Assembly: GCF_000430005.1 (NCBI RefSeq)
Contig: NZ_KE387018.1
Span: 44,412 to 108,411 of the forward strand
Reading direction: 5' to 3'
DNA length: 64,000 nt
Source of the DNA: Desulfovibrio cuneatus DSM 11391
GTDB taxonomy: Bacteria > Desulfobacterota > Desulfovibrionia > Desulfovibrionales > Desulfovibrionaceae
Part shown: in pieces, positions 1-64,000 of the stretch
Position numbering within the stretch: the first letter of the stretch is position 1
How the letters are laid out: each line of letters begins with the position of its first letter
Position numbers and translations under genes: made by a program
Notes under the pieces: generated by a model
What the model saw: only the letters and a program-made list of their open reading frames with translations
Told to the model about the DNA's origin: nothing
The model's database searches: none

Positions 1-45
1 TTGCAATCAATGTGCTGATTTATTTGGAGAAAAATTGCAAAAAAA

Positions 46-80
46 GACTACTTTCCCACGTGCGGAAAGTAGTCTCTTTT
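46..80 (+). terminator. Intrinsic terminator-like hairpin upstream of cas1
   Basis: An 11-bp perfect stem (GACTACTTTCC / GGAAAGTAGTC) with a 7-nt loop is followed by CTCTTTT and preceded by a run of A, so it could stop transcription from either side. It probably ends whatever lies left of the window, possibly the CRISPR array. Bases 1-45 hold no recognisable gene. Confidence 0.7.
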
Positions 81-102
81 GCATATCCCCAAGGAGGCAG
101 GC

Positions 103-1011
103 ATGATAATTGAGGTTTCCGAAGAAGGCCGTTACATTCATGCGGAGCGCGGTTTTGTTGTGGTGCAAGAAAAAGGAACCGAGCTTGGGCGCATTCCCAT
201 TGATACCATTACAGCGTTTATTATAAGTGCACAGGGTGCCACGCTCACAAAGTCGTTTCTTTCCCGCCTTGGGGCATTAAATATTCCTGTTATTATTTGT
301 GGCGAACAATACGCCCCCATTTCCATAGCTACCCCCATAACCGTGCATTACCAGCAGCAGGCCATAGCCCATGCCCAGGTGGGGGCTTCTGTTGCGTTAA
401 AAAACAACCTCTGGCAAACCATTGTGCAGGCAAAGCTGCGCAACCAGGCGGCCGTGCTGCGCCAGCACGCCCCCCATGCCAGCAAGGTGGCAGAACGAAT
501 TGAGGTATTCAGCCAAAAAGTGAAGCCGGGCGACAGCGATAATTACGAAGCCAACGCCGCCCGCCTTTACTGGCCTGCCCTGCTTGGCAAGGGCTTTGTG
601 CGTGAAGCAAGCGCGGCGGGCACCAACGCTTTTTTGAATTATGCCTATGCCGTGGTGCGGGCATGCATGGTGCGGGCCTTGTGTGCGGCGGGGCTATTAC
701 CCCTGTTTGGGGTGCACCATTGCAACAGGCTGAATGCCTTTTGCCTTGCAGACGACCTGATGGAACCCCTGCGCCCCTTTGCAGACGCACTTGTGGCACC
801 TCTTGTGGCTGGAATAGCAGAGCCGGAACTGACCCCCAAAAACAAGCGGATACTGTGTTCCCTTACCGACCAAAAGGTGGCCATGCTGCAACGAACAAAT
901 TACTTTATTCCTGCAACGTACCTTATGGCCCAAACCCTGGCGGCTTCGTTTACCGAAGGGGCCATAAAACTTGCCCTGCCTGCTTTTCCTGCTGGACCTA
1001 AAGCCATATAG
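103..1011 (+). CDS. cas1: CRISPR-associated endonuclease Cas1 (type II)
   Basis: Cas1 is the integrase subunit of the Cas1-Cas2 complex that inserts new spacers at the leader end of a CRISPR array. The 302-residue product matches type II Cas1 in length and order: an N-terminal beta domain, then an alpha-helical catalytic domain with the segment GVHHCNRLNAFCLADDLMEP that carries the conserved His and Asp metal ligands, and an upstream conserved Glu in DNYEANAARLYWP. The ATG at 103 was chosen because AAGGAGG sits 5 nt upstream; a TTG at 79 has no such site and falls in the terminator tail. The gene runs towards cas2/cas9 and stops 11 bp from the end of cas2, with no terminator between. In most type II-C loci cas1 is co-directional between cas9 and cas2. 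Confidence 0.95.
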   Translation: MIIEVSEEGRYIHAERGFVVVQEKGTELGRIPIDTITAFIISAQGATLTKSFLSRLGALNIPVIICGEQYAPISIATPITVHYQQQAIAHAQVGASVALKNNLWQTIVQAKLRNQAAVLRQHAPHASKVAERIEVFSQKVKPGDSDNYEANAARLYWPALLGKGFVREASAAGTNAFLNYAYAVVRACMVRALCAAGLLPLFGVHHCNRLNAFCLADDLMEPLRPFADALVAPLVAGIAEPELTPKNKRILCSLTDQKVAMLQRTNYFIPATYLMAQTLAASFTEGAIKLALPAFPAGPKAI

Positions 1012-1022
1012 CATTACAGCGG

Positions 1023-1391
1023 CTAAAATAACATTAACTGCTGGTGCGTTGCCAATTCCGCTCCCTCATTTTTGGCTTTTGCCGGGCCAAAAAAGTTCTC
1101 TGTCATGCCGTATTGCCTGTCTGTAATATACAAAACAGAAACATAGCCATTGGGCACAAGGCATTTTTTTACCTTTTGGGCCAGTTGCTTGGCATTTTCC
1201 AGGTTGGCGGCATGGCGCATGTACACAGAAAACTGCTTTCTGCTAAAGCCAAGCTCCAGCAGGCTGTTTCTGAACAGGGTGGCCCGGCGCATTTCCATTT
1301 TTGTGCTCACGGGCAGGTCAAACATAACAACAACCCACATTATTTCGTAATGTCCTGGCCGTTTATGGTTTCTTGCCCATTTTCTTGCCAT
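1023..1391 (-). CDS. cas2: CRISPR-associated endoribonuclease Cas2 (type II)
   Basis: Cas2 forms the central dimer of the spacer-integration complex. The 122-residue product has the ferredoxin-like core typical of the family, with the first strand MWVVVMFDLPV carrying the conserved Asp, and SVYMRHA further on. The roughly 17-residue N-terminal extension (MARKWARNHKRPGHYEI) is usual for type II-C Cas2, so the upstream ATG at 1391 is preferred to the internal ATG at 1340. The start lies inside the last 29 bp of cas9 in another frame, implying translational coupling. It converges with cas1, whose stop is only 11 bp away. Confidence 0.93.
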   Translation of the reverse strand: MARKWARNHKRPGHYEIMWVVVMFDLPVSTKMEMRRATLFRNSLLELGFSRKQFSVYMRHAANLENAKQLAQKVKKCLVPNGYVSVLYITDRQYGMTENFFGPAKAKNEGAELATHQQLMLF

Positions 1392-4300
1392 GCCACAACC
1401 TTGCGTGCTTGCGCGCTATCTTCCCAAACGGGGTCAACTCCACTTTGCGGGCTTGCAACTGGCAGTAATAGCTCAGTCCGTTTTCTCCAGTAGTCCACCG
1501 GGCATATGCCGGGTGTTTGGTCAACCCGGCCTGCACGGCCTGGTTTGAGCCATCCAGGGCGCGGGCGTCGTGCAGCAAGTTGCACTGCAGCCTTCCATTG
1601 CTCATTTTTTGCACCACAAAGAAGACTGGCCCCTTGGGCAGCAGTGGCCCCAGTTGTTCATGCAGGGCCGGGGTAGGCAGCACTTCCAGCACGTCGCCGT
1701 TACACAGGCCCCACAGCCGCTTGTATCCATCTTTTTTCCATTGCGGTACAAACTCGGGGTTGTTTATATCTATGCGCCGTATGCACTCCCAACCCACCTT
1801 GCCTTTACTATCCACAAAAAAGTCGGTGCGGTAGTTGTTTTTGGGTTCATAGCCAAATTGCAAGGCGCGGTTTATGCCCACTAAAGACTTGCGTGCCAAA
1901 CAGGGGTACGTTGCCCCAAGCAACCCTTTTGTTTGCGCAAGCTGAATAGCCATGCTTACGGTGTTTGCTTCCTGCACCTTTGCAGGTAATGCCCGCACAG
2001 GCTTGCCATTTTCGGCAGCTTCCTGTTGTGCCCTGTGCAAGGCTTGTTCTGCCTCTGGCAAATGGTTGTTAATTACCTGCACAATGTGCAGGCATTGCTG
2101 GTAAGCTTGCTGGGCCTGTGGCGTGGCAAGGGGTATTGTTTTGGTATTAAACACAATGTTTGCAATGTCGTTATAGCTCGTAATTTTACTCAGGGCACGG
2201 CTGAAGCGTATGGTGAACTCGCCTTCTTTGGCTGGTTTTCCTTCCGGTTCTGGCAAAATACGGTATTTTGTGGCGTCGTGCAGTTGCCCTGCCATGCCGT
2301 GTTCGGCCTTGGGGGAAGGAGTAACGCACAACAAATGGTTTTGCACGTGGTGCCGAAAATGGGCGGTACTGTCACCAAACGGCTGTGGAAATTCGCTAAT
2401 GCGCTGGCCAGCTTTTTCCTGCTCTACCATTTTTTTAACCATAGCCCTTGTGGTGCAGGCGGTAACCAGGGCATCCAGCGCGTGGTGGCGGTGGTCTATG
2501 CGTGGCTTTGCGGCCCATAGCGGGTTGTGGGCGGGGTAGCCAGTGGCGGGGTTTATGTGCACCTCACCTGTTTCCGGGTCCACTATGTCTTTTGTTACAG
2601 GTACGCCAAGCAATTCATATTCAAGCCCTTCCAAACCCCAGTAGCGGCGCAATGCCGCCGTGGTGCCCCCTTTTACCGGAACAATATCCGGGCACACAGC
2701 ATGCAAGTACCGGGTGGCCAGTTTTGCCATGTAGCGGGTGTCTGTAAGGCGACGGTCTGTTTGTTCTTCATCCCCTGTTTCGCCAAACCGGGTAGCGGCT
2801 TCCGGCCCAAAGCGCCAGGCCTTTGCCTTGGGGAACTTGGGGTCGTGAATAATTTTACTGATTTCACTCCACTTATCTTTGGCTAGCTTTTGAATAACAT
2901 CGTAAGGGAACTGTTCGCCCTTGGCCTTGTTTTCCGCATCAGGCACAAGGCACAGGTTCATGAAGGTGTTGGTACCCCCGTGTGAACGGGGAATAAGGTG
3001 CTCAATTTCGCAGGCAGCAATGTCGCTGGCTTCAATTTCCTGTAAAGTGAACAAGCTGCGCTTACCCTGCTGCAACCACAGCTTGTATTTAGTGCGGTTT
3101 CGCTTGCTCGGGGCAAGGTGCAGCTCTGCCAGTTCGCGGTGAATAGCTTCATTTTCCCGCTCATTTTTCTGCATTTCTTTAATCAACTCATCACGTTTTT
3201 TGGCGGAAAGGCCAAGTTCCCTTGCCAGTTCCACATGAATGCGCTGGGGCTTGCCATACAGGCCAATAATTTCATTCACAACTTTACGCAACTGGTTCAG
3301 CACCACATGCACCACGGGGTTGGGCACGCGCCCCTGCTCCCGTTCTTCTTCCGCTGCTGTGTGCTTGTGCCACGGGTGAATAGGGGTTACATCCTGCTGC
3401 AATATTTCTGCATAATAGGGCAACAGCGGGTAGTTGCCACCAATGGCTCGAATGCGTTCCGCTTCTGCCATAAACGCGCAGGCATCTGCCGCGGAACGGT
3501 GCGTGTGGGGCCGCCACACAAGGCATGGTGCACCAGTTTCGTCCGGCACCGCCTCTTCATACCCCTCACGCAATTTTTCAATAATTTGTCGTGTGGCGGT
3601 TATGCCAAGGTTGCTTCTGCCCTGTGGCAGCGCCGCCATAACCTGGCTTGCCACAGCTTCTGCTTGCGGCCCTTGCATCTGGAGTTTCTGGCACAAAAGT
3701 GCCAGAAGAGCATCCTCCGGGTATAGAACACTGGCGGGGTCTTGCGGGTCAATGGCGGGCTCTGCAATAAAGTCTATAATACTGTCTTGTTCCTGCTGGC
3801 TGAACGTGGCCCAGGCCGGAACATTGGCAAATGCTTTGATATGGGAAAAAGGCTGAATGCTTTTTACCTCGTCCGCAAGGTTCACCCCCAGCACTTTTTC
3901 GTTTGTCAGGGCGCTTATGGTTTTACGCAGTTCTGTTTTGGTAAGGGCAACACCCTGGTGCAGGGCCTTGGTAACCAATGCATCGCGCACGGGCTTAGTT
4001 AAAAAACGCTCCCCTTCCGGTGTGGAGTAGCGTATGTGGTTAATTTGCTCATAAATGCGGCGCGTTTCACTTAGGCGGTGCATACGGGGCAGGCGTTTTT
4101 CCCCCGGCACAAAGGTACAGTTGCCTGTGGCATACGGGGCATGGGGTGCATCTTGAAAAATGGCGTCATACACCGCTTCTTCCATGGCTGGCGTAAGGTG
4201 GGGGTAATGCTGGCGCTGGGTGGCCCACATGCGCCGGAACTCCTCCTTCACCAAAAAACGAGGTACCGCGTACTCCACTTCCTTTGTGCCTGCCAGTGCA

Positions 4301-4971
4301 GCGTAACCCGTTTCCGCTGTGCCATTGTTGCCTGTGCCAAGGTGAAACTTACGGCGGCGCACCGGGTTGCCATTATTGAGGCGTTGCACAAAAAAAGACG
4401 AAATGGTTTGCCCTGTGCCCCCCAGCACTTCTTCAAGCTTACGGTAGGCGCTGGCTGTTTTTTGGGTGTCTTTTTTGGGGGCAGCACCCTTTTTTGCCGT
4501 TGCGGTTACTGGTGCTGCTTCTGCGGTAAGTTCTGGTGCAGCAAGCGTATGCCCGGCTTCCATTGCTTCTTCTTGCTGGGTTAAAAAGCCAGCCCCCCGA
4601 AACTTTGCCATGTGCAGGCAGCAGCGGCCGAGCTCTGCTATATTTTCCAGTTTCCCCTGCACGGCGTTAGCCCGCAACTGGTAAGGGTTTGCCAGGGTAA
4701 GTGTGTGCATTTCTTGCTCGGCAGCAGGGAGCAAGCCCAAAGCTTGCAGTACAAGACGCACCCGGCTAAGACGCTGGCGTTTGCGCCGTGTGTGTTTACG
4801 CTCCATGCGTTTACCGCGCCTTTCAGAAGCACCATCGGGAGTGATAAAAGTACGTACCCCCATATCAAGTATTTTTAAAAATTCATTATTCGGTCCAACC
4901 AATACAAGGGCAGTGCCAGTGGATGCTATGCCAAGGTCTATGCCAAGAATATACCGATAATATTGGGGCAT
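1363..4971 (-). CDS. cas9: CRISPR RNA-guided endonuclease Cas9 (type II-C)
   Basis: Cas9 cuts both strands of DNA matched by the crRNA:tracrRNA guide. In the 1202-residue product the RuvC-I motif YILGIDLGIASTG (Asp about 12), an Arg-rich bridge helix (about 50-72), RuvC-II (IHVELARELG, about 577), the HNH motif (CEIEHLIPRSHGG, about 655) and RuvC-III (HHALDALVTAC, about 830) are all intact, so it should be a two-strand nuclease. The compact layout and co-transcribed cas2 without csn2 or cas4 indicate II-C. It is longer than most II-C proteins; part of this is an Ala/Pro/Lys-rich stretch at residues 140-175. A GGAGAAG ribosome site lies 4 nt before the ATG. The tracrRNA candidate begins on the opposite strand about 60 bp upstream. 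Confidence 0.97.
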   Translation of the reverse strand: MPQYYRYILGIDLGIASTGTALVLVGPNNEFLKILDMGVRTFITPDGASERRGKRMERKHTRRKRQRLSRVRLVLQALGLLPAAEQEMHTLTLANPYQLRANAVQGKLENIAELGRCCLHMAKFRGAGFLTQQEEAMEAGHTLAAPELTAEAAPVTATAKKGAAPKKDTQKTASAYRKLEEVLGGTGQTISSFFVQRLNNGNPVRRRKFHLGTGNNGTAETGYAALAGTKEVEYAVPRFLVKEEFRRMWATQRQHYPHLTPAMEEAVYDAIFQDAPHAPYATGNCTFVPGEKRLPRMHRLSETRRIYEQINHIRYSTPEGERFLTKPVRDALVTKALHQGVALTKTELRKTISALTNEKVLGVNLADEVKSIQPFSHIKAFANVPAWATFSQQEQDSIIDFIAEPAIDPQDPASVLYPEDALLALLCQKLQMQGPQAEAVASQVMAALPQGRSNLGITATRQIIEKLREGYEEAVPDETGAPCLVWRPHTHRSAADACAFMAEAERIRAIGGNYPLLPYYAEILQQDVTPIHPWHKHTAAEEEREQGRVPNPVVHVVLNQLRKVVNEIIGLYGKPQRIHVELARELGLSAKKRDELIKEMQKNERENEAIHRELAELHLAPSKRNRTKYKLWLQQGKRSLFTLQEIEASDIAACEIEHLIPRSHGGTNTFMNLCLVPDAENKAKGEQFPYDVIQKLAKDKWSEISKIIHDPKFPKAKAWRFGPEAATRFGETGDEEQTDRRLTDTRYMAKLATRYLHAVCPDIVPVKGGTTAALRRYWGLEGLEYELLGVPVTKDIVDPETGEVHINPATGYPAHNPLWAAKPRIDHRHHALDALVTACTTRAMVKKMVEQEKAGQRISEFPQPFGDSTAHFRHHVQNHLLCVTPSPKAEHGMAGQLHDATKYRILPEPEGKPAKEGEFTIRFSRALSKITSYNDIANIVFNTKTIPLATPQAQQAYQQCLHIVQVINNHLPEAEQALHRAQQEAAENGKPVRALPAKVQEANTVSMAIQLAQTKGLLGATYPCLARKSLVGINRALQFGYEPKNNYRTDFFVDSKGKVGWECIRRIDINNPEFVPQWKKDGYKRLWGLCNGDVLEVLPTPALHEQLGPLLPKGPVFFVVQKMSNGRLQCNLLHDARALDGSNQAVQAGLTKHPAYARWTTGENGLSYYCQLQARKVELTPFGKIARKHARLWHGKKMGKKP

Positions 4972-4992
4972 GTGCTTCTCCGTATAATAAAG

Positions 4993-5022
4993 TTGACAAC
5001 ACGAGATGTTCGGTGTAATTAT
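4993..5022 (+). promoter_or_regulatory. Putative sigma70 promoter for tracrRNA
   Basis: A perfect TTGACA at 4993-4998 is followed after 18 nt by AATTAT (4 of 6 to the consensus -10) preceded by an extended TG. It fires away from cas9, and transcription would begin near 5029. The assignment is by consensus match only. Confidence 0.5.
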
Positions 5023-5028
5023 TTTTTT

Positions 5029-5145
5029 ATCTATACAATTAATCTCTAGCAGGATTCATTTGGTTAGGCAACTATAACAAGTGTTTTGCCCACGGGCAGA
5101 ACACCGTAAGATTTGGCGGTTCCCTTCGGGGGCCGCCTCTTTTTA
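5029..5145 (+). ncRNA. Candidate tracrRNA
   Basis: This stretch has the architecture of a type II tracrRNA. It holds a possible anti-repeat at about 5045-5078 ending in GGCAACTATAAC, then AAGT, a hairpin at 5081-5104 (GTGTTTTGCCC with GGGCAGAACAC), a short linker CGTAAG, and a GC-rich terminator hairpin at 5115-5137 followed by T5. If this is right, the CRISPR repeats should begin close to GTTATAGTTGCC. No such repeat occurs in the window, so the array lies outside it. The position next to cas9 on the opposite strand is common for type II loci. The exact 5' end is inferred from the promoter. Confidence 0.72.
5115..5144 (+). terminator. Intrinsic terminator of the tracrRNA candidate
   Basis: A stem GGCGGTTCCC / GGGGGCCGCC with loop TTC is followed by TCTTTTT. 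The first five pairs are Watson-Crick and two of the inner ones are G-U. Confidence 0.8.
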
Positions 5146-5235
5146 TTCAATCGCTTCTATTTATATTCCCACCAACCCTCATTGACCAAAGTAAAAGTCA
5201 TATTTGGGTCATAGACCGTACCCTGCCCCACACGC

Positions 5236-5272
5236 ACAAAAAAAAAGGACTCCGTATTGCTACGGAATCCTT
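5236..5272 (-). terminator. Terminator downstream of tRNA-Ala
   Basis: Read on the minus strand, AAGGATTCCGTA, loop GCAA and TACGGAGTCCTT are followed by a run of T. It starts 8 nt after the CCA end of the tRNA. Confidence 0.85.
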
Positions 5273-5280
5273 AAATTTTC

Positions 5281-5356
<76 letters not shown>

Positions 5357-5613
5357 ACGGGAACCCACATCTGGTGCAGGTAGTGTTCTGGTTGGGCATA
5401 TGCCGTGCCAGAGGGCCATTGATGCCACAGGAACCCTGTTCTGTAAAGAATTTATTTTTGAGGAAACGCCATTTTCGCAGTCTGTCCTTAAGGCACATAA
5501 AAAAAATACAGCATCCCCATTCTACCTCTTGCCATGGATTTTTTTTCCGTTTAAATAAACGTGGTGCGGCCATGCCGCCTATTTTTCATCGCTTATATGG
5601 TTGGAGCAACCCT

Positions 5614-6339
5614 ATGCGTCTTTTTTTGGTATCATTGTGTTTTTCCTGCAAAGTAGTGTTGACCGCATGCACCCTGCTTGCCTGCCTGCATACTGCCCCG
5701 GTTAATGCCGCCATGCCCCAAGGAGCAGGAAAACAGCCCACAGTTGCCGTACCTGCTGCCACAGCCAGCGCACCAGGACCTGTAGACAACGCGCCGGGTT
5801 CCGCACCTGCCGCTCCTGAAACAACCTATACGTTGCCTGCTGCAGAAGCCGCCGAAGGGGAAAGCCCTTCCCTGCTCACCCGTATCGGGCAACGTTTTTC
5901 CAACATTTGGGAAAATGGCAAATGGGACGTGTACGTGCCTGCCTACGCCTGGCACAACAGATTCATGTACCACACGGGGGAAGCGGAAAAATTCAACGAA
6001 CACCCCTGGGGCGGCGGTTTTGGCAAGTCGTATTTTGATGAAGACGGCGACCAGCATTCCCTGTACACCATGGGCTTTATGGATTCCAACGACCGCTTCC
6101 AACCCATTGTAGGCTACGCCTATATAAAAAACTGGAAAGTGTTCGAAGACTTTTCCCTGGGCCTTGGCTTTACCGCAGGCATAACCGCCCGTCATGAATA
6201 CCACTACATTCCCTTACCCGGTGCGCTCCCCATTGTCAGCATGCAGTACAAAAATGTGGCTATTCAGGCAACCTACATTCCTGAACGGTATAACCACGGC
6301 AACGTACTGTTTACCTGGTTTCGTTATCATTTTAATTAA
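5614..6339 (+). CDS. pagP: Lipid A palmitoyltransferase PagP
   Basis: PagP is an outer-membrane beta-barrel enzyme that moves a palmitate from a phospholipid to lipid A, strengthening the membrane against cationic peptides. The C-terminal 160 residues are clearly PagP: ENGKWDVYVPAYAWHNR (catalytic His region), GFMDSNDRFQPIVGY (the Asp-Ser pair) and the C-terminal strand VLFTWFRYHF ending in Phe. The ATG at 5614 follows GGAG by 7 nt and gives a signal peptide ending near VNA-AMP; 241 residues in all. Between signal and barrel lies a Pro/Ala-rich linker of about 60 residues absent from the E. coli enzyme. A terminator follows the gene. Confidence 0.93.
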   Translation: MRLFLVSLCFSCKVVLTACTLLACLHTAPVNAAMPQGAGKQPTVAVPAATASAPGPVDNAPGSAPAAPETTYTLPAAEAAEGESPSLLTRIGQRFSNIWENGKWDVYVPAYAWHNRFMYHTGEAEKFNEHPWGGGFGKSYFDEDGDQHSLYTMGFMDSNDRFQPIVGYAYIKNWKVFEDFSLGLGFTAGITARHEYHYIPLPGALPIVSMQYKNVAIQATYIPERYNHGNVLFTWFRYHFN

Positions 6340-6363
6340 TCACCGGTGCCTGCACAGTACCCG

Positions 6364-6393
6364 GGGAAGCCTGCCACAGGCTTCCTTTTTTTG
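6364..6393 (+). terminator. Terminator after pagP
   Basis: Perfect 9-bp stem GGAAGCCTG / CAGGCTTCC with a 3-nt loop and T7 directly after it. Confidence 0.9.
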
Positions 6394-6667
6394 GTTTAGA
6401 AGCCCCTTCCATTCTATACAGCACCCCCCATGCTTTATACTTCCTTCGTCTGAAAAGCTATGCTATGTACATAGGAAAGCACGGAATACAACTGCGGCGT
6501 TTCTCTAAAAAAAGACCCTGCTGCACACTCCAGTTGTGCTACGCGGCCCTTGCCATTATCTTCTTACGTCTTATTTCCATACAGGCCCTCCACTGTGTCA
6601 ATTATCCTTCATACCCATAGCACCCCGCAAGTTCAGGCAACACCTTGCGTAAAGGGGAGATATCCAA

Positions 6668-7876
6668 ATGCATGTAGGCGTTGGCTACAGCGAACTTCCT
6701 GGCAGCACTGCCGCAGGTACCGAGGCTGCTGTGCAGGCCCTTGCCGGGCAAAAGAAACATGGGCCTTGCAGCCTTGTGTTGCTCTTCGCTACGGCCCGCC
6801 ATAACGCTACTCATTTACGTAGTGCCGTGGCGGCTGTGGTGGGGGAAGGGGTGCCCATAATAGGGGGCAGCGCAGTTGGCATAATAACCAACACCCAGTT
6901 TGGCTATGCGGGTGAACAGGTGGGCGTGGCGGCCATTTGGTTACAGCAGGAAAAATACCAGATGTTTGTGGAAGAAAACCTCACTGCAGGGGAAACAGAA
7001 GCAGGTATGCGCCTTGGCAGGGCAATGCTGGCCCGCGGCATAACCCCCCAAACCCCCTTTTTCCTTTTCTATGATGCCCTGGTAAAAACAGACCAGGGCC
7101 TGCGCATGATTATGGCTACTTCCCTGCTGGCAGGGCTTGAACAGGGCCTGGGCTTTTTCCCCCCTCTGTTTGGGGCAGGCATGCAGGGCGACTTTATTGG
7201 CACGCCCACACAGCAATGGACAGGCAGCGGCACACAGCAACACACAGCCCTGGGGCTGGCGTTTTCCCCTGAAGTGCAGGTTGACTTTGCCATAATGCAT
7301 GGGTGCCGGCCCGGAACAGGCTATTACACTGTGACCAAGGCAGAGGGACAAACCATTCTTGAAATTAACGGCCAGCCTGCCTTACCATTTTTGCGTTCCC
7401 TGCTTGGGGCTGCCATTCCCCAAGAAGCCTACCCCTTTTTCCTCCTTTTTGGGGTAGGCAGCAAAGGCAAGTGGCAAGAATTTGCGGAAGAACATTATGC
7501 AAGCCGCCTTTGTCTTGGGCTGGACTTGCAGCGCAACGGCATTGTTATGTTTGAACCAGACATGGTTGCCGGCACAGAATTTCAAATTATGTACCGTAAT
7601 GGTGAAGACCATGGGTACATTCCCCCTAGAATAGAAGCTCTGTTTCAAGGGGTACAGCACCGCAAACCAGTGCTGGCCCTGTACATTAACTGTGCAGGCC
7701 GTGCCGCTGCCTATTCCGGCCTGAAACATGAAGATGCAGAAGTTGTACAACACGCTGTGGCAGGCAGAGCTCCCTTGCTGGGCCTGTATACAGGTGTTGA
7801 AATTGCCCCTATGGAAGGACGTCCACGGGGCCTTGACTGGACAGGCGTTTTCTGTCTGCTGAGTGTACCTATATGA
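6668..7876 (+). CDS. FIST domain sensory protein
   Basis: FIST (F-box and intracellular signal transduction) proteins are cytoplasmic sensory modules thought to bind small molecules such as amino acids. The 402-residue product spans the whole FIST_N plus FIST_C unit: the N-terminal half includes VPIIGGSAVGIITN (the ligand-domain glycine-rich turn), and the C-terminal half ends with a loop containing CAGRAA and LLGLYTGVEIAP. It has no signal peptide or membrane segment. A GGGGAG site precedes the ATG. Its stop overlaps the start of the hybrid kinase by 4 bp (ATGA), so the two are translationally coupled and FIST is probably the sensor input of that kinase. The ligand cannot be told from the sequence. 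Confidence 0.9.
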   Translation: MHVGVGYSELPGSTAAGTEAAVQALAGQKKHGPCSLVLLFATARHNATHLRSAVAAVVGEGVPIIGGSAVGIITNTQFGYAGEQVGVAAIWLQQEKYQMFVEENLTAGETEAGMRLGRAMLARGITPQTPFFLFYDALVKTDQGLRMIMATSLLAGLEQGLGFFPPLFGAGMQGDFIGTPTQQWTGSGTQQHTALGLAFSPEVQVDFAIMHGCRPGTGYYTVTKAEGQTILEINGQPALPFLRSLLGAAIPQEAYPFFLLFGVGSKGKWQEFAEEHYASRLCLGLDLQRNGIVMFEPDMVAGTEFQIMYRNGEDHGYIPPRIEALFQGVQHRKPVLALYINCAGRAAAYSGLKHEDAEVVQHAVAGRAPLLGLYTGVEIAPMEGRPRGLDWTGVFCLLSVPI

Positions 7877-10158
7877 ACAAGAACAATATGATATCCATTC
7901 CCGCCCAAGAACTGGAAGAAATGCAGCAAGAGTTGCACTATTTACGCCAATGTGCACAAAGCAACATTGGCAAAATTCTTCAGCTTGATCTGCAAGCCGT
8001 TGCCCTGCGCCATGAACTGGAACAAAAACGCCGGGGCTTTCACCTAATGGCAGAACTTTCTGCCCGGCTTGGGCACAGAGCAGACCAAACAACGTTATTT
8101 GCCTCTGTGAGCGAGCGCATAAACTCCGCCCTGGACATGCAGCGCACCGTGGTGCTTACCCCCGCAAAAACACCTGGCCACTTTGAGGTGGCCATGGTGC
8201 ATGGCTATGATGAAGCTGAGGCAAAGCGACTTACGGGAATGCCCCTTTCCATTGCTCCTTCATTGCTGGACAAAGCAAAACCAATGCTGGTAACCAGCCA
8301 AAGCCCTGCCAGCCTGGAAGCCCCCCTGCGCAAAGCCTTGGGGCTGCCCTACTTTATTACGGTCCCTGTGCTGGCGGAAGGCGAAATAGCTGCCCTGCTC
8401 ATTACCGGAAGAATCGCCGAAGAACTGCCTTTTTTGCCGCAATTGGGCCATAGCGATGTGGAAACCGTGCAGGCAGTGAGCATTTACCTGGCTGCCATGC
8501 TTTCCAGCGTGAAGCTTATGGAAGCAGAAGAACGCACCCAAATAATGCTTGATGCAAACCCCATGTGCTGCAACTTTTGGAATGAACGGCTGGAAAACAT
8601 AGACTGCAACGCAGAAGCGCCACGCCTGTTCGACCTAGCCAACAAGCAGGAATACCTTGACCGGTTTTTTGAACTCTCGCCCGAATTTCAGCCTTGCGGC
8701 AGACCTACCGCTGAGATGGCCTACGAATATATTCAAACAGCCTTTGCCAAGGGCCGGGTAACCTTTGAATGGATGCACCAAAAACTTAATGGAGACCCTG
8801 TTCCCGCAGAAATAACCCTGATAAGGGGAAAACGCAGTGAAGAAACGGTGGTACTGGGCTACACCCGCGACCTGCGGGAACTGAAAGCCATGTTGGCAGA
8901 AATGCAGAAAAAAGAGGAACAACTTCGCCTTGCCCGCGATTTGGCGGAAAAAAACGCACAGGCCAAAAGCGAATTTCTTGCCAACATGAGCCATGAAATT
9001 CGCACCCCCATGAATGCCATTTTGGGCATGACCCACATTCTTGCCGAAACCGAGCTGACAGAAAAGCAAGCCCTGTATGTACAAAAGGCCGAATATTCTG
9101 CCAAACTGTTGCTGCACATTATTAATGATATTCTGGATTTTTCCAAAATAGAAGCTGGCAAGCTTGTGCTGGAAAACACGTCGTTTTCCCTTCCAGCCAT
9201 TATGGGACAAATGCAGGACATTCTATCCCAACAGGCCAAAGACAAAGACCTTTCCTTTACCACCACCATTGCCCAGGAAGTGCCCGCTAACCTTGTGGGC
9301 GACCCCCTGCGCCTGGAACAGGTACTGCTGAACCTTTCCAGCAATGCCATTAAGTTTACCCAAAACGGCAGCGTGCATGTTGCTGTTTCCCTGCACACCC
9401 CCCCCGCCACCCCGGACGAAGCCATTTGCCTGCGCTTTTCCGTACAAGACACCGGTATTGGTCTGCAACAAGAGCAAATTAATTCACTGTTTACTCCCTT
9501 TACCCAGGCCGATTCTTCCACCACCCGCAAGTATGGGGGCACAGGCCTTGGCCTGGCCATAAGCCGCAGCCTTGTGGAACTTATGGGGGGCACCATTCAG
9601 TGTGAAAGCACTGCGGGCCAGGGCAGCACTTTTTCCTTTACCGCCATGTTTACAATTGCGACAGAAAGCCCTGCTCACCAGAGTGGGCTCCTGCCTGACG
9701 CCCTGGCAGCAGCCGAGGCAACATTGCAAGGCAACACCCAAAGCCCCCCAAATGACAAGGAAAAAGACACCTTTGAAGACCTTGCCGGGCTGCGTGTGCT
9801 GCTAACAGAAGATAACGACATAAACCAGATGATTGCCCTGGATTACCTGGAAAGCAAAAGCATTCAGGCCCATGTAGCCAATAACGGGCGAGAAGCCCTG
9901 GAAGCCCTGGAAAAAGGCACATACGACCTTATTCTTATGGATATTCAAATGCCGGAAATGGATGGACTTACCGCCACACGGCACATTAGGAAGAACCCCG
10001 CCCATGCCACCTTGCCCATTATTGCCATGACAGCCCACGCCATGGTGGGCGACTATGAGGCAAGCCTGCAAAGCGGCATGAATGACCACATTACCAAGCC
10101 AATAGACCCCCAGGTACTGTTCGCAACACTACGCAAGTGGAGAAAACAGGGCTCGTAA
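7873..10158 (+). CDS. Cytoplasmic hybrid sensor histidine kinase (GAF-PAS-HisKA-HATPase-REC)
   Basis: The 761-residue product has no membrane segment. An N-terminal coiled coil (about 5-60) is followed by a GAF domain (about 60-215), a PAS-like region (about 220-345), HisKA with [16 protein letters not shown] (phospho-His about 376), a complete HATPase with DTGIGL and [12 protein letters not shown] boxes, and a C-terminal receiver with the phospho-acceptor Asp in LILMDIQMPEMDG (about 686). No output domain is present, so the phosphoryl group must pass to another protein. It overlaps the FIST gene by 4 bp and is followed by a long terminator hairpin, so the pair is a two-gene operon. Confidence 0.93.
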   Translation: MNKNNMISIPAQELEEMQQELHYLRQCAQSNIGKILQLDLQAVALRHELEQKRRGFHLMAELSARLGHRADQTTLFASVSERINSALDMQRTVVLTPAKTPGHFEVAMVHGYDEAEAKRLTGMPLSIAPSLLDKAKPMLVTSQSPASLEAPLRKALGLPYFITVPVLAEGEIAALLITGRIAEELPFLPQLGHSDVETVQAVSIYLAAMLSSVKLMEAEERTQIMLDANPMCCNFWNERLENIDCNAEAPRLFDLANKQEYLDRFFELSPEFQPCGRPTAEMAYEYIQTAFAKGRVTFEWMHQKLNGDPVPAEITLIRGKRSEETVVLGYTRDLRELKAMLAEMQKKEEQLRLARDLAEKNAQAKSEFLANMSHEIRTPMNAILGMTHILAETELTEKQALYVQKAEYSAKLLLHIINDILDFSKIEAGKLVLENTSFSLPAIMGQMQDILSQQAKDKDLSFTTTIAQEVPANLVGDPLRLEQVLLNLSSNAIKFTQNGSVHVAVSLHTPPATPDEAICLRFSVQDTGIGLQQEQINSLFTPFTQADSSTTRKYGGTGLGLAISRSLVELMGGTIQCESTAGQGSTFSFTAMFTIATESPAHQSGLLPDALAAAEATLQGNTQSPPNDKEKDTFEDLAGLRVLLTEDNDINQMIALDYLESKSIQAHVANNGREALEALEKGTYDLILMDIQMPEMDGLTATRHIRKNPAHATLPIIAMTAHAMVGDYEASLQSGMNDHITKPIDPQVLFATLRKWRKQGS

Positions 10159-10245
10159 CGACATGGCCCTTCCACGAAAGTAATGCTTACCTCCACCAAG
10201 CAATTTCAAAATGAAAGTGCCTTAGCCAAACCAGTTCACACTTGC

Positions 10246-10290
10246 AAGAGTGGCTTACTGGCGAGCTTTGTTCGCCAGTAAGCCACTCTT
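10246..10290 (+). terminator. Long perfect hairpin after the FIST/kinase operon
   Basis: A 19-bp perfect inverted repeat (10246-10264 with 10272-10290) closes a 7-nt loop. The flanks are A-rich and T-poor, so termination would rely on the stem. It begins 88 bp after the kinase stop codon. Confidence 0.7.
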
Positions 10291-11002
10291 TGATTCACCC
10301 CCTCTTATGGCTCTCTAAAATACATCTCAGCCTGCCAACTGCACGCATGCTCAAGGTATTTTTGGTGCATGGCCAAATCTCTAGACTTTATCTAGATAAT
10401 ATTTTGATTTCTTCTTGATAATATATAAAATACAACTCATTGCCGTTTATTTGCCATTCTTTTGGGTCTGTTCTATTGCACACACAACCACGACTGCAAA
10501 AATTCCTTGAAAATATATTGCTGCTCCACCACATACAAACATGTAATAAGAATCTTTCTCATATATGCATTCATTGGCTATGGCTTGTTCGGTAAAAATA
10601 CGTACAGGAAATTGTAAAATAGTTCCATAATTGTTGCAAAATTAACCATTGCCTCCCAACGACTTCAGCCAATACTCATATTTGTTGAATGGATTATTTA
10701 CGCAAAATCTTCGTTTGTGAATATTGCAAAATACATTTTTTTTATGTTGAATGCTCCTTAACAGACACGCAAAGTACAAGCGAGCACACTATGCAAGCAG
10801 CAAGCGTAACGTGCCTTGAAAAAACACAGTGGTGTTGCAAAAAGACTTAGCCACCACAGTGCACATGTTCAAAGCACACAGTTTGCACCAAGGCGCGGCT
10901 GGGGGGACTAACACCCCACTCAAAAAAAATCGCGCTTTTGCCTGCACTTCGAAAAAATCCTTGAAGAGCAATGCAATCATTTCATTTGGTGATTGCTCTT
11001 AA
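10291..11002. other. AT-rich intergenic region with a leader hairpin
   Basis: About 700 bp without a credible gene; reading frames on both strands are short and lack ribosome sites. The stretch 10320-10790 is markedly AT-rich. Just before the next gene, AAGAGCAA-(TGCA)-ATCA at 10964-10979 pairs with TGATTGCTCTT at 10990-11000, which could form a leader hairpin 9 nt before the Shine-Dalgarno sequence. Confidence 0.5.
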
Positions 11003-11022
11003 AAGGTACGGGAGGTGTTACC

Positions 11023-11679
11023 ATGGAATGGATAATGCACCTTGAAAGTGGAGCCAAAGAGGCCATTGCCATGGTTCCCCACGTTTCACTACAGGCTGCT
11101 GTTCTTATTGGCTCTTTTGCCATGTTGCTTACCATGCGGCGTGAAGCCGTGCTTGACGCTCGCAATCATCTGATTTTGGGGAGTATTCTGGGGATTACCG
11201 GGCTTTGCTTGAACCTATTGTCCGAACATATGCAGAATGGTTCAGCCCCTATCCATGTATATACAGACTTTGTTTTCTGGTCAGGACTACTTGGTGGGTG
11301 GCGCAATGCTCTGTTATCAGTGGCTTTTCTGCTTTTGGGCCGGGTCCCCTTGCTGGGCATGGAAAACTTCCTGTTTTCCATGGCAGATTCCCTGCTCATA
11401 GCTGCAGGCAGTGTATTCCTGGGTAAATGGTTTTTACAGGGACAACCGTGCCTGCTTACCTTTCGGTTAAGCTTGCGCCTTGTGTTCCTAAGGGTCCTGG
11501 TGGTGCTGCTTCCCCCCGCTATGGTATTGCTGGCATCGGCTGGGCACAACACACTGGCCTTGGGGCTTTTCATCCGCAGGGTTATCGGCTCATTCACCTT
11601 CTCGGCCATTATTCTCTTCTGCTGTGCCTTACTCATACAACGAGAATGCAACCGAGAATGGGATACCCAAGAATATTAA
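11023..11679 (+). CDS. Orphan 5TM/LytS-type membrane sensor domain protein
   Basis: The 218-residue protein has about six hydrophobic segments and little else. The middle part (about 48-140: ARNHLILGSILGITGL, then DFVFWSGLLGGWRNALLS) resembles the 5TMR_LYT transmembrane sensor module normally fused to a histidine kinase, GGDEF or HD domain. Here there is no output domain: the product ends with a short charged tail. The ATG at 11023 is chosen for the GGGAGG 8 nt upstream. It lies between two hybrid kinases, so it may be a trimmed sensor or may work with a partner. Family assignment is from pattern only. Confidence 0.6.
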   Translation: MEWIMHLESGAKEAIAMVPHVSLQAAVLIGSFAMLLTMRREAVLDARNHLILGSILGITGLCLNLLSEHMQNGSAPIHVYTDFVFWSGLLGGWRNALLSVAFLLLGRVPLLGMENFLFSMADSLLIAAGSVFLGKWFLQGQPCLLTFRLSLRLVFLRVLVVLLPPAMVLLASAGHNTLALGLFIRRVIGSFTFSAIILFCCALLIQRECNREWDTQEY

Positions 11680-12239
11680 CAACGAGTGCAAAGTATTTAC
11701 AGTTTTCTCATGAAGTGCCTCTTACTGCGGGCCTGGCCCGGAGGGAGCATCAGTCTGAAGCTAACCTTGCAGCACTGATACTACCCATGCACTTCCCCCC
11801 TGCCGCTCAAGGGCAGCATTCCCACACAGGTACTCGCACCTGTACACATGCTGCTCCGGCCTGTTCAGGTGCGGCTTCCAAGCGTCTAGCTCATATGAAC
11901 TTTGAGAATATATATATTCGTAAAGTTCAAAGCGCACCTGGGCGCTCCTCAGTCCTCCCCACAGCGGGTCCTTCCCCGCATAAGGTCGCATTATTAAACG
12001 GCGGTGCGGCCTTACAGGAAATGCCGTATTACATATAGCCCACGTGTGGCACCAAGGCAGCCCTAGCCTCCAAAGGTTACCGCCTCCGCACAACCGCAAT
12101 AGATATGCCTTGGTGCCACATCGGGCAACATGGTCACATGTGTTCCTGACCATCAGTACAAGATTATGTTTCGGTCTGCGCAGGCAGAGCGAAACATGAT
12201 GACAAAAGCACGCAAAACGCAGTTTTGCAGTGGTCTTGT
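11680..12239. other. Gene-free stretch rich in inverted repeats
   Basis: I see no gene in these 560 bp, but three inverted repeats: CGCACCTG/CAGGTGCG at 11835-11873, a nearly perfect 32-bp palindrome centred on TATATA at 11897-11928, and a perfect 15-bp pair TGTGGCACCAAGGCA / TGCCTTGGTGCCACA at 12045-12059 and 12106-12120. No transposase remnant or tRNA is visible. Confidence 0.5.
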
Positions 12240-12283
12240 AAAAGAAGCATCCCGGTGGGGTAACCCACCGGGATGCTTCTTTT
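12240..12283. terminator. Strong bidirectional terminator
   Basis: A 20-bp perfect stem with loop GTAA has AAAA on one side and TTTT on the other. It lies just downstream of the hybrid kinase gene that ends at 12330 on the minus strand. Confidence 0.92.
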
Positions 12284-12329
12284 GCACTGCATTGCAGAAA
12301 AACGCTGCCTTATTCAGCGTTCTTCAAAA

Positions 12330-15300
12330 CTATTGCTTGCCTGCCTGAGGGGCTAAAAAGCGCGACAGTACCTCCATCATCTTTTCCAGGTCAATGGGCT
12401 TTGCCAGGTGGGCATTCATGCCAATGGAAATGGCTTTATCCACATCTTCCTTGAAGGCGTTGGCTGTCATTGCCACAATGGGCACCGTAGAGGCGTCTTC
12501 TTTGCCACTTTCCCGAATTTGTTGGGTGGCAGCGTACCCATCCAGCAAAGGCATTTGCACATCCATTAAAATCAGGTCGTAATACTGCGGCGGGTGCTGC
12601 ACAAATGCTTCCACCGCCTCTATGCCGTCTATTGCCTCGTCAATTTCAAGTTCCAAACTGGCAAGCTGTTCTGTTACAATAAGCCTGTTAATGTCCACGT
12701 CATCCACAAGCAGTATTCGGCGCCCTTTCACAGAAAGCTGTTCCAGGCTGGAATGTTCTTCAACGGCAATGGCCTCTGCTTCATCAAACCACACGTCAAA
12801 GCTGAATGTACTGCCCTGGCCTTCCTTGCTTTCAAGGGCAATGTCACTTCCCATAAGGTTGACAATGCGCCGGCTGATGGAAAGCCCAAGCCCTGTGCCA
12901 CCGTAACTATGGGCTATGTTGGCATCTGCCTGCACAAATGGGGTGAATAACTTCTTTTGGGCGTGTTCTGAAATGCCTATCCCCGTATCCATAACAGTAA
13001 AGCGCACCAGCGCCTTGCCATTTTCCCGGATCAGTTCGGAAACCCCAAGGGTTATGGCCCCGCATTCCGGCGTAAACTTTACCGCATTGCCCAGCAAGTT
13101 AATAAGCACCTGGCGAAGGCGCAAGGCGTCATTGCTAAAGTAAGGGAGTTGCAGGGCAACATCACTTTGCAGGCGAATATTTTTTTCTGTGCAGCGCGGC
13201 TGAATAATATCCAATACACTTTGCACAAGTTTGCCCAGGTGGAACGGCTCGCGGGAGAGGACAAGCTTGCCCGCCTCTATCTTGGAAATATCCAAAATAT
13301 CGTTGAGCAGCCCCAACAAGTGCTGGGAAGAAACCTCAATTTGCCGCACATGCGCCCGCAGTTCCTGCACATCATGCTGGGGGTTGGCAAGTTTTGTTTG
13401 CACAATATTGCTCATGCCAATAATGGCGTTCATGGGGGTACGAATTTCATGGCTCATACGCGCAAGAAATTCGCTTTTGGAAGCATTGGCCATTTGGGCA
13501 TCTGCTGCGGTGCGTTCCAGTTCCAACTGGGTGTCGCGCAGTTGTTTCTCCACAAACACCCTGCGGGAAACGTCTCTGGCAAAGCCAATAATGCCAATAA
13601 AGTTTGATGCCCCATCAAACAGGGGAATACGCACCGAATCCAGTGTTTCTTCGTGCCCGTCGGCAAACATCACCACTTCTTCCGCATAGGTGGGCACACG
13701 GCTTTCCAGCGCTTCCATGTCGTTACGGGCAAATTCCAGCCCGCGTTCTAGGGGAAACACCTCAAAAGACCGCCGTCCAAGGGTGCCCTGGGGTTCAAGC
13801 CCGGTAAAGGAAGCAAAACGCGGGTTCACCGCAAGGTAGCGGCCTTGTGGGTCCATATACCAAATAACGTCCGGGCTTGAAGAAAAAATTGTGTCCAGAA
13901 GCATGCGCTGTTCTTCGGTTTTATGCCGCTCTTCTGCCAATTCGGTTACGTCGGTGGAAGACACAATAAAGCCGATGCGTTCCCCATGCCTGTTCAAAAA
14001 ATATTCTGCCCGTGGCTTAAAGTACCTGTCTGCTGAAGCAAGATACATGGAATCCGCATCACGCCCTTCCTGCAAGGCCAAAATAGGGTCGCAGGCAGAA
14101 CCCACAGGAAATATGCCGTAGTCGGCATAGGCCTTGCCAATAACCTCATCTAGCTGCTTTCCCATGTGGCGCAGGGCCACGGCATTGGCATAAATAGTGT
14201 TGCCCTCAAGGTCTGTAATAACAAGTGTGCCTTGCACGCTTTTCACAACGCTGTCGGCCATGTCATCAAACGCATTGGCAAGGGCGCCCAGTTCGTCTTT
14301 GGCCTTGGTGTGAAAACGGAATTGCCATTCCCCTGAACGGAAGCGGGCAAACCCCTTCACCAGGCGGGTTATACTGCGGGTGAACATGGAGGCCATCCAC
14401 ACCGCAATAAGCACCACCACCACCCCCATAAGGAGGGTGGAAACACTCAGCCGGACAGCGGTTTGCATCATGTTGCGCTGAATGGCTTTTTCCGCCTCGG
14501 CAAGCAATATGGCGGAATACAGGGTGGTTTGGCGAATGATGGTTTCAATAACATTCTTGGTTTCATTGGCAGGCCGGTGAAAGTAGTCAAGCCCTGCCCC
14601 AATGGTAACAAAGCCAAACCCGCGGGGGGAATTAGCATAACGGGAAGTATAGTAAGGAATAGCGGCAGCCGTATTAATTTTCCATAAATCGCTCCATAAA
14701 ATCTGGAACGAACCAGAGCCCCCCTGGCGTGTCAAGTCCATCCACCCGGTACACTGGGCGGCAAAATTCAGGTAGCGGCAGTCCAGGCCTACTTTGCCTT
14801 GGCGCGTGAGTTCTGCAGCAGGCTTTTTGGCATTGCTCTGTTCAAGAAATTCAGGTTCATCTTGAATAAACGCCGCATACTCCTTGCCACTGGCCTGCCA
14901 TGCTTCATAAAGAGAAGATTCCAGCCACGGCACTTCAGGCAGCCCGGTTTCCGGGTTGTAACCCACTATGGAAAAATGCCGGGGGTGAACAATGTTACGG
15001 CCTTTATAATCCCAAATAAAGGCATAGTTCCCCTCAGAAGCATCTGGAATTTCTGTATACCGCTGGTTGGTAGGGGTAATGCGGGCAGTGAACTCCATAA
15101 TGTGGTCGTGGTCCAGGGCCAGGGTAACAAAGCCCACCACCTTTCCTTCCTGCACCACAGGTGTTGCCCAGCGCACTAACCCCTTAAAGCGCTTGCCCAT
15201 GGGGTTCTCTTTCCCAGCAAAGGCTGACTGTTCCGGGGCAAAAGGCTCGCCTGCTTTGGCGGCATTTTCCGGGGTATAGCTGCCAATAACGCGTGAGCCA

Positions 15301-16076
15301 ACATATGCCCCAACAACCTCGGAAACATATATTTCGCCTGGCTGCAACCCACGCAACTCATCAAAATACGTTTCCGCCTTAATGAACGTGTTGTGCCGGT
15401 CTGCCACGTTACGCAGTTCCTGCGTCATGCGCGGGGAAGACGTTACCTTCACCTTTTCATTGCCCTCAAGGTCAATAAACGTCATCTCCAGGTATAGCGG
15501 TCTGTTTTCACGGGTTAACGGATCTGCCGGGCGATAATGAAAGTTTGTAGCATTTTCTTCCAGGGTGGAAGTGATGTTCTGTCCTTCCGATATTGAAGTA
15601 GCGGGCTGCCAGCCAGTTTTGTCTGGCCGCAGCTCCCACTGCCCCGGCCGCACAAGCTGGGCACTTTTTCCGGCTAAAAATTGTTCATACCGTTCTTGGG
15701 AAGGAACAAGCTGGGCCGCCACCTTGATGTCGCCGTCCCGCTCATACAAAAATTGGGCAACCCTTTGGGCAGTATCTGTAGAAAGACGTTCCAGCCCTTC
15801 CCTTGCCCTGTCATCCAGCGCTTTCATGGCGTCACCTACGGAAACCGAAGCCGTTTCCATAAGCGCTTCATGGGCGGAATCTGCCAGGTCTTTTGCCTGC
15901 TGGCGCATGTCCGCCCCCAACAACAAGGCCTGGTGCCAAGCAAGCAAGGCCAACAACACAAGGGGCAATACCTTGATAACAACAAATAACAGAATCAGCT
16001 TGGCGCGCATGCCCAAACCAACCTGCCCAAGCAAGTTTTCAATAGCATAGCCAAATTTCTTCAACGGATTATTCAT
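12330..16076 (-). CDS. Membrane-bound hybrid sensor histidine kinase (Cache-HAMP-PAS-PAS-HisKA-HATPase-REC)
   Basis: The 1248-residue product starts with a membrane segment (about 25-46), then a periplasmic sensing region of about 490 residues with a Cache-like part ([15 protein letters not shown]), a second membrane segment (about 540-562), a HAMP linker, two PAS domains (about 620-720 and 735-850), HisKA with [16 protein letters not shown] (His about 874), HATPase ([18 protein letters not shown]) and a receiver with Asp about 1168 ([13 protein letters not shown]). It should sense an extracytoplasmic ligand and relay phosphate to an unlinked partner. No strong ribosome site precedes the ATG at 16076. 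It is monocistronic, ending at a strong terminator. Confidence 0.93.
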
Positions 16077-16531
16077 AGTAATTTTTCATCAGCATACTGC
16101 TGCCACCAAATGTTGCCCCCAAGCCTTTGCACACCCCATGGGCAAAAGCACATGCAGTAAAACTGCCTGATAACGGAATGGTTGCAGAAGATACCACAAA
16201 GAAACACTGAACACAATCGGGCAGAATGTTTACCCGGCTCCGTGGAAGCAACGGGCTGGTGGAGACCATAACAACACTGTATTTCGGGTACTTTTTTCGC
16301 CCGGCTCCGCTCTGGACAGGCTGAACGAAATACCCCTAACAAACCAAAAAGAGTACTTTTACTGAAAAAACGCTCGCCCTGTTCGTGCATTTTGAAGCTC
16401 CCGCTTTCTCGTAAACGACCAAAAATTCTTTTGCAATATTCTTTGATACAAAGAGATTCATGTAAAAAAATCTCAAAACGGAAAAAAACACTTGCCTCCC
16501 CCTGGCAAACGAGCTATAAGCCTTTTCTCAC
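16077..16531. other. Intergenic region upstream of hybrid kinase and tRNA-Leu
   Basis: No gene is visible. The region must carry the promoter of the kinase on the minus strand and of tRNA-Leu on the plus strand, but I see no convincing consensus. A short inverted repeat GTATTTCG / CGAAATAC lies at about 16279-16333. Confidence 0.4.
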
Positions 16532-16617
16532 GCCGAGGTGGTGGAATTGGTAGACACACTATCTTGAGGGGGTAGCGGACTATGTCTGTGCGGGTTCGAG
16601 TCCCGCCCTCGGCACCA
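16532..16617 (+). tRNA. tRNA-Leu (anticodon GAG)
   Basis: An 86-nt class II tRNA with acceptor GCCGAGG paired to CCTCGGC, D-arm TGGAATTGGTAGACA, anticodon stem CTATC/GGTAG with loop TTGAGGG (anticodon GAG, reading CUC/CUU), a long variable arm, T-arm CGGGTTCGAGTCCCG and encoded CCA. Confidence 0.97.
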
Positions 16618-16626
16618 AGTGAATTT

Positions 16627-16665
16627 AACGCCGTTACAAGCAGTAGCTTGTAACGGCGTTTTTTT
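16627..16665 (+). terminator. Terminator of tRNA-Leu
   Basis: Perfect 15-bp stem AACGCCGTTACAAGC / GCTTGTAACGGCGTT with a 4-nt loop, followed by T5. Confidence 0.93.
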
Positions 16666-16994
16666 GTCCGCTGTCCGGCGCATGTTCCGGGCTAAAACAG
16701 GGCAAAACCTGCCCCCTCCCCTTCTTGTGAGCAAACAGCAGCGTAGGGCTTCCTGTACTTCCTACCTTTACCTGTAGAGAACTATTTACCATTTTGGCTG
16801 GACACAAAGTCGCTGGAATAATTGCCATTTTCATTTCACTCTATTTTGTAGCGGCTCCTTTTGTTATGCGGTATGATACTTGGTAGCATCTACGCATTTA
16901 ACAGCAGACAAAACTACCATTCCAGGCACCTTTTTCTCAGGCAAGCCCTATAAAAATAGATACATATCATTATAAAATCGCCCTTGCCGTTGTT
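16666..16994. other. Intergenic region before the PhnD-like gene
   Basis: No gene is visible. The plus frame of the next gene stays open from about 16902 without an ATG, GTG or TTG before 16995, so the 5' end of that gene may lie here or may be damaged. Confidence 0.4.
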
Positions 16995-17903
16995 GTGCTA
17001 TGCCTCCTTGCGGTTCCCTTTGTCCTTCTTCATCAGGAAACTGCCAATATCCCTGTTTTGCAAAAGAACAAGCCTGTTCCTGCCGTTTCTGAAGGAACAT
17101 CCCCCCCACACACCTCATTACCAACACTCAAAGTTGCTGTTGGTGCTATGATTTCCCCCCGCGATACAGAAGTATATTACCAGCAACTTCTGCGCTACCT
17201 TGGTGAATCCATTAACGCCAATGTTGAACTTGTACAGCGCAAAACCTATGCTGAAGTAAACACCTTGCTCATAGCAGGAGAAATTGACCTCGCTTTTATC
17301 TGTTCCGGGCCCTATGTGACAGGAACTGAACAACACCCACTCCACCTGCTAAGCACCCCCCAGGTACAGGGGCAGCATACCTATAAGTCGTACCTTATTG
17401 TGCACAAGGATAGTGCCCTAAAACAGCTCAATGACTTGCAGGGGAAAACGTTTGCCTTTACCGACCCAGACTCCAACACAGGCTCCCTTGTACCCCGTTA
17501 CTGGCTACAACAAAAAGGGCTTACACCTGAACATTTTTTCAAAGAGACTCTTTTTACCTACAGCCACGATAACTCCATCTTTGCTGTAGCAAAAGGTTTG
17601 GTAGACGGGGCGGCGGTTGACAGCCTTATATGGGACTTTTACCAACACAACAATTCAGAACTGACAGCTAAAACGCGCATCATTCATAAGTCTGAAGCGT
17701 ATGGCATTCCTCCTGTTGTTGCCGCCTCCAGCATGCCGCAGGAACGTAGAGAAGCCATTCAACATGCCCTGCTCGCTATGCACACCTCAGCACAGGGAAA
17801 GCAGATTCTCCAAAACCTGCTTATTGACCGTTTTGTGCTTCCTCAAGACCATTGGTACAGCTCCATTCGCACCATGCAGCAAACTCTTCAGCAAGCGGAG
17901 TAA
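16995..17903 (+). CDS. PhnD-like periplasmic phosphate/phosphonate-type binding protein
   Basis: The product resembles the substrate-binding proteins of phosphonate/phosphite ABC transporters: LKVAVGAMISPRDT, the conserved GEIDLAFICSGPYV, LQGKTFAFTDPDSNTGSLVPRYWL and the VDGAAVDSLIWDF stretch. A hydrophobic stretch near the N terminus (LAVPFVLL) would be the signal or anchor. The start is uncertain: the GTG at 16995 has no ribosome site, and the hydrophobic frame extends upstream without a usable start codon. No ABC permease or ATPase is nearby. It is followed after 8 bp by the first codons of a membrane sensor, a pairing in which such proteins act as the sensing partner of a kinase. Here that partner is broken, so this gene may be a relic. 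Confidence 0.65.
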   Translation: MLCLLAVPFVLLHQETANIPVLQKNKPVPAVSEGTSPPHTSLPTLKVAVGAMISPRDTEVYYQQLLRYLGESINANVELVQRKTYAEVNTLLIAGEIDLAFICSGPYVTGTEQHPLHLLSTPQVQGQHTYKSYLIVHKDSALKQLNDLQGKTFAFTDPDSNTGSLVPRYWLQQKGLTPEHFFKETLFTYSHDNSIFAVAKGLVDGAAVDSLIWDFYQHNNSELTAKTRIIHKSEAYGIPPVVAASSMPQERREAIQHALLAMHTSAQGKQILQNLLIDRFVLPQDHWYSSIRTMQQTLQQAE

Positions 17904-17911
17904 CCACACGT

Positions 17912-18018
17912 ATGCGCTCCTCCCAAAGTTTAAAGGGTAAACTATTACTGACTGTGGGCCTACTTACCTTGCTCGGGTATGTCTTTATTTGTACACACGC
18001 CGTTGCAACAATTGTCTT
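17912..18018 (+). pseudogene. 5' fragment of a membrane sensor gene, truncated
   Basis: An ATG 8 bp after the PhnD-like gene opens a frame reading MRSSQSLKGKLLLTVGLL and on into a hydrophobic helix, typical of the first membrane segment of a sensor kinase or chemoreceptor. After about 35 codons the sequence runs into the 3' end of the oppositely oriented chemoreceptor gene, and the frame continues only through antisense of that gene to 18100. The rest of the sensor is missing from the window. I read it as the stump left by a rearrangement. Confidence 0.6.
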
Positions 18019-19842
18019 TCATCGCATGCGCATGGTACGAACAAGCTGGTTCAGAGTATCAGCCTGCTTTGTGAGAGTGGCAACTGTATTTGAAGAATGA
18101 TGCATTGTTTCAGCTGTGTTTTCCGAAACTTCACGAGCTTGTGAGATTAAAGAGTATACTTCTTTTCCAGAGCGGGCCTGTTCTGTTGTTTCTTCAGCGA
18201 TGGTCCGTACTTCCGAGGCCGACTTTTCAACAAGGACAACAATTTCTTTTAACGCATCGCCAGAGTGTGTTGCCAGTTCCGTAGCCTTTAAAACGTTACT
18301 TACAGCACAACTCACGTTTTCTCTGTTCGTTTGAGTGCTACTTTGTATGGAGGTGACAGCTTGTTCAACCTCCTTTGTTGCGCCAACGGTTTTTTCAGCC
18401 AGTTTCCGCACTTCGTCAGCAACAACGGCAAACCCTCTTCCTGCTTCACCTGCTCTGGCAGCCTCAATAGCCGCATTCAAAGCCAGCAAATTTGTTTGGT
18501 CGGCAATGTCATTGATTACACTGATTATTTTACCAATTCCGTCTGCTCTCACTTCGAGTTCTTCCATATTGACGGCAAGTGATTCCGCTTGTAATTTAAT
18601 CTCAGAGATAGCGAGAATAACATTCTCAACAATAGATGCACCACCAATGGCCTTTTCCTTAGTATCATTGCAAATATCTGAAGCTTTAGTTGCAGTATGC
18701 ATCATCGACTCGAGGGTTTCGGTGACCCCTTTAACGCTTTGAAGAGTATCGTTCAGACTGTTTAATTGTGATTCTGCGCCATTTGTTGAGGCGGAAATTT
18801 GCACCGCCAGGTCTCTTGCGATATCTTCTAATGTTGAACACATAGAATCTAAACTTATTGCAACATCCTGTAGTTTTTTATTTTTCTCTGACTCTGCTTG
18901 ACTTGTCGCCTCAGCGGCTTGCATCGCCTGTTCTGCCTTCGCTGTCTGTTCTTCTGCCTCGTTGCTTTTTTGCAGGAGCATTTCCATATTGTGCTTTAAA
19001 TTATCAGACATAGTTGCAAGGGTACGTTGCAATTGACCAGCTTCATCGGAAAATTCTGTATCAAGCTGAATTTGCATATTTCCCTTGGCAATTGAAGCAG
19101 CAGCCGAAATGGTTTGCTGAAGTGGTGTGTCAATACTGCTTGCAATGCGCCTTGCCAATAAAAGTGTCATTAACAGCATTAATGCACCTGTTCCTCCAGC
19201 CCATAAAAGAGAGTTTCTTCGGGTGGTATTGAGCTTTTGCTGAATGACAGTTTTTTGAGCCTCCACGTTGTCAATATAAATGCCAGTTCCCACCCAAAAG
19301 TCGGTACCTGGAATTAATCGTGCATATCCAAGCTTAGGATAGGCTTTGGTGTCTCCAGCTTTTTTGGGAAAATGCCATATAACAAAATTACCTCCGCTTC
19401 GAGCAGCTTTGTCAAGCTCGGCGACAAATAGCACACCGTTTTGATCTGCTGTTTTGCCAAGATCCTTTCCTTCATTTTCTGTTTTTACCGGAACAGAAAT
19501 GGCCACCGTATTTTGATAAATAAAATAGTAGCCTGAATTGTCGTTTTCGAAGCGTATATCCTTTGTTAAATTTCGCAAGGTAGGTATTCTTTCTGCTTCG
19601 GGAATGCCTTGGATAGCCGCAGCTAAAGTTGTAGCTAAAGAGTCTGTAGCTGTTTTTATTTTATTTTTTTCTCCTGAAATATAGGTCTCGCTAATGCTAT
19701 CAAGAGATTCTCTGGTGAGGTTGCTGAAAAATGCTAAGAGAATAGCAGAAATAGCGATGCCAACAAGCAGAGCTACGGAAATAAGCATTACCAGCCTCGT
19801 CCGAATTGAAAAAGCACGTAACATTGCATACGTTGAATTCAT
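18019..19842 (-). CDS. Methyl-accepting chemotaxis protein with Cache sensor
   Basis: A transmembrane chemoreceptor that relays ligand binding to CheA/CheW. In the 607-residue product, membrane helix 1 (about 16-40) is followed by a periplasmic single-Cache domain ([18 protein letters not shown], then [16 protein letters not shown]), membrane helix 2 (about 205-225), HAMP, and a signalling domain with the hairpin tip [20 protein letters not shown] and [23 protein letters not shown]. The start at 19842 was chosen because AAGGAT lies about 10 nt upstream; a TTG at 19878 is possible. Base composition is more AT-rich than the neighbours, in keeping with separate arrival. Its 3' end abuts the truncated sensor gene without a terminator. 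Confidence 0.92.
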
Positions 19843-19879
19843 TAACATACCATCCTTCATTTTTTGATAGATGTTCAAG

Positions 19880-20490
19880 TTAGATTATTATATTGATACT
19901 TTCTTGTAGTGGTATTTATATCGGCTTGCGTTGGAGTTACTTAACCCGCAGTTTCTTTTTTTGTGAAAACGTATATAGTTTTCATCTCAATAATCTGCAT
20001 GCAGTTACAATAATATCATTGTCTGTTAGCGTTAAACAAGAGTTCTTTTTGTTTTTGTAAAAAATGATTCTATTACACTAAATTAATGTAGAAAATAAAC
20101 GCATGCGCAAGATTCACATAAGTAAAGCATAGAGTTATATTCCAAGACTATTTGGATGTGCATTAAGCTAGGGAAGCAGAAAGGATGTACTGGAAGCATC
20201 TAAAAAAACGAGTTATGATTATTTGTACGTAGTAGTAGACTTGATCTGACAGTCGGCTCCGTTTTGCTGGTACCTCTGTCTGATTAGTTAAGCTGTCCGA
20301 CTTTTTCCTTCCAGAGAGATTTTCCATCAAGAAGAGTTTGCATTGGGGTTTCCTGTGCCTGCGGACCCCGGCTTTTTGGGGCTGGTCACCGCCCAAAGTT
20401 TTTTCGGGTTGCCGGAGTTGGGGTAGTAGATTCATTACAAGAACGGTGAAAACAGAATGAATGCGACACGCCGCCGCCATAATAACAATG
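19880..20490. other. AT-rich region between chemoreceptor and tailocin locus
   Basis: About 600 bp with no supported gene. The left part is strongly AT-rich and must hold the chemoreceptor promoter (minus strand). The part at 20160-20460 has a higher GC content and one open minus-strand frame of 128 codons with no ribosome site and no recognisable family, perhaps a remnant. Confidence 0.4.
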
Positions 20491-20491
20491 A

Positions 20492-20525
20492 GGGAATGGG
20501 GAACGCTGTACAGTTCCCCATTCCC
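20492..20525. terminator. Terminator at the end of the tailocin operon
   Basis: A 13-bp perfect stem GGGAATGGGGAAC / GTTCCCCATTCCC lies 12 bp beyond the stop codon of the last tail gene. On the minus strand it is followed by TCATTGTTATT. Confidence 0.75.
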
Positions 20526-20536
20526 TTTCTGTTTCT

Positions 20537-21067
20537 CTACGCAGGCCAATTGAGTATTGGCAACTCTGCTAATAGCTCTTCCACACTAGGCACCGGGCGC
20601 TTACCGGAAAATGCCTCGTCCAGAACCTTGAACCCGGCTTCCCACACGGCGTCGCGGGCTGCCACCATATACTGCGCCTCCTTGGCGAAGGTGGGATTTG
20701 CCGAAGTGGCATAGCTGGCGCAGGCCATAGCGCTGTCGTAATTACGGGCGCGGGCGAAAGCATCCAGATGGGCCTGAATGGCTGTGATAAGCGTAGCCCG
20801 CTGCTCAGCTTCTGTGGGGGGAGGGGGCGTTTCCCTCCACCCTTCCGGCAAGGAACCATAGGCGGCAATGGTGAAGGGTGCACCGTTCACATAGCCTTGC
20901 TTGCCTTTATGATCTTCTGCCTGTTCCCAAGCGCTGCCGTTCCAGCAGGGCACATGCCCTTCTGTGAACACGGGCTGCACAGGGGTAGCGTTGTGGGGCA
21001 GCAGGCCGTAATCTTCCACCGGGCCTGCAAAATATCCTTCGGCTGTATATTGATAGGCTATTGCCAT
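20537..21067 (-). CDS. Phage tail fibre assembly (Tfa-like) chaperone
   Basis: The 176-residue product begins MAIAYQYTAEGYFAGP and ends with ARARNYDSAMACASYA...EAQYMVAARDAVWEAGF, the pattern of tail-fibre assembly chaperones (the C-terminal part is Tfa/DUF4376-like). These proteins help trimerise the fibre tip and are specific to it. The ATG at 21067 follows AGGAA by 6 nt. It is the last gene of the tail operon. Its nearest upstream neighbour is not the intact fibre but a decayed second fibre tip that ends 20 bp before it. Confidence 0.75.
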   Translation of the reverse strand: MAIAYQYTAEGYFAGPVEDYGLLPHNATPVQPVFTEGHVPCWNGSAWEQAEDHKGKQGYVNGAPFTIAAYGSLPEGWRETPPPPTEAEQRATLITAIQAHLDAFARARNYDSAMACASYATSANPTFAKEAQYMVAARDAVWEAGFKVLDEAFSGKRPVPSVEELLAELPILNWPA

Positions 21068-21086
21068 AATTATTCCTTTTTTGGTT

Positions 21087-21400
21087 TTACCTGGACAGTC
21101 CCAGATAGACACAAGCCAGTTTGCCGTATGCGCGGGGCTTGGTTGCAGAACCACAACTATAACCATAAGGGGTATTTTAAACATCGATATTGCATACCCC
21201 ATTATCGATCCATTATGGGCTGTATCCCAAGTTCCCATAGACCCAAAGGGGGCAGGGGGGCCCATTAGGACCACCTGGGCGGGCAGCGATGAGCCCCCCG
21301 ATATTGAGATTGTGATCCTGCATTTGATTCCCATGTACGCTTCCAACCCCCAATGCCGTTCCATCCAACTTTGGCGCCATCTACCAACGTGGCTCATGTG
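21087..21400 (-). pseudogene. Decayed second tail-fibre tip
   Basis: Fragments of a tail-fibre C terminus can be read in different minus-strand frames: LDGTALGVGSVHGNQMQDHN and onward near 21380-21245, and SATKPRAYGKLACVYLGLSR followed by a stop at 21087. The last piece aligns with the end of the intact fibre (ENRTRGFGWLGCVYIGGE). At least one shift falls in a run of six C at about 21255. The arrangement fibre tip then Tfa fits a former fibre end, so it is likely a relic of receptor-domain exchange. Confidence 0.6.
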
Positions 21401-21585
21401 GCTGTGGTCGTGGCCTGCCATTCGGCTTCCGTTCTGCACAGTTTTTTGCACTTAAAGGCTGCAGGCAGCCCCAGGCATTCGGAAACACGGCAGGAGCGTT
21501 CATAGTCACCCCCCCTGTAGCAGGCTGAAAGCCGGAGCGTAAGGTGGAATGACGAAAACTATATAATTCACACAGTTCATAGCGG

Positions 21586-21711
21586 TCAAATTCCGGATAG
21601 AGGGATGGCATGTATTACTTCAGTAATTACCAACACAGCGGTAATGATGCCAAGCAGGAAGAAACTTTCCATCAGGCAAAACTTCCGGTGCTTTTTCCCG
21701 ATCTCACCCAT
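21586..21711 (-). CDS. Possible 41-residue membrane peptide
   Basis: A short frame begins MGEIGKKHRKFCLMESFFLL, continues through a single hydrophobic helix of about 20 residues and ends LSGI. The ribosome site is weak (GGGA, 12 or more nt upstream). It lies between the intact fibre and the decayed tip and may be part of the remnant or spurious. Confidence 0.25.
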   Translation of the reverse strand: MGEIGKKHRKFCLMESFFLLGIITAVLVITEVIHAIPLSGI

Positions 21712-21786
21712 GTAACAACATCCCATTGAACTCTTCCGTTGCGCCAATTAAAAAACAACATAAGTCATATTGATACACAGTAGCCT

Positions 21787-22836
21787 TTACTCACCTCCTA
21801 TGTATACGCAGCCAAGCCACCCAAAGCCTCGGGTACGGTTTTCATTTGCTGTGGGCACCTGGTTGGCAGCATTGAACTGTATATTCCAGCCGTTACCATC
21901 AGCTTGTCCGCCCAAGCCGCCTCCGACCATACGAAAAGCCCCAGTATAAGCTGATTGTGAAGAGTTATCCGCCACAAAGTTACCGGTAATATTTCTGATG
22001 GCGTCACCATGCCACTCGCCGACACCCGGCAAATAGGGGCTCCCGGCATCGCGCCCGTAGTCCCCCCGAGTATCCGGAAGCTTAATAATTTTTGTGACTG
22101 CATCCATACCAAAAAAAGGAACCCCGCCAACCCCACCTGCCTGCTTTGACAATTCATTCCAGCGGGTAATACTAATGCACTTCCACTTCCAATAAGGGTT
22201 TTGCAGCGTTACCCATAAATCAGGGTAAGTTGTATCTGCCCGGCTAATTTCCGCCCCGTTGCGCACCGCCCACCCAACAGGTGGTACTTTTTCATAAAAC
22301 GTTCTAAATTCTGTAAGGTATCCGGGCTGAACAAGTGTAATAACACCCCCTGGGTCTACTTCTAAACCACCTCCCCCCCCACTGGCTAAGCGCAGCCAGT
22401 ACGCGGCACCATCTCCCTGAACCGGATTCCTGGCTCCAACTCCGGCAATGTTTTTTCCGGAAGGTTTAAGGGCAATATACAGCTGGTTATCTTCACCAAA
22501 CACAAAGGCTGGCAAATAATACGTTGCATCCCCGCTCCATTTGAATGAACCAAGAACGGCCTGCATCAACCCCTCTTCCACCTTGTCCAAATCGCCATCG
22601 TCCTTCACACCCGGTGTGTAGCGATTGGCAATGAACTGGGCCACCCCAGCCGCCATGTGGGCGGCCTGCCGGTTGGCCCTGTTTTGCACTTCCCGCAGGG
22701 CAATGCCGGGAATGTGTCCCCGCTTGCGCAGGGGGTGGGTTTTGTACTCATCCAGGGGCAGCAAATCCCCCGCGCCTTCCAGCCCTTCCGGGGCAAAAGG
22801 CAGAATTTCGTTCACTGCGTTGTTGTTCAGTGGCAT
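21787..22836 (-). CDS. Phage tail fibre protein with collar-type tip
   Basis: The fibre binds the surface of the target cell. The 349-residue product has an N-terminal baseplate-attachment part (LPFAPEGLEGAGDLLPLDEY, HIPGIALREVQNRANRQAAH), a Gly-rich hinge at about 190-198, and a collar-like C-terminal domain (PPVGWAVRNGAEISRADTTYP, IIKLPDTRGDYGRDAGSP, WHGDAIRNITGNF) ending with a short beta strand. The ATG at 22836 follows AGGAG by 9 nt. A 230-bp gap with a hairpin (22988-23021) separates it from the baseplate gene upstream. It is short for a fibre, so the particle would have stubby fibres. Confidence 0.85.
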   Translation of the reverse strand: MPLNNNAVNEILPFAPEGLEGAGDLLPLDEYKTHPLRKRGHIPGIALREVQNRANRQAAHMAAGVAQFIANRYTPGVKDDGDLDKVEEGLMQAVLGSFKWSGDATYYLPAFVFGEDNQLYIALKPSGKNIAGVGARNPVQGDGAAYWLRLASGGGGGLEVDPGGVITLVQPGYLTEFRTFYEKVPPVGWAVRNGAEISRADTTYPDLWVTLQNPYWKWKCISITRWNELSKQAGGVGGVPFFGMDAVTKIIKLPDTRGDYGRDAGSPYLPGVGEWHGDAIRNITGNFVADNSSQSAYTGAFRMVGGGLGGQADGNGWNIQFNAANQVPTANENRTRGFGWLGCVYIGGE

Positions 22837-22987
22837 GGAGTATTCTCCTGTGGTTAAAGCTGGTGAATGCAGACGCATTGACCAACGCGTTTCAAAATGA
22901 CGATGCTCTCGCTAAAAATTTGAGGAATTGATTGTAATTTTTTAAAAATGCTCAGTTTTTCGTTTGGCAAGGCACGAGCTTTTTTTA

Positions 22988-23021
22988 AAGAGGGGCTGGA
23001 CTCTTCTGTCCTGCCCCTCTT
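22988..23021. other. Intercistronic hairpin upstream of the tail fibre gene
   Basis: The arms AGAGGGGC and GCCCCTCT with an inner GGAC/GTCC form a hairpin in the 229-bp gap before the fibre gene. Only three T follow on the minus strand, so it may attenuate transcription or mark a joint rather than terminate. Confidence 0.4.
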
Positions 23022-23065
23022 CAAAAAAGGCGAGTAACAAAGCGAAACGGAATAAATCAGCATTT

Positions 23066-23746
23066 TTATGCTTGCGGGCGTAGCACACGGGGCCAACGCC
23101 CCCCATTGCCGCTACTATCAGCCCAGCCGGAAAGCGCCGGGGAATTGCAGTTCCAGGCGAACAGCGGCCCGCCATCCGGCGTTACGGCGTACCATTGAAT
23201 ACGCACGCCTTCGGGCTTCAAGGGCACATACTGTTGCAGCAAAAGCTGCTCAAACACCGGGTTCATAATGCGCCCGGCAATGCCCACAATCATGCTCATG
23301 TCCTGGTTATCTTGCAGCACAATCATGCTGCCTGTATCGGCAAAAGCCACTTCCCAGGCTTCGTAAGCACCGGGGGTGGTGCCGTTCCAGGCATTGGCAG
23401 CCACCTTGGCTTTGAGCAAGGTGCGGTACACATCGTCTGGCAGTGTGGTCAGCCCGTTTTCCGCATCGTACTTGCCCTTCCACACGCCTTGCCCCCAGCC
23501 AACGCCTTCTTCATTCCAGCTAAAAAACACCCCTTCCAACGGCGTATGCAGGTAACGGGTGCGGCCCACCCGCACACCCACGGCATCAAGCTGCCTGCCT
23601 GTGGCTGTGTCCAGGTCAAAGGCCGTGCGCAATTCTTCCAGCAAGGCTTCCACTGTGTGCAGGGGAGCCAGCACGGCCTGCACTGTGGCCATAAACCGGG
23701 GGCGCTGCCTGTGCTGGGAAGGGACAAGGTTCAGGTATTCTTCCAT
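23066..23746 (-). CDS. Baseplate protein, DUF2612-like
   Basis: The 226-residue product resembles DUF2612 proteins, which in contractile-tailed phages occupy the place of tail protein I/Mu gp48, linking baseplate wedge and fibre. Recognisable parts are DLDTATGRQLDAVGVRVGRTR and an acidic/aromatic mid-region (GVGWGQGVWKGKY). It starts 3 bp after the gpJ-like gene stop and precedes the fibre gene, the usual order. The last 30 residues are Ser/Gly/Trp-rich. Confidence 0.75.
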   Translation of the reverse strand: MEEYLNLVPSQHRQRPRFMATVQAVLAPLHTVEALLEELRTAFDLDTATGRQLDAVGVRVGRTRYLHTPLEGVFFSWNEEGVGWGQGVWKGKYDAENGLTTLPDDVYRTLLKAKVAANAWNGTTPGAYEAWEVAFADTGSMIVLQDNQDMSMIVGIAGRIMNPVFEQLLLQQYVPLKPEGVRIQWYAVTPDGGPLFAWNCNSPALSGWADSSGNGGRWPRVLRPQA

Positions 23747-23749
23747 GGC

Positions 23750-24922
23750 TTAATATTCCTGAAGGGTTATATCTTCCACTGCACACAGCACCACATGGTT
23801 GAATGGCACCACAAGGCTACCTGTTTGTTGCCCCTGCCCCTTTACCCCCACGCCAAGGTACAGCACGTCAAAGGTTCGCAGGCCGGGTTGCGGTTCCGCC
23901 GTGTTAATAGGAGTATAGAGCTTGGAAAGCAGCACATCGTCGCCAATGCGCAGGCTGTTCAGGTATTCCGCAATGTTGCGGCGCATGGCTTCCCCGGTAA
24001 CGGAAAGGTAACCGGGCAACGGCGTTATGCGAATAGACACGGCAATGGAAAGCACCTGCGGCCGGAAAAACGAAATAATGCAAGGGGTGCCGTGCTTGTC
24101 CCGCGTGTCCACAGCAATGTCGCCAAAGGTGCCGCACCCCGGCCCTTTTTTCAGGGCAATGGTGTTGGCAATGGTTTGGGGCTCGCCCCCTTCCACCACA
24201 AAGGCAATGCTGTGCGGCGGCAGGCCGTTGGCATCTTGCACGCTTGTATCGTTTTCATAGCCCCGGCTGCGGCTTACCCCCGGCAGGCTTGCCACGGCCC
24301 CCTGGGTGCCTTCAAAAATGGAAAGCGAAGGCAAGGCCGTGCTTATGCTTTGGCGCTGGCGCAGGGCCGAATCCTGCTCCACAGGCGCGCCCGGCCGGGC
24401 GGCAATGGGGTTTGTTACGGCCTGCCAACCCCGTGTGGGGGTGGCAATGGTGTTCACTTCCCCTGGGGCGGCGCGCACTTCCCCCATGGTTTCCGCCAGG
24501 GCGTTAACCGTGGCTTCCCCTTGCAAGGGAATGACCACTTCTTCCGGCAGCAGCCAGCGCTGCCCGGCGACATCAGTAACCACCCCGCGCCGGATAACCG
24601 TGCCCGCCTGCCCGATAACCCGCACATCCACCTGGCTTCGGGAAGCGCTGGCGCGGCGTATTCCATTGGTTTTTACCACGCTGGAAAGCCCCACACCCTG
24701 CGCCGTGGCAGGGGAATAGGCGTTGTATACGGAAGCTGCCAGCGTGTAGCAGTCGTATATGCGCAGGGCAAACACCGCGCACAGTGCCCCTTCCTGGGCA
24801 TCTGGCTCCAGGTACACATCCTGCCCGTAAATACCGCGAAAGTCGCTTTTCAGCGCTTCCAGCACCTCCGGGTAACTGGGCACATGCATGCCTGTTGCAT
24901 CAATAAAAGCAGTTGCTGTCAT
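23750..24922 (-). CDS. Baseplate J-like protein
   Basis: The wedge protein that triggers sheath contraction (P2 gpJ, Mu gp47, T4 gp6 family). In 390 residues: the N-terminal YPEVLEALKSDFRGIYGQDVYL, the family segment GVGLSSVVKTNGIRRASASR, and the beta-rich core with GEVNTIATPTRGWQAVTNPIA. The ATG at 24922 follows AAGGGGAAG. It sits between the gp25-like and DUF2612-like genes. Confidence 0.88.
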   Translation of the reverse strand: MTATAFIDATGMHVPSYPEVLEALKSDFRGIYGQDVYLEPDAQEGALCAVFALRIYDCYTLAASVYNAYSPATAQGVGLSSVVKTNGIRRASASRSQVDVRVIGQAGTVIRRGVVTDVAGQRWLLPEEVVIPLQGEATVNALAETMGEVRAAPGEVNTIATPTRGWQAVTNPIAARPGAPVEQDSALRQRQSISTALPSLSIFEGTQGAVASLPGVSRSRGYENDTSVQDANGLPPHSIAFVVEGGEPQTIANTIALKKGPGCGTFGDIAVDTRDKHGTPCIISFFRPQVLSIAVSIRITPLPGYLSVTGEAMRRNIAEYLNSLRIGDDVLLSKLYTPINTAEPQPGLRTFDVLYLGVGVKGQGQQTGSLVVPFNHVVLCAVEDITLQEY

Positions 24923-24954
24923 GTTCTTCCCCTTTCCTGAAAAATGGCATCCCC

Positions 24955-25308
24955 TTACAGTATTTCCTGCACTGTGGCAGGGCCATACACCGTGTTAATG
25001 CACATGGTTATGCTCAGGCCGCGTGTTTCGCCATCCAGCCTGCTTTCGTAGCTGACAATTTCGGTAACGCCCTCTGTTTCCAACACCCGCTGGCGAATGG
25101 CAAAATCGTAACTTTGTGCCGTGTGCTTGCCCAAAATGGCGGGGGAGTAAGGGGTGCCTTCCGTTACATCCAAAAACCATTCTCCCCGTAGTAAACGCAA
25201 ACGGGTAAGCACTGCCTGGGCCACTGCTTCCGGCACGTTATGCAGGTAGTCTGCATTGCCATGCCCAAGCACCATGTCGCCGTTGGTGTCCAGCTTTCTG
25301 TATTTCAT
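24955..25308 (-). CDS. Baseplate wedge protein, gpW/gp25-like
   Basis: The 117-residue product has the size and signature of gp25-like wedge proteins that start sheath assembly: a beta-rich N terminus (YRKLDTNGDMVLGHGNADYL), then VPEAVAQAVLTRLRLLRGEW, and late strands with LSITMCINT. It lies directly upstream of the J-like gene. Confidence 0.78.
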   Translation of the reverse strand: MKYRKLDTNGDMVLGHGNADYLHNVPEAVAQAVLTRLRLLRGEWFLDVTEGTPYSPAILGKHTAQSYDFAIRQRVLETEGVTEIVSYESRLDGETRGLSITMCINTVYGPATVQEIL

Positions 25309-25322
25309 GTTCTTACCGCCCG

Positions 25323-26111
25323 TTATCCCGCAATGGGTGGGCCGCAGGGGCCAGTGCCGCCAGCATCCCGGTGCGGGTGGTTTATTTGGCTTACGCCCCC
25401 GGCAATCTGGTCGCCTGTGCTGCGGTGGCTGCCTGTTTGGTTGATGTCCCCTGTAAACGTGGTAGCGGCCTTGCTACCGTTTTTCCCTGTAATGCTAATG
25501 CTGTCGGCCTGAATGTTCAGCTTGGGGCATACCAGATTGATTTCCTTGTCAGCCTGGGCGGTAACGGTGCCATCAGGCGTTTGCAGCACCACACAGGCCG
25601 GGTTTTGCGAACGTATGGTATAGTCTGGCATCATGGTAATGTGCGCCTTGCCATCGTCGGTGCGCAGTTGCACATTATCTGTATCCACTGCCGGGTCCAG
25701 CACCCGTGGCTGGGAACGCGGGCCTACAATGGCGAACCCGTCGGAAAGGTCGTGCATGCGTTCATCTGGCCTGCTGCCAATGCCACCCCCCTGCCACCAG
25801 CCATCAATACAGCGGCTGGCAAACACCACCAGGCACTCGTCATCTTTCTTCACCGGGTGTGTCAGGCTGAAGCCCCCGCCACAGGGGAACACCACAGGCA
25901 CATCCACCAGCAGAGGCAAATTCACTTCCTGCACCTTTCCCGTTTCTTGCTGTACCCACCCTTTTATGGCAGGCTGCACAGAAACCGTCATGGCGGCAGG
26001 GTTAAAGCTATTCACAAGGCCTGGCAGAGCTGTCCACATTTCCAGTTGCCTGCCGTCCAGGGCAACGCGCATGGCTTCCACCGCGTCATGGGTTCGTTCT
26101 CTTCTGTCCAT
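25323..26111 (-). CDS. Baseplate spike protein, Gp138/gpV-like
   Basis: The membrane-piercing tip at the end of the tail tube. The 262-residue product has the Gp138 N-terminal OB-fold region (MWTALPGLVNSFNPAAMTVS, VDVPVVFPCGGGFSLTHPV, GDECLV-type motif as KKDDECLVVFASRCIDGWWQ) followed by a beta-helical part and a C terminus rich in His/Asp/Gly (NHPHRDAGGTGPCGPP), which may bind metal as in other spike apices. GGAG precedes the ATG at 26111. Confidence 0.85.
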   Translation of the reverse strand: MDRRERTHDAVEAMRVALDGRQLEMWTALPGLVNSFNPAAMTVSVQPAIKGWVQQETGKVQEVNLPLLVDVPVVFPCGGGFSLTHPVKKDDECLVVFASRCIDGWWQGGGIGSRPDERMHDLSDGFAIVGPRSQPRVLDPAVDTDNVQLRTDDGKAHITMMPDYTIRSQNPACVVLQTPDGTVTAQADKEINLVCPKLNIQADSISITGKNGSKAATTFTGDINQTGSHRSTGDQIAGGVSQINHPHRDAGGTGPCGPPIAG

Positions 26112-26174
26112 TCTCCGCTCCTGCGGCGGGGTATATGTGCAGGTGGCAAAGCCACCCGCAAAACATCCCGTCTC

Positions 26175-27128
26175 TTACGCTACATCCAAAGGAACCTGAC
26201 TTGTGCCATCAAGAGCCACACACACCAGCTTTGCGAACCAGTCGTTGCCGCGTGTATCGCCAACGAACGTCACTTTCAAAATGCGGTACAAACCGTCGGC
26301 ACTTATGGTAGGAGGGCGTTTGGCACTTTCCTTAACCTCTGTTTTTGCCCCTTCCTTGACCTCTGTTTTTGCCCCTTGCACGCTGCGGTTATCCAGCTTT
26401 ATTCGCCCATTTACCCGCAGGCGGGGGTTCAGCAGGCAGTTCACGTTCAGCCCTTCATTTGTCCATGTGGGGGCACCAACAAGGCCTGTTTCATGGGTTA
26501 ACACTACGGCTTCTTCAGGCAGATAGCCTGTTTTGGGCACCATGGTCAGCGCCCCATCCTGCACAGACCAACTACACCGGGTATTCACCGCCTCGTCGCG
26601 CAGCACCTTTTTGGCGCTGGCAAAAAACACCTTGCCCCTTGGCAGGCTTGTGGGGTCAAATTCCGGTAAATAGCCTGTGTTTACCCCTTTTTCTGCAAAA
26701 TACTGTGCGCACAGCTTTACCCTGTCTGCCGGGGTGCTGCCCGCAGCCAGGGTGGAGTTGACCACAGCCCAGTTGTAGGCTTTGTCGCCATCAGCCGCAG
26801 TAATTGCCGTAAAGGTATCTGTGCCATTTTCCCGGCCCCGCTGTACCTTGCTGATGGTGCCATCAAAAATTGTGGTGCAATTGCCCTTATACCCGGCAGA
26901 AAGGACAACCCTGCCAAATTCTTGCTGAATACGGTTGCTGGTGCCTTCCGCCAAGTTGTACACCGTTATGTTGGCTTTATTGGGCGTTTCGGTGTCTGTT
27001 TTGGTAATGGAGAATGTTATACGCATTTCCCCCAGTTCCAGCCCTTTGCCGTCCACACCTGCCACTTGCAGCAAGCAGGCCCGCAACCACTGCGCCCCTG
27101 AATCATGCGGTGAATTTTCCTGGCTCAT
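26175..27128 (-). CDS. Baseplate hub protein (gp27/gpD-like)
   Basis: The 317-residue product has the beginning of phage hub proteins (LRACLLQVAG...MRITFSITKTDTETPNKANI, typical of the first hub domain) and VVLSAGYKGNCTTIFDGTIS. It would form the trimeric hub between tube and spike. Residues about 250-268 hold an in-frame 8-residue tandem repeat (GAKTEVKE twice) from a 24-bp DNA repeat at about 26338-26385. AAAGGAAC precedes the ATG. Confidence 0.75.
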   Translation of the reverse strand: MSQENSPHDSGAQWLRACLLQVAGVDGKGLELGEMRITFSITKTDTETPNKANITVYNLAEGTSNRIQQEFGRVVLSAGYKGNCTTIFDGTISKVQRGRENGTDTFTAITAADGDKAYNWAVVNSTLAAGSTPADRVKLCAQYFAEKGVNTGYLPEFDPTSLPRGKVFFASAKKVLRDEAVNTRCSWSVQDGALTMVPKTGYLPEEAVVLTHETGLVGAPTWTNEGLNVNCLLNPRLRVNGRIKLDNRSVQGAKTEVKEGAKTEVKESAKRPPTISADGLYRILKVTFVGDTRGNDWFAKLVCVALDGTSQVPLDVA

Positions 27129-27161
27129 TGTGTGTTCCTTTCACGGCGTAGCCCGTGCCAT

Positions 27162-27467
27162 TTATGCATAGGTGGAAAACACCACATCCACCCCACTCCC
27201 CAAATTTTCCAGGGAGGGGGGCAAATCCCCCGTTACCCACAATTCGCCGCCAAATTCCATATGGGCATATTGTTCAAGCAGGTTGCACCCAGCCACCAGC
27301 GGTATGCCTGCCAGCAATGGCGTGCCGGTGGCGGTGTCTTCCATGTCTACATGCCAGCCGCCTTCCGGGGCAGCAAACCAACGCACAACCAGTGTGTATG
27401 TTTTTCCGGCAAGCGCTATGCTGAAGCGCTGCGGTTCCGGCGTAAGCGGAACAAGATAGTCTGCCAT
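27162..27467 (-). CDS. Small baseplate plug protein
   Basis: The 101-residue product begins MADYLVPLTPEPQRFSIALA and has the compact beta-rich pattern (YTLVVRWFA, GGWHVDMEDTATGTPLLAGI) of the small plug proteins of contractile baseplates (Pam3 gp18-like family). The frame is open further upstream, but the ATG at 27467 has AAGG at a proper distance and lies 5 bp after the stop of the Dit-like gene. Confidence 0.7.
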   Translation of the reverse strand: MADYLVPLTPEPQRFSIALAGKTYTLVVRWFAAPEGGWHVDMEDTATGTPLLAGIPLVAGCNLLEQYAHMEFGGELWVTGDLPPSLENLGSGVDVVFSTYA

Positions 27468-27472
27468 GCTGC

Positions 27473-28060
27473 TTACCTTCCTGAAGGTTGAAGAGGATGC
27501 GGCATGGGGCCAGCCTTGGCCTGCCCCGCCCCCACAGTATGGGCAGGCAGGCAGGCCATTGCCTGCTTTTGCCCCTTTTCTGCCGTGGCCCCGGTTTTGG
27601 CAGGAGTGGCCTGATTTTTGCGCGGGGCAACCGAAGTGACCTGAGTTTTCACAATAATAATTTCCTGGCATACGGCAGTAACCGACAAAGCCTGTTCTGC
27701 ACTGGCATTGGTTACCACTTGCAGGCTTTGTAACAACATGTTGCGGTACAAGCGTTTACCAGTAACTATATCAAAGGGTTCCCGCCTGCTTTGCAACTCC
27801 AGCAGTTTTTCATAAAATTCCTGGCTGGGGTTCTCCCCACTGGCAAGCAGGGAAGAGTCTGAAACGCCTGCTGCAAGGGTTACCTTTGTTACGGTTTTAT
27901 AGGCATGGTCATTAATGTTAGCCCCCTGTTCCACGGGGTGGCTGGTAATGGTAAGTTGGTCGTCATGGGTTTCGCTCACCACCACGTCCGGGAACAAGCC
28001 GCCAATGCTCCGGCGGGGCCGAATTTCTATCATGTCGCCTGGTGCCTGGAAAAAACTCAT
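27473..28060 (-). CDS. Dit-like baseplate/distal tail protein
   Basis: The 195-residue product shows the N-terminal strand pattern and VVVSETHDDQLTITSHPVEQ of Dit-like proteins found after the tape measure gene, with a central TGKRLYRNMLLQSLQVVTNA. The C-terminal 50 residues are low complexity (Lys, Ala, Pro, Gly). It overlaps the tape measure gene by 4 bp (ATGA). Confidence 0.72.
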   Translation of the reverse strand: MSFFQAPGDMIEIRPRRSIGGLFPDVVVSETHDDQLTITSHPVEQGANINDHAYKTVTKVTLAAGVSDSSLLASGENPSQEFYEKLLELQSRREPFDIVTGKRLYRNMLLQSLQVVTNASAEQALSVTAVCQEIIIVKTQVTSVAPRKNQATPAKTGATAEKGQKQAMACLPAHTVGAGQAKAGPMPHPLQPSGR

Positions 28061-29718
28061 CCTACATTCCCCCTTAAATCTCGAATGTTCTTTTCCGTTT
28101 CTTCCCTGCTGCGCTCATACACCTGGTTACCAGCCAATATGGGGTCGGCAGTTTGCATGTGTATGGTTGTGGTAGCGGTCATATTCATGTTTTGTTGCCC
28201 ATGTGCTCCCAAAGCCATCATATATCCCGCCCCTGGGGTCAGGGCAGTTGTTTCCAAAGCACTTGCCGCCTGCAAGGCCGCGCCTGGTTGCCCGGCATTG
28301 CTAGTAATTCCCAGTGCTTCGTTTACAAATTCAGGAAGAATGCTCTTAATTTCCTTGAATTTATTCAGAACCCACTCAAACCCTCGGCCAAACGCACTGG
28401 TAATTACGGTAAGCTGCCTCTCTGCCCAGGCTGAAAAATCTGGAAAATTTTCCTCCACACTGGGCCACAGGGCGGTAAAGAAGGATCCAACCAGCGTACA
28501 AAAGTTCTCGATAACTGCTAGCCAGGCATCTACTGTATTCGCCAAAAGGGCAAAAAAAGTTTGTAGCGCACCGGAAAAATCGCCTGCGAAAACCTGAACA
28601 AACAGCTTGCCCAGCAATTGAAGCTGAGTAAGCACACTGCCCAGCAGGTCAGTAAACAACCCCTTAACAGGCTCCACACAGGCAATAATACCGTTGCCAA
28701 TACCTTCCATTATCCCCATAACAGGGCTGAGGGCTGAGAGCACAGACTGAATAGAGTCTGCCCACGGGCTCCAGTCAAAGGAGCTTTTGCCGCCTTCCAT
28801 AAAGGTAAGGTAATCGCCCACAAGGCCCACAAGGGCAACAAGGCCAGCAATAACAGCACCAAGGGGTGTGGCGACAAAACCAAGATTCAGCAATTTCCAC
28901 GCGGCAAGCAGGGCCAGCGCCCCGCCCACCATATTTTTCTGGCTGCTGCCAAGGGAGTCAAACCAGCGCACCAGCCCCAGCACCCCCTGCACAACCCGCA
29001 GCACCACAGGCCCGGCAATATCGCCAAACGCCTGCAACCCCTCCGCAACAAAGCCGAGCACCCGGCGGATTGGCCCCATGTTTTCCGTAAACAGGGCCCG
29101 CAGTTTTGCAAGCCCCTGCTGCCCTTGCCCAAGCAAGGCCGTGAAGACCGAACTTGCCATGAGCTGGGCCATGGTGCGCAGCTTCTCTATTTCTGCCAGA
29201 AAACCATTGGCAGCCGCCCCCGCAGCCTCCCCATCTTTCTCTGCTCCGGCATACATTTCCTGAAATTCTTTTTTCAGTGCCGTCACATTGCCCGTAAGCG
29301 CGGCAACAAGTGAAGGGTCGATGCCCATTTTCGTGGCAAAAGCCTGGCGCTGGGTCGCGTCCATGCTGCGCATTTGTTCGCCAGCCTGTTCCAGGGCGTC
29401 GGCAACATTGCTCACCCCTGGCTGTTGGGCAAGCAGCCCTTCCAGGCTACGCACCATAACTTCAAAGCTGGAACCACCCTGCTCTGCCACATAACCAAGT
29501 TCTTGCAGCCGTTGCGAAGTAAGGCCAAGCTCCCCTGCCTGCCTGGCAAGTGTTGCCTCACCTTCTGCCAATTGCAGAAAACCGTTGTAGGCGCCCAGGG
29601 TTACCGTTTTTACCTTGTTTGCAAAGGCATCCAGTTGACTCAAGATGTTTGTCAAATCTATTTCGGTAATTCCGCCCCCTACAGCAGCAAGAAGCGTTTT
29701 CAACTCTCCCACACTCAT
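28057..29718 (-). CDS. Tail tape measure protein
   Basis: Sets tail length and is the tube content. The 553-residue product is largely helical, with several hydrophobic segments in the middle (ALALLAAWKLLNLGFVATPL, VIAGLVALVGLVGDYLTFM) and a Met/Thr-rich end. Its short length implies a short tail: by the roughly 1.5 angstrom per residue rule, about 80 nm. The ATG at 29718 was chosen for AAAGG 9 nt upstream; the frame is open to 29802. It begins 25 bp after the end of the frameshift extension of the chaperone gene. Confidence 0.85.
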   Translation of the reverse strand: MSVGELKTLLAAVGGGITEIDLTNILSQLDAFANKVKTVTLGAYNGFLQLAEGEATLARQAGELGLTSQRLQELGYVAEQGGSSFEVMVRSLEGLLAQQPGVSNVADALEQAGEQMRSMDATQRQAFATKMGIDPSLVAALTGNVTALKKEFQEMYAGAEKDGEAAGAAANGFLAEIEKLRTMAQLMASSVFTALLGQGQQGLAKLRALFTENMGPIRRVLGFVAEGLQAFGDIAGPVVLRVVQGVLGLVRWFDSLGSSQKNMVGGALALLAAWKLLNLGFVATPLGAVIAGLVALVGLVGDYLTFMEGGKSSFDWSPWADSIQSVLSALSPVMGIMEGIGNGIIACVEPVKGLFTDLLGSVLTQLQLLGKLFVQVFAGDFSGALQTFFALLANTVDAWLAVIENFCTLVGSFFTALWPSVEENFPDFSAWAERQLTVITSAFGRGFEWVLNKFKEIKSILPEFVNEALGITSNAGQPGAALQAASALETTALTPGAGYMMALGAHGQQNMNMTATTTIHMQTADPILAGNQVYERSREETEKNIRDLRGNVG

Positions 29719-29743
29719 AGTATTCATCCTTTCAGGGTGCAGG

Positions 29744-29943
29744 TTATGTTTCCCGTGCCTGCATAGCCCTGCGCTCATTCTCCTGCTGCACGTCCAGGGC
29801 ATCGTTCATCAAGGCCACATCCGCAAGGGAAAGGGTGCTGTCCTTCAGGCTTTCAAACCGGCACATGCCTTGCAACACAGGGCGCAGCAAATAATCTTCT
29901 CCGTTTGGCAGGCTTACCCATGCAACGGCTTGCTCCCCATGCC
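29744..29943 (-). CDS. Frameshift extension of the tail assembly chaperone
   Basis: This -1 frame has no start codon with a ribosome site. It reads on from the chaperone frame at CAT GGG GAG and codes for about 65 residues (EQAVAWVSLPNGEDYLL..., ending ERRAMQARET) before a TAA at 29744. Its position between chaperone and tape measure is that of lambda T in the G/GT pair. It is probably translated only as a fusion after slippage at GGGGGGC (29941-29947). Confidence 0.7.
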
Positions 29944-30369
29944 CCCCAAGCTGCCGGGGGGCAGTTCGGTGAAAAAATCTGTCAGATTCTCCCGAAGCAC
30001 ATGGTAGGCAATTTGCAACATTACCGGCAGGGAAAGAGAATCAAACATGGTGCTGCCATTGGCACGCATACGTGCCCAGCCAGCCCCCTGCCGGCAGTCC
30101 GTTACTTCCAGGCAGGCATGCAGCACATACTCAACGTCATCATCACTCAGGGCAGCCATGGCATTTGCCAACGGCTCCAGCAGCTTTTCCATGCCGCCTT
30201 CCACATCCACAGGGTTGCCCTGTGCATCACGCTTCAGGCCCGGCCCTTCCCCGGCAAGGCCTGCAAGCTTGCCAAAACACGGACTAAGCCGACGGACAAT
30301 ATGCAACTGTTTAAAAGCATTGAGCTTGCCAATGCGGTAGGCATGCTGACCAATGGTTACTTCTTTCAT
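29914..30369 (-). CDS. Tail assembly chaperone (G-like)
   Basis: The 151-residue short product begins MKEVTIGQHAYRIGKLNAFK and is helical and acidic, like tail-assembly chaperones that coat the tape measure protein during tail building and are absent from the mature particle. The ATG at 30369 follows GGGAG by 7 nt. Near the end, codons TTG GGG GGC form a perfect slippery heptamer in the correct register (X XXY YYZ); slipping by -1 gives a longer GT-like form ending at 29744. Without the slip the protein stops 8 codons later. Confidence 0.82.
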   Translation of the reverse strand: MKEVTIGQHAYRIGKLNAFKQLHIVRRLSPCFGKLAGLAGEGPGLKRDAQGNPVDVEGGMEKLLEPLANAMAALSDDDVEYVLHACLEVTDCRQGAGWARMRANGSTMFDSLSLPVMLQIAYHVLRENLTDFFTELPPGSLGGMGSKPLHG

Positions 30370-30473
30370 GTGATTCTCCCAAAAAGAACAGGATGAGAAT
30401 GTGCCTGTGGATAGCGAATGCCTACCCACATGGCCTGATTCCACGTTGCTTCAACACAAACACCAAAGAAACT

Positions 30474-30516
30474 GTGAGGCAGGGAAGTAACAAGGCAAAA
30501 GACACCCCTGCCTCAC
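30474..30516 (-). terminator. Hairpin after the tail tube gene
   Basis: The 11-bp arms GTGAGGCAGGG and CCCTGCCTCAC enclose 21 nt in the 184-bp gap between tube and chaperone genes. No T-run follows on the minus strand, so it is likely a partial terminator or 3'-end stabiliser that lets sheath and tube mRNA exceed the rest. Confidence 0.5.
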
Positions 30517-30553
30517 GAAGCACTACATATGCTCAGGCAGTTTCAGTATTTCC

Positions 30554-31006
30554 CTAGTAAACCAACCCAGTACCAAGCTTGGCATCTACCTTACCGCAAT
30601 GGAAGGCCCAGCCAAGGCTGGCGGCCTCATTACCAAACTTGTTTTCCGGCTGCTTGGAAAAAGCGCACCCTTCACAGGTGAACACATCACCCGTGGCAAT
30701 GTTCCGAATAACAATGGTGTTCTTGCCGTGGGTTTTGCCGCTTTTGGTCTGGAAGTTGAACATGTTCTGCAACTTCGCGTTAGCTTCACTGGTTTTCAGC
30801 AGTGTTACCGTGACAGAGCCGGAACGGTCGGCTTTCAGGCTGTGCATAAAGCTGCCGTCTGCCCCTACACTCATAGTGTTTTTGTCGCCTGTGGCAGTAA
30901 TGCTGATGCCTTCACTCGCCACCCCGGCACCGTTCCCCAACTGGAAGCTGCCACCTGGGCCAACAATGGTGGCCTCTACATCCAAAAAACTGTATGTTAC
31001 TTCCAT
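30554..31006 (-). CDS. Tail tube protein (DUF3277)
   Basis: The 150-residue product matches DUF3277 tail tube proteins: TYSFLDVEATIVGPGGSFQL, GNGAGVASEGISIT, and LKADRSGSVTVTLLKTS. It forms the rigid inner tube inside the sheath. AAAGGAAC precedes the ATG; the gene follows the sheath gene by 15 bp, the standard sheath-tube order. Confidence 0.9.
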   Translation of the reverse strand: MEVTYSFLDVEATIVGPGGSFQLGNGAGVASEGISITATGDKNTMSVGADGSFMHSLKADRSGSVTVTLLKTSEANAKLQNMFNFQTKSGKTHGKNTIVIRNIATGDVFTCEGCAFSKQPENKFGNEAASLGWAFHCGKVDAKLGTGLVY

Positions 31007-31021
31007 AGTACGTTCCTTTTG

Positions 31022-32497
31022 CTATCGGTTCACGTCAATCTGCACATCCACAAAGTGCACTGCGCCTGCCAGCTTTACCGCCACTTGAATGGGCGGGGCC
31101 TTGCGCTGCTCACGTTCACTTTGGGGTTGCTCATCAATGGGCTGGGAGTAAATATACCAACCCTTGGGCAGGTATTCACCGCGCTCAAGCTGCCCGAAGC
31201 CATCGGCATTCCACACGCCAGGGGCAATCAGGCCGTTGTTCACGCCTTCTTCCAGCACTTTGCTGATGGTGGTGACAATCTGATTAATGCCAGCTTCCGT
31301 TTGCGGAATTTTGGTTTTGGATTGATACAGCAGGTTGTAGCACTCTGTTTGAATGGCGTTTTGCAGCCAGTCTGTGCCATGCACCTCATCAAAAAAGGCC
31401 CCGTTAGCCATAACGCCTTCTTGCAAAATGGCTGTTTCGTTATCGTATTTCACGAACACGTTGCAGTTTTTGCGGGCCAGAACAGCCGCCTGCGACTCTT
31501 TCAGGCCTTCCGCCACAACACCAGGTTCTTGCTTGAACTTCAGGGTAATGGTGCTGCGGTTGGCATTAAAGTTCACGGTAAAAGCCCGGCCCACGGCAGA
31601 ACACACCGCATATTCATTGCGGCTGTACTGGGTAAAGCTGCGCTGGCGGGCAAGGGCCTTGAAGCGGGAAGCCAGGTCGTTTTCCACAGTGCTGGCAAGT
31701 ACCTGGCTGTTGGTAATGGTCGTCAGGTAAATGCGGCTTTTGGCGCACGCTTCAATAAAGCCGGAAACAGCCACATGCTCGTCGTCACTCAGGGTATCGG
31801 CAAAAGTCAGGCCGTACCAATCGCCATAGGTATCTGCCAGGTCGGTTGCGCACTCCAGCGGCGTTTCCCCTGCCATACCCGGCACAAGGGGTTGGGCCAA
31901 TTCGCTGGTAAGAGCCATGCGCCTTGAAAGGTCTGTGCCAGTGCCCTGGGGCACGGCAAAACCAATTTCTGCCCCGGCCCCCACGCTGCTTGAACGCAGC
32001 ACAAAGTGGTCATTTTCCCACAGGCAGGTGGCCCCTTTGCTTGCCAGGGCAGCATTCACCACGCCTGCCACACCATTCATGTTGGTTTGCCCTGTAAAAT
32101 CCAGGGTATTCACACTCACGGTCTGGGTGTTCACAACCATGCTGAAGCTGCCGTTGGTCACCGTATTCCAGTTGCTGGCGTCCAGGTCTGCATCTGCCAC
32201 CAGGCCACCTTTCAGGTATGCCGGGGAAGAATTTTTCACCCAACGGGCAATACCCAGAATATACGGGCGCGGAGTTTGGCTGAAAAAGAGCTGGGCTGCC
32301 TTGTATTCCGGCGCATCCACGCCAAAATCTTCCACAATACCGGTAATGCCGGTGTAATAGCGAATACGCTCGGCAGGGTCGATAACATCGCTGCTGCCAG
32401 CAATGCACAACACGCCAAAGTTGCGCCGGGGCACAGCCTTGGGTTGCAGGTTTACAGAAACGCGCACAAGGCGATCTACAGATAACGCTGTTGCCAT
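31022..32497 (-). CDS. Contractile tail sheath protein (DUF3383)
   Basis: The 491-residue product matches DUF3383 sheath proteins: LSVDRLVRVSVNLQPKAVP, RRNFGVLCIAGSSDVIDPAE, YKAAQLFFSQTPRPYILGIA. A sheath shows the tail is contractile (myovirus or R-type). The ATG at 32497 follows AAAGGAG by 8 nt; the frame upstream to 32551 is not needed. First of the high-expression sheath-tube pair. Confidence 0.92.
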   Translation of the reverse strand: MATALSVDRLVRVSVNLQPKAVPRRNFGVLCIAGSSDVIDPAERIRYYTGITGIVEDFGVDAPEYKAAQLFFSQTPRPYILGIARWVKNSSPAYLKGGLVADADLDASNWNTVTNGSFSMVVNTQTVSVNTLDFTGQTNMNGVAGVVNAALASKGATCLWENDHFVLRSSSVGAGAEIGFAVPQGTGTDLSRRMALTSELAQPLVPGMAGETPLECATDLADTYGDWYGLTFADTLSDDEHVAVSGFIEACAKSRIYLTTITNSQVLASTVENDLASRFKALARQRSFTQYSRNEYAVCSAVGRAFTVNFNANRSTITLKFKQEPGVVAEGLKESQAAVLARKNCNVFVKYDNETAILQEGVMANGAFFDEVHGTDWLQNAIQTECYNLLYQSKTKIPQTEAGINQIVTTISKVLEEGVNNGLIAPGVWNADGFGQLERGEYLPKGWYIYSQPIDEQPQSEREQRKAPPIQVAVKLAGAVHFVDVQIDVNR

Positions 32498-32588
32498 ACT
32501 GATTTCTCCTTTAAAAAAACGCTGCATAAACACTCTGTTTGCAGCTTGCACAACACATGTGGTGCCCAGCCTTCCTCAAAAAACGACC

Positions 32589-33212
32589 TTACCCCTGCAC
32601 CTGCAACGCGCATTTGCGCCTGCACGCCGCACAACCCATGCCCACGCCTGATACCGCGGGACTATCGGTAACAACGCCACCAACCACGCCCACCAGGTTA
32701 CGCACTGCCACCTGCCGGGCTGTTGCCTGCCTGAATACCAGGGGCACATCCACACGCACCCGCCAGCCAGCACCCAACTCTTCCTGCACAGGTTCCAATG
32801 TGCCTGCACTGACAAAGGCAAGGCCAAGGGGGCGTAAAAGGGCACGGTTTTGGGGAACATACAGGCTGTCGCGCAATTGCTGGGCAGTGTCTGTTGCCAG
32901 CGGCCCGTACATGGAAATGAGAACTTGCACTTCATCATGCAGCACAAGGCAGCCCAGCCCCTGGCCTTCTCCTGTGTGGCGCAGTTCCGGTTGCTGGTAC
33001 AGGGTGCGTGCCGTTACCCCAAATTGACACCATGTGGTGTTGGCATCGACTTCACCTGTTGCCTCTACCCCCTGTTGCCAGCGGTGAATAATGCTGCTTT
33101 CCCCCAGGCCTGCTGTTCCGGCTATAAGCGCACGCAGGGCTTGTGCCAGTGCCTGTTCCGGCAACGCTTGGGTAAGGGATAAAAATCCGCCTGTTGCACT
33201 TGTTGTTGCCAT
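32589..33212 (-). CDS. Tail terminator / neck protein (gp12-like, LIC_12616 family)
   Basis: The product (207 residues from 33212) resembles phage neck terminator proteins that cap the tube: FLSLTQALPEQALAQALRAL, CLVLHDEVQVLISMYG, and VDVPLVFRQATARQVAVRNL. The start is unsure: ATG codons at 33302, 33227 and 33212 are in frame, none with an ideal ribosome site. It is the first tail gene after the 32-bp element and terminator at 33321-33360. In a complete phage, head-tail joining genes would sit just upstream; here there is a lysis operon instead. Confidence 0.72.
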   Translation of the reverse strand: MATTSATGGFLSLTQALPEQALAQALRALIAGTAGLGESSIIHRWQQGVEATGEVDANTTWCQFGVTARTLYQQPELRHTGEGQGLGCLVLHDEVQVLISMYGPLATDTAQQLRDSLYVPQNRALLRPLGLAFVSAGTLEPVQEELGAGWRVRVDVPLVFRQATARQVAVRNLVGVVGGVVTDSPAVSGVGMGCAACRRKCALQVQG

Positions 33213-33320
33213 TTTCGTTACCAGCATTCCCTTTTTTGCCTTGCCCTTTTCTACCCACGCACCGCAGGGCTCATTCCCCTTGCGGTGTTCCCTCAACCTC
33301 ATGGCAAGAACCTACCCGAA

Positions 33321-33352
33321 GAGGATAAAAAAAATCACTCTGAACTATTTCA
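33321..33352 (-). promoter_or_regulatory. Putative late control element, copy A
   Basis: A 32-bp sequence repeated at 35772-35803 with 30 identical bases. On the minus strand it contains the dyad TGAA-ATAG-TTCA, then GTGAT, a T-run and TATCCT (possible -10), and precedes the tail operon by about 100 bp. In this copy the dyad is enlarged into a terminator hairpin. I infer a promoter controlled by the Mor-like activator. Confidence 0.5.
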
Positions 33353-33360
33353 GAGTGATT
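33326..33360 (-). terminator. Terminator of the lysis operon
   Basis: On the minus strand AATCACTCTGAA, loop ATAG, and TTCAGAGTGATT make a perfect 12-bp stem followed by T6 and more. It ends the holin-to-DUF2730 operon 132 bp after its last stop codon. Confidence 0.8.
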
Positions 33361-33491
33361 GCTTTATCCTGTAATATATAGAAAAAATGGCCAGGCCCAT
33401 GCCGAAACATGTACCTGGCCCAAACGCTTTTTTATAAGCAACAACCACCAGCCAACACGATTGTCACTCCACTATTTGCAAGAAAAAGTTC

Positions 33492-33932
33492 CTACCTCTT
33501 GCGGTTGCCGTATTCTGCCACATGTGTTTCCAGCAAAATACCCACGTTGGCATTCAGCGCATCCACCTTGGCATCAAGGGTAGCAACAGAACCATCAATA
33601 TGTTTACCCATGGTACTGATGCTGCCTTGCAGCGCCGTAAGGGCGTTATTCAGGCGGTTTATGTCTTCCGCCTTGGGCAACACATTTACAGAAAGTTCAA
33701 GCACATCAAGCTGTGCGGTAATTCGGTGTTGTGCCTGCTGCAAGGCTGCCACCCTGGCGGCCTCTCTTTCGCGCTGCACATCGCGGGCAGCCCGGCAAGC
33801 AGCACATTCTTCCTGGCGCACAAACATTTTGGCAAAGCTCCACCACAACCATGCCACAGCCCCCAAGGCGACAGGTGCCAACAAGGAAACCCACCCCGCC
33901 ACCGCCATATGCCAGTCAGGGTCTTGTAACAT
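33492..33932 (-). CDS. DUF2730-like membrane protein with coiled coil
   Basis: The 146-residue product has an N-terminal membrane helix (WVSLLAPVALGAVAWLWWSF), a basic Arg/Ala-rich stretch with two Cys (ECAACRAARD), and a coiled coil with LPKAEDINRLNNALTALQGSI, the signature of DUF2730 proteins of Mu-like phages, whose role is unknown. Its start overlaps the i-spanin stop by 1 bp (TAATG). Being in the lysis operon suggests a role in lysis or envelope. Confidence 0.75.
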   Translation of the reverse strand: MLQDPDWHMAVAGWVSLLAPVALGAVAWLWWSFAKMFVRQEECAACRAARDVQREREAARVAALQQAQHRITAQLDVLELSVNVLPKAEDINRLNNALTALQGSISTMGKHIDGSVATLDAKVDALNANVGILLETHVAEYGNRKR

Positions 33933-34579
33933 TATTCACGCCACCCTTTTGCCAGTTCTCTCCAGGCATGTTCTTTCGCTTCCAAGCGCTGGCAACGACT
34001 TCCGTAATAGGCCATATATTCCAGCACATCTTCTTCTGTAACCATGGCACGTTGCCCTGCCCCCCTGGAGGACTCCCCTCCCCGTGGGGCTCCACTTCCT
34101 GCCGGGTTTACCCCCGGAATCCCGGTTCCAGCGGAAGCACCTGCGGTTCCGGTTCCAGCAACACTCCCGGCACTACCGGGGGCGGGCAGGGCACGGGGGG
34201 CGGAAGTAACTGCCCCTGTGAAACCGTTCCACAACCGCACAAACTCAGCGCTAAAAATATGCACACTACCAGCCGTTGCATGTTTAATTTCCCTCCGTAA
34301 TGTTTGTGCCTGGCTTTCCAGGGCGTTATTTTTCACACTCAAGGCATGGGCTGTCTGTTCCGCCGCCATAACCTCCTGCTGGTAGCGGGCAAGGGTATTT
34401 GCCAGGGCCGCGCCATATGCTTCGGCTGCGGCCCGCCGTTCTTCTTCCTGCTGCACCTGCACAAGCCGCAAGGCAGCAAGCCCTTCCGCTTCTGCCTTGC
34501 CATAGCCAAGCTGGTATGCCCCAAGGCACACGGCCCCCAAGCAAAGCAACACCAGCCCCCATTTTATTGTATTACTCAC
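33932..34579 (-). CDS. Inner-membrane spanin (Rz-like)
   Basis: The i-spanin joins with the o-spanin to fuse inner and outer membranes in the last step of lysis. The 215-residue product has an N-terminal anchor (MSNTIKWGLVLLCLGAVCLG), a long periplasmic coiled coil (about 30-100, rich in Ala, Glu, Gln), then a Gly/Ala/Ser-rich stretch (about 125-175) that lies over the o-spanin gene in another frame and is probably shaped by it, and a charged helical tail. It is downstream of the endolysin. Confidence 0.8.
   Translation of the reverse strand: MSNTIKWGLVLLCLGAVCLGAYQLGYGKAEAEGLAALRLVQVQQEEERRAAAEAYGAALANTLARYQQEVMAAEQTAHALSVKNNALESQAQTLRREIKHATAGSVHIFSAEFVRLWNGFTGAVTSAPRALPAPGSAGSVAGTGTAGASAGTGIPGVNPAGSGAPRGGESSRGAGQRAMVTEEDVLEYMAYYGSRCQRLEAKEHAWRELAKGWRE
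34108..34281 (-). CDS. Outer-membrane spanin lipoprotein (Rz1-like), nested in the Rz gene
   Basis: A 57-residue frame inside the i-spanin gene begins MQRLVVCIFLALSLCGCGTV: a lipoprotein signal with lipobox L-C-G-Cys. The mature part is Pro-rich (LLPPPVPCPPPVVPG...), as in lambda Rz1. GGAGG lies about 10 nt before the ATG. Length, lipobox, Pro content and wholly nested position are all diagnostic of Rz1. It is too short for most gene finders. Confidence 0.85.
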   Translation of the reverse strand: MQRLVVCIFLALSLCGCGTVSQGQLLPPPVPCPPPVVPGVLLEPEPQVLPLEPGFRG

Positions 34580-34673
34580 ACAGCACCCCCTGTGCCCATC
34601 TGTTTAAGCGCATGCCACAATATTCCAATTGACCGTTATTAGGGAGCGCTGCCCCCAGCCCCTGCAAGGGGAA

Positions 34674-35381
34674 TCATTCACACTCGCCTTGCGGCCACCC
34701 TGCTTTTGCATACACAGGCACAAGGCTGAAAATCCGTTTAGGGTAGGCCCTGTTTTCCTTAATAGCAGCGGCGCTGCGCCCTGCATTCACCAGTTCCACC
34801 TGCCCCCAGTACTGGTTTTTGTCTTTGCCCAACCGCGGCGCCATGGCCCTGTCTTTTATCACCCAGCCAAGGCCCCCGTTATAGGCGGAAAGCACAAACG
34901 CCCAGCGGTGGGAACACGCACTTTGCTCGTTAACAGCAGCCGGAGCATTACCCGGCAACACTATTTTTTTCCACAGCCATTTGTCATACCCGCACATGGC
35001 CCGTATGGCCCACCCAGGGTTAAAAGGAGCAGGAGCAACCCCAGCTTCCTCCTCTCCTAAATGGGTAAGGGCAGGCACCACTTGCGGCAACCACCGCGCC
35101 GTAGCGGGCATAAACTGGGCAAGACCCTGTGCCCCAACAGGGGAAACAGCCCCTGCCTGCCAGGCCGATTCCGTGTGTATTTGTGCTGCCAGCAGTGCCA
35201 CAGGGGCACCCAGGCCAAACTCTGCCCGCGCTGCACGAATAAGTGTTGCCTTGTGCGCCAAAGCCCTATGCGGCACGGTGCCTGGGCCAGCGGAGGCACC
35301 AGCAGCAACACTTACCCACAGCCCACACACCAGCACAGCAGCCGTGCAGGTAAGCCACAAAGGCCAATCATGCCCCCTCAT
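34674..35381 (-). CDS. Phage endolysin, lytic transglycosylase (SLT family)
   Basis: Cleaves the glycan strands of peptidoglycan at lysis. The 235-residue product has an N-terminal hydrophobic signal or signal-anchor (WLTCTAAVLVCGLWVSVAAG) and an SLT domain: AAQIHTESAWQAGAVSPVGA (catalytic Glu in HTES), GLAQFMPATARW, AFVLSAYNGGLGWV. The start at 35381 overlaps the holin stop by 1 bp. The signal anchor suggests export independent of the holin (SAR-type), an inference. Confidence 0.88.
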   Translation of the reverse strand: MRGHDWPLWLTCTAAVLVCGLWVSVAAGASAGPGTVPHRALAHKATLIRAARAEFGLGAPVALLAAQIHTESAWQAGAVSPVGAQGLAQFMPATARWLPQVVPALTHLGEEEAGVAPAPFNPGWAIRAMCGYDKWLWKKIVLPGNAPAAVNEQSACSHRWAFVLSAYNGGLGWVIKDRAMAPRLGKDKNQYWGQVELVNAGRSAAAIKENRAYPKRIFSLVPVYAKAGWPQGECE

Positions 35382-35737
35382 TACAGCCCCAGGCTCACAG
35401 CCAAGGCCCCTGCACAAAACACCAGGGCACACCCCAGCACACAGGCACAAAACACTCCCTTGTAGCCCGCTGCAACGGGGAAGTCGGCCCCATCATGGTT
35501 GTCTGCATCCGGGGTGCAACGCCAATCATCTGCCAGGTACCGGGCCGGGTTGGCGTGGGGGACCAAAGCCACCCACACAAACAGCAACACAGCCCCGCCT
35601 AGCAACGGCAAAAGTAGCTTGTACACAAGCACAGGCAATTGCTGTGGCCCAGCCAATGCCAAAAGTACGAACAGCCCCAACGCTAAAGCGAGGCACACAA
35701 GCGGTTGCCACCGGGAAGAAAGAAATGGGTTCTGCAT
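35381..35737 (-). CDS. Putative holin
   Basis: The 118-residue product has three hydrophobic segments (about 12-30, 38-60, 95-115) with a short charged loop, fitting a class I-like holin that times lysis. No family is recognised by sequence; the call rests on size, topology and position directly before the endolysin (1-bp overlap). AGGAGG lies 9 nt before the ATG, and control-element copy B 35 bp upstream. Confidence 0.65.
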   Translation of the reverse strand: MQNPFLSSRWQPLVCLALALGLFVLLALAGPQQLPVLVYKLLLPLLGGAVLLFVWVALVPHANPARYLADDWRCTPDADNHDGADFPVAAGYKGVFCACVLGCALVFCAGALAVSLGL

Positions 35738-35771
35738 ACAAAAATCCTCCTTTTGTATTGTAGTACGCCAG

Positions 35772-35803
35772 GAGGATAAAAAATATCACACTGAACTATT
35801 TCA
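35772..35803 (-). promoter_or_regulatory. Putative late control element, copy B
   Basis: Matches copy A (33321-33352) at 30 of 32 positions; the two changes are A/T swaps. Here there is no terminator hairpin, so what is conserved (dyad TGAA-ATAG-TTCA, GTGAT, T-run, TATCCT) is probably a binding site plus -10. It lies 35 bp before the holin ATG and about 55 bp downstream of the end of the Mor-like gene. Confidence 0.55.
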
Positions 35804-35858
35804 ACCAATCCACGCAGACTCAGCAAAGGGTGCACTGTACTCCTGCATGTTCATTCAC

Positions 35859-36221
35859 CTAACGTGCATGGGCAGCAATGTGCCGTCCTTTTGCAGGCTT
35901 ACGCAAACAATAACTGGCCAAGTAATACACATACCGCTCGGTAACACCACACAGTTGGGCAATTTTCCGTTTGCTCAACCCCTGTTGCAACATGTCCACA
36001 ATTTGCTCTTTCTTCACCCCACCACTAGGAACAGTAATATACTCACCAGGGTAGCTTGCACACAGCGCTTCCATGCCCTGCACCCCCACGGCCCTGGCAA
36101 TGTCATGCGCCATACAAGCCTGTTCTGGAATGTATATGGGAACGCCCCCAAAGGTATTGCATAACGCACCCGCCAAATGTTCCCCCATAATCTCTTGCAA
36201 TGCATGCATTGAAACCCACAT
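35859..36221 (-). CDS. Mor/C-like transcription activator
   Basis: Mor activates middle and C activates late transcription in phage Mu. The 120-residue product has an N-terminal dimerisation part (MHALQEIMGEHLAGALCNTF), the family beta-strand segment GGVPIYIPE, and a helix-turn-helix (VKKEQIVDMLQQGLSKRKIA, then CGVTERYVYYL). The ATG at 36221 has GAGG 5 nt upstream. It lies just ahead of the first copy of the 32-bp repeat, so it probably turns on both the lysis and tail operons, the role PrtN plays for R-pyocins. Confidence 0.82.
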   Translation of the reverse strand: MWVSMHALQEIMGEHLAGALCNTFGGVPIYIPEQACMAHDIARAVGVQGMEALCASYPGEYITVPSGGVKKEQIVDMLQQGLSKRKIAQLCGVTERYVYYLASYCLRKPAKGRHIAAHAR

Positions 36222-36360
36222 AGCCACCTCGCTTTTCGCATTACCGCGCTGCACCGTGCTGGCAAAAACAGCGTCACTGTCCCGTGCCTGTGCCTGCCTT
36301 ACCTCTTCACAACTTCACTTGCCAGGCCACTGCCAACCGAATAACAAACACAGTGCCACT

Positions 36361-36678
36361 TCACGTACTCCCTTTTTCTTGCACGGCGAAAAACTCTGCC
36401 TGCCTGTCTGGCACCTGGCTCACAGGCAAAGCGCTTAATGGTTTCCACGGTTCCGGCACCAACGCCACCCGCACACGCTTCAAACGCGCACTATTTGCCA
36501 GGGTGGGATCAATGCCCTGGGCCATATCTTCACAACTAAAGCCACGTAGCTTGCGCCAGCAGTCTTCGCAGCGGTAATTAGTGGTGGGGGCACCGCAGGT
36601 GGTACACCGCCTTCTTCTTTTTGCCTTTACCTCGGGTAGGTTCTGCAACTCCCCGTTGTACCTGTTCTGCTCTTCCAT
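36361..36678 (-). CDS. Small zinc-ribbon phage protein of unknown function
   Basis: First gene on the minus strand after the operator region. The product (105 residues if it starts at 36678, where AGGA precedes the ATG; GTG at 36771 and ATG at 36732 are alternatives) has four Cys in CTTCGAPTTNYRCEDC, a probable zinc ribbon, between a basic patch KAKRRRR and a Pro-rich tail. It could bind nucleic acid. No named family is recognised. Confidence 0.55.
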   Translation of the reverse strand: MEEQNRYNGELQNLPEVKAKRRRRCTTCGAPTTNYRCEDCWRKLRGFSCEDMAQGIDPTLANSARLKRVRVALVPEPWKPLSALPVSQVPDRQAEFFAVQEKGST

Positions 36679-36931
36679 ACGTTCCTGTGTTGCAAACGCC
36701 CCTGCAACGCGGGATTTACAAAATGCTGCCATGTGTTCACAAACAAATTCCCCTTCCAACAAAGGTTGCACTTTCTTTTATATTTCCGGGCACACACCCT
36801 TCCGTGCGTTATGCTCAATGCCAACCAACACCTGTGTGACAACGAAACACGCCCACATTCCGGCAAACATGCGCTTTACACTTCCCTACATGCCCACGCA
36901 TGTGCGTTGAGAAGTTATGGTTGCAACACCA

Positions 36932-36960
36932 TTGACCCTTTGGGCCATGCCAGTTACAGT
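36932..36960 (+). promoter_or_regulatory. Putative promoter of the CI-like repressor
   Basis: TTGACC at 36932-36937 and TACAGT at 36955-36960, spacing 17, read towards the repressor. The leader to the repressor ATG would be about 165 nt and contains the palindromic operator. Confidence 0.45.
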
Positions 36961-36996
36961 AAAAAACAAAACAGAAAGTTGCATCCTCATGCACCC

Positions 36997-37027
36997 TGTA
37001 TATGCAATATTTATTGCATATAGTCAA
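36997..37027 (-). promoter_or_regulatory. Operator palindrome over a divergent promoter
   Basis: ATATGCAAT-ATTT-ATTGCATAT (37000-37021) is a perfect 9+9 inverted repeat. On the minus strand it fills the space between TTGACT (-35 at 37022-37027) and TATACA (possible -10 at 36997-37002; spacing of 19 is long). A repressor bound here would block leftward transcription into the zinc-ribbon and Mor-like genes. GTTGCAAC motifs at about 36919 and 37061 may be further sites. Confidence 0.55.
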
Positions 37028-37132
37028 CAAAAAGTTTATATAACGATTTCAAGCACATCCAAAGTTGCAACAAGCAGTACTTACTGCCACAAGAAAGTAT
37101 TTATAACCCACAGTAACAATTGCAGGTTTGCC

Positions 37133-37849
37133 ATGAACAACTCCACCCCAGAAAAAATCCTTGAGCGTTTGATGCTTGCAACCAATGCCCGAAGCGAAGC
37201 AGCCCTGGCTGCGGCCATAGGCATTAGTCATCAGGCGGTTTACAACGCGCGCAACAAAGGGTCCGTGCCTCCGGCCTGGGTATTTGAGGTGGCAAAGCGG
37301 TTTGCCGTTTCTACAGACTGGCTGTTCTTTGGCACTGGGGAAATGCAACCAGAGGTGTACTCTCCAATACACCCTGCTCCCATTGTTCCGGCCCAGTCAG
37401 TCAACACTCTGGCTGTTATCAATTGCCACGATTGTGAAATTACCCTGGTGCCCATGGTGGAGGCGGTGCTTTCAGCCGGGGGGGGGAGCTTTGAAACAGG
37501 CGGAGTAACAGACAGGCGCTATGCCTTTAGAAGCGACTTTTTGCAGCGCAAGGGGCAAGCCAGCCAGATGGTGCTTATGCGTGTTGCAGGAGACAGCATG
37601 GAGCCAGAAATTAAGGATAGCGATGTGGTGCTTATTGACCAAAGCAACAAGCGCCTGCTGCCCAATGGTATTTATGCGGTTGCTGTGGAAGACATGGTGT
37701 ACCTGAAACGCGTAAATGCCCTGCCGGGCAAAATTATTTTGACAAGTTACAATGAACTGTATGCCCCCATTGAAGTAGAAACAAACGGCGACCTGGAAGA
37801 TTCTGTACGTATTATTGGCCGTGTGGTGTGGTGGTGCCGGGAAGCATAA
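37133..37849 (+). CDS. CI-like repressor with S24 self-cleaving domain
   Basis: Keeps the phage-tail genes silent until DNA damage. The 238-residue product has an N-terminal helix-turn-helix of the CI type (AALAAAIGISHQAVYNARNK, then VPPAWVFEVAKRFAVSTDWL), a linker, an Ala-Gly cleavage site (VLSAGGGSF, about 122), and a LexA-like peptidase with the Ser in AGDSMEP and Lys in MVYLKRV. All parts for RecA-stimulated self-cleavage are present. It is transcribed away from the rest of the locus; the ATG at 37133 has AGG 8 nt upstream. Confidence 0.9.
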   Translation: MNNSTPEKILERLMLATNARSEAALAAAIGISHQAVYNARNKGSVPPAWVFEVAKRFAVSTDWLFFGTGEMQPEVYSPIHPAPIVPAQSVNTLAVINCHDCEITLVPMVEAVLSAGGGSFETGGVTDRRYAFRSDFLQRKGQASQMVLMRVAGDSMEPEIKDSDVVLIDQSNKRLLPNGIYAVAVEDMVYLKRVNALPGKIILTSYNELYAPIEVETNGDLEDSVRIIGRVVWWCREA

Positions 37850-37969
37850 GGGGAGGAAATCGAGGAAGGAGGGCACTCTTCCCGCAAGTGGGTTCAGGTA
37901 CAGTGCCACTATCAGTCGTTATCGCAGTATCCGGTTCATTGGGTGCAGCAGACGTGCCCGGCCCTGGGT

Positions 37970-38230
37970 TTAGCCTCCCAGCATAAGTGGGAGGAGCACC
38001 AAAATATCGTTGTCGTACAATTGTTCCTCATACGCGCATACTTTTTTATCACGAACAACAATGATTTGCTCATGCAGTGTCGTGTCGGGAAATAGGCAGG
38101 CAAGGGCTTGGGTAATGTGCGCTTGGCCCGGAAGGGAAAGAAGGTGTGTTGCGTTGTCGCACCATTTAACGCGAACATGCACCGTAACGGTTATGGTCGG
38201 GGCAAATGACGGCTGCTGATTCTCCACCAT
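37970..38230 (-). CDS. MoaD/ThiS-like sulfur carrier protein
   Basis: An 86-residue beta-grasp protein ending in the diagnostic Gly-Gly (LLPLMLGG), to which sulfur is loaded as thiocarboxylate. The pattern ITVTVHVRVKW, an internal helix, and YDNDILVLLPLM fits the family. It lies at the 3' end of the operon with aldehyde ferredoxin oxidoreductase; MoaD-like genes often accompany these enzymes and are thought to serve synthesis of their tungsten pterin cofactor. The ribosome site is weak. Confidence 0.75.
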   Translation of the reverse strand: MVENQQPSFAPTITVTVHVRVKWCDNATHLLSLPGQAHITQALACLFPDTTLHEQIIVVRDKKVCAYEEQLYDNDILVLLPLMLGG

Positions 38231-38347
38231 GGTTATCTCGTATGTGTTTCAACTGGGTGCATAGGGAACAAGCCTCTTTTACGTGATGCTTATGGGATGC
38301 CCCCCCTCAAAACGGCAAAACCCGCTGCCTTGTGGGGGGACAACACG

Positions 38348-39205
38348 TTATTTCATGAGTTTATACACTGCCACGCAATCTTCATTGCCAAGGCCTTTGT
38401 CAGCCGCCTGGGTATACAGGCGCAAAGCTTCACTAAAGCAGGGGCACTGCACCCCGGCCTGTTCTGCCATGCCAACGCCAAGGCGAACATCCTTCAAGGC
38501 CAGGTTAACAGCAAAGCGTGGGGCAAAGTCGTTGGAAAAAATCCACGGGGCCCGCACGGTAAATTGATAGGACATGGCCCCGGTATCTTTGCAGGCACTC
38601 ATAAACACCTGGGGGTCTATGCCCATTTGTTGGGCAAGCTTTACCCCTTCAGCCATCACCTGCACATTGGTCATGCCAATGAGGTTGGTTATCAGCTTAA
38701 AGGCTGTGGATTGTTCAATGTCGCCAATGTACGTTACCGGAGTGCCCATTTTTTGCAGCGTTTCCCGGTATTTTTCAAACACATCCTTGCGCCCGCCCAC
38801 AAAAATGGGAGCTTCCCCGGTGTTTGCCTGGGCAGGGCCTTTCCCCAAGGGGCAGGCCAAAAATTCCAGGCCGCGTTCCTCCACTTCCTGGGCAATTTTT
38901 CTGGCACAGGCCGGGTCAATGGTGCTTACATCAATAAGCGCAGCCCCTTTTTTCATAACAGCCAAAATACCAGCCTCGCCAAGCAGCAGGCGCTCAAGGT
39001 CTTGCGGCAAAGGCAGGCTGGTGAACACCGCGTCCACGTCTAGGGCGGCCTCATGGGCAGAACGTGCGGCCTTTCCCCCCATGCCCACAAAATTGGCAAC
39101 TGTTGCAGGGACGATATCATACACCTTCACATCGCCGCCATTTTTCAACAGCGTTTTACACAGCCCACCACCCATTTTCCCAAGACCAATAAATGCAAAT
39201 TTCAT
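38348..39205 (-). CDS. NAD(P)-dependent beta-hydroxyacid dehydrogenase (3-hydroxyisobutyrate dehydrogenase family)
   Basis: Oxidises a beta-hydroxy acid to a semialdehyde, or the reverse. The 285-residue product has the Rossmann motif KFAFIGLGKMGGGL, the substrate motif LIDVSTIDPA, and the catalytic Lys in AFKLITNLIG. The exact substrate (3-hydroxyisobutyrate, glycerate/tartronate semialdehyde, 3-hydroxypropionate) cannot be told. CPLGKGPAQA replaces the usual DAPVSGG-type loop, so the substrate may differ from known members. AAGGAAAA precedes the ATG; 27 bp after the malic enzyme gene. Confidence 0.88.
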   Translation of the reverse strand: MKFAFIGLGKMGGGLCKTLLKNGGDVKVYDIVPATVANFVGMGGKAARSAHEAALDVDAVFTSLPLPQDLERLLLGEAGILAVMKKGAALIDVSTIDPACARKIAQEVEERGLEFLACPLGKGPAQANTGEAPIFVGGRKDVFEKYRETLQKMGTPVTYIGDIEQSTAFKLITNLIGMTNVQVMAEGVKLAQQMGIDPQVFMSACKDTGAMSYQFTVRAPWIFSNDFAPRFAVNLALKDVRLGVGMAEQAGVQCPCFSEALRLYTQAADKGLGNEDCVAVYKLMK

Positions 39206-39232
39206 GTGCTTTTCCTTGTTTGGTTATGCTGT

Positions 39233-40425
<1,193 letters not shown>

Positions 40426-40429
<4 letters not shown>

Positions 40430-42132
40430 TTAAATACCTCTTGCATCTCTTTTTGCGAAATATCAAACACCGCCTGGTTTGTGGGGTTCACTTCTTCATA
40501 AAAGAACTCTGGCAACGTGTCGTGTGCTTCGCTCAGCCCGGCCTTGAGGTTAAACTCCCGTTCCTGTTGCAAGGTATTGGCAGCCGCTTTTTGCACTTCT
40601 TCCAAAGAAACGCGCACCCCGTAACGGGCATGTACCAGGTCAAGCATCAGGTTCAGGTCTTTCACTGCCCCCCCAAGCATAAGGCAAAAGCCCAGGGAAT
40701 CCATAAGAGTAAAACCACGCTGGGCGTTTTTGGAAGTTTCAACCTGATGGTCTTTCAAGTGCTGGGGAATGGGGGCACGGGCCGTGTTCCCTGCCGTGTG
40801 GTCTGCCCCCTGGGTGCTGGTGGCATAGGTTACGCCCAGGCCTTTTATAGACCGGGGGTCATAGGCGGGCAGGGCCTGGTTTTTCACCACAGGCACACGT
40901 AAACTGCCCAAAACAATGCCCGTTACCGCTGCCCCTGCAGCAAGCACCCGGCCAAAAACTGTGCCCTGGCGAATCTCTTCCAAGGCATTTTCTGTGGCTT
41001 GCACATCGCCAAACGGCAACACGCCAGTTTCCATGGCTATGCCAAGCGCTGCCCCAAGTTCAATGGTGTCTATGCCCAGGTCGTTGCACACGTTATTCAG
41101 GCGGGCAATGGCGTCCAGGTCGTCAATGTCCAGGTTAGAACCCATAAGGCCCATGGTCTCGTATTCCATGGGTGAACAAAGCACCTGTTTTCCATCTGCC
41201 GAGGGGTACACGTTGGAACATTTGATAAGGCAGCCTTTCATGCAGGCATGGGAAGGGCTGCCAACACCGCCGCGCTGGACAATGTTGTTGTACAGCGCGT
41301 CTGCGTTAATCTTTTCAAACCCGTTGAAAGAGCCAAGGGAAAAATTCCGGGTGGGCAGCGCACCTATGGCGTTTGTGGTGGCCATCATGGCAGAGGTGCC
41401 ATACTTTCGGAAAATCTCGGCTGTTTGCGGGGTGGTGTTAATAAGCTCTGCTACCTGGCGGCTCAGGGCAGAAAAAACCTTGGCGTCGTGCAAAACTTCT
41501 TTGGTGGCCTCTTTGGCATCAAACACAATGGCAAGTATACCCTTGGAAGCCATTACAGCCCCAAGCCCACCACGGCCATTATACCGGGAAGGCATTGCGT
41601 CCGGGTCGGTGTTGGTTATACCTGCACTAGGCAAAAGGCGCTCTGCCACCGGACCAATAAGGGTAAGGCCACAGTCTTTCCCATAGCGTTCATGCAGAAT
41701 TTCCGCTTTTTTGAAAACGCCAAGGCCTGCCAGGTCATTGGCCGGAATCAGGTTGGCGCACGCCGCAGTTATGTGCAGAATACGCCATTGGCCCGATGTT
41801 TGCGGCTTGTCTTCCAGCACAATGGCCCGTAGCCCCAGCCTGCCCATGAGGTAAGCAGTCACCCCGCCAGCATTGCTTTCTTTTATGCCTCCGGTGAGGG
41901 GGCTTTTTGCTCCAATGGACAAACGATTGACACTGGAAACAAGCGTGCCCCCCAGTGGGCCGCAGGCCAACACCAGCTTGTTATGTTTGCCAAGGGGGTG
42001 GCATAGGGGGGGAACTTCTTGAGCCACAATTTCGCTGGTCAGGCGGCGGCCACCCATAATAAGTGCCTTGCCTTGCAAGGGTTTGCGCTGCATAGCGCCT
42101 GTGCGCATATTGACACGAAGAATAGCAACCAT
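40426..42132 (-). CDS. Aldehyde ferredoxin oxidoreductase family protein (tungsten enzyme)
   Basis: Oxidises an aldehyde to a carboxylic acid (or reduces the acid) with ferredoxin, using a tungsten bis-pterin and a 4Fe-4S cluster. The 568-residue product has the family N terminus (LRVNMRTG, LACGPLGGT, NRLSIGAKSPLTG), cluster Cys in HACMKGCLIKC, the pterin motif NDLGIDTIELG, and the fourth Cys in DSLGFCLML. AGGAG precedes the ATG. It follows the TRAP genes by 148 bp and is coupled to malic enzyme. Confidence 0.92.
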
Positions 42133-42280
42133 AATGACTCCTGCTCAAACAGGTTAAGGGGAAAAGCTAAAACCGCGCATGCAAAAAGGGGGTTGAAGGC
42201 CTATTTATTAGGGGTACTCCCTGAGATGCTCGGCGCAAGCTGGCACAGTAGGAACACGACAAGGCATAGGGACAAGGGGC

Positions 42281-43567
42281 CTACCGAAGCAGCCGCGGCA
42301 ACCACAAGGTCAAATCAGGCCAGTAGGAAATAACGCCAAGCCCTATCATGAGTGCGGCAAGAAACGGCAGCACAGCGCGGGAAATTTGGGTCATGCCCAC
42401 ATTGGCTATTGGCGCAGCAACAAACAGGTTTACCCCCACAGGCGGGGTAATCATGCCCACACAAATATTGACACACATGATAATGCCAAAATGCACAGGA
42501 TGAATGCCTACCATTTTTGCCAGGGGTGCAAGAATGGGGGCCATAAGCAATACAATGGCTGCCCCTTCAAGGAACATGCCTACAATAAGCAGCAGGCAGT
42601 TAATGAGCAGCAGTACAATAATGGGGTTTGTGGTGTAGCTGAGTAAGGTTTCAGCAAACATGGCAGGCACGCGGCCCACGGAAATAATCCAGCCAAACGG
42701 GGCTGAAGCAGCCACCACCAGCATGATAATGGCGGCGGTTATCCCGCTGGAAACAGCCGTTTCAAAAATCTTTTTGAACGTGAGAGTGCGGTACACAAAC
42801 AAGCCAATAACAAGTGAATACGCTACCGCAACAGCGCCACCTTCCGTAGGGGTGAACACCCCGCCCCGAATGCCCACAAGAATGATCACGGGCATGACAA
42901 GGGCCAGCGATGCGTCTTTGAAGCCAGAAACAAGCGCACTGAAGGTGAAGGGAATGTTGCTTTTGGGGTAGCCCCGTTTTTTGGCAATAATGGCCACTGT
43001 TACCATAAGCAGCAACCCCAGGAATATTCCCGGCACAATGCCCCCCATAAACAGCCCACCAACAGAAGTGCCCACGGTTGCGCCATACACAATCATGATA
43101 GTTGAAGGAGGAATGATGGGGCCAAGAACCCCGGTGGAAGCCGCCAAGGCTGCGGTAAATTCCTTGTGGTAGCCTTCTCTTTCCATGGAAGGCCCAAGAA
43201 TTTTGATTGTGGCCGCAGTGTCTGCCGTGGCGGAGCCAGTTAACCCGGCAAAAATGGTACCGGTAACCACCATACTTTGGGCAAGGCCACCCCGCACCCG
43301 CTGGAGCAGTATTTTACAAAATTCTACCAGACGGTGCGTTATGCCTGATTCATTCATCAGGCTTCCTGCCAGAACAAAAAATGGAATAGCCATAAGGGGA
43401 AATGAGGCTGCGGCGGAATACATTTGCTGGCTCATAACGCTGGTGGGCAGGGAGCCGGAAAAATATAAAAACACCAGCACGCCAAACCCAAGGCACATGG
43501 CAATGGGCACACCCAGCATCAGGGTAACAGCAAAAGGAATAAGCAGGTACAGTATGTCAGAAGTCAT
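42281..43567 (-). CDS. dctM: TRAP transporter large permease subunit DctM
   Basis: The 428-residue, roughly 12-helix subunit that moves the substrate across the inner membrane with sodium. Family motifs: IPFFVLAGSLMNESGIT, GLTGSATADTAATIKILGP, PIIPPSTIMIVYG and GMITPPVGVNLFVAA. It begins 3 bp after dctQ. Confidence 0.95.
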   Translation of the reverse strand: MTSDILYLLIPFAVTLMLGVPIAMCLGFGVLVFLYFSGSLPTSVMSQQMYSAAASFPLMAIPFFVLAGSLMNESGITHRLVEFCKILLQRVRGGLAQSMVVTGTIFAGLTGSATADTAATIKILGPSMEREGYHKEFTAALAASTGVLGPIIPPSTIMIVYGATVGTSVGGLFMGGIVPGIFLGLLLMVTVAIIAKKRGYPKSNIPFTFSALVSGFKDASLALVMPVIILVGIRGGVFTPTEGGAVAVAYSLVIGLFVYRTLTFKKIFETAVSSGITAAIIMLVVAASAPFGWIISVGRVPAMFAETLLSYTTNPIIVLLLINCLLLIVGMFLEGAAIVLLMAPILAPLAKMVGIHPVHFGIIMCVNICVGMITPPVGVNLFVAAPIANVGMTQISRAVLPFLAALMIGLGVISYWPDLTLWLPRLLR

Positions 43568-43570
43568 GGC

Positions 43571-44077
43571 TCAGCTTTCCTTATATGTCTGGAGGTTGTG
43601 CAAATCCCCCAGGATAAAGGTGATAATATGCAGTGTCATGATTGCGCCGCCAATGGGCATGGAAAGCCTGGGGTACACCATGGGAATGCGCATGCCATCG
43701 GAAACAATGCCCGCACTGCCCATAACAAACAGGCTGCCTTCAACAAGAAGAAACAACGTAAAAGTAAGGGCCACCAGGCGGATAAGAAGCAAAAGGAATA
43801 TTCTTTTTTTGCCGGAACACTTTTGCAAAAAAAAGTCCACCCCAATGTGCCCCCAGCTACGCAAGGCGACACTGGCCCCAATAAAGCTCATCCAGGCCAT
43901 TAAAAACATGGTAACTTCTTCCGGCCAGGAAAGGGGACTATTAAAAAAATAACGGCTGATAACTTGCAGTAGTAATGAACCAAACATGACCAGTACAATG
44001 ATGCCAAGCAAAATGGAGGCATAGTGGTCAATAATGGCACCGATTTTGTCGAACTCTTTGTAAGCACTGTTGAGCAT
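43571..44077 (-). CDS. dctQ: TRAP transporter small permease subunit DctQ
   Basis: A 168-residue four-helix partner of DctM, with ISRYFFNSPLSWPEEVTMFL and MAWMSFIGASVALRSWGHIG, the family core. The ATG at 44077 was chosen over one at 44122 because AAGGAG lies 5 nt upstream. Confidence 0.93.
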   Translation of the reverse strand: MLNSAYKEFDKIGAIIDHYASILLGIIVLVMFGSLLLQVISRYFFNSPLSWPEEVTMFLMAWMSFIGASVALRSWGHIGVDFFLQKCSGKKRIFLLLLIRLVALTFTLFLLVEGSLFVMGSAGIVSDGMRIPMVYPRLSMPIGGAIMTLHIITFILGDLHNLQTYKES

Positions 44078-44173
44078 GGTCACTCCTTTGCGGTGGAAGG
44101 TAACGTGCGGCATACCCACCACCCCCTGTGCACCAAGGCCATGAAGGGGTGTGGCTTATGGCAATGCCCACGG

Positions 44174-44211
44174 CGTGTACCACTTGCCCTACACAGGGCA
44201 GGTGGTACACG
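44174..44211. other. Intercistronic hairpin between dctP and dctQ
   Basis: Two 17-nt arms (CGTGTACCACTTGCCCT and its partner with one G-U type change) close a 4-nt loop ACAC. No T-run follows. Such structures after a binding-protein gene protect its mRNA so that it is made in excess over the permease. Confidence 0.7.
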
Positions 44212-44230
44212 CGGAAGGCATGAAGCAGCC

Positions 44231-45241
44231 TTACTTTTGGGCAGCCAGAATGCGTTCAACCAACGCCTGGGGAACTTTGTCCTGGTACTTTTTCCACACG
44301 GGCATGGCAGCCTCGCGCCATACGTTCACTTCTTCCGGGGTCGCGGTATAAATGGTCACACCCGCATCCAGGCACGTTTTTTTCAGGCTTTCGTTCATTT
44401 TTTCCGCATTGGCAAAGTTAAACTGCTGTGCTTCGTCGGCTGCTTCCTGAAGTATTTTTTGCCATGCAGTGGGAAGTGCTTCGAATTTATTCTTATTGAT
44501 CAAAGCAAGGTGCAGGGCATGCTGGCCAGGCACTTCAGTTACATACTTGATAACCTCCTGGTGCATGGCAGTAACCGCCCAGTGGTATTGCTGCATTTCA
44601 CCATCAACCACTTTTTGTTCAAGGGCCATATAGGTTTCAGGCCAACTTACCGGGGTGGGGCTTGCACCAATGGCCCGCACTGTATCCATTTCCACGGGGC
44701 TTGGGGCAGAACGAAACTTCAACCCACCCATATCAGCAGGAGAACGCAATGGGCGCTTTGAGCTCATAAGGTTACGAAAGCTGCCTGGGTCTGCGTAAAA
44801 AAGGCATTTAAAATCTGAACTCTTTTCCAGCTTTTCTTTATACTCGTTGCCAATTTCGCCAGCATAGACCTTATGCACAGTGTCAATACTTTTGAAGATG
44901 AAAGGCAGATCTGCCCAAAAGAATATGTCTGTAAAAGGGGCCATGTTGTTACTGCCTGCAGAGGCGATGTCGATGGAGCCTTTCAGCACACCTTCTGCGG
45001 TGGGCACATCTCCGCCAAGCTGGCCAAGGGGGTACACTTGTACGATAATTTTTCCCCCGGACTTTTCTTCCACCTTTTTCTTGAACAGTTCGTATGTTTC
45101 AAAAATGGGTGTATGCGGAGCGGATGTGTGGGCCAGCTTCAGCACAAGAGTGTCTTGGGCGGCCATGGAGGTTGCTGGAGTAATGAATGTAAGCCCGAAA
45201 ACGGCAAGAAGTGAAACAAAAATACGTGATACCCTGCACAT
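44231..45241 (-). CDS. dctP: TRAP transporter substrate-binding protein DctP
   Basis: The 336-residue periplasmic protein has a signal peptide (cut near TSMAAQ) and the DctP pattern LKLAHTSAPHTPIFETYELF, VQVYPLGQLGGD, and the Arg segment GLKFRSAPSPVEMDTVRAIG that binds a substrate carboxylate. The ligand class is therefore an organic acid. The ATG at 45241 follows GGAGAG. First gene of the transport and oxidation operon. Confidence 0.93.
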   Translation of the reverse strand: MCRVSRIFVSLLAVFGLTFITPATSMAAQDTLVLKLAHTSAPHTPIFETYELFKKKVEEKSGGKIIVQVYPLGQLGGDVPTAEGVLKGSIDIASAGSNNMAPFTDIFFWADLPFIFKSIDTVHKVYAGEIGNEYKEKLEKSSDFKCLFYADPGSFRNLMSSKRPLRSPADMGGLKFRSAPSPVEMDTVRAIGASPTPVSWPETYMALEQKVVDGEMQQYHWAVTAMHQEVIKYVTEVPGQHALHLALINKNKFEALPTAWQKILQEAADEAQQFNFANAEKMNESLKKTCLDAGVTIYTATPEEVNVWREAAMPVWKKYQDKVPQALVERILAAQK

Positions 45242-45355
45242 AAGTACTCTCCATTTGCTTCTATAGTTACGGAGTGCTTCAAATGCCAATGGCCGGGGGC
45301 ACTTCACGCGGGAAATGCCGGAAAAGGATTTGCCCGGACACTCTTGCAGCAAAAC

Positions 45356-45396
45356 GGCAGGTGCAAGCTGCACACACAGAGTGTGGTGCACCTGCC
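45356..45396 (-). terminator. Hairpin between lacI-type gene and dctP
   Basis: Perfect 10-bp arms GGCAGGTGCA / TGCACCTGCC enclose 21 nt and are followed on the minus strand by GTTTTGC. It may end the regulator transcript or act in the dctP leader. Confidence 0.45.
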
Positions 45397-45495
45397 GCAA
45401 ACGACCACTTCAAAAGAAGGCTACCCCTGGTTGCTGTTGCCGCCATTCCCTCCTTTGTTCGGCGCGGCTGGGTTTCCCCCAGGGGCATTGCAAAA

Positions 45496-45512
45496 CAGTT
45501 TCAATGAAACTG
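45496..45512. promoter_or_regulatory. Palindrome upstream of dctP
   Basis: CAGTTTCA-A-TGAAACTG is a perfect 8+1+8 inverted repeat about 255 bp before the dctP start. It differs from the operator ahead of the LacI-type gene and could be a site for another regulator. Confidence 0.3.
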
Positions 45513-45703
45513 TCGGATGACACTTCGCGGGTGAGCGCCAAGTGTGTCGTTTATAGAATCGCGCCTGGCATAAACATTGGTAGCCAAGACGCAGATTGCG
45601 CAGAGAAAGAAAAAGAGAAAGAGAGAGAAGCTGTGGGATATATAGAAAGGCAGACAGTTACCGCATAAAACCAGGTAACGTGCCACCGGAGGAAGGACAA
45701 AGA

Positions 45704-46714
45704 TTACGCATTATACTGGCAACAGGAGTCCCTGAAAACCAGCGGTGTTTCTACTATATGTTGCACAATACCGTGTTGTTGGGCGTGAATGCAGCGAAAC
45801 AGCAACTCTGTTGAAAGCTTGCCAATTTCGTAGCCGGGAACATGCACAGTACTTAATGAAGGGGAAAGGTAGGGAGCCAGTTCAATGTCGTCAAAACCAA
45901 AAATAGAAATATCTTCAGGCACACGCAACCCTGCTTTTTTAATGGCAGAAATTGCACCTACGGCCTGTAGGTCGTTGTTACACAGCACAGCGCTTGGCCT
46001 TTGGGGAAGGGCAAGTAACTGGTGCATGGCTTCATTGCCGTCTTGAATTGAAGGACAACGCTCTGAATACAGGCTGGCAGAAATTTCCAGCCCATGTTTT
46101 TGCAACGTATCCAGGTAAGCTTCCAGGCGTTGCCTGGCCCGGTGCATAACGGAAAAAGGCCCGGCTATGGCTGCAATGCGCTTGTGCCCAAGGCTTACCA
46201 AGCATTCCACAGCGCTGCACGTTACTGTGTAGTTGTCAAAGCCAACACAGTGCAGGGGAACTTGGCTTATTTCCCACATCACTACCACGGGCAATGTTTT
46301 GGCCAGTTCAAGCACGGCGCGCTCATTTTCCGCACAGTACCCTGTAAGCAGTACCCCGGCGCAACGCTGTTCCCGTGTTTGGCGCAGTAATTCGAGTTCT
46401 TTGTGCGGGTCATAGCCTGTGCTGGAAACCACCACATTGAACATATTCTTGTAAGCATATTCCTGAATGCCCACAACAGTGCTGGAAAATACTGAACTTT
46501 GCAGAAACGGCACCAGCGTGGAAATGGTGGTGGAACTGCCCTTGGAAAAATTGGCTGCTGCGGCATTGTAGCTGTAATTGCATTCTTCCATGGCGCAGTG
46601 AATGCGGTCCAGGGTGCGCTGGCTGAGCTTGTGCGGTGCATGAATGGCACGGGAAATGGTGGCGGCGGAAAGGCCAACCTTGGCGGCAAGTTCATAAATG
46701 GTCACTTTTGTCAT
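45704..46714 (-). CDS. LacI-family transcription regulator
   Basis: The 336-residue product has a LacI helix-turn-helix (VTIYELAAKVGLSAATISRA, then the hinge helix YNAAAANFSKG) and a sugar-binding-type effector domain (GVLLTGYCAENE, VVMWEISQVPLHCVGFDNY, FGFDDIELAPYLSPSLSTVH). It is upstream of and in the same direction as the TRAP operon, the likely target. The ATG at 46714 has AAGG 7 nt upstream. The 20-bp palindrome just before it suggests autoregulation. Confidence 0.92.
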   Translation of the reverse strand: MTKVTIYELAAKVGLSAATISRAIHAPHKLSQRTLDRIHCAMEECNYSYNAAAANFSKGSSTTISTLVPFLQSSVFSSTVVGIQEYAYKNMFNVVVSSTGYDPHKELELLRQTREQRCAGVLLTGYCAENERAVLELAKTLPVVVMWEISQVPLHCVGFDNYTVTCSAVECLVSLGHKRIAAIAGPFSVMHRARQRLEAYLDTLQKHGLEISASLYSERCPSIQDGNEAMHQLLALPQRPSAVLCNNDLQAVGAISAIKKAGLRVPEDISIFGFDDIELAPYLSPSLSTVHVPGYEIGKLSTELLFRCIHAQQHGIVQHIVETPLVFRDSCCQYNA

Positions 46715-46734
46715 TGCCGTGCCTTGATGCAACA

Positions 46735-46754
46735 AAATGCAACCGGTTGCATTT
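46735..46754. promoter_or_regulatory. LacI-type operator
   Basis: AAATGCAACCGGTTGCATTT is a perfect 20-bp palindrome with the central CG typical of LacI-family operators, 20 bp before the start of the LacI-type gene. It could control that gene and perhaps the divergent side. Confidence 0.75.
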
Positions 46755-47668
46755 TAGGGGAAATAAAAAAGCGAAATAAAAATGCACTTTTACACCGCTT
46801 GTGGACACCCTGAATCAAATTGCAATGCCTACTGCAATTAGTTATATGTCTATTCACAAAAATTATTTTTGTCAATAAAAAAATAAGTATTACTTTTCAA
46901 ATGGATAGAACCCTTTATTCGTTACCAACACGTTGTCCTGCGCATTTTTTGGCTGAAAATACACACCCTCATGTTTCAGAATAGTCACACAAGGGCTGCT
47001 CTTCAGCCATTATTACGCCAGGGAAGGCGTGCAAACGTCTAGCCCCGGGAACTTACCCCGCAGCAGGGAAAACAGCAACATTAGGCAATTCAAGGCTGCC
47101 ACCTACCGCAGTGAGCAGGCGTTGCATGCTGCACTTGCCTATAGTGCAGAAGCCATAACCAAGCGCGAACGGGCAGCAGATGGCCACAATCAACGAAAGT
47201 AATAACAGAAGAACAAATACACCCCCAAACGTTCCGCGGCTCTAAGAGTTTATCAGAAACACCAGGGAGTGACCGCCCAGACCACAGTAAGATGTGGACG
47301 TGGCCAGGAATAAGCGTTTTGGAACTGACCAGAAGGGGTGAGAGGCAGCATGAATTAATCAGCAAATACAGTATAGTGCATGATTTACATTGCAAAACAG
47401 CCAACCTTTTCAAATACGATTTATTTAATATTATAATAAAAATTTAATTTAAATAATACAAATAGAAATTAGCAACATTTTAATATTGTTGAATAATTAA
47501 TTATAATTAACTTGAAATTAATTGTTTACAATATTCTGAAAGTCAATTAGCCTATCCGCAGAATCGTATAGCCTTACATGTCAGTAAATTATTTTATGCA
47601 GAAGGAGGAGACGTTCACGCTTAAAGGATTGTGCATTCATTATCATCTCTACTTAAAAGGAGAATCCT
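46755..47668. other. Long intergenic region upstream of the TTT/choline-sulfatase operon
   Basis: About 900 bp without a supported gene. The part at 46960-47340 has coding-like GC content but only broken frames. The part at 47405-47600 is extremely AT-rich with several short dyads (for example CAACATTTTAATATTGTTG near 47471) and probably holds promoter and operator of the operon at 47669. Confidence 0.45.
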
Positions 47669-48643
47669 GTGCATACTCATCGCTTTAAGACCTGTATTGT
47701 GGCTTTATCTTTTTTTGTGCTGTTATTTGCTGTACCCCAATCTTTTGCTGCATATCCTGAAAAAACAATTACTATTGTGGTGCCGTTTGCCCCTGGTGGT
47801 CAAGCAGACGTGTGCGCCCGTATGCTGGGCCAAGCATTGCAGCCCTATTTCCCTAAAATTGCCATTACCAACATGGGCAGCGCCAGCGGCACCACAGGTG
47901 CTGCACATGTGTCCGTTGCCAAGCCAGACGGGTATACCCTTTTGCTTGCTTGGTTGCCCTCTGTCGCCATTGCCCCGGCCGTTATGTCCGACATTCCGTA
48001 TTCATGGGACAGCTTTACCTACCTTGGCCTTATTCAGCGCCATTCATTTGCCCTGGTTGCCAACCCCAAGCAACCCATTCAAACGTTTGAGGCCTTAAAA
48101 GCTGCCCTTAAAAGCGGAAACAAGAACCTTCGTTTTGCTACGGCTGGCGTTGGCACGGTGAACTATATCGCGCCCGTTGCTATGCTTGAAGAACTCGCTA
48201 TGCCGGAAGATTCCGTCAAATTTATCCCATTTAAAGGCGGCGCTGCCCAGGCTGCGCCTTCGGTAATGGGGGGGCATATGGACTTTTTATGGCAGGGGCT
48301 TGCCCCCATGACAGGAGCAATACAGGGTAAACAGCTTACTTGCTTGGCTGTGACTTCCCCTGAGCGCGACCCGGCAGTTCCTGATTGTCCCACTGTACGG
48401 GAACTTGGGTACCCAAACCTTGAGAACATTGCCTCGTGGGGGGCATTGGCTGGCCCCAAAGACTTGCCTGCTGAAGTAGTCACTGCATGGGCTGCCGTTC
48501 TTGAAAAGGTCAAAAATGACCCTGCCTGGAATGAAGCGTTACTGAAAATTGGTGCGCAACCTGCTATTATGGCACCAAATGAAACAACGCATTATGTAGG
48601 TGAACAGTTTGAATTGTTTAAGAAAACTAAAAAAGAAAACTAG
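47669..48643 (+). CDS. TTT-family (Bug/TctC) periplasmic binding protein
   Basis: The 324-residue product has a signal peptide (cut near SFAAYPEK) and the Bug-family pattern: YPEKTITIVVPFAPGGQADV, NMGSASGTTGAAHVSVAKPD, MDFLWQGLAP. It captures the substrate for the TctA/TctB permease. It starts with GTG, 6 nt after AAAAGGAG. Family members bind carboxylates and some zwitterions; with a choline-sulfatase next to it, choline-O-sulfate is a reasonable guess. Confidence 0.92.
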   Translation: MHTHRFKTCIVALSFFVLLFAVPQSFAAYPEKTITIVVPFAPGGQADVCARMLGQALQPYFPKIAITNMGSASGTTGAAHVSVAKPDGYTLLLAWLPSVAIAPAVMSDIPYSWDSFTYLGLIQRHSFALVANPKQPIQTFEALKAALKSGNKNLRFATAGVGTVNYIAPVAMLEELAMPEDSVKFIPFKGGAAQAAPSVMGGHMDFLWQGLAPMTGAIQGKQLTCLAVTSPERDPAVPDCPTVRELGYPNLENIASWGALAGPKDLPAEVVTAWAAVLEKVKNDPAWNEALLKIGAQPAIMAPNETTHYVGEQFELFKKTKKEN

Positions 48644-48704
48644 AGCAGTTGCCCAAAAGCGAATGCCAAACGGTTACCATAATTGACTCTAGCAAGGAAC
48701 AGAT

Positions 48705-50273
48705 ATGGCTACTTCTCCCAATATTCTCTTTATTATGGCAGACCAACTGACTGGTGCAGCCATGCCCATGAATGGACGAACGGTAGTTAAAACCCCTCAT
48801 TTAACGGCTTTGGCCAATGAAGGGGTTAACTTCAGTAAAGCTTATTGTAACAACCCTATTTGCGCTCCATCCAGAGCTTCAATGCTTACCGGGCTACTTG
48901 CTTCACGCATTGGAGCATATGACAACGGCGCTTCTTTTTCCTCAGAAGTACCAACCCTTGCCCATTACCTGAGCGCCATGGGCTATTCAACGACCTTGTC
49001 GGGAAAAATGCATTTTGTTGGTCCAGACCAACTGCATGGTTATGAAGAACGGCTTACTACCGACATTTACCCTTCAGACTACGGCTGGACAGCCGACTGG
49101 ACAGTGGAAGGCCACCCCTACGCGCCTTCTGTTATGTCATTGCGGGGGGTTGTGGAAGCAGGCGTATGCGCCCGTTCCATGCAGGTTGACCACGACGAAG
49201 AAGTAACAGCCACGGTTGTGCAAAAGATATATGACCTTGCCCGTGTGGAAGAGAAAAAGCCTTTTTTCCTCACCGCCAGCCTTACCCACCCGCACAACCC
49301 TTACACGGTTCCGCAAGAATTTTACGACATGTACACAGACGAAGAAATAGACATGCCCACAGTTGGCCCCATTCCACTGGAAAAAATGGACCCGTGGAGC
49401 AAGCGCTTCCATTCTCTTATTCGGGCAGACGAGCATGACGTTTCCCCGGAAAATGTGCGCAAGGCAAGGCGCTCCTACTATGCCACTGTGAGCTATATTG
49501 ATAACTGTGTGGGAAGAATGTTTACTGCCTTGAAAAAGTCTGGCCTTGATGAAAATACCATCATCATTTTCACTTCCGACCATGGCGACATGCTGGGGGA
49601 ACGCGGGTTGTGGTATAAATTTAACCCGTTTGAATGGTCTATTCGTATACCTATGATTATTCGAACACCAGACTGCCGCAAGGGGAGCGCCGTTACCACT
49701 CCCGTTTCCCTGCTAGACCTTACCCCTACCTTATTGGGATATGCAGAATCTAAAACTATCCCTACGCATATGGAGCAATTTGAAGGGAAAAGCTTACGCC
49801 CCCTGCTTACAGGCAAAGGTTCATTGCACCGCGAATGTGTACCTATTGAGTTTACGGCTGAAGGGGTATGCGCGCCTGCACTCATCCTTGTGGGAGAAGA
49901 ATACAAATATATTTACTGTGAAACTGACCCGCCCATGATGTTCAATTTGGCAAAGGACCCCCATGAGCTTAACAACCTTGCAGGAAAAAAGGAATATGAA
50001 GCCATAGAGAACAACGTCCTGAAACAACTGCATAATTTGTGGGACCCGAAGCGCTTGCGGGAAGACATACTTACAAGCCAGGCCAGGCGGTTATTTCTAC
50101 AGCGCCAGGTGCTGCAAGACAGTAACCAGCCGGAGTGGGACTACCAGGTGCGCAAAGATGCTACCCAACAGTATGTGCGCAGCAGGAAAGACCCAAGCAC
50201 TGCCATGAGTAAAAGCAGGGCCAGGCTGCCATATGTTCCCCCCACACCGCCAGACAACCCACGCAACGATTAA
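48705..50273 (+). CDS. betC: Choline-sulfatase-like sulfatase
   Basis: Hydrolyses a sulfate ester, probably choline-O-sulfate, to choline and sulfate. The 522-residue product has no signal peptide and is therefore cytoplasmic. The active-site motif is the Cys type (ICAPSRASMLTG), which needs conversion to formylglycine. Metal ligands are in NILFIMADQLTG and FTSDHGDMLGERGLW. The run LSGKMHFVGPDQLHGYEERL and TTDIYPSDYGWT is almost the same as in proteobacterial choline sulfatases. AAGGAAC precedes the ATG. The maturing enzyme is in the same operon. Confidence 0.85.
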   Translation: MATSPNILFIMADQLTGAAMPMNGRTVVKTPHLTALANEGVNFSKAYCNNPICAPSRASMLTGLLASRIGAYDNGASFSSEVPTLAHYLSAMGYSTTLSGKMHFVGPDQLHGYEERLTTDIYPSDYGWTADWTVEGHPYAPSVMSLRGVVEAGVCARSMQVDHDEEVTATVVQKIYDLARVEEKKPFFLTASLTHPHNPYTVPQEFYDMYTDEEIDMPTVGPIPLEKMDPWSKRFHSLIRADEHDVSPENVRKARRSYYATVSYIDNCVGRMFTALKKSGLDENTIIIFTSDHGDMLGERGLWYKFNPFEWSIRIPMIIRTPDCRKGSAVTTPVSLLDLTPTLLGYAESKTIPTHMEQFEGKSLRPLLTGKGSLHRECVPIEFTAEGVCAPALILVGEEYKYIYCETDPPMMFNLAKDPHELNNLAGKKEYEAIENNVLKQLHNLWDPKRLREDILTSQARRLFLQRQVLQDSNQPEWDYQVRKDATQQYVRSRKDPSTAMSKSRARLPYVPPTPPDNPRND

Positions 50274-50383
50274 TGAGCGTTTCTGTGTGCCTGCCTGATA
50301 CCAATGGGCAGGCACACAGAAAAAACAAACGCAACATCCCAACACATGGTTTACCCCGCACACTGTATATACAGGAGGGTATA

Positions 50384-50893
50384 ATGAAAGCTCTTTTTCA
50401 AGCCGACGTATTGTGGAGTGTTCTTTTACTTCTTTTGGCAGCAATAGGACTTACTTTTCTTGTGCCAAACTACATAGCTGTTCCAACAAAACTCAACAAC
50501 CCCTTCCTCTCCCCCAGGTTCTGGCCAACGCTCATTTTCTATTTAATCGGCATATTAGGGTTTTGTATGTTCTGTAAAGCCCTGTTTGCTACCTATGCAA
50601 ACAAGGGTGTTCTTGCCACTGCCCAAGCACATAGCAAAAAAGTACCGGAAGAAAACACCCGTCGCACCCTCTCTGTTTTGGCGTGCATTGGGTGTATGAC
50701 AGTGGGCATAGCCCTCATCAAGCCACTGGGTATGCCGCTGGCTATTACCTTATGCGTATTGGGCTTACTCTTGCTCGCCCGTAAAAAAACATCCATTGTT
50801 GGTGTTCTGTGCCTTCTTGCCTTGCCCACCATGCTGTATTTATTCTTTTTTCATGTTGCCGATGTCTCCATTCCCCTTGGTTTTTTTGAGTAA
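50384..50893 (+). CDS. tctB: TTT-family small permease subunit TctB
   Basis: The 169-residue membrane protein has four hydrophobic segments and the TctB family pattern near the N terminus (LSPRFWPTLIFYLIGILG) and end (LFFFHVADVSIPLGFFE). The ATG at 50384 follows GGAGG; the frame open to 50273 is not used. 11 bp before tctA. Confidence 0.88.
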   Translation: MKALFQADVLWSVLLLLLAAIGLTFLVPNYIAVPTKLNNPFLSPRFWPTLIFYLIGILGFCMFCKALFATYANKGVLATAQAHSKKVPEENTRRTLSVLACIGCMTVGIALIKPLGMPLAITLCVLGLLLLARKKTSIVGVLCLLALPTMLYLFFFHVADVSIPLGFFE

Positions 50894-50904
50894 CCGGAGG
50901 ATAT

Positions 50905-52389
50905 ATGTTGGATGCACTCGTTTCAGCTTACGGTTTATTGATGAGTTTCAGCAATTTCGTTGCACTTTTCGTGGGGGTAATTATCGGGCTGGTTGTTGGG
51001 GCCATACCTGGCATGACAGTCGTTATGGCTGTTGCTCTTGCGCTGCCCTTCACCTTTGGCATGCCACCCTTAACCAGCCTTTTACTCCTTATTGGCATTT
51101 ATAAAGGGGGCATATATGGCGGCTCCATTACAGCCATTACCATAAAAACCCCGGGCACTGCTGCCGCTGCCTGTACAATTCTTGACGGCTATGCACTTAC
51201 CCAAAAAGGCCAGGCCCGCAAGGCTTTGGATATGGCACTGTATGCTTCCATTGCAGCAGATATCATTTCCAACCTTTCACTTATTTTGTTTACGGGCATG
51301 CTTGCTTCTTTGGCCCTTGATTTTGGCCCCCCTGAATATTTTACGCTGGGTATTTTTGCCCTCACTATTATTGCCGGGGTTTCCGGTGCCCGCTTGCTTA
51401 ATGGCATAAGCGCCGCCGCCCTTGGCCTTTTATTTGCCACCATTGGCCTGGACTTGCTGTACGGCCAGGCCCGCCTCACTTTTGGCAACCATGAGCTTTT
51501 TAGCGGTGTGAGCTTTATTCCCCTGCTTATAGGGTTATTTGCCATGCCTGAAATAATTGGTTACTATTTCGAATCAACCGCCCAGCGCATACACAGCGCA
51601 ACCCCCCAAAGCCAGGGGGAGCCGTTGCGCTTCAAGGAATTCATCACACATTGGCGCACTATTTTGCGTGGCTCAATTATTGGTGTTATTCTTGGGGCCA
51701 TTCCTGGCCTTGGGGCCACACCCGCTTCGTTTCTCTCTTACAGCGAAGCCAGGCGCAAATCTTCCCACCCCGAACGCTTTGGCACCGGGGAGCTAGATGG
51801 AGTAGCGGCGGCTGAATCAGGAAACAACGGGGTTGCAGGTTCCACACTCATTCCCCTTCTTTCCCTGGGCATTCCGGGCGATGTAGTTACCGCCATCTTG
51901 CTTGGTGCGTTCATGATACATGACCTCAAGCCTGGGCCAATGCTGTTTCAAGAGCATTTAGATATTGTTTACGCCCTTTTCATAGGCATCATGCTTTCAT
52001 CGCCTTTTTTGTTTATCTGCGGTAAAGTGGCAATACGTTTATTCAGCAAGGTAACGGAAGTACCCCGCCATGTGTTGTTTCCGTGTGTTTTTGCTTTTTG
52101 CTTGTATGGCACATACGCAGTAAACAGTTCTTTGTTTGATGTGGGCATTATGCTGGGTATGGGTGTTCTTGGCTACATTATGCATTTATGTGCAGTGCCT
52201 GCGGCTCCTTTTGTTATCGCCTACATTCTGGGCCCGATGATAGAAGACAGCTTCCGGCAAGCGTTAATCACCTCCGGCAATGATGTAAGCATATTTTTCT
52301 CAAGCCCTATAACCATTGTCTTTTGGCTGTTTACCCTTGCAAGTATTGTATTTGCCTGGAGGCAGTCCAAAGCGCTTCAAGGAATATGA
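50905..52389 (+). CDS. tctA: TTT-family large permease subunit TctA
   Basis: The 494-residue multi-helix permease has the TctA signature GVIIGLVVGAIPGMTVVMAV, YKGGIYGGSITAITIKTPGT, and AAESGNNGVAGSTLIPLLSL followed by GIPGDVVTAILLGAF. CGGAGG precedes the ATG. Its stop overlaps the ROK gene start (ATGA). Confidence 0.95.
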   Translation: MLDALVSAYGLLMSFSNFVALFVGVIIGLVVGAIPGMTVVMAVALALPFTFGMPPLTSLLLLIGIYKGGIYGGSITAITIKTPGTAAAACTILDGYALTQKGQARKALDMALYASIAADIISNLSLILFTGMLASLALDFGPPEYFTLGIFALTIIAGVSGARLLNGISAAALGLLFATIGLDLLYGQARLTFGNHELFSGVSFIPLLIGLFAMPEIIGYYFESTAQRIHSATPQSQGEPLRFKEFITHWRTILRGSIIGVILGAIPGLGATPASFLSYSEARRKSSHPERFGTGELDGVAAAESGNNGVAGSTLIPLLSLGIPGDVVTAILLGAFMIHDLKPGPMLFQEHLDIVYALFIGIMLSSPFLFICGKVAIRLFSKVTEVPRHVLFPCVFAFCLYGTYAVNSSLFDVGIMLGMGVLGYIMHLCAVPAAPFVIAYILGPMIEDSFRQALITSGNDVSIFFSSPITIVFWLFTLASIVFAWRQSKALQGI

Positions 52390-53600
52390 GCAATATTACT
52401 AGGTTAACTTCTGGTTCGCAGAAAGAGCTACGCCGTGTGAATCGCAATAGGGTTTTTCGCACACTTTTTTCTGCGAGCCAGGCCATTACGCGGCAGGAAA
52501 TTTGCCAAAGCACAGGGCTAAATCTGCCCCTTGTTTCCCGCATTATTACTGAACTGCTGGGAGCAGACCTATTGGAAGAAGTAATTTCTTCCTCTACCCT
52601 TGAACGCCGGGGAAGGCGCTGCACAGCGCTGCAAATTCATGCAGAAGGGGCCTATGTTATTTCCGTTGCCATTACTGCGTATTCACAAGAAATTCTTGTT
52701 GGCAACATGAAGGGGCATATACTCTACAACAAAACCCTTCCGGGTATTTTTGCCCTTCCCCCCCAGGAACTTATCACCTTTTTGGCAGATTCCATAGAAG
52801 ACGCCCTTCAAGCCACGCGCATTCCTCGGGAACGGGTACTGGGAGGTTCCATGGCCTTGCCAAGGCAAATGTTGCTCCCCGGCAGCAGCGCTTCCAGCCT
52901 TTCCTTTTTGGGTTCCGCATTACGTGAAAAGTTGGAACAAAAGCTCTCTATCCCGCTTGTTTCCATACGCCTTGCGGAGGTTTTGAACCTTGCGGAGGTA
53001 ACATGGGGGGCTTCGCGTGGGTATAAAAACGTAGTATGTGTGCACCTTACAAGCCTTGTAGGGGCAAGCCTGCTACATGCCGGGGCATTATTGCCCCCCC
53101 CTGATACAATAGGCAATATTAGCTGCCTGCCGATTGCCCGTGCAGGCAAGAGCATGGACCTGTTACCTCGTATTGAAAATATGGCTTCAGGCATGAGTAT
53201 TTTGCAACGGCTGGGTTTTCTTTCCCCTGATTCGCAACTTTCAAACTACAGCATTGAAGACACTCTCAACCTTGCTCTTGTACATAGCAGAAGCCTTACT
53301 GGCGATAGTGCCACCATAGCAGCGTTTTCCGATGCTGGAGAATGGATGGGGCATGCGCTGGAAACACTATACCATGCATACCAGCCTGAAATTTTTATTC
53401 TCTCTGGATCGTTAATAGAAAACCCCTACTATTTGAAAGCCTTGGAAGCAGCGTGGGAAGGCCTGTATCCTTCTGGCACACCTGCTGCACTGCGCCTTGG
53501 TACTATGTCTATCGGTTCTGCGGCTATCCTTACCGCGTTAGAAATGTTTACCGCTATGCCAACGCTAGACCTTGAACCATTGCTCGGGGGAGCCGCATAA
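52386..53600 (+). CDS. ROK-family transcription regulator
   Basis: The 404-residue product has an N-terminal winged helix (ITRQEICQSTGLNLPLVSRI ...) and a ROK body (HALETLYHAYQPEIFILSGS). The ATP-binding DxGGT box and the zinc motif CxCGxxGCxE of sugar-responding members are not visible, so it may sense a non-sugar ligand such as the operon's substrate. It overlaps tctA by 4 bp and the maturase by 1 bp, so it is co-expressed with the genes it probably controls. Confidence 0.82.
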   Translation: MSNITRLTSGSQKELRRVNRNRVFRTLFSASQAITRQEICQSTGLNLPLVSRIITELLGADLLEEVISSSTLERRGRRCTALQIHAEGAYVISVAITAYSQEILVGNMKGHILYNKTLPGIFALPPQELITFLADSIEDALQATRIPRERVLGGSMALPRQMLLPGSSASSLSFLGSALREKLEQKLSIPLVSIRLAEVLNLAEVTWGASRGYKNVVCVHLTSLVGASLLHAGALLPPPDTIGNISCLPIARAGKSMDLLPRIENMASGMSILQRLGFLSPDSQLSNYSIEDTLNLALVHSRSLTGDSATIAAFSDAGEWMGHALETLYHAYQPEIFILSGSLIENPYYLKALEAAWEGLYPSGTPAALRLGTMSIGSAAILTALEMFTAMPTLDLEPLLGGAA

Positions 53601-54760
53601 TGCTGCGTAATTCTTTCCCCCTGTTAATCAAGCCTGCTTCATTCTCCTGTAATTTGCAGTGTAAACACTGTTTTTACAGCCTGAAAACCCACGGTAATGG
53701 AAGCCAAAAACAGCTTCATATGTCGGGTAAAACACTACACAGGCTTATAAAAATGTACCTTGCACTCCCCCTGGAGCGGCACGTGTTCATTTGGCAGGGG
53801 GGGGAACCCACCCTCATGGGACTGCAATTTTTTACACACGCTGTGCAGTATCAAAAGCAGTACGCCACAAAGGCGCATACCATTGAAAATTGCCTGCAAA
53901 CCAACGGCACACTCATTACCAAAGATTTTTCAAAGTTCCTGGCAAGAAACCATTTTTTAGTGGGGGTAAGCATAGACGGCCCAAAACATTTACATGACTT
54001 TTACCGTACCTACCCAACAGATAAAGGGAGCTACCAAAAGGTAATGGACAATTTGGGGCTTATGCAAAAAGACGGCGTAAATGTTAACGCATTAACGTTG
54101 CTTACTGCAAATAATGTGCAACATGCCGCAGACATATTCCACCACCTCACAACCAAACATATTCTGCACCATCAGTATATTCCTTGTGTGGAATTCCAGC
54201 CGGACGGTAGCCCTGCCCCATGGGCAGTAGACCCATTGGAATGGGGGAAAGCGCTATGCAGCTTGTTTGACCTGTGGCTTGAAGCGCGAGGGCGTGTTTC
54301 TGTACGGTATTTTGATGCCCTGCTCTATACCCTTATGAGCGGCAGGCCTGGCATATGCCACATGGACAACCGGTGTGGGCAATATGCTGTGGTAGAATAC
54401 GATGGCAGCATTTATCCCTGTGATTTTTTTGTTTCTCCCCAATGGAAGCTAGGCAATATTCATGAAACATCCTGGCAAGAAATATGGCAACACCCCTTGT
54501 ATACTGCATTTGGTCAGGGCAAAAAAACAAATTCAGAAAAATGTTCGTCTTGCCAATGGGTTGGCTTATGTGCTGGCGACTGCCAAAAACACCGGATAGG
54601 GGCATACAGCACTGCGCACTCCCAGCACTCATGGCTTTGCAATGGTTACCGTTTATTCTTTGAGTATGCTGTTCCCATTTTACGAAGGCTGGCAGGCCCA
54701 ACACGCCTACCTGAAGCGGCCCTACCCGAAGTTCCTGAAGGAAATGTCAACGCTGGGTAG
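53600..54760 (+). CDS. Anaerobic sulfatase-maturing enzyme (radical SAM)
   Basis: Oxidises the active-site Cys (or Ser) of a sulfatase to formylglycine without oxygen. The 386-residue product has the radical-SAM motif CNLQCKHCFYS, WQGGEPTLMG, VGVSIDGPKHLHDFYR, and a C-terminal SPASM region with Cys clusters (CGQYAVVEYDGSIYPCDFF, then CSSCQWVGLCAGDC). It starts on the last base of the ROK stop codon. The only sulfatase in the window is in the same operon and is the obvious substrate. Confidence 0.93.
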   Translation: MLRNSFPLLIKPASFSCNLQCKHCFYSLKTHGNGSQKQLHMSGKTLHRLIKMYLALPLERHVFIWQGGEPTLMGLQFFTHAVQYQKQYATKAHTIENCLQTNGTLITKDFSKFLARNHFLVGVSIDGPKHLHDFYRTYPTDKGSYQKVMDNLGLMQKDGVNVNALTLLTANNVQHAADIFHHLTTKHILHHQYIPCVEFQPDGSPAPWAVDPLEWGKALCSLFDLWLEARGRVSVRYFDALLYTLMSGRPGICHMDNRCGQYAVVEYDGSIYPCDFFVSPQWKLGNIHETSWQEIWQHPLYTAFGQGKKTNSEKCSSCQWVGLCAGDCQKHRIGAYSTAHSQHSWLCNGYRLFFEYAVPILRRLAGPTRLPEAALPEVPEGNVNAG

Positions 54761-54840
54761 AAAATATTGGCCTACAAGAATCATCAGGATATCGGCGAAT
54801 ATCAACAGAGTGTAAAAATGGTGGAAAAAGCTGGAAGGCA

Positions 54841-54880
54841 CCCCTGTTGCCAGCCATGCAGGCAACAGGGGCATTTTATT
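54841..54880 (+). terminator. Terminator of the choline-sulfatase operon
   Basis: Perfect 11-bp stem CCCCTGTTGCC / GGCAACAGGGG with a 9-nt loop, followed by CATTTTATTT, 80 bp after the last stop codon and before the convergent ndvB-like gene. Confidence 0.85.
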
Positions 54881-54968
54881 TGCCCCAAAAACCATGCCGG
54901 AACACACAAAGGCAATGGCTGCAAACATGGCTGTTTTACGGATAATACTGTACCTGTCAGAATATCAC

Positions 54969-57900
54969 TTATGAAAGAACTATCTCCACCGTATGCTCCT
55001 GCTTGTCATTACCCATGGTAATTATGGGAACTTTCTGCCCTACTCCGTCCAGCGTAACATGCACGGTGCCTGTTTTTTCAGGCCGTTGTGTCACCGTAAT
55101 ATGGTACATTGTTTCCTGGTGCCTGTAGTGTGCGCTAAAACCACTCCAATGGGCTGGCAGGCAGGGGTTGCATAGCAACTGGTTGCCTTCGCGCGTAAGC
55201 CCCAACAGCGACTCTGTCATCAAGCGGTATGTCCAGGCGGCTGCCCCTGTGTACCATGTCCAGCCGCCACGCCCAACATGCAATGGGGCCGCGTACACGT
55301 CCGCCGCCATGACATAGGGTTCCACTTTATACACTGCCACTTCTTCTGGTGTTCTGCCGTGGTTAACCGGATTGATTATGTGCAGCACTTCCCATGCCCG
55401 CTCCGCATCGCCTAGTTGTGCAAACGCCATGGCCGCCCATACGGCGGCATGGGTATACTGGCCGCCATTTTCCCGTACGCCGGGTACATAGCCCTTAATA
55501 TAGCCAGGATTCATAGCTGAAGAATCGAACGGTGGCTCAAAAAGCTGCACAAGCCTGTGCTTTCGGTCAATCAGGTGTTTATCCAGCGAATCCATGGCCT
55601 TGCGGGCTTGTTCCATATCCCCAGCCCCGGAAAGCACAGACCAGCTCTGCGCAATGGAATCTATGCGACATTCAGGGTTCAGGAAAGAGCCAAGGGGTGA
55701 ACCATCGTCAAAATAGGCGCGGCGGTACCAATCGCCCCCACACTCACCGTCCCAGGCATGCAGGGCGATATTACGCCGCAACGTAGTGGCTTCTTCCAGG
55801 CAAAGCGCTGCAAAGGGTGCATCGCCCCGCTTGGCAGCAACGCTGCTAAAGGCAGTAAGCACCGTATGCAGGAAAAAAGCCAGCCACACACTTTCTCCCT
55901 GGCCATTCCTGCCCACCAGGTCCATACCGTCGTTCCAGTCTCCAGAACCCATAAGCGGTAAACCGTGCACCCCGAAGGTAAGGCCGTTGTTTATGGCCCT
56001 GGTACAATGCTCATACAGGCTGGCGGATTGCTCGGAGCGCCCTGGCAGGTCATAGTAGGATTCTTCATCCGCCTTTAAAAGACGCCCATCAATAAAGTAG
56101 ACGGGTTCATCCAGCACTCCGGTATCCCCCGTGGACACTACATAACGGCAAACCGCCAGCGGCAGCCAAAGGGAGTCGTCCGAACAATGGGTACGCACCC
56201 CCCGGTCTAAGGGAGGGTGCCACCAGTGCTGCACGTCGCCCTTGGGGAATTGATGGGCTGCGCACAAAAGCAGGTGTTCGCGTACAAGATCAGGCCGGGC
56301 ATGAATAAGGGCCATGGCGTCCTGCAACTGGTCGCGAAAACCAATTGCTCCGCCGGATTGGTAGGTTGCACTGCGTCCCCAAAAGCGGCACGCCAAGGTT
56401 TGATATACCAGCCAGCCATTGGCCAGCAGGTTGAAGGCCTGGTCTGGCGTTTTCACCTGAAGAGCACCCAAAGTATATGTCCAATGTTCCCCTACCTTGT
56501 TCAGGGCGGTGTGTGCGGCTTCTGCCCCTGCGTACCGGTGAAGCAGGGCTCTGGCGTCTTCCAGGTTTTTCCCCACGCCCAATGTAAAGACAACGTCCTT
56601 TTCTTCACCATTTCCCAGGAAGAACACCACCTGAATAGCGGCACAGGGGTCCATTGCGGCCCCCACTCTACCAGAAAGTTTTGCGCGGGACATGGCAGCC
56701 GGAGCGCCCAGGGTGCCGTTGCGTCCAATAAATTCCGTCCGGTCGCCGGAAACACTCGCTATAGGAGAATCCACTCCAAAAAATGCCGTGCGGTTGGGGA
56801 ATTCAGTATTATAAGGATTGTGGGCCAATATCGAACGTGTATCCGGGGCTATTTCTGTAACCACATGCATGCAATAACGTGCGCGCAAGTCGCCAAGCAC
56901 CCATTCCGCATAGCCCGTGGCGGAAAGTTTGCGGGCCCGCCCTGAAACGTTGCGTATTTTTAATGAAGAAAACTTCACCGCTCCATCCAGGGCCACATAG
57001 ATACGCAATTCAGAATAAATGCCGTCTTCCGTATGCTCAAAAACACTGTACCCAAAACCGTGCCGGGTTACATAGGGGCTTTTTCCTGGGCACGGCGCGG
57101 GCGTAGGCGACCAGTAGTGCCCGCTGCCTTCATCGCGCAGGTAAAAAGCTTCCCCCCGCCCATCGGTTACGGAATCATTACCCCAGGGAGTAAGGCGGAA
57201 TTCATGGGCGTTTTCGCTCCATGTGTAGGCCGGGCCGCTTTCCGAAACAACTGAGCCAAAATGCGGGTTGGCCAGCACATTCACCCAAGGTGCCGGGGGC
57301 AACTGCCCCGGTGCGTTATTTGCTCCCACGGCTGTGGTAATAACATACTCCCTTCCATCCTGGGTAAAACCCCCCAGCCCGTTGTAAAACAACAGGTCAG
57401 GGCGGGCTTCTGGACGCGCTGGGGGAAATACTGCAACAGGCTTTTCCACAATAGTTAAGGCGGGAATAAGGGGCTTTTTAACCTGGTAACCTGTAATTTG
57501 TTCAGACAATGTCCCCATGGCGTCGCTTAGTATAACCCTGGCAACGGTCTGAAAAAGAATGCGGTCTTCGTCCACTATCCTATCCGCAGCTCGCACAAAA
57601 ATCCCCCCTGGCCTGTCTATCAGGTTCGCGCCGTTTCCTGCGGTAATAAGCCCCATAATCTGGTCATGCAGCAACTGCCGGTACCCGACCTGGTCTTCAT
57701 TCCATATCACCAAGTCTACCACCAGGCCTTTGAGCCGCCAGTATTCATGGGCTTGCAGGAGTTGGCGCACAAGGTCAATATTCTCGAGGTCTTCAATTTT
57801 CACAAGTACTATGGGTAAATCACCGGAAATGGCATACCCCCACAGGCCTGATTGCCCCCGCCTGTTTTTGATAAGTACACTTTCAGGCGCCCGAAGTGAG

Positions 57901-60900
57901 GCGTTAGCATAGATGATAGAACTTGCCAGACGGTTGTATAAATGGGCGTCGGCTTCCGATGCCCCCAATTGGCGCAGGAGCACCTGCCCGTGTGTCCAGG
58001 TCATACCCAAGGCTCTGTCGGCAATGTGTCTGTCGCGGTAAGTATTAATAAGGTTCACCGCTGTTTCGCGGGTTTCACCAATGCCAGTAACCATGTCTAT
58101 GGTAACGGATTGTTCCGCATCCAGCGTTATGCGGGCGCGGATAGCAACAATGGGGTCAAGCACAGAACCTTCACGGCCAGAAAGGTCAGAACCCAAACCT
58201 TCTCGCGAATTTGCACCCTGGCACACGGGGTCCATGGCCTGCGGGTTTGCCGTGCTGCGCCCACGCCCAATAAACTCCTGCCGATCCGTTTCATAGCTCA
58301 TTGCGTCCGCTTCAACACCATGCACTGCCATGGTGTGCAGCATCCATGGAGTTTTTTCGTTTGCCGACCTTTTGCGGCGAGAACACAAAATAGCCTGTTG
58401 CTCCGGCACAATTTGGGTTTGCACAAACAGCTTGCTGAATGCCGGGTGCAGGTCATCCGCCAGGGGCAGGGCCAGAACAACTTCCGCAAAGCTGGTAACT
58501 TCAATGGTACGGGGATGCGAAGAACGGTTGGTAATGCGAATTCGCCGCAATTCTATGTCGTCTTCCAAAGAAACAACAACTTCCATATGGGTGTCATAAT
58601 CGCAATCCTGGCGATTAAATTCTGCCCGCCCTTCTGAGAATATGGCCTGAAACCGGGTGGAAGCTTTGCACAATGGCTGGTAAGGGGTAGACCAAAATTC
58701 TCCGCCTGCAACATCCTTGATGTAACAAAACATGCCCCAGTTATCGCTGGTGCTGTCTTCACACCAGCGAGTTATCGCCATATCCCGCCAGCGGCTATAC
58801 CCGCCCCCGGCCTGAGTGAGCATAACATGGTAGCTGCCGTTGGAAAGCAACTGCACTTCCGGCTGCGGCGTATTGGGGGTTTCAAAAATACGCAAAGGCG
58901 TTGCCTGGGGGCCGGAAGCCCGTATACGTTCGGGGTGCACACTGGTATGGGCGTAAGAGTTGGAAACCTCCGGCACCCGTTCTTGTAGCAGCAGCATTGT
59001 TGCCTGGAACAATGGTTCTGCGGCAAAGCGCTTGAGCATGGGAGCACCGAGTAACAGGTGGGAAAACGCCAGCAGGCTCATGCCCTGGTGGTGGGCCATG
59101 AAGGAATGGACCACACTACAGGTTTGCCCCCGCGGCACACGTGAAGGTGTGTAGTCTATGGCTTCATACAGGCCGAATTGCCCTTCAAAATTTTCCGCTG
59201 CCAGGCGCTGTAAATTCATGCAGGCCTCGCCTGGGGCTACCAGCAATGCCAGGGCTGAAGCATAGGGCGCAATAACCAATTCTGCGGCCAGGCCGCGCTT
59301 TAAACCAAGGCCCGGCACACCAAATGCCCGGTACTGGTAGTTCAACGAGGCATCAAAAGCGTTGTACCCGCATTCAGAAATCCCCCAAGGCACACCTTGC
59401 AGCTTGCCATAGGCAATTTGCCGGGAAACAGCCACCTTGCACGTTTCGTCTAAAAGCGTGTGCTTAAAGCCTGGCATAATAAGGAGCGGCATCAAGTATT
59501 CAAACATAGACCCGCTCCAGGAAAGGAGAATAGGCTCACCAGCGGAACTGGTAAGAAGACGCCCCAAGGCAAACCAGCTTTCCTGTGGCAACACCCCTTG
59601 GGCAATGCCCACAAAGTTGGTTAGCCTGGCTTCAGAGGCCAACAGGTCATAGAACCCGGCATCCTGCCTGAGTTCATTAACATTATAGCCAATACTCAAA
59701 AGGCGACGTTCAACATCATACAAAAAGTCATAGTCCATTTGGGTGAACAACGTGCATTGCTGGCATACTTCGGTTATTCGTTCCCTCCTGGCATTGGCTT
59801 GCCCGCTCCCTGTTTTTATAAGTTCTTGCAGGGCAATTACCACATTGGCATTGCCCCCCGGCGTGGTGTGCCATGCCGCAAACCGTGGGGCCAAGCTGGT
59901 TTCCAACTCTGCCAATTCGCGCAAGGTAAGCAGCCTGTCCAGTTCGGGGAAAACATCCAGAAGGTGCTGTGCAACAGGCAACTGAACCCACGGGCAAAGT
60001 AACCCAAGCTCATTTTGGGCGTTGCGGCATTGCCGTTCAAAAGCCCTCACCCACCACAAAAACTCATTTTCCGTACTCTCGCCTGCTGCCACCTGTTCAG
60101 AAAGCACTTCTGCCGCAGCAGTGCCAAGCTGAGTAAGAGCAAGCTGTGTGGCACCCAGGGTGGCAGGAAGGTTTTGCACTATTGTGTTCATCTGGTGCTG
60201 CAACAGAATGAATGGAGAAGATTTTGTACCAGCTTGAAGAACCGGTTCGCGCATTTCAAGGGTGAGACTATCTTGGGCAATGTGCAGGGTGTCGCATAGG
60301 TTTGTGAAAATTTGACTTTCATGAATAGGCCGGTCGGGAATTTCCGCCAAACCAGAATGCAAGGTCAAAAGGTGCCCGGCAAGGTTACCGCTATCCACCG
60401 AAGAAACATACAAAGGCGACAAAGGCAAAAGGGATTGCGTGTCATACCAGTTATAAAAATGCCCGCGGAAACGCTCCAGGCGGTTCATGGTCTGAAACGC
60501 TTTTTCAGTACGCTCTACAAGCTCGCCTGCCGTAAGCGTCCCAAAGTCATACGCACAAAGATTGGCCAAAAGCGCAATACCCATGTTAGTTGGCGAGGTA
60601 CGGTGGGCTATTCTGGCAACAGGTTGTTCCTGGTAGTTGTCGGGGGGCAGCCAGTTGTCTGCCGGACCCACAAAGGTTTCAAAAAAGCGCCAGGTTTTTC
60701 TGGCCAGTTTTCGAAGAAAAACAAGTTGTTCCGCTGTTAGTTGTTCCTGTTGCGGCACCAACGGCCGGCTTACCCACCACATAACAGCCGAGGAAACCAA
60801 CCAAAGAGCCAACAGAGGCAAAACGGCAACCCTGGCCAGTTCCCCCCCAGGGTTTACAAAAAGCAGGAGTAGCGCTCCGGTTACCGCTATCACCGGGCAA

Positions 60901-63806
60901 ATCCACATAAACTGGAAAGCGCCTCGCAAGCTGGTATCGTCATGGAGGTTGGCCCCGGCAGAAGGGCTCCACTCCAGTAAATGCTTATGGGAAGCAAGCA
61001 CCCGCCACATTGTGTGGCTTATGGCTTTCACACTGAACAGGGCTTCATGGGGCAAACAAAAAAGAGAAAGCAACGCCTGAATGCAATGCCTTCCTGTCTG
61101 GCGCACAGTGGCGCTTACGTGCTGGCGCAAACTCATGTCTGCCGATTTTTGGAACAGTCTCAAGGCAGAAGAAAGCACATAGGGCAAGAAGATAAGACCC
61201 ACCACCGCCAAAGACCACAACAGGGGTGAAGGTGACACGCCCCAACCAACAATCAACAGGCATATCAATGCGGGGGAGGTTAAACTGCGGCGCAGGTTGT
61301 CAAGAATTTTCCAGCGGGACAATGCAGACAGTGGGTTTTGGCATAGCTGCCCGGCAGGGGCAGGCACCGTTGGCAAAATCCAACTTGCTATCTGCCAGTC
61401 TCCACGAATCCAGCGGTACCGCCTGCTTACATCCATGCTATAGCGAGCTGGGTATTCTTCATACAGTTGTACGTCGCTTACCAGCCCAGACCGGGCGTAG
61501 CAGCCTTCCAAAAGGTCATGGCTTAAAATTCTGTTCGCGGGCAAACGTTCACCCAGGGCCTGTTCAAAAATGGCAACATCGTAAATACCCTTGCCAATAA
61601 ACGAACCTTCTGCGAACAGGTCTTGGTAGGTATCCGACGATGCCCCGGTATAGGGGTCTATTCCTGTCTCGTTTGAGCATAGTTGAGCGTAACGTGAACG
61701 AGTGCTCCCCGGCAGGCCGGCTGCCACCCTGGGCTGTAAAATACCATAGCCCGCCACAACACGTTTCAGGCTTTTGTCGTAGCGGGCCTGGTTAAGCGGG
61801 TGCGCCATGGTGCCAATAAATTGCCGTGCTGAATCACGGGCCAATTGGGTGTCGGCATCAAGGGTAATTACATACTTTACCGCAGAAAGTACCGTTGTGT
61901 CCCCTGTGATATGAGAAAATTTGTCCCGCTTTCCACTGAGTAAAAAACTGTTTAAATCGGCTAACTTCCCGCGTTTTCTTTCATAGCCCATCCACAGTGA
62001 TTCCTGAAAATTCCAAAGACGCGGGCGGTGAAAAAGAAAAAATGAATCACCAGATTTCCCTGTGTACTTACGATTCAAGGCATCAATCCTGGCATGAGCG
62101 GCTTCCAGCAAGGGTGTGTCTGCCGGGGTGCTTTGCGCGTGAGCATCGGCAAAATCTGTAAGCAACGCAAATTGCAGGTGCTTGTCACGGTTGGCTAAGA
62201 AGTAAACTTCCAGGTCCGTGACCAATTTTTCGACATTTTGGGCACTTAACAGCATGGTGGGAACAACCACAAGAGTTCGCAATTCTTCTGGTATTCCTTG
62301 CGAAAAATCAAGACGCGGCAAGGGCCGTGGTGTAACGAACAGGGCTGTTAGCCTGTTCACCAAAGCACACGCCACATGGCCCCCGCCCATCCAGGAAAGC
62401 AACCCAATGGCATATAGTGGCCACCCAGTTACGCCTTGGCGTGCGGCTAACGCAACAAAACAAGCCGCCACAAGGCCGGTAAGCAGTAAAATTCCCCCGC
62501 TATACCACAGCAAAGGGAACGTTTGGCAAACCCGCAGCAAACTTTTGCCAAAGGGCAAAGCAATTCCTGCGCTTTGCTCCAGCAACGGCAAGCCTTCGCC
62601 AATAATATAATAGCCCACATGCCAGGTGCGTTTGTCACATCCTGGCCCAGGTGCGGGCAAGCCGTTATGGCGTTCTGCGCCTACCTGGGCCAATTCAACC
62701 GCCTTACGGGCCACGTCGTTTTCAGAATACGGGCTTGCTTTCGCCAATTTTTCCAACACATGACGGTAAAGGTCGCGGGTGGCGAAATCCATATCACCGT
62801 AAGCTCCGGCTGGGTCTTCTTTCAGGGTTTGTTCCACATAGCTCAGGCCTTCAACAAAGTCCTGCCAATTCGTGGAATCCAGAATACGCAGGCTGCCTAT
62901 GCAATTGCTCATGGAAACTTGGTTAGTAGACTGGAGCTGGTTTTCCAGGCGCACCAACTGTTCTGTGGTAAGCCCTTTTTCCGCAAGGCGCTGTTCAACC
63001 CAGGTTAAAGGAAGAGCAAGTGCAGGGCCAAGCCCGCGCAAACGGCGTACAAGTTCAGCAACAAACGAACTTGAAAGGGATGGGGTTGAACGAGCCATAT
63101 CGGCAATGGAAAGAATCAGGTTCTTCGGTTTTTTCTCGGCCACTGTTATCATTTGATCAGCCCATGTATTGGCGCTGATACATTCCAGCCTGCTTTCGGC
63201 TATTCTGCTGGCCACTTCCCGCAGTTTATCAACTAAGGCTAACCGCAACATAATGGGAATAGCCCAAAGCTCACCCAGGTTCAGTATAGTTACCGACTGG
63301 TACGCGGCCACCATATTACGCAGGCTGTCTGGGTCCATACGGCCGTCACCATGCGATATAGCCGCAAGGCTAATAGCATAAACACGGGGAAGCCCCGCCG
63401 AAGATGTGTTTAAAAGATGTGGCAATTCCTGGCTGTATCCTTTAGGCAGGTGCCGCCGAGCGGTGCGAATTTGTTCTTCAATCACATAAAAATTATCCAG
63501 CAGCCATTCCCCGGCGGGCGTAATGCGCTGCCCAGCGTCAATATCTTTAACCAGCAGGGCATGGGCACCAAAAAGCACGCGTTCATTGTCATCAAGTCGC
63601 GTAAGAAGGCGGCTACGGGAACGCCCAGGCTTCAGTATGTGCGTGGAGGCAAGAATTTTGCTCTGCTGCGCTTGTTGTTCGGCATTCCGCAGTTCCAAGC
63701 GGAACGGCGGTTCACTTGGTGCAGCTTCGCCTGGGTCGACTGATGAAGAAAACAGGGCCATGATACGGGTAGGTATTGTGCTGACGTATGCAAGAGTGAA
63801 ATTCAT
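54969..63806 (-). CDS. ndvB: Cyclic beta-1,2-glucan synthase (NdvB/ChvB-like)
   Basis: A very large inner-membrane enzyme that makes, elongates, trims and cyclises periplasmic beta-1,2-glucans, used for osmoadaptation and host interaction. The 2945-residue product is of usual length. In order: a long N-terminal cytoplasmic region (1-430), membrane helices (about 435-500), a GT84 glycosyltransferase with VITLDADTQLARDSARQFIG (about 650), further helices near 850-1050, a glucoamylase-like domain (about 1100-1600), and two GH94-type phosphorylase regions, the last with the catalytic Asp in GSGDWNDGMDLVG (about 2624). AAGGAGG precedes the ATG at 63806. It stands alone, convergent with the sulfatase operon. 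Confidence 0.95.
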   Translation of the reverse strand: MNFTLAYVSTIPTRIMALFSSSVDPGEAAPSEPPFRLELRNAEQQAQQSKILASTHILKPGRSRSRLLTRLDDNERVLFGAHALLVKDIDAGQRITPAGEWLLDNFYVIEEQIRTARRHLPKGYSQELPHLLNTSSAGLPRVYAISLAAISHGDGRMDPDSLRNMVAAYQSVTILNLGELWAIPIMLRLALVDKLREVASRIAESRLECISANTWADQMITVAEKKPKNLILSIADMARSTPSLSSSFVAELVRRLRGLGPALALPLTWVEQRLAEKGLTTEQLVRLENQLQSTNQVSMSNCIGSLRILDSTNWQDFVEGLSYVEQTLKEDPAGAYGDMDFATRDLYRHVLEKLAKASPYSENDVARKAVELAQVGAERHNGLPAPGPGCDKRTWHVGYYIIGEGLPLLEQSAGIALPFGKSLLRVCQTFPLLWYSGGILLLTGLVAACFVALAARQGVTGWPLYAIGLLSWMGGGHVACALVNRLTALFVTPRPLPRLDFSQGIPEELRTLVVVPTMLLSAQNVEKLVTDLEVYFLANRDKHLQFALLTDFADAHAQSTPADTPLLEAAHARIDALNRKYTGKSGDSFFLFHRPRLWNFQESLWMGYERKRGKLADLNSFLLSGKRDKFSHITGDTTVLSAVKYVITLDADTQLARDSARQFIGTMAHPLNQARYDKSLKRVVAGYGILQPRVAAGLPGSTRSRYAQLCSNETGIDPYTGASSDTYQDLFAEGSFIGKGIYDVAIFEQALGERLPANRILSHDLLEGCYARSGLVSDVQLYEEYPARYSMDVSRRYRWIRGDWQIASWILPTVPAPAGQLCQNPLSALSRWKILDNLRRSLTSPALICLLIVGWGVSPSPLLWSLAVVGLIFLPYVLSSALRLFQKSADMSLRQHVSATVRQTGRHCIQALLSLFCLPHEALFSVKAISHTMWRVLASHKHLLEWSPSAGANLHDDTSLRGAFQFMWICPVIAVTGALLLLFVNPGGELARVAVLPLLALWLVSSAVMWWVSRPLVPQQEQLTAEQLVFLRKLARKTWRFFETFVGPADNWLPPDNYQEQPVARIAHRTSPTNMGIALLANLCAYDFGTLTAGELVERTEKAFQTMNRLERFRGHFYNWYDTQSLLPLSPLYVSSVDSGNLAGHLLTLHSGLAEIPDRPIHESQIFTNLCDTLHIAQDSLTLEMREPVLQAGTKSSPFILLQHQMNTIVQNLPATLGATQLALTQLGTAAAEVLSEQVAAGESTENEFLWWVRAFERQCRNAQNELGLLCPWVQLPVAQHLLDVFPELDRLLTLRELAELETSLAPRFAAWHTTPGGNANVVIALQELIKTGSGQANARRERITEVCQQCTLFTQMDYDFLYDVERRLLSIGYNVNELRQDAGFYDLLASEARLTNFVGIAQGVLPQESWFALGRLLTSSAGEPILLSWSGSMFEYLMPLLIMPGFKHTLLDETCKVAVSRQIAYGKLQGVPWGISECGYNAFDASLNYQYRAFGVPGLGLKRGLAAELVIAPYASALALLVAPGEACMNLQRLAAENFEGQFGLYEAIDYTPSRVPRGQTCSVVHSFMAHHQGMSLLAFSHLLLGAPMLKRFAAEPLFQATMLLLQERVPEVSNSYAHTSVHPERIRASGPQATPLRIFETPNTPQPEVQLLSNGSYHVMLTQAGGGYSRWRDMAITRWCEDSTSDNWGMFCYIKDVAGGEFWSTPYQPLCKASTRFQAIFSEGRAEFNRQDCDYDTHMEVVVSLEDDIELRRIRITNRSSHPRTIEVTSFAEVVLALPLADDLHPAFSKLFVQTQIVPEQQAILCSRRKRSANEKTPWMLHTMAVHGVEADAMSYETDRQEFIGRGRSTANPQAMDPVCQGANSREGLGSDLSGREGSVLDPIVAIRARITLDAEQSVTIDMVTGIGETRETAVNLINTYRDRHIADRALGMTWTHGQVLLRQLGASEADAHLYNRLASSIIYANASLRAPESVLIKNRRGQSGLWGYAISGDLPIVLVKIEDLENIDLVRQLLQAHEYWRLKGLVVDLVIWNEDQVGYRQLLHDQIMGLITAGNGANLIDRPGGIFVRAADRIVDEDRILFQTVARVILSDAMGTLSEQITGYQVKKPLIPALTIVEKPVAVFPPARPEARPDLLFYNGLGGFTQDGREYVITTAVGANNAPGQLPPAPWVNVLANPHFGSVVSESGPAYTWSENAHEFRLTPWGNDSVTDGRGEAFYLRDEGSGHYWSPTPAPCPGKSPYVTRHGFGYSVFEHTEDGIYSELRIYVALDGAVKFSSLKIRNVSGRARKLSATGYAEWVLGDLRARYCMHVVTEIAPDTRSILAHNPYNTEFPNRTAFFGVDSPIASVSGDRTEFIGRNGTLGAPAAMSRAKLSGRVGAAMDPCAAIQVVFFLGNGEEKDVVFTLGVGKNLEDARALLHRYAGAEAAHTALNKVGEHWTYTLGALQVKTPDQAFNLLANGWLVYQTLACRFWGRSATYQSGGAIGFRDQLQDAMALIHARPDLVREHLLLCAAHQFPKGDVQHWWHPPLDRGVRTHCSDDSLWLPLAVCRYVVSTGDTGVLDEPVYFIDGRLLKADEESYYDLPGRSEQSASLYEHCTRAINNGLTFGVHGLPLMGSGDWNDGMDLVGRNGQGESVWLAFFLHTVLTAFSSVAAKRGDAPFAALCLEEATTLRRNIALHAWDGECGGDWYRRAYFDDGSPLGSFLNPECRIDSIAQSWSVLSGAGDMEQARKAMDSLDKHLIDRKHRLVQLFEPPFDSSAMNPGYIKGYVPGVRENGGQYTHAAVWAAMAFAQLGDAERAWEVLHIINPVNHGRTPEEVAVYKVEPYVMAADVYAAPLHVGRGGWTWYTGAAAWTYRLMTESLLGLTREGNQLLCNPCLPAHWSGFSAHYRHQETMYHITVTQRPEKTGTVHVTLDGVGQKVPIITMGNDKQEHTVEIVLS

Positions 63807-64000
63807 AACGGCGACCTCCTTGTTCTGTGTAATTCGAATTCCTCAGCAAAATTACGAGGATTCGGATGGAACGGCCGCGCCTTGGAATAACGGGGGTTGT
63901 ATTGGATGCAAGTCAGAAAAGGCCAGTTGTGCAGCCTTTTGTGGGCCAGGCAGAATGAAATAGCTGTCCATACCCTTGAGCTAGCGTACTATAGCCGCAT
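63807..64000. other. Promoter region upstream of the glucan synthase gene
   Basis: No gene can be supported here. An imperfect hairpin (CGAATTCCTC with GAGGATTCG, about 63834-63864) lies 30 bp upstream of the ndvB-like gene and may be part of its leader. Confidence 0.35.

Follow-up and report, generated by a model that had tools for sequence, protein, structure and literature searches.

Positions 20490–37849 of the window, the whole 64,000-nucleotide stretch of Desulfovibrio cuneatus DSM 11391 DNA that was analysed, probably encode an SOS-inducible R-type (contractile) tailocin that derives from a Mu-like transposable prophage with a tail of the E217/Pam3/KPP10 type. This 17 kb stretch of phage-type genes lies on the minus strand, with the repressor gene on the plus strand, and comprises 22 open frames encoding a tail set (terminator, DUF3383 sheath, tube, chaperone, tape measure, baseplate, fibre and Tfa), a lysis cassette, a Mor-like activator and an S24 repressor. 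Sequence comparison established the gene content, the Mu-like gene order, the lack of the head block between its usual neighbours and a protease leader at the resulting junction. The openness of the 22 frames is a result of how the frames were chosen, and better evidence comes from the gene lengths, which agreed with those of kin. Family matches confirmed the tail, lysis, Mor-like and S24 genes in the order given in the original prediction, with corrections such as that of the Tfa start.

All of the tail genes were on the minus strand. The tail (neck) terminator (32589–33302; PF23961) showed homology from near 33212, and its upstream in-frame ATG at 33302 occupies the position of the protease start codon in relatives. 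The contractile sheath (31022–32551, likely start 32497) matched nearly the whole DUF3383 model (E 3.6e-138) and did not match PF04984 (Phage_sheath_1), which had a single match in the genome, on contig C17; no further DUF3383 sheath was found in the genome. R-pyocins are P2-derived R-type tailocins, headless contractile tails accompanied by lysis genes. Identity of the locus with this type was rejected because the sheath family differs (DUF3383, not PF04984), and the predicted separate sheath lineage was upheld. The following genes encode the tail tube (30554–31006; KPP10_Orf10, PF11681), the tail assembly chaperone (29914–30444; PF21822), a tape measure of 581 aa (28057–29802; phrog_2276), a Dit-like baseplate protein (27473–28060; PF21821), a Pam3 gp18-like baseplate plug (27162–27671; PF22479, with the match beginning at residue 74 of the listed frame), an E217 gp41-like baseplate hub (26175–27128; PF22759/phrog_196), a spike-type protein (25323–26111; PF18352), a gp25-like wedge (24955–25308; phrog_120), a Baseplate_J wedge (23750–24922; Baseplate_J match) and a DUF2612-like structural protein (23066–23746; phrog_587). 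Between the last of these and the fibre gene lies a partly palindromic copy of a genome-wide interspersed repeat (22943–23068). The tail fibre (21787–22878) gave a weak Collar match, and about 95 of its N-terminal residues were 67% identical to the fibre of family member G144. A second, frame-broken fibre tip (21068–21786) precedes the Tfa-like fibre assembly protein, whose listed frame (20537–21451) is over-long (likely start 21067, 176 aa) and had no Pfam match. Directly beyond Tfa is a long terminator-like hairpin (20490–20527, plus strand) that reads on both strands. Sheath, tube, chaperone, tape measure, baseplate and fibre genes, as needed for a contractile tail, were all present. The tape measure had been called short, predicting a short tail; this was not borne out, as 581 aa falls within the 532–667 aa of nine kin with head matches, a range that omits G247 and L080 (554 and 569 aa), while G144, L087 and L184 gave no usable length. 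The tape measures of the headless loci L137, L180 and L181 were 563 aa each.

The S24/CI-type repressor is listed as a plus-strand frame at 36917–37849, has a likely start at 37133, and matched S24 and CI families. It contains Ala-Gly (LSAGGGSF), Ser (GDSMEP) and Lys (YLKRV), which we take to be the residues of self-cleaving repressors. In the control region between the repressor and a zinc-ribbon-like gene (36679–37132), a perfect 11-bp inverted repeat (36999–37009 and 37012–37022) is a candidate operator. The small zinc-ribbon-like protein (36361–36771, likely start 36678, 105 aa) gave a weak match under the cut-off and has a homologue in a Mu-like prophage on contig C41. It is followed, on the same minus strand, by the Mor-like late transcription activator (35859–36254; phrog_836/PF08765), a holin (35381–35737; Holin_2-3, PF13272), an SLT-type endolysin (34674–35450; family match), an Rz spanin (33932–34579; phrog_1403) with an Rz1-like frame nested in it (34108–34281), and a DUF2730 protein (33492–33932; PF10805). 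Upstream of the holin, the minus-strand segment 35764–35803, with the core TTGAAATAGTTCAG, is probably an activator site; over 40 nt it matches a part of the junction at 87.5% identity. The locus carries its own lysis cassette together with a repressor of the damage-responsive type, as judged from sequence.

No capsid, portal or terminase gene was found in the locus when its gene frames were family-scanned and the other listed frames were read, and family scans detected no packaging, integration or transposition gene at 20490–37849. Transposase A/B and the head and packaging genes of a functional Mu-like phage were both missing. Ten neighbouring frames were scanned: eight matched chemotaxis, binding-protein, metabolic or transport families, two had no match, and none was a phage gene, in agreement with the predicted lack of such genes in the locus and at its edges. 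The general family scans of the locus brought up no AAA+ ATPase or toxin cargo family of the kind that marks Afp/PVC-like extracellular contractile injection systems. A near-DNA search of phage records returned no match.

Descent from a Mu-like phage is indicated by the order Mor, holin/endolysin/Rz, DUF2730, and by the shared leader dyads. In G144, whose sheath is 72% identical, Mor, holin, endolysin and DUF2730 are followed by 9.7 kb of head genes and then by the same tail. The interval between DUF2730 and the terminator in G144 contains a Mu gp27-like small terminase, large terminase, portal, MuF, DUF2213, cement and capsid genes, with a 100-aa frame between the DUF2730 homologue and the terminase genes. 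The lysis operon had been proposed to stand in place of the head genes; this was rejected because Mu-like relatives such as G144 carry lysis genes at the same place. Head matches were found upstream of the sheath in 53 of the 54 viral loci that had at least 2.5 kb there (L087, with only a portal piece, is counted among them, and 10 loci were left unjudged for lack of room). A DUF3383-region match was found in 94 E. coli genomes, and the one inspected has heads. A tape-measure scan of viral contigs gave four stretches, none from a relative. The genus offered 14 further genomes, several of them no more than 65–86% complete; 3 had a DUF3383 match, at 24–30% identity where tblastn located it, and the locus itself was found in no sister strain or species among these genomes or in the viral locus searches. 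The flanking malic-enzyme-like gene had relatives at just 44–50% identity, in 8 of the 14, too distant to reveal an empty site in the genus.

The missing head block belongs in the gap from DUF2730 (at 33492) to the terminator gene (from 33212 or 33302), which is now filled by a junction of 279 nt (33213–33491, minus strand) with two hairpins. The second hairpin (33333–33360), followed by a T-run, TAGGTT and CCATG, matches the head protease leader of relatives, so that the junction keeps this dyad-plus-leader element as far as the start codon. An element of this type precedes the protease gene in 6 of the 11 relatives examined; in the other five the gene had no dyad and T-run upstream. The L079 leader (dyad, T8, TAGGTT and CCATG) was 90.6% identical to the junction over 32 nt (E 3e-5), while in G144, G040, G062, G061 and L082 the protease is preceded by a dyad of different sequence, a T-run and CATGCG. 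The lysis and protease leaders share a dyad core in G144, G040 and G062, and in the window the lysis leader and the junction likewise share one; a strict dyad search missed the lysis-side dyad of this kind in both the window and G061. In the genome, the junction dyad occurs at a single place at up to 2 mismatches. Since the protease leader is kept at the junction and its core recurs before the lysis operon, a late promoter probably survived ahead of the tail genes. If the dyads act as terminators and nothing more, the tail genes might not be expressed. A consensus scan gave 13 promoter-like sites (10.8 expected) and 27 terminator-like sites (26.3 expected); with counts so near expectation, the long hairpins alone stand out. 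Hairpins and the repeat copy are both present in the late region. The head appears to have been lost in two blocks, terminases–portal–MuF and then protease–capsid–connectors, or by an equivalent rearrangement that retained the leader element, so that the tail operon probably has a switch of its own.

On DNA damage, RecA would trigger self-cleavage of the S24 repressor, and the freed promoter would drive the zinc-ribbon-like gene and the Mor-like activator. From the sequence they share, the dyads 5' of the holin and of the terminator gene are the likely binding sites through which the activator would turn on the lysis and tail operons. Headless contractile tails would then assemble, and holin, endolysin and spanins would lyse the cell. 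By analogy with known tailocins, the released particles would attach to kin via the fibre and depolarise them upon contraction.

The main rival to the tailocin reading is a young defective prophage. On this less probable view, deletions removed the early and head regions of a Mu-like prophage, and what is left is decaying with no function under selection, whether or not tails are still made. The broken fibre tip and the lack of a close sheath in the 14 other genus genomes fit such decay, as do relatives that lost heads by this route. In G118, capsid and connectors are kept but terminases and portal are gone; a transposase-B frame adjoins what remains of the capsid, and the tape measure gave a partial match. 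In G247, only a MuF piece lies upstream of the sheath, there is no terminator match and most head genes are gone. In L087, one frame holds both portal and terminator pieces. G118 and G247, close relatives in the family, evidently lost their head genes by decay. However, these decayed relatives show fused, cut or missing genes, whereas in the window the genes flanking the head deletion are whole and all of the tail, lysis and control genes seen are open. The probable retention of a late promoter at the junction further argues for selected tail expression. Headless DUF3383 loci also occur elsewhere: a survey gave 8 loci without a head match, half of which were read gene by gene (the exceptions being L183, L185, L227 and L251), and 17 loci were left unjudged for lack of room. 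Gene-by-gene reading identified L184 as the fourth headless locus beside L137, L180 and L181 (IMG/VR); all four are presumably isolates, going by the style of their names. L137, L180 and L181 kept 16 of 16 compared genes with dN/dS of 0.01–0.40 and are under purifying selection, a result that concerns this separate group and not the locus in the window.

It is improbable that the tails serve another prophage of the genome that provides heads. The rest of the draft, which is 96% complete, yielded none of the head types that go with this tail (Major_capside, Phage_portal_3 and the G144 capsid and portal), in searches run without a control genome and with L031 (G144) and phage Magia as the only head reference sets, which other head types would escape. 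Terminases are present in two further prophages. One, on C41, is Mu-like, with a transposase, a terminase, a portal-like frame, and a repressor, Rz and Rz1 that are 59, 69 and 81% identical to those in the window, respectively; the other, on C4, has a terminase and an integrase-like frame read by eye. There is also a weak MuF match, under the cut-off, on C2. Against a partner stand the lack of a second DUF3383 sheath in the genome, an in-frame TGA in the MuF stretch of C41, and the lack of tblastn matches to G144 or Magia head proteins in the C41, C4 and C2 regions. C41 was accordingly dropped as a head donor. An assembly artefact, in which the head block of a complete prophage was dropped from a contig of the 76-contig draft, is about equally improbable: the locus is interior to a contig of 185,728 bases, the junction dyad has no second place in the genome at up to 2 mismatches, and no other contig yielded the parental head types.

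If the tailocin reading is true, the recognised sources of R-type tailocins would grow by a sheath lineage and by a phage type that is transposable and Mor-controlled. The junction suggests a route by which a phage loses its head yet retains regulated tail production, and the junction and lysis dyads yield a testable prediction of binding sites. More tentatively, with chances close to even, the locus may belong to an unnamed tailocin class with E217/Pam3-type (DUF3383) tails and at least two origins. It would have arisen here by two-block excision of the head module of a transposable phage that spared the late promoter and placed the tail operon under the regulation that the lost head operon once had, with the Mor-like activator as dedicated switch of a weapon domesticated in Desulfovibrionaceae. 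Nitratidesulfovibrio vulgaris is placed in the Desulfovibrio family. For this species, the available part of one paper mentions tail-like particles without giving genes, and for D. piger the same part reports that genomic evidence of tailocins was lacking (PMC12724379). No pairing of tailocins with DUF3383 or with N. vulgaris was found in the literature searched, which excluded most subscription papers, and no DUF3383 or Mor-controlled tailocin was named in the titles and abstract beginnings among the matches listed.

Among known systems, the Mu-like prophages with E217/Pam3-type heads and tails (G144 and the IMG/VR loci L079, L081 and L082) have the same tail gene order, and G144 additionally has Mor, holin, endolysin and DUF2730 as in the locus. 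L079, G144 and L082 have a dyad leader before the protease, as at the junction, but all four possess the head block that the locus lacks. L137, L180, L181 and L184 resemble the locus in having an S24-type repressor, lysis genes, terminator and DUF3383 tail with no head match; unlike it, they have a phrog_1212 small frame or a Q-like antiterminator instead of a Mor-like gene, and an endolysin of a different family (phrog_7). Enterocoliticin of Yersinia enterocolitica 29930 is a contractile tailocin whose tail genes were compared with phage Mu by its authors, with particles and inhibitory activity reported, whereas the present locus is known from genes alone; the host is another, and the available part of the paper names neither a DUF3383 sheath nor Mor-type control (PMC13030884). 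BceTMilo (PMC5411513) and the Dickeya tailocin (PMC10719855), as described in the available parts of these papers, are P2-derived headless contractile tails with lysis genes, as in the locus, and in BceTMilo the break falls between tail and head genes. Their tails are of the P2 type, whereas the locus combines a DUF3383 sheath with a Dit-like protein, a plug and an E217-type hub.

The locus at 20490-37849 is best accounted for as an R-type tailocin of transposable-phage descent, SOS-type and Mor-switched, a reading that we consider moderately probable. The window sits within a 185,728-base contig of a 3.36-Mb draft genome of 76 contigs (96% complete). The original prediction for this locus was borne out closely, with its genes confirmed by family matches and its 22 open frames in line with relatives in length. 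From right to left on the - strand, it encodes a small zinc-ribbon-like protein, a Mor-like activator, holin, SLT endolysin, Rz (with an Rz1-like frame nested inside) and DUF2730, followed by the tail genes (terminator, DUF3383 sheath, tube, chaperone and tape measure), the baseplate genes (Dit-like, plug, hub, spike, gp25-like wedge and J-like wedge) and, leftmost, a DUF2612-like protein, the fibre and the fibre assembly protein Tfa. An S24 repressor is divergent to the remaining genes; upstream of it, at 36999-37022, is a perfect 11-bp inverted repeat with a 2-nt spacer, a candidate operator. The left neighbours encode a chemotaxis receptor and a phosphonate-type binding protein, and the right neighbours a dehydrogenase, a malic-enzyme-like protein, an aldehyde ferredoxin oxidoreductase and a TRAP transporter. 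As had been claimed, the frames scanned matched no head, packaging, integrase or transposase family.

DUF3383 matches were present in 25 of 288 genomes of the family (own genome included), and 40 stretches on 27 contigs around them were compared with the window proteins, a short G059 contig being excluded. The family is presumably Desulfovibrionaceae, since contig C66 of its member G230 is identical throughout to a contig from Pseudodesulfovibrio pelocollis. In the relative G144, which has a full head and tail set, the control and lysis side matched the window in Mor (43% identity), holin (42%), endolysin (48%) and DUF2730 (26%), and the tail side in terminator (41%), sheath (72%), tube (62%) and then the baseplate genes. 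DUF2730 and terminator are separated by 9.7 kb in G144, where the small terminase (Mu gp27-like) and large terminase, portal and MuF are encoded together with a DUF2213 protein, an E217/Pam3-type cement protein, the major capsid and DUF4054. The DUF2213 protein is assigned as head protease from the way its counterpart in phage Magia is annotated. The gene order and head block of G144 point to a Mu-like phage with an E217/Pam3-type head and tail as the parent of the window locus, which has no such block between these genes. In a second Mu-like prophage of the window's own genome, on contig C41, transposase genes occupy the stretch from a related repressor to the zinc-ribbon-like gene, an early region that the window locus also lacks.

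The parental head was sought elsewhere in the genome, and neither capsid nor portal was found by sequence or family search; the capsid and portal searches gave no match in any control genome, but both models match G144. Large-terminase matches were found on contigs C4 and C41, each within another prophage. On C41 the MuF stretch has an in-frame TGA, and C2 has a weak MuF match. The C41 prophage also carries related lysis genes, its contig ends within its head genes, and its stretch gave no match to the head references (G144 and Magia proteins). A third prophage (C4:140000-167150) contains a terminase and tail-like frames; close to the end of the contig, a further frame looks integrase-like by eye.

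The gap from DUF2730 to terminator is 279 nt (33213-33491) and contains two hairpins (z -4.67). The second reads AATCACTCTGAA-ATAG-TTCAGAGTGATT within a T run, then TAGGTT and CCATG. A 40-nt piece of this junction is repeated at 87.5% 26 nt upstream of holin. Protease leaders were compared in 11 relatives with a protease match (a twelfth, G247, had none), and in 6 of the 11 a dyad and T-run stood immediately before the protease gene, reaching its start codon. The leader of the IMG/VR locus L079 has the same core TGAAATAGTTCA, TAGGTT and CCATG, and is 90.6% identical to the junction over 32 nt; those of G144, G040, G062, G061 and L082 have dyads differing from the window's, with CATGCG. In L086 the dyad lacks a T-run, and no clear dyad was seen before the protease in L081, L083, L085 and G245. 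By eye, the lysis-side dyad core resembles the protease-side core in G144, G040 and G062. A strict dyad search found no such lysis-side dyad in G061 and missed the weaker one of the window, which direct sequence comparison shows. Phage Mu has late promoters ahead of its lysis genes and of protease gene I that respond to the Mor/C family, and the simplest reading of the leader dyads is as putative activator sites. At 33302, an ATG in the terminator's reading frame takes the place of the lost protease start. The head would thus have been lost as two blocks flanking the dyad-leader element, or by an equivalent rearrangement, because one plain deletion would not have left this element in place.

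The main rival, a young defective prophage, is possible, though we hold it less probable. Its chief support comes from family relatives, judged where the sheath was >50% identical to the window's. G144, G245, G040, G062 (C16) and G061 matched most head references, G112 had connector matches on a contig ending at that point, and G230 had no room for head genes. G118 retains capsid and connectors, its tape measure is partial, and transposase frames adjoin what is left of the capsid; terminase and portal matches were not found in comparison with the head references. In G247, a MuF piece is the sole head remnant upstream of the sheath, and there is no terminator match. Both are damaged Mu-like prophages, so head loss with visible damage is not rare in the family.

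A short tail had been predicted from a short tape measure, which did not hold: its 581 aa fall within the 532-667 aa of nine head-bearing relatives, so tail length should be phage-like. The stretch separating the fibre gene from Tfa holds a second fibre tip, now split over several frames; short parts of it match the G082 fibre region at 48-82%. Fibre-tip copies flank Tfa on the opposite strand in G040 (locus L038, 7306-7563 and 9759-10001), which suggests a Mu-like invertible fibre switch in that prophage. A partly palindromic interspersed repeat of ~120 bp has one copy before the fibre gene (22943-23068). With 40 of 323 candidates scored, the genome gave at least 43 matches, of which at least 40 exceed 100 nt and are 82-100% identical (100% being the window's own copy); the further copies over 100 nt, at least 39, are 82-88% identical, several inside prophages. 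The repeat could be a MITE-like element.

Headless DUF3383 loci were also sought in IMG/VR. With the window sheath (80 loci kept of 87 qualified), head matches were found in 53 of the 54 loci that have 2.5 kb or more ahead of the sheath, including L087 with a portal piece only; L137 was the single exception. Where there was less room (n=26), 16 had a head match and 10 none. With the L137 sheath (80 kept of 566 qualified), 54 of 62 loci with room had head matches and 8 none, as against 1 and 17 of 18 with less room. Two of these 8, L137 and L184, were read gene by gene and have a repressor, then a small frame or Q-like antiterminator, endolysin, holin, spanin, terminator and tail. L180 and L181 are 77-94% identical to L137 in repressor, small frame, lysis genes, terminator and sheath, and dN/dS among the three was 0.01 to 0.40 (dS 0.18-0.89) in all 16 genes compared, fibre left out. 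If headlessness is inherited in common, it would be kept up by selection in these three. These four loci, presumably isolate-derived, are candidate tailocins of other bacteria; the dN/dS values of the three indicate that DUF3383 tails can persist without heads, evidence that bears on the L137 group and not on the window locus.

Among known systems, R-pyocins are a P2-derived tailocin precedent. BceTMilo is another P2-derived precedent (PMC5411513). Enterocoliticin is a further precedent, and its authors liken its tail genes to phage Mu (PMC13030884).
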